A DNA stretch of 64,000 nt from positions 6,076,001 to 6,140,000 of the forward strand of contig NZ_CP134876.1 in the NCBI RefSeq assembly GCF_032108445.1, given 5' to 3'. The translations under genes and the position numbers were made by a program. The stretch comes from Micromonospora halotolerans. Lineage in GTDB: Bacteria > Actinomycetota > Actinomycetes > Mycobacteriales > Micromonosporaceae. How positions within the stretch are numbered: position 1 is the first letter of the stretch; the number at the start of each line of letters is the position of its first letter. The notes beneath the pieces are model-generated. The model did not search any database. It was not told the origin of the DNA and was given only the letters and a program-made list of their open reading frames with translations. Below, in pieces: positions 1-64,000 of the stretch.

Positions 1-932
1 GCAACGCCGTGGTGCTCAAGCCGTCGCCGGACGCGACGGCGACGGCGCTGCGGCTGGCCGGCCTGCTCGACGAGGTGCTGCCCGAGGGGCTGCTCACGGT
101 CCTTCCCGGTGACGGCGACACCGGCCGGGCGATCGTGGCCGAGGCCGACGTGGTGTCGTTCACCGGATCCACGGCCGTCGGCGGCGACGTGGTGCGCTCG
201 GCCGCGGCACGCGGGGTGCGGGTACAGGCGGAGATGGGCGGTCAGAACCCGGCGATCGTCCTGCCCGACGCCGACGTGGAGTCCACCGCCAGGCAGATCG
301 CCGCGGCCGCGATGGGGTTCGCCGGTCAGAAGTGCACGGCGACCAAGCGGGTGATCGTCGTCGGGGACGTCACGCCGATGCGTGACGCGCTCGTCGCGGC
401 GATCGAGGCACTGGGCTTCGGCGACCCGGCGCAGGCGACGACCGCGGTGGGGCCGGTCATCAGCGAAGCCGCCCGGGACCGCGTGCTGGCCGCCGCCGGC
501 AGCGCGACCGCGGCCGGGGCCCGGCTCCTGACCGGCGGCGCGGCGACCGGCGACCCCGGCTGGTTCGTCCGGCCGACCCTGCTCGAGGACGTCCCCGCCG
601 ACCACCCGCTCTCGTGCGACGAGGTGTTCGGGCCGATCGCCACGCTGCGCGCGGTGCCCACGCTCGAGGAGGCGGTGGCGGTGGCCAACAATGTTCCGCA
701 GGGCCTGGCCGCCGGCGTGTACACGCGCGACCTCACCGCCGCGCTCGCGACGGCGGACGCGTTGGAGGCCGGTTTGGTGAAGGTCAACGCACCGACCACC
801 GGGGTCGACTTCTACCTGCCGTTCGGCGGCGAGAAGGCGTCCAGCGTGGGCGGCCGCGAGCAGGGCAAGGCCGCGCAGGACTTCTTCACCTCGCTGCACA
901 CCGTGACGCTGGCCCCCGCCGAAGGAGCCTGA
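1..932 (+). CDS. Aldehyde dehydrogenase, C-terminal part (probable 2-oxoglutarate semialdehyde dehydrogenase)
   Basis: The gene enters from outside the window and its reading frame is open from the first bases; the first internal ATG is at 9, so the true start is not visible. About 307 residues of an NAD(P)-dependent aldehyde dehydrogenase are present. The general-base motif AEMGGQNP and the catalytic-cysteine motif FAGQKCTAT can be read, followed by the FGPI and PFGGEKAS motifs typical of the family C-terminal half. It is the first visible gene of an operon; its stop TGA shares one base with the next start. With aconitase-X and the flavin dehydrogenase downstream, the most likely substrate is 2-oxoglutarate semialdehyde, the last intermediate of 4-hydroxyproline degradation. 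Family membership is certain; the substrate is inferred from context. Confidence 0.9.
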   Translation, partial: NAVVLKPSPDATATALRLAGLLDEVLPEGLLTVLPGDGDTGRAIVAEADVVSFTGSTAVGGDVVRSAAARGVRVQAEMGGQNPAIVLPDADVESTARQIAAAAMGFAGQKCTATKRVIVVGDVTPMRDALVAAIEALGFGDPAQATTAVGPVISEAARDRVLAAAGSATAAGARLLTGGAATGDPGWFVRPTLLEDVPADHPLSCDEVFGPIATLRAVPTLEEAVAVANNVPQGLAAGVYTRDLTAALATADALEAGLVKVNAPTTGVDFYLPFGGEKASSVGGREQGKAAQDFFTSLHTVTLAPAEGA

Positions 933-2218
933 TGCCCGGCGACGACGGCCTGGTCCTCACAGCCGAGGAACAGTCGATGCTGGCCGGGGAGCAGGGCCCG
1001 GCCACCGCGATGTGCATGCGGCTCATCGTCGGGGTCGCACGCGCGAACGGGGCCGGACGACTGGTGCCGATCGAGTCGGCGCACGCCGACGGCTGCCTTT
1101 ACCACGGCGTGGCGGGGCTGGAGTTCACCGAGCGGCTGGTCTCCCTCGGCGCCCGGGTGCGGGTGCGCACGACGCTCAACGTCGGCTCGCTCGATCTGCT
1201 GCATCCCGGGCTGGTACGCGCCGACCCCGAGGTGGCCGAGAACGGCCGGCGCCTGATGGACGCGCACGTGGCCCTCGGCTGCGAGGCGATCTGGTCGTGC
1301 GCGCCGTACCAGTCCGGCCACCGCCCGAAACAAGGCAGCCACGTGGCGTGGGCCGAGTCGAACGCCATCGCCTTCGTCAACTCGGTGCTCGGGGCGCGCA
1401 CGGACCGGTACGGCGACTTCATCGACATCGCCGCCGGCGTCGCCGGCCGGGTCCCCTACTCGGGCCTGCACCTGCAGCGGAATCGCGCCGCCGCGCTGGT
1501 GCTCGACTTCTCCGCGGTCCCCGCTGCGCTGCTCGACGACGACGTCGCCTGGCCCGCGATCGGGGCGCTGCTCGGGGAACTCGCCGGAACCCGGGTCGCG
1601 GCTCTCACCGGCCTGCCGGCCGACCTGAACGACGGCGGGGTCACCGAGGACCGGCTCAAGGCGCTCGGCGCCACCGCAGCGTCTGCCGGCGGCGTCGCGC
1701 TGTTCCACGTCGTGGGGGTGACCCCGGAGGCGCCGACGCTGGACGCGGTGCTCGGGCCCGGGGCCACCACCGTGCCGGTGACGGCACACGACCTCAGGCG
1801 GGCGCGCGAGCGGCTGAGCACCGCCGCTACGACGTCACTCGACGCCGTCAGCCTCGGCACCCCGCACTTCTCGCTGTCCGAGTTCGCGGCGCTGGCGCAC
1901 GAGTTGCGGGCCGGCCCGTCGTTCAGCCCGTCGGTCGACGTGTTCGTGTCGACCAGCCGGGCCGTGCTGGCCGAGGCGGAGGCACGCGGGTACGCCGACG
2001 CCGTGCGCGACGCGGGCGGCCGCATCCTGACCGACACCTGCACGTACGTGACGCCCGTGCTGCGCGACGGGATCCGCACCGTGATGACGAACTCGGGCAA
2101 GTGGGCCTGGTACGCGCCGGCCAACCTCGGGATCGACACCGTACTGGGAAGCCTGGCCGAGTGCGTCGCCTCGGCGAGAGCCGGGAGGGTGGTACGCGAT
2201 GAGCGGCTGTGGGGATGA
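932..2218 (+). CDS. Aconitase X large (catalytic) subunit, probable cis-3-hydroxyproline dehydratase
   Basis: A 428-residue protein of the AcnX catalytic family (formerly DUF521). The start ATG at 932 overlaps the upstream stop by one base and begins MPGDDG; an open frame extends further upstream but only as a shadow of the aldehyde dehydrogenase. Family motifs visible include SCAPYQSGHRP, AWAESNA, NSVLGARTDRYGD and DTCTYVTPVL, which carry the conserved cysteines expected to hold an Fe-S cluster. Bacterial AcnX proteins of this two-subunit type dehydrate cis-3-hydroxy-L-proline to pyrroline-2-carboxylate; other AcnX types act on mevalonate 5-phosphate. The small subunit follows at once and a pyrroline-carboxylate reductase candidate comes next, which favours the hydroxyproline role. 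Confidence 0.88.
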   Translation: MPGDDGLVLTAEEQSMLAGEQGPATAMCMRLIVGVARANGAGRLVPIESAHADGCLYHGVAGLEFTERLVSLGARVRVRTTLNVGSLDLLHPGLVRADPEVAENGRRLMDAHVALGCEAIWSCAPYQSGHRPKQGSHVAWAESNAIAFVNSVLGARTDRYGDFIDIAAGVAGRVPYSGLHLQRNRAAALVLDFSAVPAALLDDDVAWPAIGALLGELAGTRVAALTGLPADLNDGGVTEDRLKALGATAASAGGVALFHVVGVTPEAPTLDAVLGPGATTVPVTAHDLRRARERLSTAATTSLDAVSLGTPHFSLSEFAALAHELRAGPSFSPSVDVFVSTSRAVLAEAEARGYADAVRDAGGRILTDTCTYVTPVLRDGIRTVMTNSGKWAWYAPANLGIDTVLGSLAECVASARAGRVVRDERLWG

Positions 2219-2651
2219 GCCGGTGACGCTGTCCGGCCGCTCCCTTCATCCGGGGCAGGCGGACGGCGTCGTCCTCGCGCTCGACGAACCGCTCTCGTTC
2301 TGGGGCGGGGTCGACGCTCGCGGGGTGATCGTCGACGCCCACCATCCGCAACGCGGCGCCACGGTCGCCGGGCAGGTCCTCGCGATGCAGGCCGGGCGCG
2401 GGTCCAGCTCCTCCACGGCGGTGCTCGCGGAGCTGATCCGGTCGGGGCACGCGCCGGCGGCCCTCCTCTTGGCCGAGTGCGACGCGATCCTGGTGATCGG
2501 GGCCCTCGTCGCCGCCGAGATCTACGACACGAGCTTGCCCATCGTGCAGCTCACCCACGACGATTTGGCACGACTGCACACCGGCAGCCAGGCCGCCGTC
2601 CTCGCCCACACCGCACCCCGCCCGGCGACCGTGATTGCGAAGATCCGATGA
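2199..2651 (+). CDS. Aconitase X small (swivel) subunit
   Basis: A 150-residue protein of the AcnX swiveling-domain family (formerly DUF126). It contains LSFWGGVD near residue 30 and the glycine/serine stretch GRGSSSSTAV near residue 68, the conserved active-site segment of this subunit. It overlaps the large-subunit gene by 20 bases if the ATG at 2199 is used; an in-frame GTG at 2223 is an alternative that would remove the overlap, so the start is not certain. It pairs with the upstream gene to form the heterodimeric dehydratase. The last codons overlap the next start as ATGA, indicating translational coupling. Confidence 0.85.
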   Translation: MSGCGDEPVTLSGRSLHPGQADGVVLALDEPLSFWGGVDARGVIVDAHHPQRGATVAGQVLAMQAGRGSSSSTAVLAELIRSGHAPAALLLAECDAILVIGALVAAEIYDTSLPIVQLTHDDLARLHTGSQAAVLAHTAPRPATVIAKIR

Positions 2652-3583
2652 CCGCGACACTGCCGTACCTCGACGAGGCCGACGTCTTCGGCCTGGTGCC
2701 GTTCGTCGACGCCGTCGCCGCGCTGGCGAAGGCCCTGTCCGGCGGGCTCGACCCGCAGGCGTCCCTGCAGCGCTCCATCCACGACGTGGAGCACGGGCAG
2801 CTGCTGCTGATGCCCGCCGAGACCGCCGCCGCCGTGGGCGTGAAGCTGAGCACCGTGGCTCCGGGCAACTCCGACCGGGCGCTCCCCCGCATCCAGGCGC
2901 TGTACGTGCTCTACGACCGGGTCACGCTGACGCCGGTGGCGCTGCTGGACGGCACGGCCCTGACGACGTTGCGGACCCCCGCTGTCTCGGCGGTCGCGGT
3001 GGACCACCTCGCCGCGCCCGAGGCGCGACACCTGGTCGTGCTCGGCTCCGGCCCACAGGCGTGGGGGCATGTGGAGGCGCTGCGAGCCGTTCGCCCGCTC
3101 AGCGACGTCACGGTGGTCGGCCGGGACCCCGACCGCGCGGCGGCCCTGGTGGCCAGGGTCCGGGACAGCGGTCTGGACGCGCGCGTGGGCAGCCACGACG
3201 ACATCGCGGATGCGGACGTGGTGGTCTGCGCGACCACGGCCCGCCAGCCGCTTTTCGACGGCAGCCAGCTGCGCCCGGGGACCTGTGCCGTCGCGGTCGG
3301 CTCCCACGAGCCGGAAGCCCGCGAACTCGACGACGTGACGATCGGCGCCGCCGAACGGGTGGTCGTCGAGTCCCGCGACGTCGCCCTGCGCGAGGCGGGT
3401 GACATCATCCAGGCCGTACGCGCCGGCGTCGTCGGCGAGGACAACCTCATCGAGCTTCGCGATGCGGTTCACCTGACACCCACCACCGGTTCATCGGTCT
3501 TCAAGAGCGTCGGCATGGGCTGGCAGGACCTCGTGGTGGCCGATCTGGCCCATCAGCGCTGGGCGGAGCGAGGCCATGCCTGA
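2648..3583 (+). CDS. Ornithine cyclodeaminase / mu-crystallin family, probable pyrroline-2-carboxylate reductase
   Basis: A 311-residue protein starting at the ATG that overlaps the previous stop as ATGA. The N-terminal half has the family signature around GVKLSTVAPGN and LLDGTALTTLRTPAVSA. The Rossmann fold follows with VVLGSGPQAWGH near residue 122 and PDR binding residues after the second strand. Members of this family are either ornithine cyclodeaminases or NAD(P)H-dependent reductases of cyclic imino acids. Next to AcnX, which produces pyrroline-2-carboxylate from cis-3-hydroxyproline, a reductase making L-proline is the natural role. The start and family are well supported; the exact substrate is inferred from the operon. 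Confidence 0.85.
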   Translation: MTATLPYLDEADVFGLVPFVDAVAALAKALSGGLDPQASLQRSIHDVEHGQLLLMPAETAAAVGVKLSTVAPGNSDRALPRIQALYVLYDRVTLTPVALLDGTALTTLRTPAVSAVAVDHLAAPEARHLVVLGSGPQAWGHVEALRAVRPLSDVTVVGRDPDRAAALVARVRDSGLDARVGSHDDIADADVVVCATTARQPLFDGSQLRPGTCAVAVGSHEPEARELDDVTIGAAERVVVESRDVALREAGDIIQAVRAGVVGEDNLIELRDAVHLTPTTGSSVFKSVGMGWQDLVVADLAHQRWAERGHA

Positions 3584-4727
3584 CGTGGTCGTCGTCGGCG
3601 CGGGCATCGTGGGGGCCGCCTGCGCCTACTACGCCGCCCGCGAGGGGCTGTCGGTGACGGTCCTCGAGCGGGGAACGGTGGCCGGCGGCACGACCAGCCG
3701 CGGCGAGGGCAACATCCTCGTCTCCGACAAGGAACCCGGCCCCGAACTGAACCTGGCCCTGGCGTCCCGTACGCGCTGGCGGGAACTGGCCGCCGAGTTC
3801 GGCCCCGACCCGTTCGAACTCGAAGAGAAGGGTGGCCTGGTCGTGGCCACCTCGGGTCCGGGTGCCGCAGCCCTGACCCGGTTCGCCGAGGGGCAACGGG
3901 CCACCGGCGTGGAGACGGTCGCGGTGAGCGCGGACCAGCTCCACGACCACGAGCCGAACCTCGCCCCGGACCTGCCCGCAGGCGTCCTCTACCCCCAGGA
4001 CATGCAGGTGCAGCCGGTGGTGGCGGCGGTGTCACTGCTCGCGGCGGCCCGGTCCCTCGGCGCCACCGTGGTTCGCGGCGAGGAGGTCGTGGCGGCCGAA
4101 CGGGGCCGGGACGGACGCGTCACGGCGGTGCGGACGCGCACCGGCAGCTATCCCACCAGCGCGGTCGTCAACGCCGCCGGGACCTGGGGTGCTCAGGTCG
4201 GCGAGCGGCTCGGCGCCCCGATTCCGATCCTCCCCCGCCGTGGGTTCATCCTGGTGACCGAGCCGCTGCCCCGGGTGGTCCGGCACAAGGTGTACTCCGC
4301 CGACTACGTCGAGAACGTCGCGTCCGACGTCGCCGGGCTTGAGACGTCCACCGTCGTCGAAGGCACGCAGGGCGGAACGGTCCTCATCGGCGCGAGCCGG
4401 GAGCGGGTGGGGTTCGACGACACCATCTCCGTGGAGGTGCTGCGGCGGCTGGCCGCGCTGGCGGTACGTCTCTTCCCCTTCCTCGCCGACGTGAAGCTGA
4501 TGCGTACCTATCACGGGTTTCGCCCCTACTGCCCGGACCACCTGCCGGTCATCGGTCCAGACCCCCGGGTCCCCGGGGTTTTCCACGCCTGCGGGCACGA
4601 GGGCGCCGGCATAGGTCTCGCCCCGGCGACCGGCAGGCTGATCAGCCAGATGCTGACCAACGGTCAGCCGGACATCGACCCCTCGGCGTTCGCGCCATCG
4701 AGGTTCGCGCAGGTGACCGCAGGATGA
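3576..4727 (+). CDS. FAD-dependent amino acid dehydrogenase (DAO family), probable D-hydroxyproline dehydrogenase subunit
   Basis: A 383-residue DAO-family flavoprotein. The N-terminal dinucleotide-binding motif VVGAGIVGAACAYY is at residues 5-18, and the C-terminal FAD motif GHEGAGIGLAPATGRLI lies near residue 345. It overlaps the previous gene by 8 bases and the next by ATGA. The two following genes encode a small 2Fe-2S protein and an FAD/Fe-S protein, giving the three-component architecture known from heterotrimeric D-hydroxyproline dehydrogenases and opine/HcnABC-type dehydrogenases, in which this chain carries the substrate site. In this context it would oxidise cis-4-hydroxy-D-proline or a related imino acid. 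Sarcosine-oxidase beta-like activity is the main alternative. Confidence 0.85.
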   Translation: MPDVVVVGAGIVGAACAYYAAREGLSVTVLERGTVAGGTTSRGEGNILVSDKEPGPELNLALASRTRWRELAAEFGPDPFELEEKGGLVVATSGPGAAALTRFAEGQRATGVETVAVSADQLHDHEPNLAPDLPAGVLYPQDMQVQPVVAAVSLLAAARSLGATVVRGEEVVAAERGRDGRVTAVRTRTGSYPTSAVVNAAGTWGAQVGERLGAPIPILPRRGFILVTEPLPRVVRHKVYSADYVENVASDVAGLETSTVVEGTQGGTVLIGASRERVGFDDTISVEVLRRLAALAVRLFPFLADVKLMRTYHGFRPYCPDHLPVIGPDPRVPGVFHACGHEGAGIGLAPATGRLISQMLTNGQPDIDPSAFAPSRFAQVTAG

Positions 4728-4999
4728 GCCAGCCACACTTCTCCTTCGACGGCAGCCAGATCCCCTTCCGGCCCGGGCAGAGCGTCGGAGCCGCGTTGAC
4801 CGCGGCCGGGGTGCGGTCGTGGCGCAGCACCCGACGCGCCGGCCGGCCGCGGGGGCTGTTCTGCGGTATCGGCGTCTGCTTCGACTGTCTCCTCGTCGTC
4901 GACGGGCGCCCGAACGAACGCGCCTGCCTCCGGCTCGCCGAGCAGGGCATGGAGGTCAGCACGCAGGAAGGAACCGGTCACGGTGACCTCGAAGTCTGA
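4724..4999 (+). CDS. Small 2Fe-2S ferredoxin-like subunit (HcnA-like)
   Basis: A 91-residue protein with the plant-type 2Fe-2S pattern: CGIGVCFDC (C-x4-C-x2-C) near residue 46 and a fourth cysteine in NERAC about 12 residues later. It sits between the DAO-family subunit and the FAD/Fe-S subunit, overlapping both (ATGA at its start; about 17 bases at its end). Proteins of this size and position are the electron-transfer subunit of heterotrimeric dehydrogenases that oxidise D-hydroxyproline, opines or glycine. The overlap with both neighbours suggests stoichiometric co-translation of the complex. Confidence 0.85.
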   Translation: MSQPHFSFDGSQIPFRPGQSVGAALTAAGVRSWRSTRRAGRPRGLFCGIGVCFDCLLVVDGRPNERACLRLAEQGMEVSTQEGTGHGDLEV

Positions 5000-6407
5000 G
5001 CGGACGTTCGACGTACTCGTGGTCGGCGCCGGACCGGCCGGGCTGGCCGCCGCGACCAGCGCCACCCGCGCCGGCGCGCGCACGGCCATCGTGGACGCCG
5101 GCGTGGGGCCCGGCGGCCAGTACTGGCGCCACCCGGCACCCAGCGAGCACGGCGTGTCCGCCGCCGAGGTGGCCCACCTCCATCACGACCTGGCGACATA
5201 TCGCCGTCTCGTGGCCGGGCTCCCGGCCGCTGCCCGGTTCTTCCAGCACCATGTGTGGACGATCACCCGCGACGGGGACGGCTTCGTCGTGCACGTGGTC
5301 GACCGGACCGGTGGAGGCGAACAGGCCGCCGAGCTCCGCGGTCGTCGGCTCATCCTCGCCCCGGGAGCGTACGACCGTCAGATCCCGTTCCCCGGGTGGG
5401 ATCTTCCGGGCGTGATGACGGCGGGAGGCGTGCAGGCCCTGCTCAAGGGTCACGGCGTGGTTGCCGGACAGCGGGTGCTGGTGGCCGGGACCGGCCCCTT
5501 CCTGCTTCCGGTCGCGGCCGGCCTGGCCGAGTCGGGCGCGAGCGTCGTGGGCGTCCACGAGGCCGCCTCCCCGTTGGCGTGGCTGGGTGAGCTCGGCGCC
5601 GTGATCCGCAATGTGAGCAAGCTCGGTGAGGGCGCCGGCTATGCCCGGGTGCTGGCGCGGCACCGCATTCCGGTCCGTACCGGGTCCGTCGTGGTCTCCG
5701 CCCACGGTGCCGAAGCCGTGGAACGGGTCACCACCATGCGCGTGGACCACACGGGCCGGGTGGTACCCGGAAGTGAGCGCACGATCGCGGTGGACGTGCT
5801 GGCCGTGGGGTGGGGTTTCACCCCGCAACTGGAGCTGCCGCTGGCGCTCGGCTGCGAGACGCGCGTGGATGTCGACGGGTCGCTGGTGTGCGAGGTCGAC
5901 GACGAGCAGCGCTCGTCGGTCGAGGGTGTCTTCGTCGCCGGCGAGGCCTGCGGCGTGGGCGGCGCCGCCCTCGCGACGGTGGAAGGCGAGATCGCCGGCA
6001 CCGTCGCGGCAGGCGACTCGCCGGTCGCACCTCGGCTGCGCCGCTCGCGGGCGGCGCTCCGCCGCTTCGCGCAGGCGATGCACCGGTCCCATCCGGTGCC
6101 CCCTGGATGGGTGGACCGGTTGTCCGACGACACGACCGTCTGCCGCTGCGAGGAGGTTCCTTTCGGGGCACTGCGCTCCATGCAGCAGGACCTCGTCGGG
6201 CACGACGGCCGGTCGGCGAAGATGCTCACCCGAGCTGGCATGGGTTACTGCCAGGCACGCACCTGCGGCTACGCCGTCGGCTGCATCCTCGGTCAAGAGG
6301 TCTCCGGCACCTCCGGCTTCGCCCAACGCCCCGTCTCGTCTCCACTCACCCTCGGCGCGCTGGCAACGTCCTGCCCGACGGAGAACGATTCACCGCCAGC
6401 TGAGTGA
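4983..6407 (+). CDS. FAD/NAD(P)-binding oxidoreductase with C-terminal BFD-like 2Fe-2S domain
   Basis: A 474-residue protein starting at GTG 4983, inside the end of the ferredoxin gene. It has two dinucleotide-binding folds: VVGAGPAGLAAAT near residue 11 and VLVAGTGPFLLPVAAG near residue 162. The C-terminal 80 residues carry CRCEE and YCQARTCG, the four cysteines of a BFD-like 2Fe-2S domain. This is the usual third subunit (alpha, HcnB/OoxA type) of heterotrimeric amino-acid dehydrogenases. It completes the complex with 3576-4727 and 4724-4999 and is the last gene of the catabolic operon; about 155 bases without a gene follow. Confidence 0.87.
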   Translation: MTSKSERTFDVLVVGAGPAGLAAATSATRAGARTAIVDAGVGPGGQYWRHPAPSEHGVSAAEVAHLHHDLATYRRLVAGLPAAARFFQHHVWTITRDGDGFVVHVVDRTGGGEQAAELRGRRLILAPGAYDRQIPFPGWDLPGVMTAGGVQALLKGHGVVAGQRVLVAGTGPFLLPVAAGLAESGASVVGVHEAASPLAWLGELGAVIRNVSKLGEGAGYARVLARHRIPVRTGSVVVSAHGAEAVERVTTMRVDHTGRVVPGSERTIAVDVLAVGWGFTPQLELPLALGCETRVDVDGSLVCEVDDEQRSSVEGVFVAGEACGVGGAALATVEGEIAGTVAAGDSPVAPRLRRSRAALRRFAQAMHRSHPVPPGWVDRLSDDTTVCRCEEVPFGALRSMQQDLVGHDGRSAKMLTRAGMGYCQARTCGYAVGCILGQEVSGTSGFAQRPVSSPLTLGALATSCPTENDSPPAE

Positions 6408-6487
6408 GAAGGATGAGGCACCACACGATGACCTGCGGATAGTGAAGACGGCGGAATCATCGACAGGACCATGATGATCAGGCACCC

Positions 6488-6539
6488 GCTCCTGCCTCGA
6501 CTGTGCGTACTACGGGCCGGGGCGCTGCCCGCCACCGGC
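6488..6539. repeat. 52-bp dispersed repeat, copy A, with hairpin
   Basis: These 52 bases match 20882-20933 at 48 positions. The right half (6516-6539) forms a GCCGG-GGCG / CGCCACCGGC stem with one bulge. In copy B two of the four differences fall in or next to the hairpin loop while the stem is kept. It lies 24 bases beyond the end of the minus-strand DUF1275 gene, so it may act as its terminator or be a small dispersed hairpin element. Confidence 0.6.
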
Positions 6540-6562
6540 GCCCCCTGCCGGAAGCGCCGATG

Positions 6563-7279
6563 CTATTCCGCCATGCGTGCCGACGCGGCGATGACGAGCA
6601 CGAGTGGCGCGATCAACAGCACGGGCGACCATGCGGGCAGGTGCCTGGCCATCAGCGCACCGACGACGGCACCGCTGATCAGGGCCAGCAGGACGTGGGC
6701 CTTGGGCCGCAGGCTGTGCCATGGGCTTCGGGCAGCGACCCCCGCGATCAGGCTCGTGAGCGTGCCGGTCAGGTACGTGGAGGACAGGCCCGGTACGCCG
6801 AAGCGCTGAATGGCACTGCTCTGGACACCCAGCGCCGCTGCCGACAGCATCAGGAGCCCAAGATCGACGTGCTCCGAACGACGGGGCAGGGTGACCACCC
6901 AGACGACGAGAAAGACGACGAACACCAGGAGTTCCAGGACGAGCGTGTGGGTGACCCGGCGGGGCCAGACCGGGTCGTCCGGCTGCGCCGAGCCGGCGAG
7001 GCGGGCGCCGGCGAGGACGCCGGTGATGAAACTGAGAATGGCGCAGCCGGAGGTCAGGGCAAGGTCGCCAGCGCCGCTGCCGGCCGAGAGCCCGAGCAGG
7101 ACCATGTTGCCCGTCATGACGCTCGAAAAGGCTCCGCCGAGGGCCAGGAAGCCGATGGCGTCGGCGCTACCGGTCAGGAAGGTGAGCACGACAACGAGGG
7201 CCTGCCGGCGCCGCGCGAGGTTCCGGTTTCCCGTCACCGCGGCGCGCAAGCGCATGACGGATGGCACTGTTTTCAGCAC
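6563..7279 (-). CDS. DUF1275 (YoaK-like) membrane protein
   Basis: A 238-residue integral membrane protein of the DUF1275/YoaK family, with about six hydrophobic segments. The first segment carries the family motif TGSADAIGFLALGGAFSS followed by MTGN; a second MTGN-like motif (STYLTGTLTSL) appears near residue 170, reflecting an internal repeat. The function is unknown. The gene is divergent from the GntR regulator with only 70 bases between the two starts, and a CGTATACG palindrome lies in that gap, so GntR control is likely. Its place beside the hydroxyproline operon hints at transport of a small metabolite, but nothing in the sequence proves this. Confidence 0.85.
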   Translation of the reverse strand: MLKTVPSVMRLRAAVTGNRNLARRRQALVVVLTFLTGSADAIGFLALGGAFSSVMTGNMVLLGLSAGSGAGDLALTSGCAILSFITGVLAGARLAGSAQPDDPVWPRRVTHTLVLELLVFVVFLVVWVVTLPRRSEHVDLGLLMLSAAALGVQSSAIQRFGVPGLSSTYLTGTLTSLIAGVAARSPWHSLRPKAHVLLALISGAVVGALMARHLPAWSPVLLIAPLVLVIAASARMAE

Positions 7280-7307
7280 GGTCGGCTATCCTCCCCAAAT
7301 TGTTCTT

Positions 7308-7315
7308 CGTATACG
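7308..7315. promoter_or_regulatory. GntR-type operator palindrome (site 1)
   Basis: CGTATACG is a perfect 8-bp palindrome in the 70-base divergent promoter region between the DUF1275 gene and the GntR gene. Many FadR/VanR-branch GntR proteins bind sites of the form TNGTATACNA. This copy matches except at one outer base; a second copy at 15427-15437 matches fully. Likely an autoregulatory site. Confidence 0.55.
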
Positions 7316-7349
7316 CTCTGCCTGGACGATTCACGGAGAGGCGGTCAGG

Positions 7350-8030
7350 TTGGCTGATGACCTGCGAGGCAAGCTCGGCGCTCAACACCTGCCGCTACGC
7401 GACCAGGTCCTCGCCGCACTGCGGACCGCCATCATCAACGGCGACTACCTTCCCGGCGAGCGGCTGACCGAGGATCGGCTGGCCGAGGACTTCGCCGTTT
7501 CCCGCAACCCGGTCCGGGAGGCACTGCGCGTCGCGGAGGCGGAGGGTTTCGTCGTGATCCTGCCCCGCCGCGGGGCGGTGGTCGCCTCCCCGAGCAGTGC
7601 GACCATCGGGGACATGTTCGCCGTCCGCCAGCGCCTGGAGTCGCTGGCCGCCCGGCTGGCGGCCGAGCGGGCGACGGCGGCGGACGTGGCCGCCCTGCGG
7701 GGCCTGCTGGAGCAGGGCCGCGAGGCGACGCAGCAGCGGGACCTCGCCCGGGTCGCCGAGCTGAACAGCGCCCTGCACCTGCGGATCCTCGAGATCAGCG
7801 GCAACCCGTGGCTGTTGTCGATCGCCAAGGCGCTCTACCTCCATGTGCAGTGGGTCTTCCGGCTGGGCGCCGCGGAACGGGCACCACACTCGTGGGCCGA
7901 GCACATCCAACTGGTCGACGCCATCGAGTCGGGTGACGGTGACCGGGCCGAGCGGGCCGCACTGGCCCATCTCGATGCCGCTTCCGCTGCCGCATACGAG
8001 AACGCCGAGGCCGGATACGGAGCCCGCTGA
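7350..8030 (+). CDS. GntR family transcriptional regulator (FadR/FCD branch)
   Basis: A 226-residue regulator. The N-terminal winged helix contains LREQ-like PLRDQVLAALRTAI, GERLTEDRLAEDF and SRNPVREALR, the classic GntR helix-turn-helix; the C-terminal all-helical FCD domain begins near residue 90 and holds likely metal/ligand residues in NSALHLRI and HIQLVDAI. The start is placed at TTG 7350 because a GGAGAG ribosome-binding site lies about 10 bases upstream and the protein then begins with the expected length; the frame stays open further 5' but only opposite the DUF1275 gene. It probably senses an amino acid, keto acid or peptide product and controls the neighbouring genes through GTATAC palindromes. 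Confidence 0.85.
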   Translation: MADDLRGKLGAQHLPLRDQVLAALRTAIINGDYLPGERLTEDRLAEDFAVSRNPVREALRVAEAEGFVVILPRRGAVVASPSSATIGDMFAVRQRLESLAARLAAERATAADVAALRGLLEQGREATQQRDLARVAELNSALHLRILEISGNPWLLSIAKALYLHVQWVFRLGAAERAPHSWAEHIQLVDAIESGDGDRAERAALAHLDAASAAAYENAEAGYGAR

Positions 8031-8034
8031 GGCG

Positions 8035-9822
8035 TCAGCGGCCGCAGGCGTAGCCCTGCATGCCACGCGGGTTCGCTCCGGCCGCCAGCACGCCGGTGTC
8101 CGGATCGCGGGTCACCGCACAGAGGCGACCCAGGCTCCACGCGCCGGACAGGCGCACCTCGTGCCCCTGCGCGCGCAACGCCGCCAGGACATCCTCGTCC
8201 AGCCGGTCCTCCACCACGAGAACACCGGGCTCGTTGTCGCGCGGGTAGAACGAGGCCGGCAGGCTGATGGTGTGCCACATCGGCGCGTCGATGGCTCCCT
8301 GCAGGGACCGACCTCCGACGAGATGGCGCAACAGGAACAGCAGCTGCCACTGGTCCTGCTGGTCGCCACCAGGAGTGCCGAACGCCAGGATGGGTTTCCC
8401 GTCGCGGTGCACCATGGTCGGGCTCAGCGTGGTGCGCGGCCGGCGTCCCGGTGCCAGCGACGAGGCGAGACCTTCCTCCAGCCAGAACATCTGGAGCCGG
8501 CTGCCCAGGGGAAAGCCGAGGTCCGGAATGGTGGGAGAGCTCTGCAGCCAGCCGCCGCTCGGCGTGGCGGAGATCATGTTGCCCCAGCGGTCGACCACGT
8601 CGACGTGGCAGGTGTCGCCCCGGGTCACCCCGTCCGACTGCACCGTCGGCTCGCCCGTCGTGGGGTCCGCGAGGTCGACCCGGCGTCCGGCACCGCGTCG
8701 CACGTGAGCCGGGAGGCGTGGCTCGGCGCCTTCGGGGCGGCCCGGTCGCAGCTCCGCTGACGCGCGGTCCCCGATGAGGCCGACCCGCTCCCGCGCGTAC
8801 TCGCGGGAGAGCAGCGCCTTTGCGGGCGCGGGACCGTCTCCGTACCAGGCCTCACGGTCGGCGAAGGCGAGTTTGAGGGCCTCGGCCTGGGCGTGGATGC
8901 CGGCCGCGGTCGACGGGTCGTACGCCCCGGGCTCGTCGAGCGCGTCGAGGACCGCCAGGGTCTGCAACAGCACCGGCCCCTGGCCCCAGAAACCGGTCTT
9001 CGCCACCGTGTAGCCGCGCCAGTCGAGGGTGGTCGGTTCCTCCCAGGTGGCCCGGTAGGCGGCCATGTCCGCGCCGGTGACGAGACCGGCGTGCGCGCGT
9101 CCGCTGGAGTCCTGGAAGGGTTCCCGGCTGAACCGGTCGACCGCCTCGGCAACGAAGCCTTCGCCCCAGGCGCGACGTGCGGCCTCGATCTGCGCCTCCC
9201 GGATCGAGCCCGCTGCCCGGCCGGCGTCGACCAGTCGTTGCAGGGTCTGCGCGTACGCCCGGTTGGTGAACAGCTCCCCCGCCGCCGGTGGCCTGCCGTC
9301 GCGGAGCCAGAGCTGGGCGGAGGTGGGCCAGTGCTCCTCGAACAGCGACCGCACGGCGGCCACGGTGTCGCCGACCCGGCCGATCAGCGGGTGACCCGCG
9401 CCGGCGTAGCCGACCGCCGGCTCCAGCACCTCCTCGAGGGAGAGCGTGCCGTGATCGCGCAGCAGCAGGAGCCAGGCGTCCACGGCGCCGGGGACGGCCG
9501 CGGCGAGCGGGCCGGACCCGGGGATGAGGTCCATCCCGAGGGAGCGGAAGTGCGCGATGGTGGCGCCGGCCGGCGCCGGCCCCTGCCCGCAGAGCACCCT
9601 CGGGGTCGGGTCGTGCGCGGTGGCGACGATTGCCGGCACCTCACCGCCGGGCCCGTTCAGGTGTGGTTCGACGACGTGCAGCACGAATCCGGCGCAGACC
9701 GCGGCGTCGAAGGCGTTTCCACCGCGCTCAAGGATCCCCATGGCGGACTGGCTCGCGAGCCAGTGCGTCGAGGACACCATCCCGAAGGTTCCCTGCAGGG
9801 TCGGCCTGGTGGTGAACGTCAT
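8035..9822 (-). CDS. Gamma-glutamyltransferase family protein (Ntn hydrolase)
   Basis: A 595-residue protein of the gamma-glutamyltranspeptidase family. The predicted autocatalytic cleavage site and nucleophile threonine is in GDTCHVDVVD (Thr at about residue 404), aligning with TTH of classical GGTs. Downstream glycine-rich segments GTPGGDQQ and ATPSGGW match the substrate-binding region. No signal peptide is evident, so the enzyme is probably cytoplasmic. It is the last gene of the peptide-transport operon and overlaps oppF as ATGA. It would hydrolyse or transfer gamma-glutamyl groups from imported peptides, or act on a related amide, as some GGT-like enzymes do. It ends 4 bases from the convergent GntR gene. 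Confidence 0.86.
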   Translation of the reverse strand: MTFTTRPTLQGTFGMVSSTHWLASQSAMGILERGGNAFDAAVCAGFVLHVVEPHLNGPGGEVPAIVATAHDPTPRVLCGQGPAPAGATIAHFRSLGMDLIPGSGPLAAAVPGAVDAWLLLLRDHGTLSLEEVLEPAVGYAGAGHPLIGRVGDTVAAVRSLFEEHWPTSAQLWLRDGRPPAAGELFTNRAYAQTLQRLVDAGRAAGSIREAQIEAARRAWGEGFVAEAVDRFSREPFQDSSGRAHAGLVTGADMAAYRATWEEPTTLDWRGYTVAKTGFWGQGPVLLQTLAVLDALDEPGAYDPSTAAGIHAQAEALKLAFADREAWYGDGPAPAKALLSREYARERVGLIGDRASAELRPGRPEGAEPRLPAHVRRGAGRRVDLADPTTGEPTVQSDGVTRGDTCHVDVVDRWGNMISATPSGGWLQSSPTIPDLGFPLGSRLQMFWLEEGLASSLAPGRRPRTTLSPTMVHRDGKPILAFGTPGGDQQDQWQLLFLLRHLVGGRSLQGAIDAPMWHTISLPASFYPRDNEPGVLVVEDRLDEDVLAALRAQGHEVRLSGAWSLGRLCAVTRDPDTGVLAAGANPRGMQGYACGR

Positions 9823-10819
9823 GACAACACCTCACTCGAGTCGGCGGCGGCCCGGACGTCGGGCCGGGTGCCGTCGGGCTGGACCAGGTGGCAGGCGGCC
9901 ATGCCGCCGCCGAACGCCACCTGTGCGGGTACCTCCGTGGCGCACCGGTCGAACGCGAGCGGGCACCGGGTGCGAAAGCGGCAGCCGGACGGCGGATCCA
10001 GCGCGGACGGCAGGTCGTCGCCGAGCAGCACCGGTTGACGCTGCCGTTGACGGACCGGGTCGGCCACCGGCGCGGCCGCCAGCAGCGCCTGGGTGTAGGG
10101 GTGGGCCGGGCGCGCGAAGATCCGCTCGCGCGGGCCCTGCTCCACGAGTTGACCGAGGTACATGACGGCGATGTCGTCGGCCAGGTACTCGACCGCGGAC
10201 AGGTCGTGGGTGATGAAGAGGCAGGCGAACCCGATGTCGCGTTGCAGGTCGGCGAGGAGGTTGAGCACCGACGCCTGCACCGACACGTCGAGGGCGCTGG
10301 TGGGTTCGTCGGCGATGAGCAGCTTGGGCTCGGAGATCAGCGCCCGGGCGATGCTGACCCGCTGACGTTGGCCCCCGGAGAGCTCGTGCGGGTACCGGCG
10401 CGCAACTTCCGCCCGCAGGCCCACCCTGCCGAGTTCCTCGGCGACGCGGGCCTCCCGGTCGCGTCGGGTGATCCGCTTACCGGACAGCCGCAACGGCTCG
10501 GCCACGATCTCGCCGACCAGCATGCGCGGGTCCAGCGAGCCGGCGGGGTCCTGGAAGACGATCGACACGTCATTGCGGTGCTGGCGTAGCTGTCGCCGGG
10601 TCAGCTGGGTGACATCGGTCCCGGCGATCCGAACCGCGCCCGCGGTGGGCTTCTCGAGCCGCACCACGCACCGGCCCACGGTCGACTTTCCCGAGCCGCT
10701 CTCCCCCACCAGCGCCGTGACCCGGCCCTTGGGAATGGTGAGGGTGATCCCGTCCACGGCCCGTACCGGCCCGAAGTGCATGACCAGGTCCTCAAGTTCG
10801 AGGGCATTCGGTTGTGGCG

Positions 10820-10823
<4 letters not shown>
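9819..10823 (-). CDS. Oligopeptide ABC transporter ATP-binding protein (OppF/DppF type)
   Basis: A 334-residue ABC ATPase starting MTPQPN at 10823, where ATGA overlaps the end of the upstream ATPase gene; the open frame reaching 11903 is out of register with a real start. Walker A GESGSGKST, signature LSGGQRQR and Walker B LLIADEPTSALD are all present. The C-terminal oligopeptide extension with a cysteine cluster (GCRFRTRCP) is typical of OppD/OppF subunits, where it can hold an Fe-S cluster. It pairs with 10820-11872 to energise the OppBC permease. Confidence 0.92.
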
Positions 10824-11868
<1,045 letters not shown>

Positions 11869-11872
<4 letters not shown>

Positions 11873-12756
11873 CGCCGGTCTCCCTTCGGATCGAGGGCGT
11901 CACGAAGGGCGTCGCCGAAGACGTTGAACGCCAGCGCCAGGCCCATGATGACGACGCCGGGCAGGACCGCTGCCCAGGGCGCGCGGGCGGCGAACTGCTG
12001 GGCGGTCGCCAGCATGGTGCCCAGGCTGGGGGCCGGGGGCTGGATGCCCAGGCCCAGGAACGACAGCACCGCCTCGCCCAGGATCGCGGCCGGGATCGCG
12101 ACGGTGGCCTGCACCAGGATCACCGACGTCGCGTTCGGCAGGACGTGCCGGGCGAGCACCCACAGGTCACTCGCCCCGTCCACCACGGCGGCGGCGACAA
12201 AGTCCAGCGACTTGAGCCGCAGGGTGTCCGAGCGCACGACCCGGATCACGCCCGGGATCTGCGCGATCCCGATGGCCACGGCCGCGTTGGTGAGGCTGGC
12301 GCCCCGGATGGCGGCGAGTCCCACTGCCATGATCAGGAACGGGAACGCGAGCAGCAGGTCGGTGAAGCGCGAGATCACCGCGTCCCAAGACCGGAAATAG
12401 CCGGCGGCCAGTCCGAGCGGCACTCCGATGATCAAGGAGGTGGCCACCGCCAGGAGTGCCACCTGCAGGGAGGCTCGCGCCCCCAGCATGATGCGGGACA
12501 GGACGTCCCGGCCCAGGTCGTCGGTCCCCAGGAGGTGACCGGGGGTGCCCGGCGGCGAGAAGGTGTGGGCGAAATCGGTCTGCTGGACCTCGTGGGGAGC
12601 GATCCAGGGCGCGAGCAGGGCGACGACGGCCGCGAGCGCGAGCACGACGAAGCTCACGACGGCGAGTGGGTTGCGGCGCAGTCGTCGGAGGACCCGGGTG
12701 CGCCGGCTGATGCCGGCGGGGCCGGCGTCCGCCATCGGTACGGTGAGGACGGTCAT
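11869..12756 (-). CDS. Oligopeptide ABC transporter permease (OppC/DppC type)
   Basis: A 295-residue permease beginning MTVLTVPMADAG at 12756; the frame is open further upstream only as a shadow of oppB. It has an N-terminal cytoplasmic segment, a first transmembrane helix (VVSFVVLALAAVVALLAP), a periplasmic loop with HLLGTDDLGRDVLSR, and the BPD permease motif near LVAREAGAS-like SLDFVAAAVVDGASD, which docks with the ATPases. Overlaps exist on both sides. It forms the membrane channel with the OppB-type subunit. Confidence 0.92.
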
Positions 12757-13709
12757 GCCGGCTCCCCCGTCACCCGGATGCGTGGGTCGATGACCGAGTA
12801 GAGCAGGTCCACCAGGAAATTGATCACGATGTACGCCGTGGCGGTGAGCAGGACCACCGCCTGGATCACCGGATAGTCCCGCTGGAACACCGCGTCGATG
12901 GTCATCTTGCCGAAGCCCGGCAGCCCGAAGATCTGCTCGGTGACGACCGCTCCGGAGATCAGGCCGCCGAGCTGCAGGCCCACGATCGTCACCACCACGA
13001 TGAGGCTGTTCCGGAGGGCATGCCGGGTGATGACGGCCCGTGGCCGCAGACCCTTCGCCTTCGCCGTACGGACGTGGTCCGAGGAGAGCGCCTCCAGCAT
13101 CGCCGAACGGGTCTGCCGCATGATGATGGCGGCGAGGCCGGTGCCGAGAATGACGGCCGGCAGGACGATGTGGTGCAGGTTGCCCACCGGGTCCTGCAGC
13201 AGTGGCACGAACCCGGAGGCCGGAAAGAGCCCCGCCGCCACGGAGAGGTAGAGGATCGCCAGCAGTCCGAGCCAGAAGTGCGGCACCGACAATCCCACCA
13301 GGGCCAGTCCGTTGGCCAGCCACTCGGCGGGACGCCCGCGGCGGACAGCCGCGAGCACCCCGGCCCCGACACCCAGCGCGGCGGCGAGGAGGATCGCCAG
13401 GAGGGACAGCTCGACCGTGACGGGCAGGGCGGTCGTGAGCATCGACGAGACCGGTATCCCGGTTCGGATCGACACCCCGAAGTCGCCCTGCGCGACGCGC
13501 CCCACGTACTGCGCGAACTGGATGGGAAGCGGCTGGTCGAGCCCGTAGTGGTGCCGGATGGCCTCCAGTGCCTCCGGGGACCGGTCCTCGCCCGCGAGGG
13601 CGAGGGCCGGGTCCCCGGGCAGTGCCCGCACTCCGAAGAACACCACGACCGTCGACATCAGCAGCGTCAACGCTGAATGCCAGGCGCGTGTGAGTAGATA
13701 CCGAGCCAC
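12753..13709 (-). CDS. Oligopeptide ABC transporter permease (OppB/DppB type)
   Basis: A 318-residue permease. The start is placed at GTG 13709 (first residues M-ARYLLTRAW), directly after the binding-protein gene; upstream frame continuation is a shadow. An N-terminal helix (ALTLLMSTVVVFFGVRALPGD) is followed by the typical loop HYGLDQPLPIQF, then five more helices and the permease/ATPase contact region RTAKAKGLRPRAVITRHALRN. The order binding protein, OppB, OppC, OppD, OppF is the standard one for this transporter class. Confidence 0.92.
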   Translation of the reverse strand: MARYLLTRAWHSALTLLMSTVVVFFGVRALPGDPALALAGEDRSPEALEAIRHHYGLDQPLPIQFAQYVGRVAQGDFGVSIRTGIPVSSMLTTALPVTVELSLLAILLAAALGVGAGVLAAVRRGRPAEWLANGLALVGLSVPHFWLGLLAILYLSVAAGLFPASGFVPLLQDPVGNLHHIVLPAVILGTGLAAIIMRQTRSAMLEALSSDHVRTAKAKGLRPRAVITRHALRNSLIVVVTIVGLQLGGLISGAVVTEQIFGLPGFGKMTIDAVFQRDYPVIQAVVLLTATAYIVINFLVDLLYSVIDPRIRVTGEPA

Positions 13710-13717
13710 GGGGCGAC

Positions 13718-15388
13718 CTACTTGGTGAATCCGGCGAAGGCCGCGCGGATCACGCCGTCGGGGAAGACCTGCAGGCCCTGGATCTTCTTGGAGACGGCGG
13801 TCAGGTTCCGCTGCCGGTAGAGGTAGATGAGCGCGTCGTCCTGCTGGAGGATCGTCACCGCCTGCCCGTAGAGCTTCTTGCGCTCTTCGAGGTCGTTCGA
13901 CTGCCGGGCCTGGGTCAGCGCGGCGTCGAGCTGCGGGTTGCTGTAGCCGGAGACGTTCTGGCTGCCGCCGGTGCCGACGAAGTTGGTGATGTTGGCATCC
14001 GGGTCGATCCGCCCGCTCCAGCCCAGCTGCAGCAGCTCGAAGTTGCCGCGGTCCTGCTCGTCGAGGAGAGAGGAGTACTCCACCGGGTTGATCTTGAGGT
14101 CGAATCCGCCGTCCTTGACCATGGCCTGCAGCGCCTGCGCGAGGCGCAGCGAGTCGGGCGTGTTCGAGATGAGCATCGCCACCGGGTAGGGCGTCTGCAC
14201 ACCGGCTTCGGACAGCAACTGCTTGGCCTTGGCGGGGTCGTGCTGGGGGCACGCCTGCGCTTCCTCGGACGAGAACGGGCTCGCGGGCGAGATCGGCGAG
14301 CAGGCGGGGGCGTTGAGTCCGTTGAAGACGGCCTGGACCAGTGCCTTCCGGTCGAGGGCGTACTCGAAGGCCTGCCGGACCTTGGCGTTCTGCGCGATCG
14401 GGCGGTTGATCGGCTTCGGCGTGGTGCCGACGCCGTCGACATTGCCGATGTTGAAGGTGAGACCCTGGTACCCGAGCGACTGGGACTGCAGGACGCTGAG
14501 CGAGGAGTCTCCGCGCAACGCACCGTAGTCCTGCGTGGAGATGCTGTCGGCGACCTGAGCGTCGCCGGAGCGCAGGTTGGCGGCCCGGATGCTCGCGTCG
14601 CTGAGGATGTGCCACGAGATGGCGTCGAGGTTGACCTTGGTGGCGTCGTAGAAGTTCGGGTCTCGCACCACGTCGATGGAGTTCTGCGGCACCCGCTTCG
14701 CGAACTTGAACGGCCCGACGCAGACCGGCGCGCTGGCGAAGTTGTCGCCCAGCGTCTGCAGCGCCTTCGGGCTCATGATCATGCCGGCCCGGTCCGCCAA
14801 CGCCCCGACCAGGGGTGCGAACGGCTGCTTCAGGTGGATCACGACGCTGTTGGCATCGGGCGTGTCGACCGTGTCGATCGGACCGAGTTCGCTCTTTCGC
14901 GCGGATCGGGCGTTGGTCAGGTGCCGTTGCAGGGTGGCCTTCACCGCGGCGGAATCGAACGGCGTTCCGTCTGCGAAGCGCGCGCCCTGGCGCAGCGGGA
15001 TGGTCACCGTCTTACCGTCGCCACTGACGGTCGGTAGTGCGGTGGCCAGCTGCGGCACGACCTGCGCCTGCTCGTTCACGTCGTAGAGCTTCTGGCAGAT
15101 CGCCTGGAAGACGTAGCGCGAGTAGAGGCTGCGCGACAACGTCGGGTCCAGCGCGTCGGGCTCCGCGGAGAGGGCGATGACCAGCTTGCCGCCCTTCTTC
15201 ACCGCGGCCGGGTCCGCCGGCGTACCGAAGTTGTCCTGTCCTGCCGCCTGGTTGTCGCCGGAAGTGGCGCCGCCCTCGTCCTTGGACACCGGCGAGCACG
15301 CTACGACGGTGCAGGCGACGGCGACCGCCGCCACAGCTGCCCGGAATGGATGGAGCCTTCGCAGGCTCGGTTCACTGAGGTTCGTCAT
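13718..15388 (-). CDS. Peptide-binding lipoprotein of ABC transporter (SBP family 5)
   Basis: A 556-residue extracellular solute-binding protein. The start at 15388 is preceded by an AGGAG site; it gives a lipoprotein signal with lipobox TVVAC and Cys31. Family 5 features include GGKLVIALSAEPDALDPTLS, the EQAQVVPQLATALP region and HLKQPFAPL. It captures peptides, probably gamma-glutamyl or imino-acid peptides given the GGT in the operon, and delivers them to OppBC. A GTATAC operator lies 39 bases upstream of the start (15427-15437), pointing to control by the GntR regulator 7 kb away. First gene of the opp-ggt operon. Confidence 0.9.
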   Translation of the reverse strand: MTNLSEPSLRRLHPFRAAVAAVAVACTVVACSPVSKDEGGATSGDNQAAGQDNFGTPADPAAVKKGGKLVIALSAEPDALDPTLSRSLYSRYVFQAICQKLYDVNEQAQVVPQLATALPTVSGDGKTVTIPLRQGARFADGTPFDSAAVKATLQRHLTNARSARKSELGPIDTVDTPDANSVVIHLKQPFAPLVGALADRAGMIMSPKALQTLGDNFASAPVCVGPFKFAKRVPQNSIDVVRDPNFYDATKVNLDAISWHILSDASIRAANLRSGDAQVADSISTQDYGALRGDSSLSVLQSQSLGYQGLTFNIGNVDGVGTTPKPINRPIAQNAKVRQAFEYALDRKALVQAVFNGLNAPACSPISPASPFSSEEAQACPQHDPAKAKQLLSEAGVQTPYPVAMLISNTPDSLRLAQALQAMVKDGGFDLKINPVEYSSLLDEQDRGNFELLQLGWSGRIDPDANITNFVGTGGSQNVSGYSNPQLDAALTQARQSNDLEERKKLYGQAVTILQQDDALIYLYRQRNLTAVSKKIQGLQVFPDGVIRAAFAGFTK

Positions 15389-15426
15389 TGGGGAGCTCCT
15401 CGAGTGGGCGATTCGGGGAGCGTATG

Positions 15427-15437
15427 TTGTATACGAA
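15427..15437. promoter_or_regulatory. GntR-type operator (site 2), upstream of the opp operon
   Basis: TTGTATACGAA contains TNGTATACNA, the common FadR/VanR-branch GntR half-site arrangement, and shares the GTATAC core with the palindrome at 7308-7315. It is placed 39-49 bases before the start of the peptide-binding lipoprotein. The rest of the 15389-15734 interval shows no convincing gene; a 105-codon minus-strand frame there runs through the operator and into the lipoprotein start and was not accepted. Confidence 0.55.
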
Positions 15438-15734
15438 CTGCTCCGCAAGACCTCCGGTCTGCGGCAGGACGAGCAGCCAGCGGCCGACCACCCGGGCCAG
15501 GCGCTGGGCAGCGGGCAGGTTCGCGGCGACCCGGTCGAGGAAGGCATGGACCTCGCCGGGCCGAGGGCCCGGCGTCCGAGCCCGACCGGTTGGAAGCGGC
15601 GCTCGCACACCTGCCAGGGCAGCAGACCGGTGTACGCGCCGGAGCGCGGCTGCCAGGGTCTTCACCGGGTTGTCCGCTCCGGTGAACACCCTGGCCCGTC
15701 GGAAGGTAACGGAACCTCGCTGAGGATCGCCGAC

Positions 15735-16607
15735 TCAGCGACCGCGTTCGTGCAGCAGTAGGTCGGTGACGACCGGACGGTGGTCCGATGCCGCCGTGGC
15801 GACGGTGTATCCCTCAACCACGGTGACGTCGGGAGAGACGGTCACCACGTCGATGCGCTTGACCGGGTTGACGGCGGGGTAGGTATTGCCCCCGGTGGGG
15901 TTGGCGTCCCGCAGGTGCTGCCACAGGTCGGCCAACTCGGGAGCAGCCGGTTCCGCATTGAAGTCGCCGACCAGAACCTTCGGCCCGGAGTCAGCGGCCA
16001 GCACGTCGAGCGTGTCCGCGACCTGGGCGCGTCGCATCGACGGGTCCGCGCGGTAGTCCAGGTGGGTCGTGTAGAAGTGGACGTGTGTGCCGCGGACGTT
16101 GACGGTCACCTCGGGGAAGCCGGGCGCGGGTGCCGGCACCGGGTTCGGCGTCTGGGTGGACAGCCGGGTGATCTCGTGGTTTTCCGCTTCGAGTAACGGA
16201 TAGCGGCTCAGCACCGCAACGCCGTACTGCTGGCGCTCAGCCCCGTCGGTGGCGGGCTCGAAGTCGTAGATCGGCGCGAAGAACGCCGACATGTTGAGCC
16301 GTTCGGCCAGCTCACGAGCCTCGTCGACGAAGTTGCTCCGGGCACCCCAGTGCACGTCGACCTCTTGCAGGCCGATCACGTCGGCATCCAACGAGCGGAG
16401 CGCCTCCGCGGTCCGGGTGAGGTCGAAGACGTTGTCCTCGCCGGCACCCGCGTGAATGTTGTAGGTGGCTACCCGTAGCGGCACCGGCGGTGCCGCCGAG
16501 CCGGGTGCGGCCATCGCCGCGGAGGTCGCGCCGAACGCGACGGTGACGGCGAGGGCGGCCGTGGCCGCAAGCGTGCCGGACAGGAAAGGCCGAACGGTGT
16601 TGCTCAC
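15735..16607 (-). CDS. Secreted endonuclease/exonuclease/phosphatase (EEP) family protein
   Basis: A 290-residue protein with an N-terminal secretion signal ending near SAAMAAPG. The EEP fold is recognised from LRVATYNIHAG, VIGLQEVD, THLDYRADP, VGDFNAEP and the terminal ASDHRPVV, which supply the metal and catalytic residues of the DNase I-like superfamily. Secreted members include nucleases, sphingomyelinases and phosphoinositide phosphatases; nothing here distinguishes these. It lies 13 bases after the GH3 gene on the same strand and is probably co-transcribed with it. The stop codon sits inside a small inverted repeat (CGCTGAG/CTCAGCG). Confidence 0.85.
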   Translation of the reverse strand: MSNTVRPFLSGTLAATAALAVTVAFGATSAAMAAPGSAAPPVPLRVATYNIHAGAGEDNVFDLTRTAEALRSLDADVIGLQEVDVHWGARSNFVDEARELAERLNMSAFFAPIYDFEPATDGAERQQYGVAVLSRYPLLEAENHEITRLSTQTPNPVPAPAPGFPEVTVNVRGTHVHFYTTHLDYRADPSMRRAQVADTLDVLAADSGPKVLVGDFNAEPAAPELADLWQHLRDANPTGGNTYPAVNPVKRIDVVTVSPDVTVVEGYTVATAASDHRPVVTDLLLHERGR

Positions 16608-16620
16608 GCGATCCTCCAGA

Positions 16621-18459
16621 TCAGGTCGTGGTCAGGCCAGCGCCGAAGGGGAACAGGGCCGTTCCCGGGTGGGCGGGATCCGGAATGGTCACCGGGAGGC
16701 GCCCGCCGGGCTGGATCGCCCCGGTCAGCACGGCGGCGAGGGAGCTCATCGCCACGTCGTTGAAGACGTAGGTGGCGAGGTAAGTCGGGACGCCGGGGAA
16801 ACTGCTCACGTCGTACGGGTCGCGCACGGCGACGACGACCAGCCGCGTGCCGGTCGCCAGCAGCGCCCGTACCAGTCGTTGTTGCCCGGTGTCGGTGGTG
16901 GCCCGGTTGGTGACCACCACCGTGACGGGATGCGCTCGCGCGGCGGCTCGGGCCGCGTCGATCCGCTTCTGCGTCGGCTTCTCGCCGGTGCTCAGCACGT
17001 CCACCGCCAGCCCCCGGTCGTTCAGCGCCCGGCCCAGGGCCGCCGTGGTGGTCGGGGTGGCCGGGTCGTCCCACCCGGTGACCAGGACCCGCTCCTGCGG
17101 CACCAACGGCAGCGTGTCGGCGTCGTCGCGCAGCAAGGTCGTGGTGCGATCGGTGATTTCCTGCGCTGCGGCGAGGTGATCCGGAGTGCCGACCGTGCCC
17201 GCGACGGCCGCGGTGTCAACGTACGGCGAGTGGACGATCCCCCGGTGCCACTTCAGCCGCAGCACCCGGGCTACCGACTCGTCGATGCGGCGTTCGGTGA
17301 GCTCGCCGTTGCGTACGGCGGCGAGGACGGCGTCGTAGGCGACCTGCATCACCGGTGGGTTGAGCAGCATGTCGACGCCCGCCTTGAGCGCGAGCACCGG
17401 TACCCGGTCGTCGCCGTACTTCTGCCGTACCCCGGCCATGCCGAGCGAGTCGGTGATCACGACACCGTCGTAGCCGAGCTCGTCGCGGAGCAGGCCGGTC
17501 AGGATCGGCCGGGACAGCGTCGCGGGGTCGCCGGACGGGTCGAGGGCCGGTACGACGATGTGGGCGGTCATCACCGCGTCGACACCACGGGCGATCGCGG
17601 CCTTGAACGGCGGCAGGTCGATCCGCTCCCACTCCTCGCGGGAATGGCTGATGACCGGCAATCCAGAGTGGCTGTCGACGGCCGTGTCGCCGTGGCCGGG
17701 GAAATGCTTGAGGGTGGCCGCGACACCGGCCTCCTGGTAGTTGGTCACCTGCGCGGCAACCATCTCGGCGGCCAGCGCGGGATCCTCGCCGAAGGATCGC
17801 ACCCCGATCACCGGATTGGCCGGGTTGATGTTGACGTCGGACACCGGCGCCAGGTCCTGGTTGATGCCGACCGCTCGCAGTTCCTGCCCGGTGATGCGGG
17901 CCGCGGTGCCCGCGTCGGCGACGCTGCGCCCGGCGGCCAGAGCCATGTTGCCGGGGAACTGGGTGGCCGGCGGCCCCAGCCGTACCACCGCGCCCTGCTC
18001 CTGGTCGGTGCTCACCAGCACCGGCACCCCGAGATGCTCGTCGCCGGCCGCCCGCTGAATGCCGTTGGACAGCTCCGCAACCTGCTGGGGAGAGCGGGTG
18101 TTGCCCGCGTAGGCGAAGTAGATGATGCCGCCCAGGTGGTATCGGGCAACCGCCTGTGCGGCGTTGTCCACCCCGAGGAAGGACCGGTTGATGCTGACCA
18201 TCGCCGGGTCGGTGGTGTCGGCCGTCTCGCCGTACACCCGGGTGGCGAAGAGCTGGCCGACCTTCTCCTCGAGCGTCATCCGGTGCAGGGTGCTCATCAC
18301 CCAGCCGGTTTCCGCGCTGGAGGTCGGCGGGACGGCGGGACCGCTGTCGGCGGCCATCGACGGGGCGGCGCCCGCCGTGGCGACGCCGGCCAGCAGCGCG
18401 GCCGACAGGGCGGATACTCCGAGTCTCGTTCGGGACCTCGAGGATGGGTGCACGATCAT
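16621..18459 (-). CDS. Secreted GH3 beta-N-acetylglucosaminidase (NagZ-like)
   Basis: A 612-residue enzyme. The start is at 18459 (MIVHPSS) behind a GGAGGGGAG ribosome-binding site; the frame is open to 18747 but that extension has no such site. An N-terminal signal peptide ends near APSMAADSG. The GH3 barrel carries KHFPGHG (residues 251-257), then DSH at 262-264, the Asp/His acid-base dyad unique to NagZ-type enzymes, and the nucleophile Asp in VVITDSLGM (Asp337). The C-terminal alpha/beta sandwich domain makes it a two-domain NagZ like those of Gram-positives. It probably removes N-acetylglucosamine from peptidoglycan or chitin fragments outside the cell. Forms an operon with the EEP protein. 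Confidence 0.9.
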   Translation of the reverse strand: MIVHPSSRSRTRLGVSALSAALLAGVATAGAAPSMAADSGPAVPPTSSAETGWVMSTLHRMTLEEKVGQLFATRVYGETADTTDPAMVSINRSFLGVDNAAQAVARYHLGGIIYFAYAGNTRSPQQVAELSNGIQRAAGDEHLGVPVLVSTDQEQGAVVRLGPPATQFPGNMALAAGRSVADAGTAARITGQELRAVGINQDLAPVSDVNINPANPVIGVRSFGEDPALAAEMVAAQVTNYQEAGVAATLKHFPGHGDTAVDSHSGLPVISHSREEWERIDLPPFKAAIARGVDAVMTAHIVVPALDPSGDPATLSRPILTGLLRDELGYDGVVITDSLGMAGVRQKYGDDRVPVLALKAGVDMLLNPPVMQVAYDAVLAAVRNGELTERRIDESVARVLRLKWHRGIVHSPYVDTAAVAGTVGTPDHLAAAQEITDRTTTLLRDDADTLPLVPQERVLVTGWDDPATPTTTAALGRALNDRGLAVDVLSTGEKPTQKRIDAARAAARAHPVTVVVTNRATTDTGQQRLVRALLATGTRLVVVAVRDPYDVSSFPGVPTYLATYVFNDVAMSSLAAVLTGAIQPGGRLPVTIPDPAHPGTALFPFGAGLTTT

Positions 18460-18903
18460 CTCCCCTCCGGGCTGTGACGCGCTCATGGCGGCCAATGTGG
18501 TGGGATGGAAGGATCTGCCGACCATTAGCCCACAACTGAAGGTAAGTTTCAACAGCCGTCGAAGGTTCACCGCCGCTTCACGCGGGTCGCGGCCGAGCAG
18601 GTCGATGTCGGTCTGGTCACCGAGCGACGCCGGCACGTACGGCACGAACACGGATGCGGTGACGCCGGCGACCACGGCGACCGCATCCGTCGGTAGCGGA
18701 ACGGGTTGAGGCGGCTCCAGTCGCGTGACCGGCGCGGGCGCCGACACCGCCGGCGCGGCTCGCCGTCAGAGCGGGCGTCGGGCATGGGCGTTCCCCGGGT
18801 GGCAAGGCCAGGAAGGGCCAGCCTGACGGTCAGCCGACCGGTGGATCCTCCCCCGGCCGTATGCCGATCTTGGAAGTCGTACCCCTGGGGCAGGATGTGC
18901 GCC

Positions 18904-19389
18904 ATGACGACGCACCACCCGAACACCCGGCGCCTGGTCTACGGCCAGGCCACCAATTACGACTGCCTGGCCTTCGTCGACGCCGAGACCGCCGCCGGGG
19001 AAGCCGCGGAGATCAGGGCGCTCGCCGCCGCCCGGACCTGGGGCGAGGCCCGGCAGGTGCAGATGACCCACCTGGAGAACCCCGCTGGCCCCGAATGCTA
19101 CGAAGAGGACGACTACGCCGACGACAAGCCCTTCGACATCACCGAGCTGGGTGCGATCGTGGACGGGAACTGGCCCAGGATGGTTACGACGCGGGCGCTC
19201 GACGTGCTGCCGCAGGACCTGCAGGACCGGTACGGCGAACTCGTCCTCACGGTTCACGACGGTGAGTACCTGAAAATTCCGCTCGGCGGCGAGGCGGAAC
19301 TGGTCGCGGAGCTGCGCAAGCGTGGCTACGAGGTGACCCGCGACGACGAAACCATCAACCTGATCGACGGCGTAGGCGTCGGCTGGTGA
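18904..19389 (+). CDS. Hypothetical protein, 161 residues
   Basis: An acidic cytoplasmic protein without signal peptide or membrane segment. The start at 18904 gives MTTHHPNTRR; GGGG lies about 14 bases upstream, and an in-frame ATG at 18895 is an alternative. Recognisable only as a compact alpha/beta-looking unit (acidic stretch CYEEDDYADDKPFD in the middle). No family was recognised. It stands alone, followed by a strong hairpin. Confidence 0.7.
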   Translation: MTTHHPNTRRLVYGQATNYDCLAFVDAETAAGEAAEIRALAAARTWGEARQVQMTHLENPAGPECYEEDDYADDKPFDITELGAIVDGNWPRMVTTRALDVLPQDLQDRYGELVLTVHDGEYLKIPLGGEAELVAELRKRGYEVTRDDETINLIDGVGVGW

Positions 19390-19405
19390 CCGACTGAGGA
19401 ACGAC

Positions 19406-19440
19406 GGAGACGCCGACATCGCCTCCGGGCCGGCGTCTCC
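19406..19440. terminator. Bidirectional hairpin terminator
   Basis: GGAGACGCCG (19406-19415) and CGGCGTCTCC (19431-19440) form a perfect 10-bp stem with a 15-base loop. It sits between the ends of the convergent genes 18904-19389 and 19453-20355 and can serve both. Confidence 0.7.
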
Positions 19441-19452
19441 CGTGGCTCATGC

Positions 19453-20355
19453 TCACCGGCGGCGCTTGTTCAAGCTCGGAAGGCCGCCGGACACGGTCCG
19501 CACGCCGCCGTCGGGGTTGCTTCGGCCCGGCTTCTGTAATGCCTCTGTGACCCGCCGATCGGCGAGGTCGGAGGCACTCAGGTTGACGACGACCAGGTCC
19601 GACCGCCGCCAGCTCCGCAGGCGAGCCAGAGCCTCTCGGCTGTCGGCAGTGCCGGTCAACGCACGGATCGCCGGCATCGCCCGGGACGGGTCGGCGAGCA
19701 GGAGATGAGCGACATCGGCGGAGCTCAACCGGCGCGTCGAGGCGTTGCCCACCGCAACGAGGGAGGCGTGAATCTCCCCGTTCTCGAGCCACAGCCACAC
19801 CGGCCGCTTGCCGTCGCCGGCCCGCATCGCCGGGGTTGTCGACGTGACACTTCGCGGGGTGGAGGCATGCTTGGCCGGAAGGCGGGCTTGCAGAGCGGCC
19901 TTCGGCTGCGCTCGTCGCCGCGATTGCTGCGGGACGTCCGCAACCGACCGGAACGAGGCGGGACCGTCCGACGGTGCCACGTCGCCGGGCTGCGGCGACG
20001 CGGGAGCTGTCCCATGCGCTTCCCGCATGAAACCGCCGGCGACCTCCCACTGCTCCGCGGTTAACCGGACAGGGATGAGCTCGGTGAGGTGCGGCGCCGA
20101 CGGGTCCTGGACGGTGAGTTGCGCCCGCCGCTTGGCGTGGTCGGCTGCGGTGAGCGAGCCGATGTCGAGGACCGTGGCCAGTGGGACGCGCCGGACGTAG
20201 GCCTTCGGCCACGGCAGCAACCGCCTGCACCGGAGGACAAGATGCTCCTTGTCGAACCAGGCGTCCCAACGCCGACCGGCCAACCCGACCACCTCCCGTG
20301 CAGCGCAGGTTAGCGGCCTGATGATCAATGCTGCTTCGGCGCAACGGCCAGTCAA
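19453..20355 (-). CDS. Hypothetical protein, up to 300 residues
   Basis: An open frame of 300 codons with plausible actinobacterial composition. The N-terminal part (WDAWFDKEHLVLRCRRLLPWPKAY) is basic and aromatic, the middle (about residues 115-185) is proline/alanine-rich and looks disordered, and the C-terminal part (VWLWLENGEIHASLVAVG, DLVVVNLSASDLADRRV) is globular and ends in a basic tail. No family recognised. The start is uncertain: the ATG at 20355 has no clear ribosome-binding site and an internal GTG before VGLAGRRWDAW is possible. Confidence 0.5.
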   Translation of the reverse strand: MTGRCAEAALIIRPLTCAAREVVGLAGRRWDAWFDKEHLVLRCRRLLPWPKAYVRRVPLATVLDIGSLTAADHAKRRAQLTVQDPSAPHLTELIPVRLTAEQWEVAGGFMREAHGTAPASPQPGDVAPSDGPASFRSVADVPQQSRRRAQPKAALQARLPAKHASTPRSVTSTTPAMRAGDGKRPVWLWLENGEIHASLVAVGNASTRRLSSADVAHLLLADPSRAMPAIRALTGTADSREALARLRSWRRSDLVVVNLSASDLADRRVTEALQKPGRSNPDGGVRTVSGGLPSLNKRRR

Positions 20356-20881
20356 CGCGACGGATCGTCTGATGTGTCAGTGCGCAGGCGGCGCGAGGAC
20401 CGGACGACCTGCGGTATCGCCCCTGCCCGACCCGGACCAGCGCCTGGACCTGGTCCCGGTCGACCATCAGTGGCGGGCCGTCGTCAAGAGGCCTGTCACG
20501 CGAGCCATTCTCGGCTTCCGGCTCGTCGCAAAGCGACTCCTCGTAGTCGAGGATCTCAGGGCCGTGGTCAGGGTCCCCAGTCGGAGAACCTGCTTGGTTC
20601 CTGCCGGGCTGGCGTGGCCTGCTCCGTCACCGGCTTGTCGTCCGTACTCGGTCATTCAACGGTCGCCAGCGAACGCTAACGGAGTCGCATGGTGTGCGGC
20701 GTCGCGGCCCGACCGCCGTAGGAGCGTTCGTGGCTGATCGCGTTCCGCAGCGCGGCGAACGCCAGAATTCTGGCGAGTGGGCAGGCGCGTCTTGTCGGGC
20801 ATATTCCCGGCCAGGCGGCCGGACGTGCCGATGCGCCGGTCGGCCGGCTGCCTCACCAGGCAACCGGTCGGCCGGCACCCT
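20356..20881. other. Interval with no supported gene
   Basis: About 525 bases with short open frames on both strands but no recognisable protein and no good ribosome-binding site. The right end runs into copy B of the 52-bp repeat. Confidence 0.4.
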
Positions 20882-20933
20882 GCTCCTGCCTCGACTGTGC
20901 GTGCTACGAGCCGGGGCGCCGCGCGCCACCGGC
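20882..20933. repeat. 52-bp dispersed repeat, copy B, with hairpin
   Basis: Matches 6488-6539 at 48 of 52 positions. The stem GCCGG-GGCG / CGCCACCGGC is retained although bases in the loop changed. Here it overlaps the last codons of the minus-strand DUF2267 gene, whose C-terminal residues GGARRPGS are encoded by the repeat, as if the element had landed across the original 3' end. Confidence 0.6.
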
Positions 20934-21317
20934 AGCCACCGGTTCGATCGCCTGCCGGAACTCCTTCGGGAGCTGCGCCAGCGCGTTCTCGAACTCGTCG
21001 CGGGTGACAGCCTCACGGAGCGTGGTGAGCACCGGGCCGACCCCGGCATCGGCGAGCGCGCGGTCGACGTCCTGGCGATCCGCCACCCGCTGCACGAAAT
21101 CGTCGAACCCGAGCGACGCCTTGACCTGGTCCTGTCTAAGCGGTTTGCGCAGGCAGTCGTCAAGCCCGCCGGGAAGCTGATAAGCAAGGTCCTCAGCCTG
21201 GCCGGCGCTGATCCGGTCTGCCAACGCCTGCAACGTCGCGCGGGTGACTGTCGCCGCCTGATCGGTGGACACCTTTGCCCGCGTGGCCACTGCATTGATG
21301 AAGTCCTGGTATTCCAC
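20904..21317 (-). CDS. DUF2267 family protein
   Basis: A 137-residue helical protein with the DUF2267 pattern: MEYQDFINAVATRA, ATLQALADRISAGQAEDLAYQLP, FDDFVQRVADR and REAVTRDEFENALAQLP. It has no signal peptide. The function is unknown; such genes are often near stress or universal-stress genes. The last eight residues come from the 52-bp repeat at 20882-20933, so the native C-terminus may have been replaced. Confidence 0.85.
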   Translation of the reverse strand: MEYQDFINAVATRAKVSTDQAATVTRATLQALADRISAGQAEDLAYQLPGGLDDCLRKPLRQDQVKASLGFDDFVQRVADRQDVDRALADAGVGPVLTTLREAVTRDEFENALAQLPKEFRQAIEPVAAGGARRPGS

Positions 21318-21582
21318 CTGATTCCTCCCCGTCGAATCGCCGTCGAATCACCAGTTGCGAGCCGCTTCGGTGCGCCTTGCCCACATCCTCCTGCAGCGGT
21401 GGGTGACCCTGCCTCATCCCGATCGGGCGACCACCAGGACGCCCCTACGCCGAGCGCCGCCGAGCATCAGCCCATCGCAGAAGGCTCAATCGTGCACATT
21501 CTGGTCATCCTCGGCGAGGAGGTCATCTCCCGCGGATCGGTCTTCCGGCAACGCACGCAGCCGGCGGCCGACCATCCAGGCG

Positions 21583-21750
21583 TCAAGGCGTGGCTTGGAT
21601 CTTCCCAAGCGTCCGCAGCGCCTTCCGGTAGGCGGGGCTGTGGTAGGCGGAAACGACGGCCATGCCGTCGGTGGCGAGCCGGCGTGCGGTGGCCGCGCCG
21701 ATACCACGCGCGGCTCCGGTGACGATGGCGACGCGGAGCTCCCCCGACAT
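21583..21750 (-). pseudogene. Chimeric remnant: SDR N-terminus fused to a DUF1330-like C-terminus
   Basis: A 55-codon frame behind a good ribosome-binding site (GGGAGG, spacing about 6). Residues 6-33 read as a short-chain dehydrogenase start, with the cofactor motif TGAARGIGAATARRL. The text then changes abruptly to SAYHSPAYRKALRTL, which resembles the conserved Y-x-S-P-x-Y segment of DUF1330 proteins, and ends soon after. The simplest reading is a deletion that fused the first 33 codons of an SDR gene to the last 20 or so codons of a neighbour, leaving the frame open. It is too short to be an active enzyme. Confidence 0.6.
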
Positions 21751-21822
21751 GCTTACCTCCCGGTAACTTGGGCTCGATCGAAGGAGCCTGACCCCCGCCC
21801 ATGGCGGAGCGTCAGGGGCTGT

Positions 21823-21849
21823 TTGCTGTTGTGCATGCGTCTCTATACG
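21823..21849 (+). promoter_or_regulatory. Possible promoter for the subtilase gene
   Basis: TTGCTG (21823) and TATACG (21844) are spaced 15 bases apart, resembling a housekeeping -35/-10 pair, about 140 bases before the GTG start. An inverted repeat CCTGAC...GTCAGG just upstream (21787-21816) may insulate it. The assignment is weak. Confidence 0.3.
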
Positions 21850-21991
21850 AAATGATCATTGCGGCGTAGCGTCTCGTTTCGCCCTCCGACACATGCGCGT
21901 TGCCCGGCCCGGAGCCGGGGCTCGCGTTTGGAGAGGTCGCTGCCATCCCCGTCAGCGACCGGTGCAGAAGACGAGACAAGGACGACATCAC

Positions 21992-24900
21992 GTGAAGCTC
22001 TCGCGTCACCGTGGAGCATGGCTCGCCGCCGTGGTCTCCGCGGCCCTCGCGGCGACCAGTGGTTCACCCGCCCTGGCCGCCCCGGGCTCTCCGGCTGATC
22101 CCGGCCCGACCGCCGCGCCCCCGACCGAGCTGCCCACCCCTCCCGGCGCCCACTCGGTCACCCTGATCACCGGTGACGTGGTCACCACCCGCCAGACCCC
22201 GAACGGCGGCACCGTGGAGGTACGGCGACCCGACGGCGCCCCCAGCGCGGTCAGGATGGTGGAGGACGGCGAAGAGCTGTACGTCTACCCGCAGTCCGTA
22301 CTTCCATACGTGGCCGCGGACGCCCTCGACAAGCGACTGTTCAACGTCACCCGGCTGGTCGCCGACGAGTACGACGACGCGCACTCCGACCACCTGCCGC
22401 TGATCGTGTCGTACGCCGGCTCGCCAGCCGGGCTGCGTGCCACCGCGCCCACCGGCGCGACCCGCACCCGCACGTTGAGCAGCATCTCCGGAGCCGCGCT
22501 GAACGAGGACCGCGACCAGGCCGACGAGTTTTGGTCCGCGATCACCGCCGCCCCCGCAGCGAAGTCGGCCGCCGCGGCCAGCGGCACGGGACGCTTCGGC
22601 GGCGGGATCGCCAAGATCTGGCTGGACGGGCGGGTGCGCGCCGACCTCGCCGACAGCACCGCGCAGATCGGCGCTCCCGAGGTCTGGGCCGGCGGCGACA
22701 CCGGGACCGGGGTACGGGTCGCCGTGCTGGACACCGGCATCGACGCGACCCACCCGGACCTGGTCGACCGGGTGGCCGAGTCCGCCGTGTTCGTGCCCGG
22801 TGAGGAGCTGGCCGATCGGGTGGGGCACGGCACCCACGTCGCCTCGACCATCGCCGGCACCGGCGCGGCGTCCGGTGGCCGGGAGAAGGGTGTCGCCCCC
22901 GATGCCCGCCTCGTCGTCGGCAAGGTGCTCAGCGACGCCGGCTCCGGGCAGGACTCCTGGATTCTCGCCGGCATGGAGTGGGCGGCCCGGGACGCCGACG
23001 CGAAGATCATCAACATGAGCCTCGGGTCGACCCAGCCGAGCGACGGCACCGATCCGCTCAGCCAGTCGGTCAACTCGCTCAGCGCCGAGACCGGCGCACT
23101 CTTCGTCATCTCCGCCGGCAACAACGGCGCGCCGGGGAGCGTCTCCACCCCCGGTGCGGCGGACGCGGCGCTGACCGTCGGCGCGGTCGACGCCGACGAC
23201 AAGCTCGCCTACTTCTCCAGCCAGGGGCCGCGAATCGGCGACGAGGCCGTCAAGCCGGAACTCACCGCACCGGGCGTGGGCGTGCTCGCCGCCAGGTCGC
23301 AGTACACGGCCGGCGAAGGCGCCTACCGGAGCATGGACGGCACCTCGATGGCCGCGCCGCACGTGGCCGGCGCCGCCGCGCTGCTCGCCGCTAAGCACCC
23401 GGACTGGACCGGCCAGCAGCTCAAGAACGCGCTGGTCAGCACCACCGAGAGCACGCCGCAGTACGACGCGTACCAGGCCGGCACCGGCCGGGTCGATGTC
23501 GCCGCAGCGGTGAAGGCCCCGGTCTTCGCCACCGGCACCGTGCACACCGTCATGGGAGACGACACGGCCAAGGCCGGTGGCAGCACGCGACCGGTGACGT
23601 ACACCAACACCACCGGGCAGCCGATCACGCTGGACCTGGCGGTCGACGCGCCGAACGCACCGGCCGGGCTGTTCGGCCTCTCCGCGGCACGGGTGACCGT
23701 GCCCGCCAACGGCACCGCCACGGTCACCCTCACCACGGACACCACCCGGGCGGCCGTCGGCAGCCGGTACACCGGGCAGATCATCGCCAGCGGGCCGGAC
23801 CGGACCACACTGACCCGCACGGCGATCTCCGTCGGCACGTACACCCCTTACCACTGGCTGCGGCTGGAGCTGACCGACCGGTCCGGCAAGCCGACCGCTG
23901 GCCTTATCGAGCTGGGCCAGCCGGGCGCGTACGGGCCGGACTTCCTCAACACCGACGAGAACGGCGTCGCGCAGCTCTACCTGCCCGAGGGGGTCTACTC
24001 GGCGATGAGCTTCCTGAACGTCACGGGGGCGCACGGGCCGAACTCGCTCGGTGTGGCGCTGGTCGGTGACCCGGACATCGACCTGCGAGAGGACACCGTG
24101 GTCCGTCTGGACGCCAGCGCGGCGCGCCGGCTCGAGTCGCGGGTGCCGCAGCAGACCGCCGACACGTACACCCGACTGGACTACTACCGGTCGCAGGGTG
24201 AGGGCCGGTGGCGCTCGTTCGTCGAGGGCGGCGTCTTCTACGACAGCTTCTGGGCCCAGCCGACCGGCCGCGACGTGAAGCACGGCGACTTCTACATGGG
24301 CGCCCGGTGGCGCAAGGAGCAGCCGGTGCTCAGCGCCGGCACCGGGACGGTCGACTTCGACGACCTGGTCCGTCAGCAGGGCACCACCCAACTGCCGAAG
24401 GGCCGCTGGACGCTGCCCGCCGTCTACGCGGGCAACGGCGCCGCGAGCGATTACGCCGGGCTGGACGCCCGGGGCAAGGTGGTCGTGGTCCGGCGCAACC
24501 AGGAGCTCTTCGACGCCGATCAGGCCGCCGCGGCGACCGCCGCCGGGGCGAAGCTGATGCTCGTGGTGAGCGACCAGCCCTGGCGCGACGTGCGCGACTA
24601 CTCGATCGACTTCTTCACCCCCACCCCCGTCGAGGTGGCGCTGGTCAGCCACGACGAGGGCGAGGCGCTGATCAAGCAGATCCAGCACGGGGCGACGGCG
24701 GTCCAGGTGACCTCGCAGCCCGTCGCCGACTACGTCTACGACCTGGCGCAGGCGTACCACAACCGGATCCCGCGTGAACTCAGCCGGACCGAGACGAAGA
24801 AGACACTCGCCCGGATCGACGTGGGCTTCGCCCTCCCGCCCGGCCAGACCCGGGGCGGTGAGTTCCGGTTCGACTGGCCGTCGTACTCCGACTGGGGCAT

Positions 24901-25723
24901 CGGCCAGACCAGCAACCGGCCGCTCGCCCCGGTACGCACCGACTGGGTCTCCACCGGCGAGCTCTACCAGTGGGGCCAGGAGGCATACGTCCAGGGCGGC
25001 ACCTACCAGATCGACCAGCGGACCGGCTACCCGGCGGGCAGCAGCGGGACGGAGCAGTTCTTCGAGCCGATCGAACGGCCGCACCTCAACGACAACTTCA
25101 AGCTGCCCACCCGCGCCGGCGACACGCTCAACCTGGACGTGCCCGGTTGGGGCGGGGCCGACCACGTCGGCATGACGCTGAACGGCGCCACCCAGACCAA
25201 TCAGCTCTACCAGGGTGACGAACTGCTCGCCGAGGGCACCAGCACCTGGATCAGCGGCACCGCGCCGGGTACGGGTGACCTGCCGTACCAGCTGGTGGTG
25301 CGGACCGCCCAGGACCCGACCGCCGGCGCGTACTCGACGCGTACGGAGTCGAAGTGGAAGTTCCGGTCGAAGGCGCCGGCCGCCGGCGTGGAGTCGAGCG
25401 TGCTGCCGCTGCTGCAACTCGACTACGCCGTCGACACCGACACCGCCGGTACCGCGAAGCGGAACACCGCCCTTTCCGTCTCCGCCGCGCACCTGCCCGG
25501 CGTCACGGGCGGCGGCGACGTCGGGGCGGTCCGGTTGGAGGTCTCGTACGACGACGGCGCGCACTGGCAGAAGCAGTCGTTGACCCGGACGAAGGACGGT
25601 TCCTGGACGGCGAAGCTGAAGGCGCCGAAGGGCGCGTCGTACGTGTCGCTGCGGGCCAGTGCCGCGGACGGCTCGGGCAACGCGGTCGACCAGACCGTCA
25701 TCCGCGCCTTCGGAGTGCGGTGA
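21992..25723 (+). CDS. Large secreted subtilisin-like serine protease (S8)
   Basis: A 1243-residue secreted protease. GTG 21992 is chosen as start because it gives a clean signal peptide (AWLAAVVSAALAATSGSPALA) and AAGGA lies about 12 bases upstream; the frame opens earlier without a signal. The S8 catalytic domain spans roughly residues 225-530: Asp247 in VLDTGID, His282 in GHGTHVAS, oxyanion Asn377 in SAGNN and Ser452 in GTSMAAPHVAG. An I9-like propeptide region precedes it. After the catalytic domain come beta-rich domains and a PA-like segment (about residues 820-905, LDARGKVVVVRRNQ). It probably digests extracellular proteins. A strong terminator follows at 25744-25771. Confidence 0.92.
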   Translation: MKLSRHRGAWLAAVVSAALAATSGSPALAAPGSPADPGPTAAPPTELPTPPGAHSVTLITGDVVTTRQTPNGGTVEVRRPDGAPSAVRMVEDGEELYVYPQSVLPYVAADALDKRLFNVTRLVADEYDDAHSDHLPLIVSYAGSPAGLRATAPTGATRTRTLSSISGAALNEDRDQADEFWSAITAAPAAKSAAAASGTGRFGGGIAKIWLDGRVRADLADSTAQIGAPEVWAGGDTGTGVRVAVLDTGIDATHPDLVDRVAESAVFVPGEELADRVGHGTHVASTIAGTGAASGGREKGVAPDARLVVGKVLSDAGSGQDSWILAGMEWAARDADAKIINMSLGSTQPSDGTDPLSQSVNSLSAETGALFVISAGNNGAPGSVSTPGAADAALTVGAVDADDKLAYFSSQGPRIGDEAVKPELTAPGVGVLAARSQYTAGEGAYRSMDGTSMAAPHVAGAAALLAAKHPDWTGQQLKNALVSTTESTPQYDAYQAGTGRVDVAAAVKAPVFATGTVHTVMGDDTAKAGGSTRPVTYTNTTGQPITLDLAVDAPNAPAGLFGLSAARVTVPANGTATVTLTTDTTRAAVGSRYTGQIIASGPDRTTLTRTAISVGTYTPYHWLRLELTDRSGKPTAGLIELGQPGAYGPDFLNTDENGVAQLYLPEGVYSAMSFLNVTGAHGPNSLGVALVGDPDIDLREDTVVRLDASAARRLESRVPQQTADTYTRLDYYRSQGEGRWRSFVEGGVFYDSFWAQPTGRDVKHGDFYMGARWRKEQPVLSAGTGTVDFDDLVRQQGTTQLPKGRWTLPAVYAGNGAASDYAGLDARGKVVVVRRNQELFDADQAAAATAAGAKLMLVVSDQPWRDVRDYSIDFFTPTPVEVALVSHDEGEALIKQIQHGATAVQVTSQPVADYVYDLAQAYHNRIPRELSRTETKKTLARIDVGFALPPGQTRGGEFRFDWPSYSDWGIGQTSNRPLAPVRTDWVSTGELYQWGQEAYVQGGTYQIDQRTGYPAGSSGTEQFFEPIERPHLNDNFKLPTRAGDTLNLDVPGWGGADHVGMTLNGATQTNQLYQGDELLAEGTSTWISGTAPGTGDLPYQLVVRTAQDPTAGAYSTRTESKWKFRSKAPAAGVESSVLPLLQLDYAVDTDTAGTAKRNTALSVSAAHLPGVTGGGDVGAVRLEVSYDDGAHWQKQSLTRTKDGSWTAKLKAPKGASYVSLRASAADGSGNAVDQTVIRAFGVR

Positions 25724-25743
25724 CCGCCTGACGGCACGAACTC

Positions 25744-25771
25744 GGGGGCCACGGTGTATGCCGTGGCCCCC
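25744..25771 (+). terminator. Hairpin terminator of the subtilase gene
   Basis: GGGGGCCACGG and CCGTGGCCCCC form a perfect 11-bp stem with a 6-base loop, 21 bases after the protease stop codon. No U-run follows, as is common in high-GC actinobacteria. Confidence 0.85.
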
Positions 25772-25869
25772 GCGGCTTTCCGCCGGTCGTCCCGGCCCGC
25801 CGCCCGCTGAATCCCGCCGGGCGGGCGACGGTCGGGGGCCGCCCCTTCCGGTCTGGACGGGCCGCGGTC

Positions 25870-26211
25870 AGTGGCCGCGACGCAGCCGGATCCAGCGGTA
25901 GCCGTGACCGGCCAGTTGGTCGGCCGGGTCGAGCATGACCGCCGCGGAGAACAGCCCGATCCTGTGCGGCGTTGTCGCCGGGGCGTCCACGTACACCAGG
26001 GGCTGCGCGACCCGTCATCCCCTCCTGGGCCGCCTGCTCGATCTGCCGCTGCTGGGTGCACCAAGTGGACAAGCGTGGCCAGCTCGCACAGCCGGGCAAG
26101 TCCGTCAGCGTCCAGGGCCGAATCGTCGGCCAGGGTGTCGAACGCCGCCACAGCCTAGGAGTGCAACTGGGCGAGGGCGTCGAGGTCGAGACCTTCCAGG
26201 GTCCAGAGATC
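25870..26211 (-). pseudogene. Decayed ORF with in-frame stop and frameshift, unidentified
   Basis: On the minus strand one frame reads DLWTLEGLDLDALAQLHS, a TAG stop, then AVAAFDTLADDSALDADGL and ELATLVH without a change of frame. It is continued in a second frame by QQRQIEQAAQEG, and a third piece reads LVYVDAPATTPHRIGLF and ends YRWIRLRRGH before a stop near 25870. The pieces look like one damaged protein. The first part resembles the helical N-terminal region (LxxLhxrAvaaFDxL) seen in some actinophage structural proteins, but this is a weak impression. The remainder of 25772-26420 holds nothing else convincing. Confidence 0.4.
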
Positions 26212-26420
26212 TCAAGTTCACCGTCAGATCCTCAGCACGGTAGGGATCTCATCGCCAACCGGCCCGCAGCCAGCATCGGCGGTACAGCCCACGGCGTAGC
26301 GCAGCGAGAGGCGATTCCGATCAGAGCAGTGACGGCTTCGCGGTGCCCCGCGGAGGCCGGCAGCCTGCCCGGCAGGGCCCGCCCCGATCCGGTGGCGGGC
26401 CCTGTTTCCCCACCCCCGGC

Positions 26421-27095
26421 TCAGGTGGTGGCGGGAATCGGAGCTGGCGCGGCTGACTCGGCCGGCGTGGTCCTCCCGGCCCGCAGCACTCCCATCGCGA
26501 GGATCCCGAAGACCGCCGTCGCCGCGACTGCCGACAAGATCCCGTTCCAGTTGCCCGGCGAGAAGTCGCCGACGAGGCAGAGGAATCCGAGCGGAGCCGC
26601 CCACACCGGCACCAGGCGGGCGCGCCAGGCCGCGATGGTGAGCAGGGTCAGCCCGAGGTCGAAGCCGAACAGGCGCAGAAACAGAATGACCATCGCGCCG
26701 GTCCCGTTGGAGATGACCCCGTCCGCCGCCGCCATCTCGGCGTGGCGCGGGTCGAGCGCCAGGTCCAGGGTCGAGAGCAGCAGTACGGCGTGCGCCGCGA
26801 GGCCCATCGTCCCGAGGAACGTCATCGTCCCGGCCACCCGGACGAAGATCCGCCCGCGACCGCGGACCAGCCGGACAACGGCGGGGACCGCGGCGGCGAG
26901 CAGCACCATAGCGGCGAAGTAGCTTAGATCGGCGGCGCGGAACGCAGCGCTGTGCTCGGCGAACAGGGCGAGTTCCGCGGCCGGGTTTTCGGTGTTATCG
27001 CGCGGCACGATCAGTTCGGAGACGAGGAAGAGCAGCGGTGCGGCGCACAGGGCGGCAGCGAGCGGCCGGGCCGGGCGGCTCGATGGATCGGTCAT
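26421..27095 (-). CDS. Multi-pass membrane protein, unknown function
   Basis: A 224-residue protein with about six hydrophobic helices and no large domain; the start at 27095 follows an AGGAG site (CAGGAGATCATC). The first helix is AAALCAAPLLFLVSELIVP, and the sequence NTENPAAELALFAEHSAAF between helices one and two is characteristic of DUF4386-like actinobacterial proteins. It is divergent from the two-component system genes, 201 bases away, so it may be their target. Nothing indicates a substrate. Confidence 0.75.
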   Translation of the reverse strand: MTDPSSRPARPLAAALCAAPLLFLVSELIVPRDNTENPAAELALFAEHSAAFRAADLSYFAAMVLLAAAVPAVVRLVRGRGRIFVRVAGTMTFLGTMGLAAHAVLLLSTLDLALDPRHAEMAAADGVISNGTGAMVILFLRLFGFDLGLTLLTIAAWRARLVPVWAAPLGFLCLVGDFSPGNWNGILSAVAATAVFGILAMGVLRAGRTTPAESAAPAPIPATT

Positions 27096-27296
27096 GATGA
27101 TCTCCTGTTGGAGGTGGCTGAGCCGGCGCTGCCGGCGGGTGCCGTCGATCGGCACCGGCACCGACGCTAGGGAAGCGGACCCCAGCACACCCCCGCCCGG
27201 AGTCGCGATCGGCTCCCTCCACAGGCGGAACCGGCCCGGCGTGACCGGTACGACAGGCGGAGGCGGGCCCAGGACGAAACCACCTAGGCTGCCGCC

Positions 27297-28451
27297 ATGA
27301 CACCCACCCCCGCCTGGCGCCGTTGGTTGCTCGATGTCGCCCCGGCGGTCGTGCTCTGCGTGCTCGGCGTGGTCGAGGTCCTGGTTGGCGGGCTGATCGG
27401 TGCGGCACGGACGCAGCACTTGGTCGGCACCGTGCTCCTCACCCTGATCCTGGTCCTGCGCCGTCGGTACCCGGTGCTGGTGGCGGTCGCGACGAGCGCG
27501 GTGGTCGTCGCCGTTTCGCTCGGCGGCGAGCCACCCGATGAGGTGGCCGGTCTGGTCGCGGTCGTGGTCGCGGCGTTCGCCGCCGGGGCCTACGCGGCGC
27601 CGACCGCCGGTGCGCTGGCCGCGACGGCCCAGTCGGTGGCGATGGTGGTGGCGATCGCGCTGGATCCCTCCGACAACCTTGCCAACGTGGTGCCGTCGAT
27701 CGTGCTCTTCATCGCGGTGCCCGTGGTGGTCGGTGCGGCCTACCGGCGGCGCTGGTTGCACGGGCTCGCCCTGTCGGAGCGGGCCCGGCAGGCGGAGGAG
27801 ACCCGCGAGGAACAGGCCCGCCTCGCGGTCGCCGCGGAACGCCGGCGGATCGCCCGCGAGCTGCACGACCTGGTCTCGCACACGGTCAGCGTGATCGCCG
27901 TGCAAGCCGAGGCCGGCCACCAACTTCTCGACCGGGAACCGGCCAGCGCGCGGGCCGCTTTCGTGGCCATCGCCGACGCGTCCCGCTCGGCGCTCGTCGA
28001 GTTGGCCCGGCTGTTGCGGCTGCTCGGTGACGACGAGCCGGGGAGCGTGACCCGCGTCGACCTGGCCCCGCAACCCGACCTCGCGCAGCTCGACGCGCTC
28101 GTCGGGCGATTCCGGGCGGCCGGACTGGCGGCCCGGCTCGAGATCGAGGGCGCCAGCCGCCCGATCGACAAGGGGATCGGGCTCTCCGCCCACCAGCTGA
28201 TCCAGGAGTCGCTGACCAACTCGCTCAAGCACTCCGAGGGCGGCGAGGTGGTGGTGCGTCTGCGGTACCACGCCGACTCGCTCGACCTGGACGTCCGCGA
28301 CAGCGGCACACCACGCGGCGGTTCCGGCGGCACCGGACGGGGGCTGATCGGCATGTGGGAGCGGGTGGCGCTCTGTGGCGGCAGCCTGGAACTCGACGTG
28401 TCGGCCGGCTTCCGGATCCGTGCCCGCCTGCCGCTGGCCCCGGCCGCATGA
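27297..28451 (+). CDS. Sensor histidine kinase, NarL/DesK-type (HisKA_3)
   Basis: A 384-residue kinase. About five N-terminal hydrophobic helices (residues 12-150) form the membrane sensor without a large extracellular domain. A short coiled linker rich in E and R follows, then the phosphoacceptor motif RELHDLVSH and a HATPase_c domain with the N-box ESLTNSLKH and G-box GRGLIGMWERV. It phosphorylates the response regulator encoded by the next gene, which it overlaps as ATGA. The lack of an input domain suggests sensing within or at the membrane, for example of envelope stress or drugs. Confidence 0.92.
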   Translation: MTPTPAWRRWLLDVAPAVVLCVLGVVEVLVGGLIGAARTQHLVGTVLLTLILVLRRRYPVLVAVATSAVVVAVSLGGEPPDEVAGLVAVVVAAFAAGAYAAPTAGALAATAQSVAMVVAIALDPSDNLANVVPSIVLFIAVPVVVGAAYRRRWLHGLALSERARQAEETREEQARLAVAAERRRIARELHDLVSHTVSVIAVQAEAGHQLLDREPASARAAFVAIADASRSALVELARLLRLLGDDEPGSVTRVDLAPQPDLAQLDALVGRFRAAGLAARLEIEGASRPIDKGIGLSAHQLIQESLTNSLKHSEGGEVVVRLRYHADSLDLDVRDSGTPRGGSGGTGRGLIGMWERVALCGGSLELDVSAGFRIRARLPLAPAA

Positions 28452-29104
28452 TCCGGGTGCTGATCGCCGACGACGAGACCCTTATCCGGCATGGGCTCGC
28501 CGCGATTCTCAGTGGGGTGCCGGACATCGAGGTGGTCGGCGAGGCCGCCGACGGGCTCGCCGTGATCGACCAGACCCGCCGCGTCGAACCGGACGTCGTC
28601 CTGATGGATGTCCGGATGCCGCTGCTCGACGGCATCGAGGCGACCCGTCGGGTGGTGCGGCTGCCGCGCCCGCCCCGAGTGCTCGTGCTCACCACCTTCG
28701 ACCTCGACGAGTACGTCTACGAGGCGATGCGGGCGGGCGCCGCCGGCTTCCTGCTCAAGAGCGTGCCGGGCGAGCAGTTGGCCTTTGGTATCCGTACTGT
28801 AGCCACCGGCGACGCCCTGCTCGCCCCGGCGATCACCCGGCGGTTGGTGGAGGAGTTCCTGCGCCGGCCGGCGCCGGGCACCCGTACCCCGCCGAGTCTC
28901 GCCGACCTGACCGGGCGGGAGACGGACGTGCTGCGGCTGGTCGGCCGGGGACTGTCCAACGCCGAGGTGGCCGCTGAACTCTTCCTCGCCGAGAGCACCG
29001 TGAAGACGCACGTGGCCAACCTCCTGGCCAAGCGCGCCCTGCGCGACCGGGCCCAACTGGTGGTCCTCGCGTACGAGTCCGGCCTGCTGCGCCCGGGTGG
29101 CTGA
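28448..29104 (+). CDS. NarL/LuxR-family response regulator
   Basis: A 218-residue regulator with a receiver domain (acidic pair in IADDET, phosphoacceptor Asp in VVLMDVRMP, Lys in FLLKSV) and a C-terminal LuxR helix-turn-helix (LTGRETDVLRLVGRGLS, STVKTHVANLL). It overlaps the kinase gene by four bases and is its partner. The likely target is the divergent membrane protein gene at 26421-27095, though no binding site was identified. Confidence 0.93.
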   Translation: MIRVLIADDETLIRHGLAAILSGVPDIEVVGEAADGLAVIDQTRRVEPDVVLMDVRMPLLDGIEATRRVVRLPRPPRVLVLTTFDLDEYVYEAMRAGAAGFLLKSVPGEQLAFGIRTVATGDALLAPAITRRLVEEFLRRPAPGTRTPPSLADLTGRETDVLRLVGRGLSNAEVAAELFLAESTVKTHVANLLAKRALRDRAQLVVLAYESGLLRPGG

Positions 29105-29871
29105 CCGCGCCGGAGTGCCCCGATGGCCGGCTGCACGCTGCTGGGCATGACCGTTCTCCTCGGCACGCCGGAGATCCGGGAGTTGGCCGCCCGGTAAGAC
29201 ACATCGAATCCGCCGTCGAGCGCATCCGGCCGACGACAGGCGGTGCCGTGCCGACCCGTACCGCCTGTCTACTCAGTGCACCGGGTTGCTCCTAAGCCGC
29301 TCCGCTCACTTGGGAACGGCGGCTCAGCGCCGGCGGTCGCCGGCACCAAGGTGGTCGAGTTCGGGCCCAGCCCTCGCTGGTCAACTACCTTCGGAGGGGT
29401 CGAGGTGCTGCTGCAGGGCGGACCGGGTGACGGCCAGGTGCTGGTCGGCGGCGGGGAGACCGTCGTGTGGCGGGCCTGCTTGTACGGGATCACCGATGGT
29501 GCCCACGGCCCGGGCGTCAAGGCCAAGCCCTACTGGTGGGCCTCCGGCCCAGCCCTGACCCCGGCACCGCGCGGACGCCTGCCCAGAAGCCGTCCGGGAA
29601 GACGGGCAAACAAGTGCCGCCGGGTCAAAACCTCCGCCCTGACCGGCCCCCACTCCTTGATCGATGACACAGAGGTGAGCCAAAGGTCGCGCGGTCAGCG
29701 GCAGACAGCGCACATGACCTTGGGGCAGGCGGTCGGTGTCCGGCGCCGGTGGGACGAAAAGAGCGTTCCTGTAGTGGGTGCCGGCGGAGCCTGGTGGTCG
29801 TTTGGCAGGAAGGAATTGCATGGCGTCTGGCGACATCAGCGGGCCCGTCCTGCGGGGCGTCATACTGCCGG
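29105..29871. other. Interval without an intact gene; possible small decayed ORF
   Basis: About 770 bases. One plus-strand frame around 29350-29600 reads VEVLLQGGPGDGQVLVGGG followed by YGITDGAHGPG, resembling short actinobacterial proteins of unknown function with a GGPxDGQ motif, but it has no convincing start and runs on into low-complexity sequence. A 17-codon frame at 29148-29198 also looks like a fragment. The rest shows nothing supported. Confidence 0.35.
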
Positions 29872-30831
29872 TCAGCTTGTGGTCGGACGGTGCCTGCGTG
29901 CTTGCGCGACGCCCAGCCACTCGCCGAGCCGACGGCGGATGCGGCTGCGGCGGTATCCGCCGTGCACCGCCCCGGTTGGTGGTGGATCGAACAGCGATCC
30001 CAACCGGGGTACGGCTGCGGCGGGCTTGGTCAACAACGTCGCGCTCCACCGGGCGACCAACCACTCGGTGGCACGCGGTGCCATTCGGTGGGCGGACAGC
30101 GCCAGGTGTGAGACCACACCAGTTGTTACCTGCCTGCGCGGGCGGCGGGCGCACGTGAGGATGGTGGCAGCGAGACGCTCGGGTGCGTACGCGGGCGGGA
30201 TAGCTCGTAGTTGGCGACCGGAGTGGTTGGCTGCCCGCTCGAAGAACGGCGTGTCGACCGGCCCGGGCATCACGAGGCAGACCCTTATCCGAGGATGCCG
30301 GGCGACCTCCTGCTGAAGGTTCAGGGCCAGTCCTCTGATGGCGAACTTGGTCATGGAGTAGAGCGGGACCAGCGGGTTCGGGAACACTGACAGCAACGAC
30401 CCTAGGAGCACGAGGATGCCGTGGCCCTGCGCCTGAAATGTAGCTAGGGCAGCGCGGGCGCACAGCGCGGTGCCGAATACGTTGGTGTCCACCAGCCGTC
30501 GAATCTCGTCTACCGATTCAGAGCCCAGCGGCCCGGCAATGCCGACGGCCACCGCCTCGACCCAGACGTCTATCTGCCCGAACCGCTGCACCGCCAGCTG
30601 GGCCAGCCGCTCGACGGCCGCTGGATCTGCGATGTCGGTGGGCACAACCAGCACCTGCCCGCCCCGTGCCCGGCAGTCGTGTTCCACCTCCGCGAGCGCT
30701 CCTTGGCTGCGCGAGGCGAGTACCAGCCTGGCCCCTTCGGCAGCGAACGCCAATGCGGTCGCGCGGCCAATTCCACTCGACGCCCCCGTGATCAACACCA
30801 CGGCGTCACGGAACGTTCTGCGCCTGACCAT
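29872..30831 (-). CDS. Short-chain dehydrogenase/reductase
   Basis: A 319-residue SDR. The start at 30831 (MVRRRTFRD) has an excellent GGAGG site 5 bases upstream; an ATG at 30876 would add 15 residues without one. Cofactor motif TGASSGIGRA at residues 14-23, DTNVFG near residue 105, and the catalytic YSMTK with an upstream Ser in LLGSLLS are present, so it is probably active. The C-terminal 80 residues extend past the SDR core and are basic, as in membrane-associated family members. The substrate is unknown. Stands alone. Confidence 0.88.
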   Translation of the reverse strand: MVRRRTFRDAVVLITGASSGIGRATALAFAAEGARLVLASRSQGALAEVEHDCRARGGQVLVVPTDIADPAAVERLAQLAVQRFGQIDVWVEAVAVGIAGPLGSESVDEIRRLVDTNVFGTALCARAALATFQAQGHGILVLLGSLLSVFPNPLVPLYSMTKFAIRGLALNLQQEVARHPRIRVCLVMPGPVDTPFFERAANHSGRQLRAIPPAYAPERLAATILTCARRPRRQVTTGVVSHLALSAHRMAPRATEWLVARWSATLLTKPAAAVPRLGSLFDPPPTGAVHGGYRRSRIRRRLGEWLGVAQARRHRPTTS

Positions 30832-31183
30832 CACACCTCCCGCAACGAACCATCTACCCACGGGTGTGACAATCACTCCCAGGGCACGTACGGTCGCTGA
30901 CCGTCCGTGGCCTGACAGGGGTTCGCCTGGTCATCTCCGATGCCCACCCCGGGCCTCGTGGCCGCGATCGGCGCCGCGCTGCCCGGGGCGTCGTGGCAGC
31001 GGCGCAGGACCCATTACCTGCCAACCTCCTGGAAGGTGCCGGAGTCCGCGCAGGCACGGATCGTCACCTCGTCCGCACGATCGTCAATCAGCCCGCCGTC
31101 CAGCCCCCTGGCCGCTACTGCAAGTCAAGCGCTCTGGAGCCTACGACGTCATGTTCTGCCATGTAGTACCTGGAGGTCGGCTG
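30832..31183. other. Interval with no supported gene
   Basis: About 350 bases between two minus-strand genes. Short open frames exist but none has a recognisable product, and no clear hairpin or operator was seen. Confidence 0.4.
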
Positions 31184-32062
31184 CTAATTCAGCACCGCAC
31201 GGAAGGCGCGCTCGCCGATGCCGCGCATCAGCGGGTTGTCCGCCGAGTGCGTCAGGAAGACCAGGGACAGGACAAGCGCCCACCCACGCGACCGCTCCCA
31301 GGTCGCGTCGTCTGCGCGGCCATACGTCTGTCGAAGAGCAGCACGCTGCTCCGCCGTGAACAGCATCCAGGCCACGGACAGGTCGGTGGCGGGATCGCCC
31401 GAGGTGATGTCACCGAAGTCGATCACGGCGCTGATTCGGCCGCGGTCGACCAGGATGTTGGCCGGGTGCAGGTCCCCGTGCAGCCACAGCGGCGGACCGT
31501 CCCAAGCAGGTGTAGCGGCGGCCGCCTCCCAGATCCGCAGTGCGGCGACACGGTCAGCCGGATCGACGTGCGCCAGCCCGGCCAGGACTCCCTCGGCGCG
31601 CCCGGCCAGTGGAATCCCGCGAAACGGGTTGACGGGCGCCTCCGAAGGAGCCGGGGCATGCAGCGCGCCCAAGAAACCGCCGAGCGTCGCCGCGGCCGAC
31701 CAGAGGTCGTCGGGCTTCGACCGCGCCGCGATCCGGCCCGGGAAAAACGGCACGACACTCCATGACCACGGGTACTGAGTCGTCGGCTGCCCGACACGCA
31801 CCGGCGCTGGCACCGGCAACGGCAGGCGGCCGGCCAATTCCGGCAACCACCGCTGCTCGTGCGCAACGAGTTCGGCGGCCATGGCGCGCCGCGGCAACCG
31901 GACCAGGAACTCCTCACCAAGCCGACACACAAGGTTGTCCCAGCCGTTGGCCAGGACCTCGACCGGCAAGTCCGCTAGATCGGGGTGCTGCTGATCGAGC
32001 AGACGACGCACCAGTTCGACAGAGACTGGGACCTCCGCAGCGGGCATTCGGTGAACTGTCAC
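31184..32062 (-). CDS. Aminoglycoside phosphotransferase (APH) family kinase
   Basis: A 292-residue protein. GTG 32062 (MTVHRMPAAEV) is chosen because it matches the usual N-terminus of the family; the frame is open 31 codons further upstream. The N-lobe contains NLVCRLGEEFLVRLPRR; the catalytic loop LWLHGDLHPANIL and the metal-binding VIDFGDITSGDPATDLS are intact. Such kinases phosphorylate aminoglycosides, macrolides or small metabolites; a resistance role cannot be claimed from sequence alone. Single gene. Confidence 0.85.
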   Translation of the reverse strand: MTVHRMPAAEVPVSVELVRRLLDQQHPDLADLPVEVLANGWDNLVCRLGEEFLVRLPRRAMAAELVAHEQRWLPELAGRLPLPVPAPVRVGQPTTQYPWSWSVVPFFPGRIAARSKPDDLWSAAATLGGFLGALHAPAPSEAPVNPFRGIPLAGRAEGVLAGLAHVDPADRVAALRIWEAAAATPAWDGPPLWLHGDLHPANILVDRGRISAVIDFGDITSGDPATDLSVAWMLFTAEQRAALRQTYGRADDATWERSRGWALVLSLVFLTHSADNPLMRGIGERAFRAVLN

Positions 32063-32224
32063 AGCGAGAACCCTACGACCGCACCCCGGCGCGCTTGGAA
32101 GCCAGTCAAGGAAATGGCTCGGCCGTGCAAGGCCATCACATGATCCGCCGGACACCCCCTATAGCCCACGCCCAGATCCTTAAACGAGCGGGCCGAGCTG
32201 GGCGTCACCGACCCTTGCCATTCG

Positions 32225-32446
32225 TTGTCGCGGATCTTCGCCCGGCCGGGTGTCCCCTCCCCCACGATAATTTGGGTGATCGGCGACGAGGTCTACGGCG
32301 CCGACCCCAGCCTGCGCGGCGACCTCGAGCAGCGTGGGATCGGCTACGTCCTGGCGGTCGGATGCGACCGACGCGCGGCCGTCAACGACGGCCGCACACT
32401 GATCCGCGTCGACGAGCACACCGACCCGATCCCCCGACGCGAGTGA
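32225..32446 (+). pseudogene. IS701-type transposase fragment
   Basis: A fragment of about 73 codons reading WVIGDEVYGADPSLRGDLE then GIGYVLAVGCDRR, the conserved DDE-region segment of IS701-family transposases (GDExYGxDPxLRxxLExxGxxYVLAV). The rest of the transposase is absent on both sides and no terminal repeats were found, so it is a relic of an old insertion at the left border of the sugar island. The surrounding 32063-32700 interval holds nothing else supported. Confidence 0.65.
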
Positions 32447-32734
32447 CAGCAGCACTCTGCACAAGTCTTGACAATTGCTCGGCGCTCTACGGCGCATCTC
32501 CCTGTTGCCGGTCCGTGCCCCCAGAAGAAGCCGAGGGCATGTCTGTGGCCGTCATGCGGCGACCACTCCAGGCCGTCACCTCGACTCCCGCCGAGTCACC
32601 ACCAAGCACGTTTCTGTGCCTGGCCCAGCCATAGTGCCGCCCTGGTGACCACTCTGCTCGACTCCACTGCCGGCGACTCGCAGTCGGCTCACTCTTGAGC
32701 CTTCCCACGAGGTGGTCGACGGGTGTATACGTGT

Positions 32735-32748
32735 GTAAATCGATTTGC
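32735..32748. promoter_or_regulatory. LacI operator 1 (GH10 xylanase)
   Basis: GTAAATCGATTTGC, with a perfect AAATCGATTT centre, 115 bases before the GH10 start. One of six related sites in the island; see the LacI regulator at 43421. Confidence 0.75.
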
Positions 32749-32862
32749 GCAGTGGCAATGGATCGGCTCGCCACGGGCGGCCAGCGCTGTGACAGTGGTC
32801 GCCTGACCCTGTCACAGCACCTCAGGCCCGGTTCTTCGAACAACTCGGTGAAGGAGAATGCG

Positions 32863-34023
32863 ATGGCAGGTCAGGGAGGTCTCCGTCGGAGGTCGTTCCT
32901 CTTCGGCGGCATGGGAGCCGCGGTGCTGCTGGGTGGTGGTGCGTCGCAGTTCATGAACATGAGAGCGGCTTGGGCGGCACCGACAGGCAACCTGTATCAG
33001 GCGGCGCTGGCCAAGGGGATCCGGTACGGCTCCTCGACCGCGACGTGGCAGGTGCAGCCGGACCCCGACTACGCGGCGCTGTATGCGCGCGAGAGTGGGA
33101 TGCTGCTCACCGAGGACGACCTGCTGTGGTATCGACTCAAGCCAACGCAGACCGCGCCCCTGGACTTCAGCTACGGCGACCAGATCGTGTCGTTCGCCGC
33201 CGGCAACGCTCAGCCGGTGCTCGCGGCGCACCTGGCCTGGGACGAGGGACTGGGTGACGGGTGGGAACCGGACGCCCTCTACAACCTCAGCACCCAGGAC
33301 GCGCGCGACCTTCTGTTCGGGACGATCCAGCAGGAGGTCACGCACTATGCCGGCCGGGTGAAGGCCTGGGTGGTGGCCAATGAGGTAACCGACGGGCGGC
33401 GCAAGGACGCCAACGGGTTCTGGACGGTCGAGCCCTGGTACCAGACGATCGGGCCGACCTTCGTCGAGGAGGCGTTCAACCTCGCCCACCAGTGTGACCC
33501 GAACGCTCTGCTTCTCATCAACGACTTCGGATTCGAGACCGGGTCGGACGCGGTGGCTCGGCGGACGTCGATGCTCAAGGCCATCGACTATCTGAAGAGC
33601 AAGAACGTCCCGGTGCACGCGCTGGGGATCCAGGCACACCTGAATGCGAACGGGTTCAGCCGGCAATTCGATATAGCGGCCTACCGGACCTTCCTGTCGG
33701 ACGTCGCGGCGCGGGGGCTGTCCATCTTCATCACCGAGATGGATGTTCAGGACGACGGCCTGAAGGCGGACATCCCCAGCCGTGACGCGGGTGTGGCGAA
33801 CGTGTACGCGCAATATCTGTCCGTGGCCCTTCAGGAGCCCGCGGTTAAGGTCGTGCTCAACTTCGGGCTGAGCGACCGCTACACGTGGTTGCAGGAGGAC
33901 TTCCCGCGCAAGGATGGAGCCGCGCGCCGGCCGCTGCCCTTCGACGAGAACCTCCAGCCGAAGCCGGCCTACACCGCGATCCTGCAGGCCTTCCAGAACG
34001 CTCCGGCACGCACACCACTGTGA
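32863..34023 (+). CDS. Tat-exported GH10 endo-1,4-beta-xylanase
   Basis: A 386-residue enzyme with start at 32863 behind AAGGAG. A twin-arginine signal is visible (RRRSFLFGG, then a hydrophobic stretch and AWAAP). The GH10 catalytic domain fills the rest: acid/base Glu174 in VVANEVTDG and nucleophile Glu292 in FITEMDVQ, plus the substrate-site motifs HLAWDEG (in place of the usual HTLVWH) and GIQAHLN. No carbohydrate-binding module is attached. The first of these motifs departs from the common xylanase pattern, so specificity may differ. It carries a LacI operator upstream and ends in a strong hairpin. Confidence 0.9.
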   Translation: MAGQGGLRRRSFLFGGMGAAVLLGGGASQFMNMRAAWAAPTGNLYQAALAKGIRYGSSTATWQVQPDPDYAALYARESGMLLTEDDLLWYRLKPTQTAPLDFSYGDQIVSFAAGNAQPVLAAHLAWDEGLGDGWEPDALYNLSTQDARDLLFGTIQQEVTHYAGRVKAWVVANEVTDGRRKDANGFWTVEPWYQTIGPTFVEEAFNLAHQCDPNALLLINDFGFETGSDAVARRTSMLKAIDYLKSKNVPVHALGIQAHLNANGFSRQFDIAAYRTFLSDVAARGLSIFITEMDVQDDGLKADIPSRDAGVANVYAQYLSVALQEPAVKVVLNFGLSDRYTWLQEDFPRKDGAARRPLPFDENLQPKPAYTAILQAFQNAPARTPL

Positions 34024-34047
34024 TCAGATTCGGCAAAGTGCACTCTC

Positions 34048-34083
34048 AGGCTCTGACCGGCGCAAACGCGCCGGTCAGAGCCT
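34048..34083. terminator. Bidirectional hairpin terminator
   Basis: A perfect 16-bp stem (34048-34063 with 34068-34083) and a 4-base loop, between the convergent GH10 and amidohydrolase genes. Suited to stop transcription from both sides. Confidence 0.85.
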
Positions 34084-34145
34084 GGGACCCAGATAGCGGT
34101 GGCCACCCGAGGGCTCCTCACGCGCCACCGGATCGGCACGGATCA

Positions 34146-35294
34146 TCAGAGTCGGTCGCCGTAGGTCTCCACGGCGTTGTCGCTGCTCACCCGCTGCCTG
34201 ATCGCTGGCGGCAACGACGCCAGGGCGTGCCGCGGGTCGTCGAAGTCCCAGTGCGGGTAGTCGGAGCTGAACATCAGGGTACGGTCCGCGCGAGCGATCT
34301 CGCAGAGCACGTGCAGGTGGTGGCGGCGCTTCGGCTCCGGGAGTGGCTGCGTGGTGAACCGGACGTGATCCACGACGTACTCGCTGGGCAGTCGTCTCAC
34401 CCACGGCACCTCGTCGCGCAGGCCCTTGACGTTCTTGTCGAGCCGCCACATCACGTCGGGGATCCAGCCCAGCCCGCCCTCGGTGATGATCACCTTGAGG
34501 TTCGGGAAGCGCTCGAAGACCCCGTGGCAGACTAGGCTGATCACGTTCGCCTGGAACACCTGGCTGAGCCCGCTGTGCCACTCGACGTAGTACGTCGGTG
34601 TCCCGCCTGCCATCGGCGGCGAGGTACGGAAGACGCCTTCGCCCGAGTTGGGGTGGACGGCGACCGGAAGGCCCACCTCGTTCGCGGCCTCGTAGATCGG
34701 GTAATAGTGCCGCAGCCCCATCAGGATGCCGGTGAGCGGCAGCAGCACGCCGACGAAGCGTTCGTCCTCGGCCGCGCGCCGGATCTCCTGGGCCGCCAGC
34801 ACCGGGTCCTGGGCACCGACCACGATGTAGCCGCGGTACCGGTCGTCGGCATCGAGCCAGGTCGTGGCCAGCCACTGGTTGTACGCCGAGGCGATCATCG
34901 CTGCGGCATCCGGGTCGGGCATGGCCCCGAGCCCGAGCACCTCGCCGCCGATGAGCACCGCACGGTCGATACCGTTGCCGTCGAGCAGCTGTTGCGCCGT
35001 GAAGGCCGGGTCGGCGCCCGGCGCGGACCCGTCCGGCGCACGGGCGTCGTCGCGGAGCACCCCGGCCGGGTTGAGGTAGAGCATGTTCCGCGGGATCGAC
35101 ACCGCCTCGCGGTGCCCGATCGTGGTGAGGCTACGGCGCTCGTCGAGGCCCAGGCGACGCTGCGCGGCCTGGGAAAGGAACGGCCGGAGCTCCCCGAGGC
35201 CGCTCTTGGTGATCGGGTGGACGTCGCAGTCGACGAGTCGGTAGCGGCTCGGTGCGGCCGCCTCGGCGATGGGCTGGTCGAGCAGGTCGGCCAT
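34146..35294 (-). CDS. Amidohydrolase family protein (PF04909, ACMSD/resorcylate decarboxylase-like)
   Basis: A 382-residue metal-dependent TIM-barrel hydrolase or decarboxylase. Metal motifs: DCDVHP near residue 22 (strand 1), AVHPNSG in the middle, and SSDYPHWDFD near residue 345 for the catalytic Asp. Start at 35294 has an AGGAG site. This family includes aminocarboxymuconate semialdehyde decarboxylase, gamma-resorcylate decarboxylase and hydrolases of cyclic ketones. It is divergent from a Rieske protein with a shared LacI operator between them, so it belongs to the island; an aromatic or sugar-lactone substrate released from a plant glycoside is possible but unproven. Confidence 0.85.
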   Translation of the reverse strand: MADLLDQPIAEAAAPSRYRLVDCDVHPITKSGLGELRPFLSQAAQRRLGLDERRSLTTIGHREAVSIPRNMLYLNPAGVLRDDARAPDGSAPGADPAFTAQQLLDGNGIDRAVLIGGEVLGLGAMPDPDAAAMIASAYNQWLATTWLDADDRYRGYIVVGAQDPVLAAQEIRRAAEDERFVGVLLPLTGILMGLRHYYPIYEAANEVGLPVAVHPNSGEGVFRTSPPMAGGTPTYYVEWHSGLSQVFQANVISLVCHGVFERFPNLKVIITEGGLGWIPDVMWRLDKNVKGLRDEVPWVRRLPSEYVVDHVRFTTQPLPEPKRRHHLHVLCEIARADRTLMFSSDYPHWDFDDPRHALASLPPAIRQRVSSDNAVETYGDRL

Positions 35295-35354
35295 GGGAAC
35301 TCCTGTCCGGACAGTCGTTGCGGAGATGGCTCGAAGCCGCCAAAGTTATGCATA

Positions 35355-35368
35355 GCAAATCGATTGGC
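35355..35368. promoter_or_regulatory. LacI operator 2 (between amidohydrolase and Rieske genes)
   Basis: GCAAATCGATTGGC, identical to the site at 42433-42446. It lies 61 bases from the amidohydrolase start and 32 bases from the Rieske start and can control both. Confidence 0.75.
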
Positions 35369-35399
35369 AGGTCGGTAGACGGATCAGTGGGTGGGCCGC

Positions 35400-35750
35400 A
35401 TGGAAGTTCGGGTCGGCAGCGTCGAGGAGGTGCGCCGGGACGGGTGCAGGATCGTCGAGGTGAACGGGCGGTCGGTCGGCGTCATCAGCATCGGCGAGGA
35501 GTTCTTCGCGATCATCGACAGGTGCCCGCACATGGGTGCGTCGATGTGCGCGGGCTCGCTGAGCGGTACCTTCGTCGCCTCCGAGCCGCACGAGTACGTC
35601 TACGGCAAGGCCGGCCGGGTGATCCGCTGCCCCTGGCACGGCTGGGAGTTCGACCTCGAGAGCGGCCGGTCGCTCCTGGAGCCGAAACGCTTCGGACTCA
35701 AGACCTACCGGGTCACCCAGCTGGACGGCGAGGTCGTGCTGCACGCCTGA
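35400..35750 (+). CDS. Rieske-type 2Fe-2S ferredoxin
   Basis: A 116-residue single-domain Rieske protein with CPHMGAS near residue 43 and CPWHGWEF near residue 78, the two Cys-x-His ligand pairs. The intervening loop is longer than in dioxygenase ferredoxins and contains an extra cysteine and histidine. The start is set at ATG 35400 (MEVRVGS) after GGTGGG; a GTG at 35391 is possible. It should donate electrons to an oxygenase; the only oxygenase seen in the island is the PhyH-type dioxygenase, which normally does not need one, so its partner may be elsewhere. Divergent from the amidohydrolase under one LacI operator. Confidence 0.85.
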   Translation: MEVRVGSVEEVRRDGCRIVEVNGRSVGVISIGEEFFAIIDRCPHMGASMCAGSLSGTFVASEPHEYVYGKAGRVIRCPWHGWEFDLESGRSLLEPKRFGLKTYRVTQLDGEVVLHA

Positions 35751-35768
35751 GCATCACTGGGCACCGCG

Positions 35769-36797
35769 CTATCGGAGCTTGACGACCTGCCCCAGATTCG
35801 AGGAACGGTAGCCCGCCAGCGCGACCTCCAGGGCGCGCACGCCGTCCTGCCCCGTCGCACACGGGTCCTCAATCACGCCTGCGCGCACCGACGCGAGGAA
35901 CGCCTCGATCATCGCCCGATCGGCGTCCTCGGCGAACGACGCCTGACGCAGGCCCCGCGGACCGCCCTCACCGGCGCTGATGACGTTCAGCGCCTCGGCC
36001 CCGTCGGTGATCTCCAGCGAGCCCTCGGTGCCGACCAGGCGGAGGTAGAAGTCGTAGTCGTGCGGGTGATTCGCCGGCACCGACCAGCTCGGGTCGATGC
36101 TGCCGACCGCACCGTTCTCCAGGCGCAACGAGACCACCGCGACGTCCTCGACGTCGAGGTTCCAGAGCAGCGACCCGGCCTCGGCCGACACCTCGGTCAC
36201 TTCGAGCCCGCTGACGTGCCGCATCACGTCGGTGACGTGGACGGAGTGGTCGATGAGCGCCCCTCCGCCGGCGGCCACCGGGTCGGTGATCCAGCCGGGG
36301 TACGCCGGGGGCAGCGGCGGGCGGCCGCGGTTGCCACCGACCAGGCCGATCAGATCGCCCAACCGGCCGTCGCGGACCGCCGTACGCGCCCGCTCGACCA
36401 TGGGCAGGAAGCGGGACACGAACGGCTGGTGCAGCTGCACGCCCGCGGCCGCGCAGGCGGCGACCATCGCCTCGCCGTCCTCGACCGTCGTGGCGATCGG
36501 TTTCTCGCACAAGACGTGCTTGCCGTGGGCGGCGGCGAGCTCGACGTGGACGCGGTGCTCGTCGTTGGCGCTGCACACCAGCACGGCGTCCACCGCGGGC
36601 GAGGCCAGCAGCGCCTCGGCGTCGCCGGTGAGTGGTACGCCGAAATCCTGGCGGATCCAGCGGGTGTGCTCGGGCTCGGGATCGTACAGGCCCACGACGC
36701 AGGCGTTCGGCGACGCGGTCAGCGCCCGCGAGTAGGCCCACACGTGGCCCATGTGCGCGGCGCCGAGGATCGCGACGCCGACCGGCTTGCGGCTCAT
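35769..36797 (-). CDS. Gfo/Idh/MocA family oxidoreductase A
   Basis: A 342-residue NAD(P)-dependent sugar oxidoreductase. Rossmann motif VAILGAAHMGHVWA at residues 8-21, the catalytic EKPIA motif (HVLCEKPIATT), and the C-terminal alpha/beta domain with GGGALIDHSVHVTD holding the Asp/His pair. Start at 36797 shares one base with the preceding gene. Last gene of the ABC-importer operon. Family members oxidise a sugar or inositol hydroxyl, often to a keto sugar. Confidence 0.88.
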   Translation of the reverse strand: MSRKPVGVAILGAAHMGHVWAYSRALTASPNACVVGLYDPEPEHTRWIRQDFGVPLTGDAEALLASPAVDAVLVCSANDEHRVHVELAAAHGKHVLCEKPIATTVEDGEAMVAACAAAGVQLHQPFVSRFLPMVERARTAVRDGRLGDLIGLVGGNRGRPPLPPAYPGWITDPVAAGGGALIDHSVHVTDVMRHVSGLEVTEVSAEAGSLLWNLDVEDVAVVSLRLENGAVGSIDPSWSVPANHPHDYDFYLRLVGTEGSLEITDGAEALNVISAGEGGPRGLRQASFAEDADRAMIEAFLASVRAGVIEDPCATGQDGVRALEVALAGYRSSNLGQVVKLR

Positions 36798-37795
36798 CAA
36801 AGCTCCCACCTGATCAGGTCGATCGTCTGGCCGGTGCGGGCCGATTCGAGGGCGGCGAGTGCCGTGCGCAGCGACTCGACCGCCTCGACGGCGGGCACCG
36901 GCGGGGGTCCGCCGTCGCGGCAGGCCTGGAAGAACGCGCTCAGCTCGTGGGTGAACTCGCGGTCGCCGAGCACGTCCCACCACTCCGAGTCACCGTCGTG
37001 GGCGTGCAGTACGCCGCCGATCATGTGGTCGTAGTCCCACGACAGCTGGCCATCGGTGCCGGTGATCTCGGCCCGGAGCTTGAAGCCGCGCGAGGCCGGG
37101 TGGGCCCAGCTGCACTCGATGTGGGCGATGGCGCCGTTCTCGTAGCGGACCGTCGTCAGGGTGTAGGTCAGCGCGCCCGCGTCGCTGTCGGCCGCCATGC
37201 AGTGCACGCGTACGGCGGGACTGCCGATCACCCACCGGGCGTAGTCGAAACTGTGCACGGCCTGGTCGAGCAGCGGACCACCGGATGTCGCGGGGTCGGC
37301 GAGCCATCCCCCCTCGCTCCACCCAGGTAGCGAGGTCGTCGTCGAGTGGCTGAGCATACGTACGAGCCCGATTTCGCCCGACGCCGCCAGGTCGCGGGCG
37401 AGCCGGTGGTCCGGGCCGTAGCGGGCCACCTGCCCGATCGAGAGCAGGCCGGGCGCGGCGTCGGCGGCCGCGAGGACGCGGCGCGCCTCGTCCATGGTGC
37501 GCGTGATCGGCTTCTCGCACAGCACGTGCCGGCCCGCCCGAAGGGCGGCGATCGTGGCGTCGGCGTGGGCGGTCGGCGGCGTGCAGATGTCGACGACGTC
37601 GACGCCGAGGTCGAGCAGCGCGTAGAGGTCCGGCACGACTTTCGCGCCGTGCCGGTCGGCGATCCGCTCGGCCTTGCCCCGGACCGTGTCGGCAACGGCG
37701 GCCAGCCGGACGCCCGGGGAGTCGCGGTAGGCGTGCGCGTGGACGCCGGCGATCATGCCGGCCCCGAGCAGGCCGACCGTCAGCTCGCCGGTCAT
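36797..37795 (-). CDS. Gfo/Idh/MocA family oxidoreductase B
   Basis: A 332-residue oxidoreductase with VGLLGAGMIAGVHAHAY at the N-terminus, the EKPIT motif (HVLCEKPITRT), and GGPLLDQAVHSFDYARWV in the C-terminal domain, containing the conserved Asp and His. It is clearly different in sequence from the neighbour at 35769, so the two are not a recent duplication. Overlaps the cupin gene upstream and the next Gfo/Idh gene downstream. Confidence 0.88.
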   Translation of the reverse strand: MTGELTVGLLGAGMIAGVHAHAYRDSPGVRLAAVADTVRGKAERIADRHGAKVVPDLYALLDLGVDVVDICTPPTAHADATIAALRAGRHVLCEKPITRTMDEARRVLAAADAAPGLLSIGQVARYGPDHRLARDLAASGEIGLVRMLSHSTTTSLPGWSEGGWLADPATSGGPLLDQAVHSFDYARWVIGSPAVRVHCMAADSDAGALTYTLTTVRYENGAIAHIECSWAHPASRGFKLRAEITGTDGQLSWDYDHMIGGVLHAHDGDSEWWDVLGDREFTHELSAFFQACRDGGPPPVPAVEAVESLRTALAALESARTGQTIDLIRWEL

Positions 37796-39003
37796 CGCGC
37801 ACGGCCCGCGATGGACGGCGCCTCCGTGTGGAGGTCGGGCCCGAAGAACAGGAATACCACGAGGTCCTCGCTTCCGGTGTTGGCGACCTCGTGCTCGCGG
37901 GTCGCCGCGTCGTGGGTGACCACCAGTTCGTCCCGGCCCGGCTCGCCGCCGCGCACCTCATGCCCGGCGAGCCTGCCGTCACCGGTCCAGGCGAAGACGC
38001 TGTAGACGCCGGGCTCGCGCAGCCGGTGGACGCCGCCCGGCGGGACGACGAGACGCTTCCCGGCGTACTTGCTGGTGTTGTAGAAGACCCAGGTCTCCTC
38101 GCCATCGCCGTCCGCGCCGACGACGGGCTGCGGGCTCAGGTGGCGGTTCTCGTAGAACCACGGGTCGCCGTTGACCTCCCAGTCCACGAAGCCGAGCGGG
38201 AACCGCTCGCCGTGCTTGTCGCGGTCCCGCGGCCGGACGTCCTTGAACAGCAGGTCCTTGGAGATGATCCGGCCGGCGTTCAATGCCTGGAACATCGACA
38301 GGACGTCGGAGTCCTCCTGCAACTCGAGGGTGAGAGCCGTGCCGGGGGCGTGCAGCACGCCGGACGGCACATGGAATCCCTCGCCGGCTACCTGCAGCTC
38401 CGCGCGGGCATGCCGAAGGATCAGGTCGCTGTCCCAGTCGACGAGGTAGGGCAACAGCACCTCGTGCGCCGACTGCTCCGCGATCCACGGGTGCACGCCG
38501 AAGAACGTCTCCGGGTGCGCGCCCGGGTCGACACCCGGCAGGAAATGGTAGGACTCGTCCTTGGCGTTGCGGCCGACCAGCGACGCGAACTCCTGGGGCG
38601 GATGGATGTGGTAGGGCAACCGGTGGGCGTAGTCGAAGATCTTCGCCAGCCGCCCCAGTCCCGCGGGATGCGAGGCGGCGTACGCCGCGCCCAGGATCGC
38701 CGCCGGATCGGCGGCAACGGCGTCGCGCAGCAGGAGCCGCTCACCGTGCTCCCCCACGACGTGGCTGAGCCCCTCGTCCTGCGGACCGACGCGGTTGTCC
38801 GCCTTCGTCGTCGAGGCGAGCCACCGCTCGCAGATCGCGCCACGCTCCCCGACGTCGTAGGCGTTCTCGGGTAAACCCAGCCGCCGGCCCGGCGGCAGGA
38901 AGTCGCGCGCGACCCACGCCGGCTCACACCTCAGCACGCCGTCCCCGGCTTCGAGTAGCCGGGCGAGCACGTCGCGGGCTCCACCCGGATTCGCCGTCGC
39001 CAC
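37792..39003 (-). CDS. Cupin protein related to type I mannose-6-phosphate isomerase
   Basis: A 403-residue protein with at least two cupin folds. The segment RLPYHIHPPQEFAS matches the metal-binding histidines of type I phosphomannose isomerases, and FHVPSGVLHAPG a second metal ligand. Start is GTG 39003, one base after the permease gene, with a GAAGGG site. The protein probably isomerises or binds a sugar or sugar acid taken up by the adjacent importer. It is longer and more diverged than a standard ManA, so the substrate is open. Confidence 0.72.
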   Translation of the reverse strand: MATANPGGARDVLARLLEAGDGVLRCEPAWVARDFLPPGRRLGLPENAYDVGERGAICERWLASTTKADNRVGPQDEGLSHVVGEHGERLLLRDAVAADPAAILGAAYAASHPAGLGRLAKIFDYAHRLPYHIHPPQEFASLVGRNAKDESYHFLPGVDPGAHPETFFGVHPWIAEQSAHEVLLPYLVDWDSDLILRHARAELQVAGEGFHVPSGVLHAPGTALTLELQEDSDVLSMFQALNAGRIISKDLLFKDVRPRDRDKHGERFPLGFVDWEVNGDPWFYENRHLSPQPVVGADGDGEETWVFYNTSKYAGKRLVVPPGGVHRLREPGVYSVFAWTGDGRLAGHEVRGGEPGRDELVVTHDAATREHEVANTGSEDLVVFLFFGPDLHTEAPSIAGRAR

Positions 39004-39005
39004 GG

Positions 39006-39992
39006 TCAGCCCTTCACACCGGTGAGGGCGATGCCCTGCACGAACTTCCGCTGGAAGACGAGGAACACGATGATCATCGGCAGGGTCGCGATCACCGACC
39101 CGGCGAAGAGCAAGGTCCAGGACGTGCGGTTCTGCACCACGAACAGGGCGAGCCCCACGGGCGCGGTGATCTTTTCGGGGCTGGACAGGATGATCAGGGG
39201 CCAGAAGAAGTCCTCCCACGCCCCCTGGAAGGTGAAGATCGCGTTTGCCGCGAGCGCCGGCGCGCACAGCGGCAGCACGACCGACCGGAAGATCCGGAAC
39301 TCGCTCGCACCGTCGATGCGGGCGGCCTCCAGCAGTTGATCCGGGATCGAGAGCATGTACTGACGGATGAGGAAGATGCCGAACGCCGACACGATCCCCG
39401 GCATGATCAGACCCCAGTAGGAGTCCAGCCAGCCGTGCCCGCCGTTGCCCATCCAGTCGTTGCCACCGAAGAACGGGATGTGCTTGATGATCAGGTAGTT
39501 CGGGATGAGCGTGACCTGGCCGGGAACCATCATCGTCGCCAGGAAGAGCATGAAGATCACGTTACGGCCGGGGAACCGGCGCTTGGCGAAACAGTAGGCG
39601 CACAGGGCGTTGAAGAATGTCTGCAGCACGGTGATCGCGATCGCGACGAAGGCGCTGTTCACGAACCACCGCCAGTCACCGTGTCCCTGGCCCTGCTGGG
39701 CCTTGGTGAGGTGACCGACATTCAAGAAGCCCTTGTAGCCCTCCAGGGTCGGGTCCTTCGGAACCCAGTGCGGCGAGGTGGAGAAGATCTCCCCCATCGG
39801 CTGGAACGACGCGCTGATCAGCCATGCGAACGGGGCCACGAACAAGATCGCGAGCGGGGCGAGAACCAGGTACGTGACCACCTTCTGCTGCCACGTGAAC
39901 CGGTTGACCCCGTTCCGCGGCGACCTTCGGTCCGGCGCAGCGGGCTCCGGCGCCGCCTGACGCAGGTCGACTCCTGCGACGACGCCGCTCAT
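39006..39992 (-). CDS. Sugar ABC transporter permease (MalG type)
   Basis: A 328-residue permease with six helices; start MSGVVAGVD at 39992, overlapping the upstream permease stop. The EAA loop (LLEAARIDGASEFRIFRSVVLP) is intact and would contact the ATPase. It pairs with 39989-40987. No ATP-binding gene is in the operon or elsewhere in the island. Confidence 0.92.
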   Translation of the reverse strand: MSGVVAGVDLRQAAPEPAAPDRRSPRNGVNRFTWQQKVVTYLVLAPLAILFVAPFAWLISASFQPMGEIFSTSPHWVPKDPTLEGYKGFLNVGHLTKAQQGQGHGDWRWFVNSAFVAIAITVLQTFFNALCAYCFAKRRFPGRNVIFMLFLATMMVPGQVTLIPNYLIIKHIPFFGGNDWMGNGGHGWLDSYWGLIMPGIVSAFGIFLIRQYMLSIPDQLLEAARIDGASEFRIFRSVVLPLCAPALAANAIFTFQGAWEDFFWPLIILSSPEKITAPVGLALFVVQNRTSWTLLFAGSVIATLPMIIVFLVFQRKFVQGIALTGVKG

Positions 39993-40987
39993 GCGTCGAA
40001 CCCCTGCCGCATGAGGCGCAGCTGGAGCGCCGTGAACGCGAGCAGCATGAGGAAGAGCGCGAACGCCAGGGTGCTGGCATAGCCCATGTCGAAGTACTTG
40101 AACGCCCAGAGATACATGTAGTAGACCATCGTCGTCGTCTTGTTGACCGGTCCGCCGCTGGTCATCACGAAGATCTGGGTGAAGACCTGCAGCGAGCTGA
40201 TGATCCCCATGACGGCCAAGAACAGGGTGGTGGGCCGGAGCATGGGGATCGTGATGTACCGCAGGCGTTGCCATACGCCGGCACCGTCGATGCGGGCCGA
40301 CTCGTAGAGCTCGTCGGGGATCGCCTGCAGCCCGGCGAGGTAGACCACCATCGAAAAGCCGGTGCCCGCCCACACGCTCATCAAAATGACCGCCGGCATC
40401 GCGAGGTTCTTGTCCGACAGCCACAGCAAGGGTGCATCGATGAGGTGCGCCTGCAGCAGGTAGTGGTTGAACAGCCCGTAGTCACCGTTGTAGAGCCACT
40501 TCCAGAGGATGGCGGAGACCACGAACGGCGTGACGACCGGAAGGTAGAACGCGGCCCGGAACAGGCCGCGCAACCGCAGCGGCAGGTTGAGCAGAAGCGC
40601 CAGCAGCAGCCCGATCGCCATCGAGAGCGGAACCGAGGCGCCGCTGAAGTAGATGGTGTTCAGCACCGACCCGGTGAACCGCTCATCCTGGATCATGTCG
40701 CGATAGTTGTCCAACCCGACGAACGGCCGGTCCGGCTCGATGATGCTCCACCGGTGGAAGGTCAGGTAAACGGCGAAGATCAGGGCGGCCAGTGTGAAGA
40801 CCGAGAAGATCAGCATGCCGGGCAGCAGGAAGACGTACGCCGACCGTTGCGTCCAGACCCGGGCCGCAACGCCGCGCCGGTTCCCGTGCGGGATCTCGCG
40901 TCTGAGGCGTGGCCGGGTCCATCGCCCGCCGGCCTTCACAGGGACCGCGTCCGTCTCGGTCCGCCCCAGCGGCCGTGCCGTCGCCAT
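39989..40987 (-). CDS. Sugar ABC transporter permease (MalF type)
   Basis: A 332-residue permease; start MATARPLG at 40987 behind AAGGAG. The hydrophobic segments begin with AYVFLLPGMLIFSVFTLAAL; the EAA loop ELYESARIDGAGVWQRLRYI is typical of the MalF side of CUT1 sugar importers. It is separated from the binding-protein gene by a strong hairpin. Confidence 0.92.
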   Translation of the reverse strand: MATARPLGRTETDAVPVKAGGRWTRPRLRREIPHGNRRGVAARVWTQRSAYVFLLPGMLIFSVFTLAALIFAVYLTFHRWSIIEPDRPFVGLDNYRDMIQDERFTGSVLNTIYFSGASVPLSMAIGLLLALLLNLPLRLRGLFRAAFYLPVVTPFVVSAILWKWLYNGDYGLFNHYLLQAHLIDAPLLWLSDKNLAMPAVILMSVWAGTGFSMVVYLAGLQAIPDELYESARIDGAGVWQRLRYITIPMLRPTTLFLAVMGIISSLQVFTQIFVMTSGGPVNKTTTMVYYMYLWAFKYFDMGYASTLAFALFLMLLAFTALQLRLMRQGFDA

Positions 40988-41006
40988 CACCGTCTCCTTT
41001 CCTCCG

Positions 41007-41039
41007 TGCGTCACCGGGCCGGTCCGGCCCGGTGACGCA
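41007..41039 (-). promoter_or_regulatory. Intra-operon hairpin between binding-protein and permease genes
   Basis: A 15-bp perfect inverted repeat (TGCGTCACCGGGCCG / CGGCCCGGTGACGCA) with a 3-base loop, between the stop of the binding-protein gene and the permease start. Such hairpins stabilise or partly terminate the mRNA so that binding protein is made in excess over the permeases. Confidence 0.7.
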
Positions 41040-41062
41040 TCGCCGGTGCTGTGGCCGCTCGG

Positions 41063-42382
41063 TCAGCGGGCCAGGATCGCCCGGCCCTGCTCGGCGGCGT
41101 TGTCCAGCGCCTCCGCAGCGGTCTGGTCGCCATAGATGGCCTTGCCGAGTTGCTCGTTGAGGATGGTCTCGATCCGCGGGTACTTCGGATTGGAGACCGT
41201 GCTCGCGACGCCGCACGACATCAGGTCGGCGAAGGGCTTGAGCACCGGCTTCTCCGTGGCGAGGTCGGGGCTGCCGAGCAGCGACTTCGTCGGAGGCAGC
41301 AGCGTGCCCTCGGTCTTGTACGTCCAGTTGGCCAGGTTGTCGGGTTGCGAGAGGAACTCCATCCACAGCCACGCGGCGTCGGAGACCTTCGTCTTGCTGA
41401 ACATCACCAGCGAGTCTCCGGCGATGGTGGTCTTGCACCCGGCGGCCCCGTCGGGGAGCGGCGCCGCCGCCCACTTGCCCGTGAGCTTGGGGTACTCGTC
41501 TGCGAGGGTGCCGGCGAACCAGGCGCCCGCCACGTACATCGCCACGTCGCCCTTCGCGAACGCCACCCGGCCGTCGTAGGAGTTGGAGTTGAGGTAGTCC
41601 CGCGGCGAGTACTTGGCGAGGTTCACATAGAACTCGGCCGCCGTCTTGCCCTGCGCGCTGTCGAAGGCGATGTCCTTGCCGTCCTTGGTCAGCGCGTCGC
41701 CACCGGCCTGGTAGAGCCAGGGGTACCAGTAGTACGCCGACTCGGAGGCGAACATCTCGAAGCCGTACTTGCCGTTCGCGGTGTCGGTGAGCTTCTCTGC
41801 GGCGGCCTTGAACTCGTCCCAGGTCTTCGGCGGGCCGTCGATCCCGGCTTCTTTGAAGCGATCGGTCCGGTAGAACAGACCGGTCGTCTCGCCGTCGAAC
41901 GGCAGTCCCCACATCTTGTCGTTCCAGGTGACGAACGTCTTGAAGCCATCGACGTAGTTGTCCGGCTTCACGATCTCGCCGCGCTCCATGTAGCCGCCGA
42001 GGTCGACGAGCGCCCCTCGGGCGGCGTAGTCGCTGGTGTCGCTTGCGTTGATGTAGGCGACGTCTGGGGGGGTGTTGCCGGCGATGCGGGTGCTGAGGAC
42101 CTGCTGCGCCTGTTCCGCGGGGGCGTTCTCGAATTTGATCGTGATGTTCGGATGCTGCTTGTGGAACTCGGCGGCCATCTTCTTCATCTGCGGTTCGTTG
42201 CCGACCCAGGAGAAGAACGTCACGGTCTGCGGCGTGGTCGGGTCCTTCACCGGACCCGGACCCTTGCCGATGTTGGTGTCCGGCTTCTTCCCATCGCTTC
42301 CGCACGCCGCGACGCTCAGCGATGTCGCGAGGGCCAACGCAACGATTGCCGCAGTCTTCCAGGACTTATGGAACCTCACCAC
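41063..42382 (-). CDS. Sugar-binding lipoprotein of ABC transporter (SBP family 1)
   Basis: A 439-residue binding protein with lipobox SVAAC and Cys27. Typical family 1 segments: TVTFFSWVGNEPQMKKMAAEF, VAYINASDTSDYAARG, PFDGETTGLFYR and TWDEFKAAAEKL. Start is GTG 42382 (an adjacent GTG at 42379 is equally possible). It binds an oligosaccharide or glycoside at the cell surface. It follows the AraC gene, which it overlaps slightly, and a LacI operator lies 51 bases upstream. Confidence 0.9.
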   Translation of the reverse strand: MVRFHKSWKTAAIVALALATSLSVAACGSDGKKPDTNIGKGPGPVKDPTTPQTVTFFSWVGNEPQMKKMAAEFHKQHPNITIKFENAPAEQAQQVLSTRIAGNTPPDVAYINASDTSDYAARGALVDLGGYMERGEIVKPDNYVDGFKTFVTWNDKMWGLPFDGETTGLFYRTDRFKEAGIDGPPKTWDEFKAAAEKLTDTANGKYGFEMFASESAYYWYPWLYQAGGDALTKDGKDIAFDSAQGKTAAEFYVNLAKYSPRDYLNSNSYDGRVAFAKGDVAMYVAGAWFAGTLADEYPKLTGKWAAAPLPDGAAGCKTTIAGDSLVMFSKTKVSDAAWLWMEFLSQPDNLANWTYKTEGTLLPPTKSLLGSPDLATEKPVLKPFADLMSCGVASTVSNPKYPRIETILNEQLGKAIYGDQTAAEALDNAAEQGRAILAR

Positions 42383-43370
42383 GCCTGCTCCCTACTACTC
42401 GCTGTGTGGAAGTTACGGAGCCTTGAACGGATGCAAATCGATTGGCTAGTTGGCGGGCAGTCTCGCCAAGGAACCGGGCATTTGTCAATGGATCCGGGTG
42501 TGCTGCATCACATTGTGACGACCCCGAGATCCCTGGGAGCGCTGCCGCGTGTCCGCCTGAACGCTCCGATGGAGCGGTGCCGTACCGGCGCCGGTACGCA
42601 CGACCGAAGTGCGAGAGGCTGTTGAAGCCTGCGGCGTGACACACCTCGGTCACGGACAACGAGGTCGACGCGAGCAGGGAACGGGCGAACCGCAGACGGC
42701 GCTCCTGCAGGTAGAGCTGGAAGGACGAGCCGGTGTACTCCCGGAACCGCTCGCTGAAGTAGTTCGGCGACAAGTGCGCCCGCCGGGCGGCGTCGGCGAG
42801 CGAGATCGGCTCGCGAAAATGCCGATCGACGTAGCGGACCGCGACCCGCAGCTCATCGGTCACGCCGAGGCGGTGGTCGGCGACCGCCGCCTCGACCGGT
42901 TGGTGCCGCGCGAGCTCGACCACCAGGCATCCCACGAGCGCCTCGACCAGTCGTGCGCTGCCCAGCCGTGGCTGCTCGAACTCGGCTTGGAGCCGGCGCA
43001 GGTCGACTTCCGCATCGAGAAAGTCGTCGCTCTGCCACGGGAGGTCACCGACCGAGGGCGGCCCCAGCCCGGCGAGCTGTCGCTCCATGAGCCCCGGGTC
43101 GATGACCGTGTTGTAGCAGCCGAGCGGCTCGTGACCGATAGACCGGATGGCGTGGAAGTCCGCGGGCGACAGCAGGAAGGCACTCCCCCGGCCGATGGCT
43201 CGCGGAGCACCGTTCACCACGTGCTCAGCCGCCCCTGAGACCACCAGGCACAGTTCGTAGTAGTCGTGCCAGTGCACGTCGACGGTGCGCAGCCGTGGGC
43301 GCATCACCCGCGCACCGCTGTCGGGAAGGAGCAGCGACTCGCTGCTGAACCGCTCGACCAGGTCGCTCAT
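42366..43370 (-). CDS. AraC family transcriptional regulator
   Basis: A 334-residue regulator. The N-terminal cupin-like sensor (VHWHDYYELCLVVSG) is followed by the AraC DNA-binding domain: ISLADAARRAHLSPNYFSERF and VTEVCHAAGFNSLSHFGRAY. The family would normally end near residue 275; here the frame continues about 60 residues through the LacI operator region and stops inside the binding-protein start, so the C-terminal tail may be non-functional or the true stop may lie elsewhere. Probably an activator of the importer operon, itself under LacI control through the site at 43380. Confidence 0.85.
   Translation of the reverse strand: MSDLVERFSSESLLLPDSGARVMRPRLRTVDVHWHDYYELCLVVSGAAEHVVNGAPRAIGRGSAFLLSPADFHAIRSIGHEPLGCYNTVIDPGLMERQLAGLGPPSVGDLPWQSDDFLDAEVDLRRLQAEFEQPRLGSARLVEALVGCLVVELARHQPVEAAVADHRLGVTDELRVAVRYVDRHFREPISLADAARRAHLSPNYFSERFREYTGSSFQLYLQERRLRFARSLLASTSLSVTEVCHAAGFNSLSHFGRAYRRRYGTAPSERSGGHAAALPGISGSSQCDAAHPDPLTNARFLGETARQLANRFASVQGSVTSTQRVVGSRRGEVP
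42433..42446. promoter_or_regulatory. LacI operator 3 (ABC importer)
   Basis: GCAAATCGATTGGC, identical to the 35355 site, 51 bases upstream of the sugar-binding lipoprotein start. It lies inside the 3' part of the AraC reading frame. Confidence 0.75.
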
Positions 43371-43379
43371 GGGACGACC

Positions 43380-43393
43380 CCAAATCGTTTTGG
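43380..43393. promoter_or_regulatory. LacI operator 4 (AraC/LacI divergent promoter)
   Basis: CCAAATCGTTTTGG, the most diverged site, 10 bases from the AraC start and 28 bases from the LacI start. Likely autoregulation of LacI and repression of AraC. Confidence 0.6.
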
Positions 43394-43420
43394 CACCAGA
43401 TCTCCCAGTAGGATACGGCC

Positions 43421-44443
43421 ATGTCGAGGAGCGAGGCAGCGTCCGACCAACGCTCGCGCGTGACGATCGCGCAGGTCGCCAGCCGCGCCGGGGTGAGCCC
43501 CACCACCGTCTCCCACGTGTTGTCCGGCAAGCGCACGGTCGCAGTCGCCACCCGAGGCACCGTGATAGAGGCGATCCGCGAACTCGGGTACCGGCCGAAC
43601 ATCGTGGCCCGCAACCTGCGGACCCGGCAGTCGCACATGATCGCGGTCGTCGTCCCCGACATCACCAACCCGTTCTACGCCGTGCTCACCCGAGGTCTGG
43701 CGGACGCCGTCGACGCCGCCGGGCACGGGACATACGTCTGCAACACCGACGGCCAGCACGACCGAGAGCGCAGGTTCTTCCAGGACGCCATGGACCGCGG
43801 AGTGGACGGCATCGTCTTCGCGTCCGGCGAGACCGCCTCGCAGGTCACGTTCGGGGAGGCCGACAAGCAGACTCCCATCGTCTGCATCGGTGACCAGCTC
43901 GACCATCCCCTCTGCGACGCGGTCATCCCTGACGATGAGACCGGCTCTCGCGCTGCCGCCTCCTTCTTGGCCTCGCGCGGCTACCAGCGGATCGCAATGA
44001 TCCAAGGCCCGCCTCACTACGGCGCGGCGCGCACGGCGGGCTTCCGTTCGGCCATGCAGGCCGCGAAGCGGAAGGTCCCCGTCGAACGAATGGTGCGCGG
44101 CGACTGGACCCGCAAGGGAGGCTACGAGGCCATGAAGACGCTCATGGCGCTCGAGGTCCGACCCGACGCCGTCTTCTGCGCCAACGACCTGATGGCGATC
44201 GGCGCGCTCGACGTGGCCCACGAGCTCGGACTCTCCGTCCCGCAGGACGTGGCCATCGTGGGCTTCGACGACGTCGACGCCGCCACTATCGTGACACCGG
44301 GGCTGACCACGGTCCGCAACCCGGCCTACGAGGCCGGCGGCACAGCCGGCGACCTGCTGATGAGCCGGATGTCGGGCCGCTACACCGGTGCCGGACGGAC
44401 CGTTGTGCTGCCCTGCCCGCTGATCGAGCGCGGCACCGCCTGA
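43421..44443 (+). CDS. LacI family transcriptional regulator of the sugar island
   Basis: A 340-residue regulator. The helix-turn-helix VTIAQVASRAGVSPTTVSHVL (residues 14-34) and hinge region (YRPNIVARNLRTRQS) are intact; the periplasmic-binding-like effector domain has VVPDITNPFYAVL, CNTDGQ and the typical CANDLMAIGALDVAHELG. LacI proteins bind 14-16 bp palindromes with a central CG, as found at six places in this island. The effector is probably a mono- or disaccharide or a derivative made by the pathway. Divergent from AraC and convergent with the alcohol dehydrogenase. Confidence 0.93.
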   Translation: MSRSEAASDQRSRVTIAQVASRAGVSPTTVSHVLSGKRTVAVATRGTVIEAIRELGYRPNIVARNLRTRQSHMIAVVVPDITNPFYAVLTRGLADAVDAAGHGTYVCNTDGQHDRERRFFQDAMDRGVDGIVFASGETASQVTFGEADKQTPIVCIGDQLDHPLCDAVIPDDETGSRAAASFLASRGYQRIAMIQGPPHYGAARTAGFRSAMQAAKRKVPVERMVRGDWTRKGGYEAMKTLMALEVRPDAVFCANDLMAIGALDVAHELGLSVPQDVAIVGFDDVDAATIVTPGLTTVRNPAYEAGGTAGDLLMSRMSGRYTGAGRTVVLPCPLIERGTA

Positions 44444-44460
44444 GCGGCGACCGACCACCG

Positions 44461-45414
44461 TCACGGCTCGGGGAACGTCAGGACCGCCTTCACGAACCCA
44501 TCAGGCTTCTCGCGCAGCGTGGCGAAGGCGGTGTTGATCTCCTCGAGCGGGAAGCGGTGGCTGACGAGGCCGTCCATCGACAGCACGCCGCCGGCGAGGA
44601 GGCGCATGCCGACCGACATGCCCCGCATGATCACCGCGACGTCACGGAAGTGGGCGTTGACGACTTTGAACGCCATCCAGTTCCAGTAGGCCAGCGGGAT
44701 GGTGCGGTCGGCGCCCTGATGGAAGCCGACGATCGCGACCGTGCCGCTCATCCGGGTGGTGTCACCGCACACCGTGAGGGCGCGTTGAGTGCCCGTGCAC
44801 TCGAAGGTGATATCGGCGCCGCGCCCGTCGGTGAGAGACCGTACGACGTCGGGCAGTGACTCCTTCGTCACGTCGACGGTCCGCGTGGCGCCGAGCCGTT
44901 CGGCGCGCTCCAGGGCGTCGGCGCGCGCGTCGGCCACGATCAGGTGCCGCGGGCCGCGCAAGGCGGCGAGCTTCTGCACCAGGTTCCCCATGAATCCGGC
45001 CCCGATGATGACCACGTCGTCGCCCAGGCGGACGTCGGCGGCCTCGACGGCGTTGACGGAGCAGGCGATCGGCTCCGCGAGCGCCTCGTCGAGCGGGCCG
45101 TCGCCGGCCGGGAAGCAGTACGCCGCGCGCACCGCGACGTACTCCGCGAAGCCGCGCTCGGTGACCCAGACGCCGACCCGGTCCCCGACCGCCGGCGCGG
45201 TCACCTCGGCGCCGATCTCGACGACCACGCCGCTGACCTCGTGGCCCGGGTACCGGACCTCCCCCGCCGGCGGACCGGTCAGCCACGGCTCGAGCTCCGA
45301 CGCGCACACGCCCGAGGCCACGACCCGGACCAGCACCTCATCCGGCTCGATCGACGGAACCCGGGCCTCCTCGACCTCGAACGTCTCACGTCCACGCAGC
45401 GCCGCGATCCTCAC
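44461..45414 (-). CDS. Zinc-type alcohol dehydrogenase (MDR family)
   Basis: A 317-residue medium-chain dehydrogenase. The catalytic zinc Cys is in GVCASEL and the His in YPGHEVSG; a NAD-binding motif IIGAGFMGNLVQKL is near residue 138. The segment that usually carries the structural-zinc cysteine cluster is missing, making it shorter than sorbitol or threonine dehydrogenases. It overlaps the large glycosidase-like gene by four bases and is the last gene of that operon. Likely a polyol, sugar or keto-sugar dehydrogenase. Confidence 0.88.
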   Translation of the reverse strand: MRIAALRGRETFEVEEARVPSIEPDEVLVRVVASGVCASELEPWLTGPPAGEVRYPGHEVSGVVVEIGAEVTAPAVGDRVGVWVTERGFAEYVAVRAAYCFPAGDGPLDEALAEPIACSVNAVEAADVRLGDDVVIIGAGFMGNLVQKLAALRGPRHLIVADARADALERAERLGATRTVDVTKESLPDVVRSLTDGRGADITFECTGTQRALTVCGDTTRMSGTVAIVGFHQGADRTIPLAYWNWMAFKVVNAHFRDVAVIMRGMSVGMRLLAGGVLSMDGLVSHRFPLEEINTAFATLREKPDGFVKAVLTFPEP

Positions 45415-47486
45415 GCCAGCTCCCCATCGTGAAAGACCACGATCGCGTAGACGCCCAGCGAGTCGAGGCGTACGACGTGCGCACCCTCCTCGCGGACCAC
45501 CTCCAGCGGCGTTCGCGTCCCGTCGCTCGCCACCACGGTCGCGTGCTTCCGGTCTTTCGGCAGCCGCACGCGGAGCGGGACATCGGTGAGCATGCGCACC
45601 GCGTCGGCATCGCGGTCGTAGTCGTAGTTGACCAGGTGCAGCGCGTAGGAGCCGTCGGCCAGGTGCTGGAGGTTCGCGGCGGCCGACACCGTGGTCTCGA
45701 CCTGCCGCCCGTGCGGGAGCAGCTCGTCGAGCACGGCACGGCGTGCGGTGCGGACACCTGCGTGCTGCGGGAGGGAGCTTGCCACCCGGTCGGTGACGAC
45801 GACCGTCCCGCCGGCCGCGAGGTATCCCTCGACGGCGGCGACCTGACCCTCGGTCAGTGCGAAGACGTCCGGCAGGATCACGGTCGAGTACCGCAGCAGC
45901 GCCTCAGTGCTCGAGCGGTCCGGAGCGGTGACGCCGTCGGGCCAGATCACCACGTCGTAGGGCACCGCGGCGTCCGACAGCGTCTTCGTCACGACGCGAT
46001 ACGGCACCACCACCGACTCGTCGCGCGCGTTGGTGGTGTTGTCGCCGGCGTCCGCCTTGCCGATCAGCTCGCGCGTGCTCTCGACGCTGAAGACGACCGC
46101 GACGTCGTTGGCGGTCCGGCGCGCGAACAGCTGCTCGTGGTCGGCCAGGAACGCCTGGATCCCGCTGGCGAGTTCGTGGGGGGCGTAGAACGAGTCCTCG
46201 ATGACGCTGCCCATCCAGGAACCGTAGGGCACCGACATGTTCGAGCCCATCGCCGCCGCCTCGAACAGCGAGAGCCGGAACAGGTCGTAGCCCTTGCCCT
46301 TTCCGAGCAGGTCGATCAGCTCCGGAACAACACCGCCGTACGGGTTCTCGACGACTACGACATCCTTGTCACCGGCGAACGCCGCGACGTACCGGTACCA
46401 GTCCGGCTGGCGGTACGTCGTGTTCCGCATCTCCGTGATGACCAGGTCGACGTCGTCGGCGAGGGCGAGGTACATCGGCTCGAGGTTGAAGAAGTTGCCG
46501 GAGACGATGATCTCGCGGCCGCGCGACCGGGCGTACTCGCGGGCGTAGTCGGCGAGCTCGGCGAAATACCTCTTGATCGACAGGCACTGGAAGGCGTAGT
46601 AGTCGCCGAACAGCGGCGTCGACTCGCGGTCCGACTTGAAGTCGTAGCCCTGCGCGAGCAGCCAGTCGCCGTAGTGGAAGGTCTCGAGGTCGACTCCGTC
46701 GAGCACGACGTCCACCGCCGAGGGCTTCAGCCCCTGGATGTGGGCGCGGAAACCCTTCATGCAGTCCTTGCAGAAGCAAGCGCCGTACTGGAATGCACCC
46801 ATCGGCAGCTCGGCCTCGTCGAGCTGGATCCCGTCGACACCGGCATCGACCTGGATCCTGATCACTGCCTTGAGGTACTCGCGCCAGACCGGGTTGTTGC
46901 GGTCCATGTAGAAGCACTGGTGCTCGCGATCCGGGCACTCGACCCAGTGCGCATGGCAGGGCCGGCCGTGAATGTCGCGGGCCACGCACTCCTCGATCAG
47001 GTCGGTGACCGGATCACCGTCGGAGTTCACCAGGCCGCCGGGAAAGTAGTGTTCGACCGGCTTCCAGAGCTTGGGGTAGCGGTTGGACGAGAACTCACGC
47101 AGCCCCATCCAGTCGCGCTTCCCCACGCCGCGCAGCTCGTTGAGGGCGAGGACGGCGTCCTCCTGGTCGGTCAACTCGACCGGGAACTCCCAGCCCTGGG
47201 CCTCGAAGATGATGCCTAGCACCTTGATGCCCCGCTCGTGGCAAGCGGCGATGAACTCGCTGTCGTTGACGAAGCCGTAGAAGCGCGAGCGGGCGTCGAC
47301 CGGGCCGGACGCCTCCTGCTCGAGGTACGGCAGGGCCAGTGAGCCACCGCCCATGGCAGACCACACCAGCACGGTGGCGCGGTAGTCGACGAGCTCGTCG
47401 ACCATTCGCAGGCGGCGGGGCGGGAGACTCGGGTGGTAGCAGTGCTGGCGGGGGAACCAGGCATCGAAGTAGACGCCGCGGTGCAT
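45411..47486 (-). CDS. Large glycosidase-like protein (TIM barrel plus GATase-like domain; GHL6/GH42-like)
   Basis: A 691-residue cytoplasmic protein without signal peptide. The first 400 residues look like a (beta/alpha)8 barrel: a YFDAWFPRQH start, VLVWSAMGGGS, VLGIIFEAQGWEFP, a DGIQLDEAELP strand with candidate acidic catalytic residues, a cysteine cluster CFCKDCMKGF, and VDLVITEMRN as a second acidic strand. Residues about 430-590 resemble the GATase-like (trimerisation) domain of GH42 enzymes (VVVTDRVASSLP), and the last 100 residues form a beta-sandwich. This layout matches hypothetical glycosyl hydrolase GHL6 and GH42-like proteins; no characterised enzyme was recognised. The in-operon Gfo/Idh, TIM-barrel isomerase and alcohol dehydrogenase suggest it acts on an imported glycoside. 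Confidence 0.7.
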   Translation of the reverse strand: MHRGVYFDAWFPRQHCYHPSLPPRRLRMVDELVDYRATVLVWSAMGGGSLALPYLEQEASGPVDARSRFYGFVNDSEFIAACHERGIKVLGIIFEAQGWEFPVELTDQEDAVLALNELRGVGKRDWMGLREFSSNRYPKLWKPVEHYFPGGLVNSDGDPVTDLIEECVARDIHGRPCHAHWVECPDREHQCFYMDRNNPVWREYLKAVIRIQVDAGVDGIQLDEAELPMGAFQYGACFCKDCMKGFRAHIQGLKPSAVDVVLDGVDLETFHYGDWLLAQGYDFKSDRESTPLFGDYYAFQCLSIKRYFAELADYAREYARSRGREIIVSGNFFNLEPMYLALADDVDLVITEMRNTTYRQPDWYRYVAAFAGDKDVVVVENPYGGVVPELIDLLGKGKGYDLFRLSLFEAAAMGSNMSVPYGSWMGSVIEDSFYAPHELASGIQAFLADHEQLFARRTANDVAVVFSVESTRELIGKADAGDNTTNARDESVVVPYRVVTKTLSDAAVPYDVVIWPDGVTAPDRSSTEALLRYSTVILPDVFALTEGQVAAVEGYLAAGGTVVVTDRVASSLPQHAGVRTARRAVLDELLPHGRQVETTVSAAANLQHLADGSYALHLVNYDYDRDADAVRMLTDVPLRVRLPKDRKHATVVASDGTRTPLEVVREEGAHVVRLDSLGVYAIVVFHDGELA

Positions 47487-47511
47487 GGGCGGGGCCTTCC
47501 CGGGCGGTCGA

Positions 47512-48429
47512 TCAGACGTGGACGTGCGGGGCGAGGGTGCGGTGTGCGATGGTCAGGCCCTGGCGGACGCGGCCGGGATCACCGCTCCAGACCGGGTCCT
47601 CGTGCTCGACGGAGACGACACCTTCGTATCCGTGCTGGTGGAGCGCGTCGATCAGGCGCCGCCAGTCGACCTCACCGAGGCCGGGGATGCGGTAGCGCCA
47701 CCACCCGCTCTTCCAGGGCTGCTTGTTGAGCACCTGCCCGAACACCCCGTAGCGGTTGCGGGCGGCGGCGTGCACCTCGACGTCCTTGGCCTGAACATGC
47801 AGGATCCGTTCGGCGTGCGCCTCGAGCGCCGCCAGTGGGTCGATGCCGAGCCAGACCAGGTGCGAGGGATCGTAGTTGAGCCACAGCCCGAGGTCGGCCA
47901 TCCAGCCCCAGAGCTCGGGCGAGTACGCGAGGTTCGCCGGATAGCCGTCGGGATGCCAGCCCTCCATCGGGCAGTTCTCGATCACGAGGCGTACGTCGCG
48001 GGCCGCGGCGTACTCGACCAGCGGCGGCAGCACCTGCTCGGCCAGCCGGAGGTTCTCGGCCACCGTGAGCGTCACGTCGCGGCCGACGAAGGTGCCGACC
48101 AGGCGCACGCCGAGCAGGTGGGCGGCGTCGATGCACCGGCGCAGGTGCGCGTGCGTCGCCTCGCGAACCTCCCGGTCCTCATGCAGGTTGTTCTCGTAGT
48201 ACGCGACCGCCGACAGGGTCAGGCCGTGCCGGTCGAGCATCGCGGCGACGCTGTCGGCGTCGGCCTGCCCGAATGCCTCGACGTTCAGGTGGCTGGCCTC
48301 CCAGTCGCGGCCGGGCCGGTCGGGCCAGGCGGCGACCTCGAGGGCGGCGTACCCGTGGCCGCCGGCCCACCGGGCGATGTCCTCGAGCGACTCGCCGGGC
48401 AGGCAGGCGGTCAGAAGTCCCAGTCTCAT
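47512..48429 (-). CDS. Sugar phosphate isomerase/epimerase-like TIM barrel (AP_endonuc_2 family)
   Basis: A 305-residue protein; start MRLGLLTACLP at 48429. The barrel strands LVIENCPMEG, LNYDPSHLVW, HVQAKDVE and VVSVEHEDPVW carry the metal-binding Glu, Asp, His and Glu typical of xylose-isomerase-like and IolE/IolI-type enzymes. Several members of this family act on 3-keto sugars or cleave C-glycosidic bonds next to Gfo/Idh partners. Gap of 25 bases to the next gene. Confidence 0.88.
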   Translation of the reverse strand: MRLGLLTACLPGESLEDIARWAGGHGYAALEVAAWPDRPGRDWEASHLNVEAFGQADADSVAAMLDRHGLTLSAVAYYENNLHEDREVREATHAHLRRCIDAAHLLGVRLVGTFVGRDVTLTVAENLRLAEQVLPPLVEYAAARDVRLVIENCPMEGWHPDGYPANLAYSPELWGWMADLGLWLNYDPSHLVWLGIDPLAALEAHAERILHVQAKDVEVHAAARNRYGVFGQVLNKQPWKSGWWRYRIPGLGEVDWRRLIDALHQHGYEGVVSVEHEDPVWSGDPGRVRQGLTIAHRTLAPHVHV

Positions 48430-48439
48430 GAGCCGAACC

Positions 48440-49198
48440 TCAGGCGCGGGCGGGTGCGTTCGCGTAGTCATTACCGGCGAGGTCGACCCCTCGGGCCAGC
48501 CAGATCTTCCATCCTTCGTTCTGTGGGACGTCCTGCATCTTCACCGAGCTTGGGAAGTACCGCATGGTGTAGCCGGTGCGCCGGGTGGCGCTGGTGTTGG
48601 CTCGGGCGCCGTGGACGATCCGGCCGTCATGCATCGAGAACTCGCCGCGCTGCAACTCGAAGTAGACGGCCTTCCCCTCGTCCACACCGGCGATTTCGGC
48701 GTGGAAGGTCTGCTCGGTCATGTCGGTGGGCCGGTAGTTGTCCGAGAACCCGCCGTCCAGGTGCGAGCCCGGAATGACCCGCATGCAGCCGTTCTCCTTG
48801 AACGAGCCGCCCTCGAGGGCGAGCCAGATCGTGACGATGTTGTCGTAGTCGTCGAAGCGGCCCTCCCAGTACGCGCTGTCCTCGTGCCAGGGGGTCGCCC
48901 GGCCGGTGAAGGGGTCCTTCGAGATGAAGTGGCTCGACCAGAGAGCGATGTTGGGGCCGACCAGTGGCTCGACCCAGTCGAGAACCTCGTCGGAGAGCAG
49001 GTGATCCAGCAGCCGCTCGTCGTGGTAGTGCGGGGTGTCGAGCTCGTCGGAGAGCTTGTCGCCCCTGGCTTCGAGGTGCTCGTTGAAGATCAGCTCGAGC
49101 TGCGAGAGGCGATCCTCCGACAGCAGTTGCCGGCCGGGCAACAGATAGCCGTTCTCGCGGAAGAACGCCACATCGGCGTCGGTCAGGGTCTCAGTCAT
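48440..49198 (-). CDS. Phytanoyl-CoA dioxygenase (PhyH) family protein
   Basis: A 252-residue Fe(II)/2-oxoglutarate-dependent dioxygenase. The iron-binding facial triad is readable as HED in TPWHEDSAYW and the distal His in IVHGARANTS; the 2-oxoglutarate Arg is in TSATRRTGY. Start MTETLTD at 49198. It would hydroxylate a small substrate, for example an aglycone or a sugar-derived acid. Situated between a Gfo/Idh gene and the TIM-barrel isomerase on the same strand. Confidence 0.88.
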   Translation of the reverse strand: MTETLTDADVAFFRENGYLLPGRQLLSEDRLSQLELIFNEHLEARGDKLSDELDTPHYHDERLLDHLLSDEVLDWVEPLVGPNIALWSSHFISKDPFTGRATPWHEDSAYWEGRFDDYDNIVTIWLALEGGSFKENGCMRVIPGSHLDGGFSDNYRPTDMTEQTFHAEIAGVDEGKAVYFELQRGEFSMHDGRIVHGARANTSATRRTGYTMRYFPSSVKMQDVPQNEGWKIWLARGVDLAGNDYANAPARA

Positions 49199-49283
49199 CG
49201 CGGTGGCGCCTTTCCAGGTAAAGGTGTTCGGGGGGACAGGGGCGAGGACGACGCTACGGCGCGGCGACCGGGGCCACGACACC

Positions 49284-49311
49284 TATCTTCGGCTGGGCTC
49301 GACTTATCTTC
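49284..49311. promoter_or_regulatory. Possible AraC-type direct repeat upstream of the PhyH gene
   Basis: Two copies of TATCTTC start 21 bases apart (49284 and 49305), the two-helical-turn spacing often used by AraC family activators. They lie 86 bases before the PhyH start. Only a suggestion; no second example was found. Confidence 0.3.
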
Positions 49312-49343
49312 CGAATGTCGCCCCGCTCGACGTCGTCCCGGGA

Positions 49344-50417
49344 TCAGCCCTTCTCCAGGGCTCGGATGATCTCGACGAAGAGCTCCATGTCGTGCACGAA
49401 ATCTTCCGGGGTCGTCTTGGGTGTCGCACCTGTGGTGACCGCCTCGTGGAAGTGCTCGAGCTCGTAGGTGTAGGGGTCCTTGAGGTGTGGTCGCCGCACG
49501 GAACGCTCGTAGGAGTCGCCGTCGGTGAGCTCCAGATGCAGCGTCGTCGGGAAGTGCCGGACGTAGGGCGTGTCGTACTCCACCTTCATCGTGCCGCTCG
49601 CGCCGTAGACCTCGATGTAGGTGTCGTAGCGCAGTTGGTCGTCCACCCCTGTCTCGTACGTGACGACGAAGTCGCCGTAGTCGAGGAGTGCGACGAGGTA
49701 GCCGCCGTTGCGCCACATCTTCGCGGCCGAGACCTCCTTCGGGCGGCCGAGCAGCTCCCGCATCGCGGAGAGGTCGTGGCTGCCGAGGCCGCAGAGCAAC
49801 CCGTAGGTCCACTCCAGCTCCTGGGGAACGTCGCCCAGCGCCTCCTTCACGAGCGCCGAGCGGCGCGCCCACTTCTCGTCGACCGCCTCCTCCGGGACGT
49901 CGTCCGGCCGGTCGACGTACGACGTCTGGTCGACGATCAGCCGATTTTCGCCGATCACGTCGTGGACCCGCACGTAGCGGATCGGGCCGAGCTGGGGCAG
50001 CTTTTCGACCGCCTCGGTGAACGCCGGTGCGAAACGCCGCATGTAGGCGACCATCACGGTCTTCCCCGACCGGTCGCGCGCCGCGATGATCTCCTGTGCC
50101 TCGCGGGGGCTGAGGCACATCGGCTTCTCGACCAGTACGTCGAGACCCGCGTCGAGCGCCGCGACCGTGCAGTCCGCGTGGTACTCGTCGCTGTTGAGCA
50201 CCACCACGCAGTCCAGGCCGCCGGCGGCGAGCATCTCGCGGAAGTCGGTGTAGCGGTGCTCGACCCGATAGCGAGCGCCCAGACGCTCCAGCAGACCCGG
50301 CGAGATGTCGCAGATCGCCGCGAGCTCGTAGCGGTCGGGCAACGACTCGATGACGGGCAGGTGGATGACCTGGGCGACCTCGCCCAGTCCGATCACGCCG
50401 ACGCGCAGCTTGCTCAA
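49344..50417 (-). CDS. Gfo/Idh/MocA family oxidoreductase C
   Basis: A 357-residue oxidoreductase. TTG 50417 is taken as start because GAGAGG lies 7 bases upstream and the Rossmann motif VGVIGLGEVAQV then begins close to the N-terminus; the frame is open to 50552 without a better site. Catalytic motif VEKPMCLSP; the C-terminal domain contains LCGLGSHDLSAMRELLG with the conserved His. Belongs to the operon headed by 50556-51743. Confidence 0.87.
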   Translation of the reverse strand: MSKLRVGVIGLGEVAQVIHLPVIESLPDRYELAAICDISPGLLERLGARYRVEHRYTDFREMLAAGGLDCVVVLNSDEYHADCTVAALDAGLDVLVEKPMCLSPREAQEIIAARDRSGKTVMVAYMRRFAPAFTEAVEKLPQLGPIRYVRVHDVIGENRLIVDQTSYVDRPDDVPEEAVDEKWARRSALVKEALGDVPQELEWTYGLLCGLGSHDLSAMRELLGRPKEVSAAKMWRNGGYLVALLDYGDFVVTYETGVDDQLRYDTYIEVYGASGTMKVEYDTPYVRHFPTTLHLELTDGDSYERSVRRPHLKDPYTYELEHFHEAVTTGATPKTTPEDFVHDMELFVEIIRALEKG

Positions 50418-50555
50418 CTGTGTACCTCTCGGTAGTGGGTTGGCCGGTAAGGGCGACCGGTCAGGGCCTGGGGAGAACGCGGCGTCGAACGACGCCGCAG
50501 ACGGCCCGATGCGCTGCCGGGGGGCGCACGCACCGGTGCTCCCGTCGGGCATTGG

Positions 50556-51743
50556 TCAGACCGCGGTCCAGCCGGCGCCCGCTGCCGAGGATCGCTCAAC
50601 GGCGTCCAGCACCCGCTGGACCTGGAGGCCGTCGGCGAACGACGGCGCCGGCGGCGTGCCGGCTGCGACATCGCGCACGAAGTCGGCGATCTCGTGCACG
50701 AACGTGTGCTCGTAGCCCAGTCCGTGGCCGGGAGGCCACCAGACGCCGGTGTAGGGATGGTCGGGTTCGGTGACCAGGATCCGGCGGAACCCGGCGTCAC
50801 GGGAAGGCGCGGTGCCGTCGTGCACGTGCAGCTCGTTCATCGACTCGAAGTCGAAGGCGATGCTGCCGGCCGAACCGTTCAGCTCGATCCGCATGGCGTT
50901 CTTGCGCCCGGTGGCGAACCGGGTCGCCTCGTAGGTCGCGAGCGCGCCGCCGTCGGTGCGCCCGAAGAACACCGCGGCGTCGTCGACGGTGACCTCGCCG
51001 GTCTCGACGCCGCCGCTCGCACTCAGCCCGGACGTCGCCTGGGCGACGGGACGGCGCTCGACGAAGCGGGTGTGGTGGCCCGAGACCTTGGTCAGGCGCT
51101 GGCCGGTGAGGAACTGGGAGAGGTCGACGATATGTGCGCCGATGTCGCCGAGCGCGCCGGATCCAGCCTTGTCCTTCTGCAGTCGCCAGACCAACGGGAA
51201 CTCCGGGTCCACAATCCAGTCCTGCAGGTAGTGAGCACGAATGTGGCGAACCGCGCCCACGGCGCCTTCCTCGACGAGCCGCCTCATGTAGGCGAGCGCC
51301 GGTGTACGGCGGTAGTTGAATCCGACGGAGGACAGGACGCCTCGCGCTTGTGCCGCCTGGGCCGTGGCGGTCATCTGCTCGGCCTCGGCGACGGTGTTCG
51401 CCAGCGGCTTCTCGCACAGCACGTGCTTCCCGGCCTCCAAGGCCGCGATGGCGATGTCGGCGTGCGTGTCGCCTGGCGTGCAGATGTCGACGACCTGGAC
51501 ATCATCCCGGTTGAGTACCTGCCGCCAGTCCGTCGTCCAGTCCGCCCACCCCATCTTGTCGGCGGCCGCCTTGGTGGCGGACTCGGTGCGGCCGCAGATG
51601 ACGCTCATCGCCGGGCGGACCGGCAGGTCGAAGAACCGGTGCGCGGTGCGCCACCCCTGGGAGTGAGCGGCACCCATGAACGCGTAGCCGATCATCGCTA
51701 CCCCGAGCTCGGACCGCGGGCCGCCAGGCTGATGCGCGCTCAT
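50556..51743 (-). CDS. Gfo/Idh/MocA family oxidoreductase D
   Basis: A 395-residue oxidoreductase; start MSAHQPGG at 51743 behind AAGGAG. Rossmann motif VAMIGYAFMGAAHS, catalytic HVLCEKPLANT, and GALGDIGAHIVDLSQFL. First gene of the 51743-44461 operon, with a LacI operator 21 bases upstream of its start. With four divergent paralogues in one regulon, successive oxidation and reduction of different sugar positions is likely. Confidence 0.88.
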   Translation of the reverse strand: MSAHQPGGPRSELGVAMIGYAFMGAAHSQGWRTAHRFFDLPVRPAMSVICGRTESATKAAADKMGWADWTTDWRQVLNRDDVQVVDICTPGDTHADIAIAALEAGKHVLCEKPLANTVAEAEQMTATAQAAQARGVLSSVGFNYRRTPALAYMRRLVEEGAVGAVRHIRAHYLQDWIVDPEFPLVWRLQKDKAGSGALGDIGAHIVDLSQFLTGQRLTKVSGHHTRFVERRPVAQATSGLSASGGVETGEVTVDDAAVFFGRTDGGALATYEATRFATGRKNAMRIELNGSAGSIAFDFESMNELHVHDGTAPSRDAGFRRILVTEPDHPYTGVWWPPGHGLGYEHTFVHEIADFVRDVAAGTPPAPSFADGLQVQRVLDAVERSSAAGAGWTAV

Positions 51744-51763
51744 GATCTCTCCTTCGGACCGGC

Positions 51764-51777
51764 GCAAATCGGTTTGC
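51764..51777. promoter_or_regulatory. LacI operator 5 (Gfo/Idh-PhyH-glycosidase operon)
   Basis: GCAAATCGGTTTGC, palindromic arms GCAAA/TTTGC, 21 bases before the start of the first gene of the operon. Confidence 0.75.
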
Positions 51778-51828
51778 TAGAGGAACACGCTAAGTGCTGC
51801 GCACCTTCCGGTCAACGCAGTCAACCGG

Positions 51829-52092
51829 TCAGACGGGCGGGTCGGGTCCGTGCCATGAACGCCACAGCGCGGCGTACGCTCCATCGGCGGCGACCAGCTC
51901 GCCGTGCGTGCCGAGCTCGGTGATGCGCCCGCCTTCGACCACTGCGACCCGATCGGCGGCGCGCGCGGTGTGCAGGCGGTGGGCGATGGCGATCACCGTA
52001 CGGCCCTGGAGCATGGCCATCGCCAGGTTCTCTCGCAGCGAGCCGATGAACAGGTGGTGTTCCTGCGTCACCAGGACAATGCGTCGGCCCAA
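51829..52092 (-). pseudogene. ABC exporter ATPase remnant with internal deletion
   Basis: The C-terminal part of a multidrug/lipid exporter-type ABC ATPase. It reads [20 protein letters not shown] (Q-loop region) and then directly [11 protein letters not shown] (H-loop region) and [19 protein letters not shown]. The signature motif and Walker B that should lie between are missing, about 60 residues, and the transmembrane domain is absent. Not functional. The following 52093-52366 interval shows nothing supported. Confidence 0.8.
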
Positions 52093-52366
52093 TCCTCGGG
52101 GGAAGTCTCGCCAACCGCGACGCCGCCGACCCGTACGCTACCGGCTCGGCCTCCGCTCCGACGAGGGCGCCGGGCAGCGGCTCGACGGCACCGGAGGTAC
52201 TGAGGTACGGCAGCCCGGCGGTGTCGTACGGCGCATCCTCCGGTGCGTCGCGCGGTACGCCTCGGTCACATGATCCGCACCGCGCTGACCAGGCTCAACT
52301 CGCTCGCGGGTACCTGGTGACAGCTTCCCCCCTGACGACAGGCCGGCCACGACGTCGACCGACAGC

Positions 52367-53242
52367 TCACGGCAGAGCCGCCATCCGCTCGAGAAACAAC
52401 TCTCGGAAGGCAGGCGCGTCCACCGCTGTCGCGATCCGGCAGTTGGGCTCGGGCGGGTTCTCCCACATCAGGAGGTCGGCCACCGCCACCCCGCGGGTGA
52501 CCCGGCCGGCCGTTTCCACGGCGACGTGCGCCTCGGTCCAGGTGACCAGATCCGGACGGGTGACCACCGCGACGGCGAGCGGGTCGTGCAGCGCGCAGCT
52601 GCCCTGCTCGATCGCCTCTCGCGGCTTGACCCGCTCCTGGAAGTCGATCCAGGCCTCGCTGTGGCGGGCGGCGATCCGGCCGAACTTCCCTTCGGACTCC
52701 AGGGCTCGGGCGTCCTCGCGGCTCAGCCGCACCTGACGGGTCACGTCGAGTCCGACGAACCGCAGGCGCGCGCCGCTCTCGCAGACCGACTGGGCCGCCT
52801 CGGGGTCGCACCAGAAGTTGTATTCACCCGGCATCGCCGCGACGTTCGTCTGCTCGAGGAACACCCCACCCATGACGACGACCTCGCGCACCGCGCCCGC
52901 GACCCCCGGTGCGAGCGCGAGCGCGCGTGCGACATTGGTCAGCGGTCCAATCGCGACGATGGTCAACTGCCCTGGCTCGGCGAGCACCCGACGCGCGATC
53001 TCCTCGGCCGCGACGACATCGGCCGGGGCACCCTGCACCACGGGCACGTCGCCGCGGCCGAGCACCTCGAGCAGCTCACGAGTCAGCCGGGTCGAGGTCA
53101 CGACGTCGCTGTTGCCACCGACCGTCGTGACCAGCTCGACGCGGAGACCGGGGTCGGCCAGGGCCAGCGCAAGCGCGAAGCCGTCGTCGATGTCCGACCC
53201 CGGCGCCCCCATGGCCAGGTCCGTGTCGAGGATGATCCGCAT
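52367..53242 (-). CDS. Nucleoside hydrolase (inosine-uridine preferring family)
   Basis: A 291-residue protein; start MRIILDTD at 53242. The calcium/ribose-binding aspartates are in ILDTDLAM and SDIDDGFALAL, with family motifs TIVAIGPLTNVARAL, MGGVF, EYNFWCDPEAA and CALHDPLAVAVV. The family cleaves N-glycosidic bonds of ribonucleosides. Here, downstream of ThuA and under a sugar-responsive LacI operator, an N-glycoside other than a common nucleoside is possible. Gap of 11 bases after ThuA. Confidence 0.9.
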   Translation of the reverse strand: MRIILDTDLAMGAPGSDIDDGFALALALADPGLRVELVTTVGGNSDVVTSTRLTRELLEVLGRGDVPVVQGAPADVVAAEEIARRVLAEPGQLTIVAIGPLTNVARALALAPGVAGAVREVVVMGGVFLEQTNVAAMPGEYNFWCDPEAAQSVCESGARLRFVGLDVTRQVRLSREDARALESEGKFGRIAARHSEAWIDFQERVKPREAIEQGSCALHDPLAVAVVTRPDLVTWTEAHVAVETAGRVTRGVAVADLLMWENPPEPNCRIATAVDAPAFRELFLERMAALP

Positions 53243-53253
53243 CGGTTCCCGGG

Positions 53254-53922
53254 TCAGCGGCTCGCCCACAGCAGACCTCTCTCGGTCAGCGTCCGCACAT
53301 CTGGGTGGTCGAGGTCCTCCAGCTTGTGGCCGATCGTCGAGACGAAGACCCTGCCCTTCCCCCACTGGCGGGTCCACACCGCGGGGCAGGTCAGCTCCTC
53401 CCGCCACGGCGTGTCGTCACGCACGCCGAACGTGGTCGTAGCGAGCACGTCGTTCAGCTCATCGGTGAGCACCCAGTACTGCTCGGTGTTCAGCGCCCAG
53501 CGGTCCAGGCCCTCGACGATCTGATGCCCGCGCCGCTCCGGCACGACGGTCACCTCGTACTCGACGAAGCCACCGGGATGCGCGGCCCACTGCCCGCCCG
53601 TGAGGTGTAGGTAGTCGGGCGAGCCGCGAAAGGAGTCACAGACGCCACCGTGCCAGCCGGCGAGACCGGTGCCGCCCGCGACCGCGGCGGACAGCCCGAG
53701 TACCTGTTCGTCGGTGGCGACGCCCTGGGTGTAGCACTGCACGACGAGATCGATCGCGGCGAGCTTCTCGCCGTCGGCGTACACCTCGGGGCTCTCGTGC
53801 ACCTCGACGGCGTAGCCGTGCTCCTCGAGGAACGGGATGAACCTCTCGGTCGCCGCGACCGGGCTGTGCCCCTCCCAGCCACCCCGGACGACCAGAGCCT
53901 GACGGGTGCGCCCACTGTCCAT
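53254..53922 (-). CDS. ThuA-like (trehalose utilisation) protein
   Basis: A 222-residue protein with the ThuA class-I GATase-like fold: ALVVRGGWEGHSP at the N-terminus, LVVQCYTQG, AGWHGGVCDSF and the C-terminal GKGRVFVSTIGHKLED. Start at 53922 behind AAGGAG. ThuA proteins accompany Gfo/Idh oxidoreductases in keto-sugar pathways such as trehalose via 3-keto-trehalose. First gene of a two-gene operon with a LacI operator 37 bases upstream. Confidence 0.85.
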   Translation of the reverse strand: MDSGRTRQALVVRGGWEGHSPVAATERFIPFLEEHGYAVEVHESPEVYADGEKLAAIDLVVQCYTQGVATDEQVLGLSAAVAGGTGLAGWHGGVCDSFRGSPDYLHLTGGQWAAHPGGFVEYEVTVVPERRGHQIVEGLDRWALNTEQYWVLTDELNDVLATTTFGVRDDTPWREELTCPAVWTRQWGKGRVFVSTIGHKLEDLDHPDVRTLTERGLLWASR

Positions 53923-53958
53923 GCTTCTCCTTGGTGTGAGGGTTCGATCGGCACGGTA

Positions 53959-53972
53959 GCCAATCGATTTGC
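53959..53972. promoter_or_regulatory. LacI operator 6 (ThuA-nucleoside hydrolase operon)
   Basis: GCCAATCGATTTGC, the reverse complement of the 35355/42433 sequence, 37 bases upstream of the ThuA start. It marks the right border of the regulon. Confidence 0.75.
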
Positions 53973-54486
53973 GAAACGCCAGAGGCCGGCAGTCAGTTGG
54001 TCGGCGCTCGCCCTCAGCGCGATGTTGCAGCACCCACATCAACGGCTGGGACCCCTTCGCTGAACCCGACTCGCGTCCGGCGTTGGCATGCCGGATCTAC
54101 CGCAGCAACGGCGCACTGTCAGGAGTACCGCCCATCGAGGCGCTGCGGCAGGCACTCAAGCGGGCTGCGGACGCAGCCCGGCGGTGACTTGCCAGCGTCA
54201 ACCAAGCCGTCCGGCAGCCCCGCACTCGATGAGACCAGGGCGCTCACCCCCGAACGCCCGCCGAGGACCCGTCCGATGCGCGCCAGACCAGCGGCCCCTG
54301 TTGGCATCTCGACGACGTCCGCGAGCCCGGACCTCCCCGACTACGGCTACTCCCGCCGTCTTATCCCGGCTGCGCACGCGTTCCTGTGCGCGCATCCCAA
54401 GGACCGGTTGGTCAGGGTGACTTGGGCAGCAGGTCGGGCAGGCCCGCCTGCTCGGACAGGCAGCCTGGATCTGGCAGAGCGAATCA
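53973..54486. other. Interval with no intact gene
   Basis: About 510 bases right of the sugar island. A plus-strand frame near 54040-54187 ends in PPIEALRQALKRAADAARR and may be a 3' scrap of a lost gene; it could not be identified. Nothing else is supported. Confidence 0.35.
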
Positions 54487-54840
54487 TCAGCAGCCGTCGC
54501 TGCAGCCGGCGGCGTCGCCGCCCGCTCCGGTCGCGGGCCGAAGCGCGGCGGCCGGGGAGCAGCAGGCGACGCCGAGCCAGGCTTCGCGGCCTTCCTTGAT
54601 GGCAACGGCGGCGATCACCAGTGCTGCGGCGCGGTCGGCCCACCACCAGCCGAACAGGGAGTTGACCGCCAACCGGACGAGCAGCACGGCCGACAGGTAA
54701 GTGCACAGCAGAGTCCGCTTGGAGTCCGCGACTGCGGACACGGAGCCCAGCTCTCGGCCCGCGCGACGCTGCGCAGCCGACAGCACCGACCGCCGGTCCG
54801 GCTGAGATCGGGAACCGGGAGGAGGCAACGCCCGTCTTAG
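54487..54840 (-). pseudogene. C-terminal remnant of a cation diffusion/cation transporter
   Basis: The frame reads VSAVADSKRTLLCTYLSAVLL, then FGWWWADRAAALVIAAVAIKEG and VACCSPAAAL. This is the last part of a CDF-like cation transporter: the fifth and sixth helices with the WWWAD segment and a terminal Cys-Cys. The upstream half is missing; the sequence before about 54840 belongs to the promoter of the divergent lipoprotein gene. Probably non-functional. Confidence 0.65.
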
Positions 54841-54879
54841 CGGTGACGGCCAATCAAAGACGGCACAGGAGGACTCTTG

Positions 54880-55455
54880 ATGCGGCGTGTGCTGGTCCTC
54901 GCGATTGTTGTAGGAGCGTTCGCCGGTACGGCGGGCTGCGCCCGCAGCACCACTGCGGTGCCCACGCCGGCCCTGGCGCCAGCCGGAGATGCACCGGCCG
55001 ATCTCCGCGAGGCCGAGATCTACATTCCGGTCCTGCAGCGATATCTCACCACGCCCACGGAAAACTCCTTTCCCGCGCGGACCTTCACGAAGATTTACGT
55101 GCTCGACCAGGCCCATCCGGACGCCGGAGATCCGCTGGGAAAGCATGAGCGAGGCACTGCCATAGCGCTGAATGCCCAACACCAGATCACGGCCGCCCTG
55201 GCGCAGGTGGCGCCGGTCGAGTTCATCGCCGACCGGAAAGCAGTAATCGAGACGAGGGACGGCTGCCCGCAGGTCAGGGACGGCGGCATCCTGATCACTC
55301 TCGGCACCGTCGACGGCGACGACAGCAAGGCGAAGGTCGCGATCAACGGGTTCGTCGCCTGCCTCGGCGCCACATGGCTGACCTATGCCCTACAGAGGGA
55401 CGCAGGCAGCGGGTGGCGGGTGACCGGCACGACCGGCTCAACGGGGATCGCCTGA
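54880..55455 (+). CDS. Hypothetical lipoprotein
   Basis: A 191-residue protein; ATG 54880 has a perfect AGGAGG 6 bases upstream. The signal LVLAIVVGAFAGTAGC gives a lipobox AGC with Cys20. The mature part (YIPVLQRYLTTPTENSF, VEFIADRKAVIE, GILITLGTVDGDD) resembles small actinobacterial surface proteins of unknown function. No partner genes. Confidence 0.8.
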   Translation: MRRVLVLAIVVGAFAGTAGCARSTTAVPTPALAPAGDAPADLREAEIYIPVLQRYLTTPTENSFPARTFTKIYVLDQAHPDAGDPLGKHERGTAIALNAQHQITAALAQVAPVEFIADRKAVIETRDGCPQVRDGGILITLGTVDGDDSKAKVAINGFVACLGATWLTYALQRDAGSGWRVTGTTGSTGIA

Positions 55456-55714
55456 CCGAAGGATCAAGTCGTCCACCGTGCACCGCCGGTGGCAGCACGC
55501 ACGCCGCCCGCACAACTCGATCGCTGCAGGCAATGGGAAGGGCGCCCCTCTCCGCGATCGCGGCGGTGCTCCCCCTTCTGCTGTTGAGTAGCCGACCTGG
55601 GCGTGAGCACGACCGGAGCGTTCTTCCCTCCAACGCCCGCTGCCTCAACGGCAGGGCCTCCTCGGACCGCCCCATACCCCCGCACAGTTGCGCGATTCTC
55701 CTATCGTGCGCGGT

Positions 55715-56161
55715 ATGGCGTACGAGCCGGTCATGGTGCCACCGAAGGACCCGCGTACAAGACGAACAGTGCTCATCGTCGTCGGTGTCATGGTCTCCCT
55801 CTGCTGCCTCGGTGGCGTCATCGGCGGCTCCGTACTGTGGAACCTGTCCCGGGAGGCCAGAGGGCCCGCGCATGAGAGTGTGGACACCTTCGCCGGGGCG
55901 ATGGTCGCGCGGGACTTCCCGGCGGCCTACGGACAACTCTGCAGCCAACTGCGGAACCGGCAGAGCCAGGCCGACTTCGTCCGCCAGCAATCCGAGCTGT
56001 TCACGTCCACCGGCTACGAGATCGTCGGCGTGAACATCACCAACAGCAACGGCCGGGTCCGCGGGCAGGCCGACGTGCGCTGGCTCTTGCCCAACGGTGC
56101 CAGCGGGACCCAGGTGCTCACCTTGGTCAAGGAAGACGGCGACTGGCGGGTCTGCGAGTGA
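55715..56161 (+). CDS. Membrane-anchored hypothetical protein (DUF4878-like)
   Basis: A 148-residue protein with a short proline-rich N-terminus, one membrane helix (TVLIVVGVMVSLCCLGGVIGG interrupted here for length near residues 18-37) and an outside domain with VDTFAGAMVARDFPAAYGQL and VLTLVKEDGDWRVC, similar to DUF4878/NTF2-like domains. ATG 55715 is chosen; a TATCGT -10-like box 12 bases upstream suggests a leaderless transcript. Function unknown. Confidence 0.75.
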   Translation: MAYEPVMVPPKDPRTRRTVLIVVGVMVSLCCLGGVIGGSVLWNLSREARGPAHESVDTFAGAMVARDFPAAYGQLCSQLRNRQSQADFVRQQSELFTSTGYEIVGVNITNSNGRVRGQADVRWLLPNGASGTQVLTLVKEDGDWRVCE

Positions 56162-56586
56162 CGGCGAGCCACCGACCCGCAGGCGAGAGCTGCTGAGCGG
56201 GCCTGCCGGCAATGTGCCGGCTAGCCACCTACGCCCCCGGTGGTCTGAGATGGCCCCTTGAGACCGGACACCTCGCCGTCCCTGGCCGCGTCGGTCAAGC
56301 ACCTAGCGGAGCGGCCTGGGCCGAGTCGTGGACGATGAGGAGCTCCTCGCCGCCTCCCTGCATCGCGAGGTCGCCGCCCGGGATGCCTGGCGGTGACGGG
56401 CGCATCCGGGCAGAGACGTTCCCGCCCGCAAATGGCCTGCAGCGTTCGACGTTGACCACCAACGCTCCCTGAAGCGGGAGACGATCGCCCACCTCGGCAC
56501 CCTCGACTTGGTGGCCGCGAAAAAGTACGCCGGCTGGTCCGGTCGAGGAGAGTTCCGGTGGGCCCTTTGGCGCACCCGTGCCACGA
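56162..56586. other. Interval with no supported gene
   Basis: About 425 bases. Open frames on both strands lack recognisable products and ribosome-binding sites. Confidence 0.4.
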
Positions 56587-56835
56587 TCAGGTCGCCCTTC
56601 CGGTCCCCCTCGAGCAGGCGCCCACCTCGTTGTCGGCGAAGGCGGTGACCACCGCGGTGCGGAGCCCGAAGCAGCGGGGCAGTCCCCGGGCGACGTTGTA
56701 TTCGCCGCCGCCCTCCCAGACCTGGAAGCTGCGGGTGGTGCGCACCCGCCCCTCAGCGGGGTCGAGGCGCAGCATGATCTCGCCGAGGGAGACGAGGTCG
56801 TACCGACAGTCGTCGGCGGGCCGGATCCGCAGCAT
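56587..56835 (-). pseudogene. N-terminal remnant of a PfkB-type 2-keto-3-deoxygluconate kinase
   Basis: About 82 codons starting MLRIRPAD at 56835 behind GGAGG. The sequence YDLVSLGEIMLRLDP followed by FQVWEGGGEYNVARGL is the N-terminal sugar-binding region of KDG kinases of the PfkB family; the frame leaves the family after FADNEVG and ends. The ATP-binding C-terminal two thirds are absent. Confidence 0.75.
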
Positions 56836-56836
56836 C

Positions 56837-56990
56837 TCACGCCTCCGACGCGGAACGGGCGGCCGCCACCGCGGCCGACGTACGGCGGGTGACCTCGTCC
56901 CAGCGGCCGGCGGCGCGTCGCGCGTCCGCGACGGCCAGGCCACCGGACGGCCTGACGCATCCTGCGGGGTGCGGGACATCGCCACGGGCG
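56837..56990 (-). pseudogene. Possible C-terminal remnant of KDPG aldolase (Eda)
   Basis: Just upstream of the kinase remnant another frame reads GGLAVADARRAAGRWDEVTRR and ends AAARSASEA, which resembles the last 40 residues of 2-keto-3-deoxy-6-phosphogluconate aldolases. The order aldolase then kinase is usual in hexuronate operons, so the two scraps are probably the scar of a deleted eda-kdgK pair. Identification of this short piece is tentative. Confidence 0.4.
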
Positions 56991-57037
56991 TCCGGCTGAC
57001 CGCGAGGCGCGCCCGCGCCGTCACCCCGAACGCACAA

Positions 57038-57634
57038 TCATTCCTCCCTGGTGGGACGTAACCCTTCGATGAGGAGTCCGACCAGGCGGCGCGCGTCGTA
57101 GCGCGGGTCGCGGCCCGCGCCGATGCAGAGATTGCCGACGCCGCGCATCAGTTCGTAGGCGTGCACCTCGGGGCGGACCTCGCCCGCCGCGGCGGCGGTC
57201 TCGAGCAGCCGGGCGCACACCGGGACGAGGCGGTTGAGGAAGTAGGCGTGCAGGGACTGGAAGGCGGCATCGTCGGACTGCAACGCCTCCGCCAGCCCGT
57301 GTTTGGTGACCAGGAAGTCGACGAACAGGTCGATCCATCGAGCCAGGGCGGCGTGCGGACTGCCGCCGCTCGCCAGCAGGGCCGGGCCGGCCTCGGCGCA
57401 GGCCTCGACCTGGTGCCGGTAGACCGCGACGACAAGATCAGCCCGCGTCGGGAAGTGGCGGTAGATCGTGCCGACACCGACACCCGCCTGGGCGGCGATG
57501 TCGCGCACGGGCACATCGACGCCGGAGGCGAGGAAGGCCGCGGCGGCCGCGTCGAGCAGGGTCTGCTCGTTACGTCGGGCGTCGGCGCGCTTGCGCGGGG
57601 CGGCCTTTCCCGCCGCGCTGTCTATGTCGGCCAC
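57038..57634 (-). CDS. TetR family transcriptional regulator
   Basis: A 198-residue repressor. The DNA-binding domain includes ARRNEQTLLDAAAAAFLASG, VRDIAAQAGVGVGTIYRHFPTR; the C-terminal domain is helical with the family pattern ARWIDLFVDFLVTKHGL. Start at 57634. It is divergent from an alpha/beta hydrolase gene; two almost identical 15-bp palindromes in the gap are very likely its operators. The ligand is probably a lipophilic compound handled by the hydrolase. Confidence 0.9.
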   Translation of the reverse strand: MADIDSAAGKAAPRKRADARRNEQTLLDAAAAAFLASGVDVPVRDIAAQAGVGVGTIYRHFPTRADLVVAVYRHQVEACAEAGPALLASGGSPHAALARWIDLFVDFLVTKHGLAEALQSDDAAFQSLHAYFLNRLVPVCARLLETAAAAGEVRPEVHAYELMRGVGNLCIGAGRDPRYDARRLVGLLIEGLRPTREE

Positions 57635-57667
57635 GGTGCTGTCGCCTCCGTCACACGTGTTGGTAAA

Positions 57668-57682
57668 CGGAACGGTGTTCCG
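57668..57682. promoter_or_regulatory. TetR operator 1
   Basis: CGGAACGGTGTTCCG, arms CGGAAC/GTTCCG, 34 bases upstream of the TetR start. Pairs with the copy at 57694-57708, centres 26 bp apart. Confidence 0.75.
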
Positions 57683-57693
57683 TATCGTCTTAA

Positions 57694-57708
57694 CGGAACG
57701 CTGTTCCG
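57694..57708. promoter_or_regulatory. TetR operator 2
   Basis: CGGAACGCTGTTCCG, differing from operator 1 only at one central base. Located 82 bases before the alpha/beta hydrolase start. Confidence 0.75.
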
Positions 57709-57789
57709 CTTGTTCATGATGTCAGGGCTGCAGCCCCATGTCCAAGCCGCGCGTCACCAACTCGGTTCACCCGTCAAGGAGAAACAGCC

Positions 57790-58701
57790 ATGTCCCACTC
57801 CGTTGAAGGCTCCGCCGCGTCCGCTCCGGTCGTCTCGGTCACGCCGGTCGTGCTGCCCGACCGAGGCCGCGGCCAGGACCTGCAGGTCAGGGTGTCCGCC
57901 CCGGCGACCGGATCGGACCTGCCCATCATCGTCTTCTCGCACGGCTTCGGCTGGTCGATGGACGGCTACGCCCCGCTTGTCGACTTCTGGGCCGCCCACG
58001 GCTTCGTGGTGGTCCAGCCCACACACCTCGACTCCAGGACCTTGGGCGTCACGCCCGACGATTCCCGCTACCCCGAGATCTGGCGCCTCCGCGTGGCGGA
58101 CCTCCGGCACGTCCTCGACGAACTCGATCTCATCGAGGCCGCCGTACCCGGTCTGCGGGGGCGCCTCGATCGAAGCCGCGTCGCCGCGGCCGGACACTCC
58201 TGGGGTGGCCAGACGGCGAGCATGCTGCTGGGTGCCCGGGTCCTCGACGCCGACGGCGTCCCCGGCGAAGACATGTCCGACCCGCGGGTCAAGGCCGGTG
58301 TGCTGCTGGCCACGACCGGCACCGGCGGAGCCGACCTGAGTCCGTTCGCCGCCGAGCATTTCCCCTTCATGAGCCCGAGCTTCTCGGACATGACCACGCC
58401 GGCCCTGGTGATCGCGGGCGACCGGGACGACTCGCCGCTGTCGGTCCGGGGACCGGACTGGTTCACCGACCCGTACCACCTGAGCCCCGGTCCCAAGAGC
58501 CTGCTCACTCTGTTCGGGGCGGAACATTCCCTCGGCGGAATCGCCGGCTACACCGTCACGGAGACGACCGACGAGAGCCCCGAACGCGTCGCCCTGATCC
58601 GGCGGCTCACCTGGGCCTACCTGCGCAGCACGCTCTACCCCACCGACACCGGTTGGGCCACGGCGAGCGCCGAAGGCCTGGGCCGCATCGAATCGAAGTA
58701 G
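57790..58701 (+). CDS. Alpha/beta hydrolase (chlorophyllase/dienelactone hydrolase-like)
   Basis: A 303-residue enzyme; ATG 57790 follows AAGGAG. No signal peptide. The oxyanion loop region VFSHGFGWSMDGY, the nucleophile elbow AGHSWGG (Ser137), an acidic residue in IAGDRDDS and the catalytic His in GAEHSLGG form a complete triad. It hydrolyses an ester or lactone. The TetR repressor divergent from it presumably responds to its substrate. A 12-bp-stem terminator follows. Confidence 0.88.
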   Translation: MSHSVEGSAASAPVVSVTPVVLPDRGRGQDLQVRVSAPATGSDLPIIVFSHGFGWSMDGYAPLVDFWAAHGFVVVQPTHLDSRTLGVTPDDSRYPEIWRLRVADLRHVLDELDLIEAAVPGLRGRLDRSRVAAAGHSWGGQTASMLLGARVLDADGVPGEDMSDPRVKAGVLLATTGTGGADLSPFAAEHFPFMSPSFSDMTTPALVIAGDRDDSPLSVRGPDWFTDPYHLSPGPKSLLTLFGAEHSLGGIAGYTVTETTDESPERVALIRRLTWAYLRSTLYPTDTGWATASAEGLGRIESK

Positions 58702-58711
58702 AACGAGCCCG

Positions 58712-58751
58712 CCGCGCCCCTCATCGGACCAGACGGCGGTGAGGGGCGCGG
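58712..58751 (+). terminator. Hairpin terminator after the alpha/beta hydrolase
   Basis: CCGCGCCCCTCA and TGAGGGGCGCGG form a perfect 12-bp stem with a 16-base loop, 10 bases after the stop codon. Confidence 0.75.
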
Positions 58752-59380
58752 ACCCCTCGTTGATCGACATTCGCCGTTGCGCTGAGCGCCGGTCGTGGCT
58801 GTCGGCGTCCTCTCGGGAGAGACTGCGGTCTCATTGTCGAACGCGGCACGACGACTGATTCCGGCATTCCTCACACCCGCAGCACCTCCACGTACGACTC
58901 CGGGGGGAATTACGACGGCCGTCCCGCCCCGGCGTCGGGCGGGCAGAACCCATCGCTGAACCGATAGCCGGTGACCGCCAACCGCCTCCGCTATCGGGTT
59001 TCAGTCGAGCAGGCCCGCGCGGGCTGCTTGCGGTTCCGCTCCGCCCGCATGCCGTGCGTGCGGAGCACCGGAAAGACGTCGTCCAGCATCCGTTCCAGGT
59101 CCGCCTGGTAGCGGGCCTGCTGCCGACCTGACAGCCGATCACCCGCAGCTCCTCAAGTAATGCTCAAATCCAGTTCGGCCGATCCTTCGATGCGACGGAC
59201 CTGCATACGCTCAACGCGCCCGGCTCTCTCATGGTCCTCCCCGACCCGTCATGGCGGCGTCCACCGTCGTACACGGGTAGACCTGCGCGAGCTCGGCGTG
59301 ACCGTCGCGGATGGATCGGCCTACCCGCAGCAGGCCGGCCCACCGCGTCAACCGCACGTCGCAAGCAGAAGGAGGGGAGA
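58752..59380. other. Interval with only a possible gene scrap
   Basis: About 630 bases. On the minus strand near 58995-59145 a frame reads SGRQQARYQADLERMLDDV and continues about 25 residues to a stop, resembling the end of an unknown protein; its upstream part is missing. Nothing else was recognised before the carboxypeptidase gene. Confidence 0.35.
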
Positions 59381-61858
59381 ATGAGACCCGTACAGCGACG
59401 CATCGCGCTTCTCGCGCTACCCGCCCTGGTGGGAAGCGTCCTCATGGCGACCGGGCCCGCGGGTGCGGACCCCGCCGGGTCGGCGGCCACGGCAGGCTCG
59501 GAACGATCCCGCCTCGAGGTTCCGGAGGCCGCACGCCTCGTACGCATCAAGCTGACCGGCGCCGACATGCTGGACAAGGTGGCCGCCGCCGGCTTCGACC
59601 TCGAACACGGTCTGAAGCGCGTGCCGACGGGCATCGAAGGCGAGGCGGTGGCGACCGCCGAGCAGGTCGCCGAACTCGAGGCGCTGGGCGTCGAGATCCT
59701 CGGCGACGGCGAGGGCTTCGTCTGGAGCGAGGAGGCCGACGGTGGCCTCCAGACCCTCCGCACGAAGGCCGTCCAGCCGCTCACCCACGAGGAGACGGTA
59801 CGGATCGCCCGTGCCGACTGGTTCACGACGAAGGGCCAGGGCTTCCTGTACGTCGAGGCGCGGACCACCGAAGGGGCGCAGACGAACCCGGTCGTCTCGA
59901 TGCAGCTCGAGAACGACTCGGGCCCGGACACCTCGTTCGGCTCCGCCCGGACGATGAGCCGGTTCGTCGATTCCGGGCAGTACATGTTCCACCGGAACCT
60001 GTTCAAGCTCGACGCGCGCCCGAGCCAGATCCGGGTCACGAGCTCGACGGGAGGCGTCGCCACCGGCTACGTCTCCAACTGGCTCGAGGACGGCGCGCCG
60101 CCGCTGACGGCGAACCCCGCCTACAAGTGGGACTTCGTCGACGGCTACCGGCACCCGCAGCAGCTGTTCAGCCGCGCTGAGGAGATCGCCCGCCAGTACC
60201 CGGACATCGCCGAGATCGTCTACCTGCCGAACAAGACGAACGGCTATCAGCGGAAGGCGCAGGCCACGATCGGCGGTACCGGGCAGAGTGCTGTCGTTGT
60301 CAGCTCGGCTGCCTGGGGCCACGAGGGCGGCAACGACATCACGGTCGAGTTCGTGGACCGGCCGGGGGCGAACCTCCCGCTCGGTGTCGAGGTTGCGGGC
60401 AAGGCGATCCGCGTCCTCCTTGCCAAGGACGCCTCCGGTGCGGCGGCGAGCACAGCCGCACAGGTGGCTGCGGCTCTGGAGAGCCAATCCCAGAGCCTGA
60501 TCGACCGGGCGCACCCGTACCGCACCAACGCGGGCACCGGCATCGTCGCGGCGACCTCCGGCCCGGTCGCGCTGACCGACTTCCTCGACCAGAAGCGCGT
60601 CGGCGCGCCGGAGGGCGAGGTGCCGCGCGGCCCGGCCACGATCCCCGTCCTGCGGATCGGCAAGCACCGCGACGGCAGGAACCCAGGTGTGCTGATCCAG
60701 GCGCAGGACCACGCCCGCGAATGGGTGCCCGCGACGACCAGCCTGGAGTCGGCCGAGCGTCTGGTGCACAACTACAGGTCCGACCGGGAGACCAAGAAGA
60801 TCGTCGACAACACCGACATCTTCTTCATCCTGTCCAACAACCCGGACGGGGCGAACTACAGCTTCTACAACTTCGCCTCACAGCGCCGGAACATGACGAA
60901 CCACTGCCCGGATGACAACGCCGATCCGGCCCGGCGCAACTCCTGGGGCGTCGACCTGAACCGGAACTACCGGGTCGGGTCGGCTCACGACGGCTACTCG
61001 GGCGGGTCGAACAGCTGCGTCAGCGACACCTACCAGGGCCCGGAGAAGCTGTCCGAGCCCGAGTCGAAGAACATCATCTGGCTGGTCGAGAAGTACTCGA
61101 ACATCAAGTTCATGATGTCGGTGCACTCCAACGGCGGCCAACTGTTCTGGCAGCCGGGCGCCTACATCGCGGACGGGCGCATCACCACGCCGCGTCCGCC
61201 CCTGGGCGACGAGGCGTTCTACTGGCAGTCGGCCGCCCGGATCCTGTCGCAGGTCAAGGCGCACCGGCAGACCGTCGTCACGCCGGAGAACGTCGGCGGC
61301 TCGTCGGACGTCCTCTACTCCTCCGCGGGCAACGTGCGCGAGGATCTCTACTACACCTACGGGATCTACGCCTTCGGCTGGGAGGTCGGCGGCTCGGTCT
61401 ACAACCCGGCCACGGGCAACTGGCAGGGCGGTTCGTTCCAACCGGCGTGGGTGGGTAACCCGGACCTCGTCAGCGGCCACTCCGAGACAATGGAGTACGC
61501 CAACGGCATCATGGAGATGTTCCGGATCGCGGCGGACTGGGGCAAGGACCACCAGAATCCGACGTCCCAGCTCGTTCCCGGCGGCGGGAAGTACACCGGG
61601 CCCGTCGACATGCGCTTCGAGACGAGCGAGCCAGCCACCATCTACTACACGACGGACGGCAGCCGGCCCACCCTCGAGTCGCCGCGCTACGCGGCGACCG
61701 AGTTCCGTGAGCCGGGGCAGGTGTTCCACGTGACCGAGACCACGACGTTCCACTGGTTCTCGGTCGACAGCGCCGGCAACATCGAGCAGAACTACGACCC
61801 GTCGAAGAACGACAAGCGCAACAACTACCGCACGGCGACGATCACGATCGCGCCGTAG
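59381..61858 (+). CDS. Secreted M14 zinc carboxypeptidase with inserted and C-terminal domains
   Basis: An 825-residue secreted enzyme; ATG 59381 is preceded by GGAGGGG. A signal peptide (ALLALPALVGSVLMATGPAGA) is followed by a propeptide-like region to about residue 245. The M14 domain has zinc ligands His444 and Glu447 in DHAREW, His582 in SVHSNG, substrate Arg/Asn in VDLNRNYR, and catalytic Glu668 in FGWEVG. It is interrupted at about residues 300-410 by an inserted domain (GHEGGNDITVEFVD, then a helix-rich part). The C-terminal 100 residues look like a chitobiase-type beta domain (YYTTDGSRPT). Likely digests extracellular peptides. Confidence 0.9.
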   Translation: MRPVQRRIALLALPALVGSVLMATGPAGADPAGSAATAGSERSRLEVPEAARLVRIKLTGADMLDKVAAAGFDLEHGLKRVPTGIEGEAVATAEQVAELEALGVEILGDGEGFVWSEEADGGLQTLRTKAVQPLTHEETVRIARADWFTTKGQGFLYVEARTTEGAQTNPVVSMQLENDSGPDTSFGSARTMSRFVDSGQYMFHRNLFKLDARPSQIRVTSSTGGVATGYVSNWLEDGAPPLTANPAYKWDFVDGYRHPQQLFSRAEEIARQYPDIAEIVYLPNKTNGYQRKAQATIGGTGQSAVVVSSAAWGHEGGNDITVEFVDRPGANLPLGVEVAGKAIRVLLAKDASGAAASTAAQVAAALESQSQSLIDRAHPYRTNAGTGIVAATSGPVALTDFLDQKRVGAPEGEVPRGPATIPVLRIGKHRDGRNPGVLIQAQDHAREWVPATTSLESAERLVHNYRSDRETKKIVDNTDIFFILSNNPDGANYSFYNFASQRRNMTNHCPDDNADPARRNSWGVDLNRNYRVGSAHDGYSGGSNSCVSDTYQGPEKLSEPESKNIIWLVEKYSNIKFMMSVHSNGGQLFWQPGAYIADGRITTPRPPLGDEAFYWQSAARILSQVKAHRQTVVTPENVGGSSDVLYSSAGNVREDLYYTYGIYAFGWEVGGSVYNPATGNWQGGSFQPAWVGNPDLVSGHSETMEYANGIMEMFRIAADWGKDHQNPTSQLVPGGGKYTGPVDMRFETSEPATIYYTTDGSRPTLESPRYAATEFREPGQVFHVTETTTFHWFSVDSAGNIEQNYDPSKNDKRNNYRTATITIAP

Positions 61859-61885
61859 TCGGGCGCCACGCCGCCCTCCGGTGAT

Positions 61886-61928
61886 CATTGCCTCGTCAGT
61901 GGGGGTTCCCTTCGCTGACGAGGCAATG
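61886..61928. terminator. Hairpin terminator after the carboxypeptidase
   Basis: CATTGCCTCGTCAG and CTGACGAGGCAATG form a perfect 14-bp stem with a 15-base loop, 27 bases after the stop codon. It also lies at the end of the minus-strand SnoaL remnant and may serve both. Confidence 0.8.
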
Positions 61929-61957
61929 GTCGGGGCCTGTGCTGATTCCGGAAACCC

Positions 61958-62190
61958 TCAGGCGGTCGAAGGACGACAGTCGACCCAGTCGGTGATGAGC
62001 CGGCGCTCGGCGAGGAACCACCGGCCGCCCTGGCGGACGAAGGTGTCCTGGTAGCGGATCGACATGACCATGAGGTGCGCTGTCCCTCCTCGACCCAGAG
62101 GTCGTGCGCCAGACAGTAGGTTCTCCGGTGGCGCGCTCACCGTCGAGGATCACCGTGCCGTCCTCGTGCGTCCCCCAGCACGACCGCGGT
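61958..62190 (-). pseudogene. SnoaL/NTF2-like protein, frameshifted
   Basis: Three frames on the minus strand join into one SnoaL-like protein: GTVILDGERATGE, then YCLAHDLWVEEGQRT, then LMVMSIRYQDTFVRQGGRWF and LAERRLITDWVDCRP to a stop. Each junction needs one missing base, at an AACC run and at an ACCTC run, so two single-base deletions (or sequencing errors) break the gene. The 5' half before about 62190 could not be followed. Members of this family are small polyketide-cyclase-like enzymes. Confidence 0.65.
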
Positions 62191-62436
62191 CGTCCACCGG
62201 TCGGGCCACCGGCCTGCGGCCGTCGGCTGCCTGTCGGTCTCGAGTTCCGGGGTGAGTGCGGGCCGTCGAGCCAGCGGCGCGGCCGAGAGCAGCTAGCTCA
62301 CCGCCCAAGCTCCCGGAACGCTGGGTCGATGCACCCACTCGCCGTCGGGCCGAAGACACTGCCGGGCACGCTCCCTACCCGCGGACTGACGGTGACCGCG
62401 CCCTCATCCCCGGCCTCTCGACAGTGGTGTGCAACG

Positions 62437-62808
62437 ATGGAAGGCGTGGGAACTGCGAAAACTGCGACGCCAGCCATCTCGCCCCTCGCTGGCGAGCCGA
62501 TCGAGCGTGCCGATGCCGAACGGCTCGCGGGAGTACTCAAGGCGTTCGCCGATCCGGCCCGGCTGCGACTGCTCAGTCTGATCCAGTCGGCTCCGCAGGG
62601 GGAGGCGTCCGTCAGTGACCTCACCGCGCCCCTCGGACTCTCCCAGCCGACCGTCAGTCACCACCTGCGGATCCTCACCGAGGCCGGCCTGATCGAGCGT
62701 GACAAGCGCGGCGTCTGGGCGTACTACCGGCTCGTGCCGTCCGCCATCGCGGCGGTCGCCGACCTGTTGACCCCACCCCGCAAGCGAGCAACGAAGAAGA
62801 CCCGCTGA
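62437..62808 (+). CDS. ArsR family transcriptional regulator
   Basis: A 123-residue winged-helix regulator. LAGVLKAFADPARLRLLSLI opens the domain; the recognition helix is LGLSQPTVSHHLRILTEAGL, and RGVWAYYRLVP is the wing. The usual ELCVCDL metal-binding cysteines are replaced by ASVSDLT, so it is not a classical arsenic sensor. ATG 62437 is chosen; no ribosome-binding site is evident, and the transcript may be leaderless. No neighbour suggests a target. Confidence 0.88.
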   Translation: MEGVGTAKTATPAISPLAGEPIERADAERLAGVLKAFADPARLRLLSLIQSAPQGEASVSDLTAPLGLSQPTVSHHLRILTEAGLIERDKRGVWAYYRLVPSAIAAVADLLTPPRKRATKKTR

Positions 62809-62995
62809 CCAGCGCCATCGAAGAGCGTCGCCGGCGCCGCCCTGCTTCAACCGACGCACTGTCTGGGGTCACCGCATCCCCAAGCTCCCAATCCGCTCCC
62901 CCGGCCTCCGTCAACCGGCTCACCGAGCCGAGCCAGCGACGCCTCGACGGCCATGACCGGCCCGCGTTCCTGGGAGGCAGCTGTCATGGTGGCCC

Positions 62996-63829
62996 GTGAT
63001 GCTCGCGACGTCAGACGCGCCGGACAACGTGTCGTTGGCGGCGCCTATGGTGTCGGCCATGACGTGGTACGAAGGGCTACCGCCGGGCATCCCTGAGGGC
63101 CGGTTGATGAAGCCATACAACGGCGCCACGCCGGTGTACTGGCTCTCCTCACGTCCCGCCGCAGCGGGTGATTGGTCCCGGTGGCGGGCCCAGCATCACC
63201 GAACCGGACTTTGGCCGCTGCTCGCGCTGCACGTCGAGGGCGAGGACGAACCGTTCGGCATCGACGCCGAATACGACCGCATCACCACGATTGAGCACCA
63301 CGACAGCGGTGTGGTCCTCGGCGAATGGTGGCAGTGGATTACCAAGGACGACCTCGACCAAGAAGCCGCCACCAACCTCGGCTACCTCAATCCGGTCGGT
63401 GCACGATGGCCCGGCCTCACACCTGACCCGGATCGGCAAGGCCCGGTGGAGCGCTTCGCCGACCAGTACGCCGACGTACCCTGCACCAGCCCGGCGCGCC
63501 TCGCGCTGGTCCCCGCGACCGACGGCGCACATGCATTGACAGAGATCGGCTGGACCGGGCCGCTCAACCACGACAACGACACCGCCCGCTTCGCCGCCGT
63601 TGCCCGCGACTGGCAGCGCCGGTTCGGGGCCACGGTCGTCGGGCTGAGCTTCGACACCCTTCACTTGAGCATCGCCGCGCCACCGGTCACCCTCGACCTG
63701 GCCCTGCAGGTGACCGCCGAACACTTCGCGTTCTGCCCGGACAACATCTGGCAGAGCCACACCGACACCTTCCCGAAGTATGCCGAAGCGATCATGGGCT
63801 TGAACTGCTGGAGCTTCTGGTGGGACTGA
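62996..63829 (+). CDS. DUF4253 domain protein
   Basis: A protein of up to 277 residues. The C-terminal half fits DUF4253: RLALVPATDGAHALTEIGW, WQRRFGATVVGLSFDTLHLS, and AEHFAFCPDNIWQS. The start is uncertain: GTG 62996 gives the longest form, while ATGs at 63047 and 63059 (MTWYEGLPPG) are equally plausible; no good ribosome-binding site distinguishes them. Function unknown; such genes are often near toxin-immunity loci, but none is visible here. The remaining 170 bases of the window contain nothing supported. Confidence 0.75.
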   Translation: MMLATSDAPDNVSLAAPMVSAMTWYEGLPPGIPEGRLMKPYNGATPVYWLSSRPAAAGDWSRWRAQHHRTGLWPLLALHVEGEDEPFGIDAEYDRITTIEHHDSGVVLGEWWQWITKDDLDQEAATNLGYLNPVGARWPGLTPDPDRQGPVERFADQYADVPCTSPARLALVPATDGAHALTEIGWTGPLNHDNDTARFAAVARDWQRRFGATVVGLSFDTLHLSIAAPPVTLDLALQVTAEHFAFCPDNIWQSHTDTFPKYAEAIMGLNCWSFWWD

Positions 63830-64000
63830 CCCCGCGATCGAGGCAGCGCGCTCGGAAGGGCCGCGACGGCGATCACCGCGCTGGCAGCAGCAACCACCCG
63901 GACCCCCGCAAATGTGCTCCGATCGACGGATGAGCCGCCAAGTCCGTGACCAGCCTTGGTAGCCGTACCCCCAAGCCGTACGCCCATGCAGCATGGCGCT

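Follow-up and report, generated by a model that had tools for sequence, protein, structure and literature searches.

A probable LacI-family regulon defined by six operator-like palindromes in a 21-kb island of Micromonospora halotolerans

The 64-kb window of Micromonospora halotolerans DNA considered here (the window is the whole stretch analysed, 64,000 nucleotides) holds a 21-kb island of about 19 genes, among which lie six 14-bp palindromes. Are these palindromes operators, and if so, which protein binds them? The arrangement suggests one local LacI-family regulon that is repressed until a sugar releases LacI, and the six sites are very probably its operators. If so, the island is a tight, testable regulon, with one regulator, six operators, ~19 genes in 21 kb and a clear candidate DNA code.

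The operator-like sites and the genes around them

All six palindromes were recovered where the first-pass annotation had placed them (Table 1; mismatches are counted against GCAAATCGATTTGC), and it was also correct that operators B and C are identical in sequence and that operator F is their reverse complement. The window's count of six sites compares with a mean of 0.76 and a largest value of 3 in 100 shuffles. When operons are inferred from gene layout, each one in the island has a site. Distances to the likely gene starts, taken from the sequence, are about 9 to 114 bases (10–115 in the first-pass annotation). Operator A lies ~114 bases from the likely GH10 start, operator B ~60 bases from the amidohydrolase start and ~31 from that of the divergent Rieske gene, operator C ~50 bases from the likely start of the binding-protein gene, operator D ~9 bases from the araC start and ~27 from the lacI start, operator E ~20 bases from the start of the levoglucosan-dehydrogenase-like gene, and operator F ~36 bases from the likely thuA start. 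Operator C falls within the 3′ end of the araC reading frame, a stretch that is poorly conserved. By eye, several operator footprints lie on or beside −10/−35-like sequences, and operator D overlaps what is probably the −35 element of lacI. The lacI transcript is probably leaderless, with a −10-like TAGGAT picked out by eye at 43409–43414; a consensus scan of 42300–43500 found no sigma-70-type promoter.

Table 1. Operator-like sites and genes of the island (positions in the 64-kb window)
Feature	Coordinates	Strand	Sequence or evidence	Remark
Operator A	32735..32748		GTAAATCGATTTGC, 1 mismatch	upstream of GH10 gene
GH10 endo-xylanase-like protein	32863..34023	+	PF00331 204 bits	above cut-off
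PF04909 amidohydrolase-like protein	34146..35294	-	PF04909	candidate dinuclear oxygenase (ARO-like)
Operator B	35355..35368		GCAAATCGATTGGC, 1 mismatch	between divergent oxygenase-like and Rieske genes
Small Rieske ferredoxin	35400..35750	+	PF00355	frame also open from GTG 35391
Gfo/Idh/MocA dehydrogenase	35769..36797	-		start inferred
Gfo/Idh/MocA dehydrogenase	36797..37795	-		
Distant phosphomannose-isomerase-like protein	37792..39003	-	weak manA matches	start inferred
ABC sugar permease	39006..40424	-	PF00528	open frame, true start probably near 39990
ABC sugar permease	39989..41014	-		
Sugar ABC transporter substrate-binding protein	41063..42382	-		lipoprotein-like
AraC-family regulator	42366..43370	-	PF12833, PF02311	tail overlaps operator C
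Operator C	42433..42446		GCAAATCGATTGGC, 1 mismatch	upstream of transporter operon
Operator D	43380..43393		CCAAATCGTTTTGG, 3 mismatches	between araC and lacI
LacI-family regulator	43421..44443	+	PF00356 58.3 bits, PF13377 128 bits	
Zinc-type alcohol dehydrogenase	44461..45414	-		
GH42-like multidomain glycoside hydrolase	45411..47486	-	PF08532	below cut-off
Xylose-isomerase-like TIM barrel	47512..48471	-	PF01261	IolE/LgdB-like
PhyH-family Fe/2-oxoglutarate oxygenase-like protein	48440..49282	-	PF05721	start approximate
Gfo/Idh/MocA dehydrogenase	49344..50552	-	PF01408	
Levoglucosan-dehydrogenase-like Gfo/Idh/MocA protein	50556..51743	-	NF052479	below cut-off
Operator E	51764..51777		GCAAATCGGTTTGC, 1 mismatch	5′ of six-gene dehydrogenase/hydrolase operon
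Inosine-uridine nucleoside hydrolase-like protein	52367..53242	-	PF01156	start inferred
ThuA-domain protein	53254..53922	-	PF06283	
Operator F	53959..53972		GCCAATCGATTTGC, 1 mismatch	upstream of thuA

The first gene encodes a GH10 family member by its PF00331 match and by both catalytic glutamates, in what we take, by eye, to be the NE and TE motifs; its leader is presumably twin-arginine-like, and its closest solved chains are beta-xylanases. The AlphaFold model of the GH42-like protein (pTM 0.80) gave Foldseek matches to alpha-agarase and GH42 enzymes, and the phosphomannose-isomerase-like protein is 62–93% identical across 16 of the orthologous loci described below. A kinase remnant in the gap 51778–52366 was considered and rejected; the tblastn match (53%, 45 aa) sits at ~52365–52499, within the gene for the nucleoside hydrolase. 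The part of the kinase query that matches lies ahead of the kinase domain and, in locus L013, shares bases with the nucleoside hydrolase gene, so the match is read as out-of-frame coding. A literature text query on the island's gene combination, in one wording, matched no paper.

Confinement and conservation of the motif

At one mismatch or fewer, GCAAATCGATTTGC occurs at five places in the whole 6.96-Mb genome, all of them in the island, and the two-mismatch level adds two places outside it, 6297577 and 6809164; a crude reading-frame check puts one of these within a frame of odd composition and finds no coding-like frame at the other. The many equally good sites scattered through the genome that would have spoken against a local regulon were thus looked for genome-wide, and the good sites proved to be confined to the island. 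In the genome 41 places match at up to three mismatches, and 35 match the same pattern written backwards, so operator D is indistinguishable from background by mismatch count alone; mismatch counting was therefore set aside as a test of this site, and conservation and a degenerate motif were used instead. The degenerate pattern NCMAAWCGDTTKGN, which partly depends on the orthologous sites because it was written from them, occurs at five places in the genome (its backwards control gave 0 forward and 1 reverse), all in the island and including operator D; it does not catch operator A.

Among 200 genomes of the family, 71 hold at least one motif match at ≤1 mismatch, and some of those in which no LacI orthologue was found have up to 4 matches per strand, so the co-occurrence of motif and LacI is weak by pattern count alone. 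The host genome has 5 matches; of 37 congeners sampled, 5 have at least one. Genome G032, which carries a LacI orthologue, has no match to GCAAATCGATTKGC at ≤1 mismatch; 3-mismatch sites lie near its own lacI (L116).

Conservation was followed in an orthologous set of 24 loci with a LacI orthologue (59–93% identity, 429,207 bases). The motif is present in all 24, and in 23 of them, spanning six families, it lies at matching operons; in L029, from a seventh family, it accompanies other genes. These loci have 77 matches at ≤2 mismatches; a control set of 51 loci with more distantly related LacI proteins (922,704 bases), which includes other phyla and is unmatched to the orthologous loci in G+C, has 5. 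At least one such match is found in 23 of the 24, and in the last, L025, on a contig of 5.5 kb, a site with three mismatches precedes lacI. Of 94 matches at ≤3 mismatches, 90 were assigned by hand to six promoter classes; left unassigned were L029 7514, 9101 (a 1-mismatch site before the isomerase-like gene) and 10603, and L030 8925. Counterparts of operator A precede GH10 in 12 loci, and those of operator B are found in all 11 loci that hold both the oxygenase-like and Rieske genes. Operator C has counterparts upstream of the gene for the binding protein in 22 loci; in L029, which has no binding-protein hit, the counterpart (site 7443, placed in the binding-protein class) precedes a fragment of a kinase gene. 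Operator D has counterparts before lacI in 17 of the 24 (no site was assigned there in the other 7); operator E has counterparts in 17 loci and operator F in 10. Where operons are rearranged (GH10–thuA in L024, L026, L027 and L030), a site is kept at each promoter.

In the aligned sites the flanking bases are more variable than the 14-base core, and a symmetrised matrix of 96 sites has 100% C at the central position, giving an even palindrome with a CG centre. A diverged version of the system in other Micromonospora (loci of the Micromonospora sp. BL4 type) has mostly GCAAAACG half-sites; comparing it with the island would make the LacI specificity code testable.

The likely regulator and its rivals

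The regulator has both the helix-turn-helix and the periplasmic-binding-protein-like domain of the LacI family. Its presumed DNA-contact residues, P-T-H, are found in 28 of 29 LacI orthologue rows (the rows include two probable duplicate genomes; the exception, L017, has S-T-H). The genome has 32 LacI-type helix-turn-helix matches, and the triplet is in none of the 31 other domains. Sites at the surrounding operons and at the regulator's own promoter give the layout of a local, autoregulated LacI regulon. That the island should be under the control of its own LacI, as the first-pass annotation had supposed, is well supported by the confinement of the motif, its conservation with LacI orthologues, the unique P-T-H triplet and the persistence of the sites without AraC.

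LacI would bind the six sites as a dimer via its P-T-H recognition helix, over or beside the core promoters of the island operons, its own included, and would keep these operons shut until it is released by a sugar, or a derivative of one, that the cell has imported. Release would then bring the secreted GH10 enzyme, the sugar ABC importer, the dehydrogenases, the hydrolases and the probable oxygenase with its ferredoxin, products that may serve the use of a plant-type glycan or glycoside. The parts of this explanation that we infer are binding by LacI, repression over activation, the effector and the substrate.

A competitor for the sites is the neighbouring AraC-family regulator, whose gene adjoins operator D and contains operator C; it could bind them with LacI a bystander or regulating something else. 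There is an AraC hit in 19 of the 24 orthologous loci, and control shared with LacI is possible. However, the sites are retained in the five loci without an AraC hit (L012 and L028–L031), so the motif follows LacI, and AraC proteins are mostly direct-repeat binders. Binding by AraC in place of LacI is very improbable, and control of the island by some other LacI-family protein or proteins of the genome, perhaps overlapping in specificity, is less probable still; with 32 LacI-type matches cross-talk is possible, but the other 31 domains lack P-T-H and the good sites do not stray from the island. Palindromes of even length centred on CG, moreover, are the usual LacI-family form in the survey by Ravcheev et al. 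(2014; PMC4052901), which argues against AraC.

It is also conceivable, though improbable, that LacI acts on these sites for the most part as an activator, or as a dual regulator, with AraC as the repressor. The two genes diverge around operator D, and a few LacI-family members do act as activators; the operators' apparent position at −10/−35-like sequences is, by contrast, that of a repressor. This alternative is partly compatible with repression by LacI, and the odds of the two overlap. The idea that the palindromes arose by chance, or have a structural role apart from regulation, finds its footing in the background-level genome count at three mismatches (41 against 35); it is largely refuted by island confinement and conservation in 24 loci, and is hardly credible. 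Repression of the island by its own LacI is the reading followed below.

Origin, oxygenase and comparison with known systems

The island looks horizontally acquired. The LacI tree places the host copy beside those of Streptosporangiaceae and Thermomonosporaceae, apart from the family to which the host belongs. Nucleotide similarity to close relatives stops 10–11 bases past operator F, the rightmost site, so the unit seems to travel whole. Plasmid carriage was considered and rejected (three plasmid records matched, none covering >5% of the queried stretch), and a search for tRNAs at the island borders found none in the 64-kb window.

As a regulatory system the island is ordinary, a common kind of arrangement; its notable content is a protein like dinuclear-metal monooxygenases, whose gene shares one operator with the divergent gene of a Rieske ferredoxin. 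The PDB matches of this PF04909 protein, 8sm7 (E = 5e-93), 8sm6, 8sm9, 6m1w chain B and 8sm8, run down to 4e-49, whereas its best decarboxylase match is at 5e-15, and it resembles the known ARO structures more than it does hydrolases or decarboxylases. The metal ligands looked for in an ARO are three His and three carboxylates; D22, D24, H26, H214, E272, D345 and H348 do not vary among the window protein and eight orthologues. By sequence alignment alone, all four ARO chains shown have the identical residue opposite H214, E272, D345 and H348, and two have it opposite D22, D24 and H26 (the other two alignments begin later). D350, likewise invariant with the eight orthologues, aligns by manual count with residue 342 of 6m1w chain B, equivalent to AibH2 D342, a second-sphere Asp with a role described in the accessible part of PMC10401708. 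The Rieske pattern C-x-H ... C-x2-H is present as CPH ... CPWH in the translation of 35400–35750, and this gene adjoins that of the PF04909 protein, as in AROs, the two being divergent and in separate operons. The PF04909 protein is a probable candidate for a dinuclear-metal oxygenase with a partner ferredoxin, and the island makes this unusual, probably O2-dependent enzyme part of a carbohydrate pathway. The regulon is likely to be induced by the oxygenase substrate itself or by a close relative, and this leaves fewer compounds to consider as that substrate. A more speculative and rather unlikely extension is that the ARO and Rieske proteins oxidatively strip a substituent (e.g. O-methyl) from a GH10-released sugar and that the regulator-operator-oxygenase unit spreads by transfer between actinobacterial orders. 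If true, the regulon would reveal what a clade of orphan ARO monooxygenases does in nature, and among the AROs in the literature consulted this one would be the first with a link to carbohydrate catabolism.

In the part of Ravcheev et al. (2014; PMC4052901) available, nearly 90% of LacI regulators are local and over three quarters of the local ones are autoregulated. The island resembles such local sugar regulons in its even, CG-centred palindrome, the operons around the regulator and the autoregulatory site, but its conserved core is 14 bases as compared with 16–22 for the great majority there. A literature text search with CAAATCGATTTG found no description of the operator motif, and one with AAATCGATTT returned no LacI operator topic among the titles listed. 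The regulator's best NCBIfam match, NF047341, is to RbsR-type ribose repressors and its best PDB match is 9ny7; it scores 238.4 bits against a cut-off of 382, which does not support ribose as the substrate, and the genes that it would regulate do not make up a ribose operon.

The Bacillus smithii levoglucosan pathway runs LgdA-LgdB1-LgdB2-LgdC (accessible part of PMC7676230) and, like the island, combines Gfo/Idh/MocA dehydrogenases with a xylose-isomerase-like (sugar phosphate isomerase/epimerase-type) protein, a likeness that suggests 3-keto sugar chemistry. The island LgdA-like protein differs in reaching only 368.5 bits against the NF052479 cut-off of 650, which does not support levoglucosan as the substrate, and it has no hit in the loci of four of the five closest relatives (L008 and L010–L012). 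The pairing of a PF04909 protein with an adjoining small Rieske ferredoxin is that of the AROs (AibH2, SfbO and 8SM7–8SM9) in the available parts of PMC10811679 and PMC10401708; unlike those, the present candidate sits in a carbohydrate island apparently controlled by LacI. The natural substrates of ARO candidates were not readily inferable by the authors of PMC10811679, in the part available, and the island would give this orphan dinuclear-metal oxygenase class a carbohydrate context.

Predicted operators and the lacI promoter

The six 14-bp palindromes that the first-pass annotation had placed across the island were all recovered as described by a search of the window sequence, and the genome-wide scan that it had proposed finds good sites only in the island. 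The genome is one contig of 6,955,679 bases (the window is 6076001–6140000), in which GCAAATCGATTTGC occurs at ≤1 mismatch in five places, all five within the island. At two mismatches there are two extra places outside it (genome positions 6297577 and 6809164), which may be either chance matches or distant regulon members. At ≤3 mismatches 41 genome places match versus 35 for the backwards control pattern, so support for the weak 43380 site must come from elsewhere. Derived from orthologous sites, the degenerate pattern NCMAAWCGDTTKGN matches five places genome-wide, all five in the island and 43380 among them.

Features of the island and of orthologous loci (window positions unless a locus is named; operons are taken from the layout)
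Feature	Position	Strand or direction	Setting or content
Operator A	32735
GH10 gene		+	left end of island
Amidohydrolase-like gene	34146–35294	−	divergent from Rieske gene over operator B
Operator B	35355
Rieske gene	35400–35750	+	divergent over operator B
Transporter operon		leftward	behind operator C; binding protein, two permeases, isomerase-like protein, two Gfo/Idh/MocA dehydrogenases
araC		−	divergent from lacI over operator D
araC 3′ tail	42366–42550		crosses operator C and transporter promoter
Operator C	42433
Operator D	43380
lacI	43421–44443	+	divergent over operator D
Six-gene operon		leftward	behind operator E; alcohol dehydrogenase, GH42-like hydrolase, xylose-isomerase-like barrel, PhyH, two Gfo/Idh/MocA
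GH42-like gene	45411–47486
Levoglucosan-dehydrogenase-like gene	50556–51743
Operator E	51764
thuA and nucleoside-hydrolase-like gene			behind operator F
Operator F	53959
GCAAAACG-type sites, L024	8936, 17082, 17193
GCAAAACG-type sites, L026	8919, 17037, 17147
GCAAAACG-type sites, L027	7766, 15876, 15986
Ribokinase-like gene, L013	18264–19373
Genes beside LacI, L029	6654–15303

Read from the sequence, operator D overlies the likely −35 region of lacI, and a −10-like TAGGAT ends six bases 5′ of the ATG (43409–43421), which suggests a leaderless transcript. On visual inspection the −10-to-start spacing looks comparable in many orthologues; no promoter was called in 42300–43500 by a consensus scan. 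In several relatives (e.g., L008, L010, and L011) the AraC match stops short of the 3′ tail of the window's araC reading frame.

Conservation of the sites with LacI

Scanning the LacI protein against named genomes gave 75 loci, of which 24 (L008–L031; 59–93% identity) form the orthologue set and the remaining 51 (24–53% on the best segment) served as controls. The orthologue loci (429,207 bases) contain 29 matches at ≤1 mismatch and 77 at ≤2, versus 0 and 5 in the controls (922,704 bases, other phyla included). In a gapless alignment of 96 sites (six from the window and 90 from the 24 loci) the 14-base block is more conserved than its flanks, and the six promoter classes hold sites from 12, 11, 23, 17, 17, and 10 orthologous loci. 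A site was assigned before lacI in 17 of the 24, and in none of L017, L024, and L026–L030. Sites remain in L012 and L028–L031, where AraC has no match, so it is LacI that the motif accompanies. Different genes surround the LacI orthologue and the motif in L029.

In the island LacI the presumed DNA-contact residues are P, T, and H, at the positions of Y17, Q18, and R22 in the E. coli Lac repressor. This triplet is present in 28 of 29 orthologue rows, L017 having S-T-H (the rows L117 and L118 probably duplicate L030 and L028, respectively, in which 400-base pieces of them recur unchanged), and among all 32 aligned LacI-type HTH matches of the genome it occurs in the island LacI only. The Micromonospora loci L024, L026, and L027 have mostly GCAAAACG half-sites in place of GCAAATCG; their LacI proteins are 64–66% identical and keep P-T-H, with other HTH changes (W after SGKR). 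Asanoa locus L030 has both half-site kinds, and in all four of these loci the GH10-thuA operon is relocated with its operator kept.

Lone motif matches are common in the family, and this counts against the link between motif and LacI: 71 of 200 genomes have at least one GCAAATCGATTKGC match at ≤1 mismatch, family genomes with no orthologue found have up to four per strand, and one genome with an orthologue (G032) has zero. What carries the case for the regulon is that the sites cluster at island promoters and are conserved, rather than how many there are. The regulon is real, and there is good support for its predicted control by the local LacI.

Distribution and origin of the unit

In the LacI tree the window copy lies in a six-row group with Microbispora, Nonomuraea, and Actinomadura (support 100/98), separate from an eight-row Micromonosporaceae group and from L028, also of that family. 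DNA identity to L008, L009, and L010 is 91.6–91.9% over 18.5–19.2 kb. On the right, similarity stops at 53982–53983 in L008–L011 and L013, 10–11 bases beyond operator F, at 53975 in L015, and already at 50447 in L012. On the left, blastn similarity begins at 32826 (L011) and 32832 (L012); operator A, some 90 bases farther out, still has a match in both. An orthologue at E ≤1e-100 was found in six of 200 sampled family genomes, the window's own included; the other 37 genomes of its genus in the sample had none. The unit, whole, in part, or in diverged form, is found in other Micromonospora species, so its distribution is patchy, not unique. The amidohydrolase occurs at 97–98% identity in at least four Micromonospora records among the matches listed (120 of 1665). 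Horizontal transfer of the whole unit would fit best.

Enzymes and possible substrate

The amidohydrolase-like protein matches PDB entries 8sm7 (E 5e-93), 8sm6, 8sm9, and 6m1w chain B far better than decarboxylases. The last is an AibH1H2 chain, with sequence in common with 8fum, which we take to be AibH2 because it has Asp at residue 342, as named for AibH2 in PMC10401708; D350 of the window protein aligns with this residue. Such proteins were defined as amidohydrolase-related dinuclear oxygenases by Liu et al. (2024; PMC10811679), who sought candidates via a small Rieske neighbor and could not readily infer their natural substrates. The Rieske partner here carries a C-x-H ... C-x2-H motif, and operator B separates the two genes, as it also does in each of the 11 orthologous loci holding the pair. 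The protein is a candidate oxygenase, its resemblance being no proof of activity. The pair has no match in L024, L026, L027, and L030, and so is not in every version of the unit.

The GH42-like protein has no significant match among PDB sequences (best E 0.34). Its AlphaFold model, built from 20 sequences (mean pLDDT 75, pTM 0.80), resembles alpha-agarase, a GH42 arabinopyranosidase, and beta-galactosidases (best TM about 0.6), and it is probably therefore a glycoside hydrolase. The levoglucosan-dehydrogenase-like gene, which the window shares with L009 and several Nocardioides loci, has no match in L008, L010, L011, and L012 and so looks like an optional part. In Nocardioides locus L013 a ribokinase-like gene, absent from the window, lies between this gene and the nucleoside-hydrolase gene and hints at a pentose product. 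In L029, an Actinophytocola bin, an FGGY kinase fragment, a class II aldolase, an isomerase-like protein, and an MFS transporter lie beside the orthologous LacI, with 1- and 2-mismatch sites still present.

Because the island has a GH10, an importer, several dehydrogenases of the 3-keto-sugar-making kind, and two oxygenase-like proteins, our best guess at the substrate, a tentative one, is a decorated plant glycan or glycoside. The regulon is a further example of an already known type of system, and for its dehydrogenases the comparison is the levoglucosan pathway, as outlined in PMC7676230.
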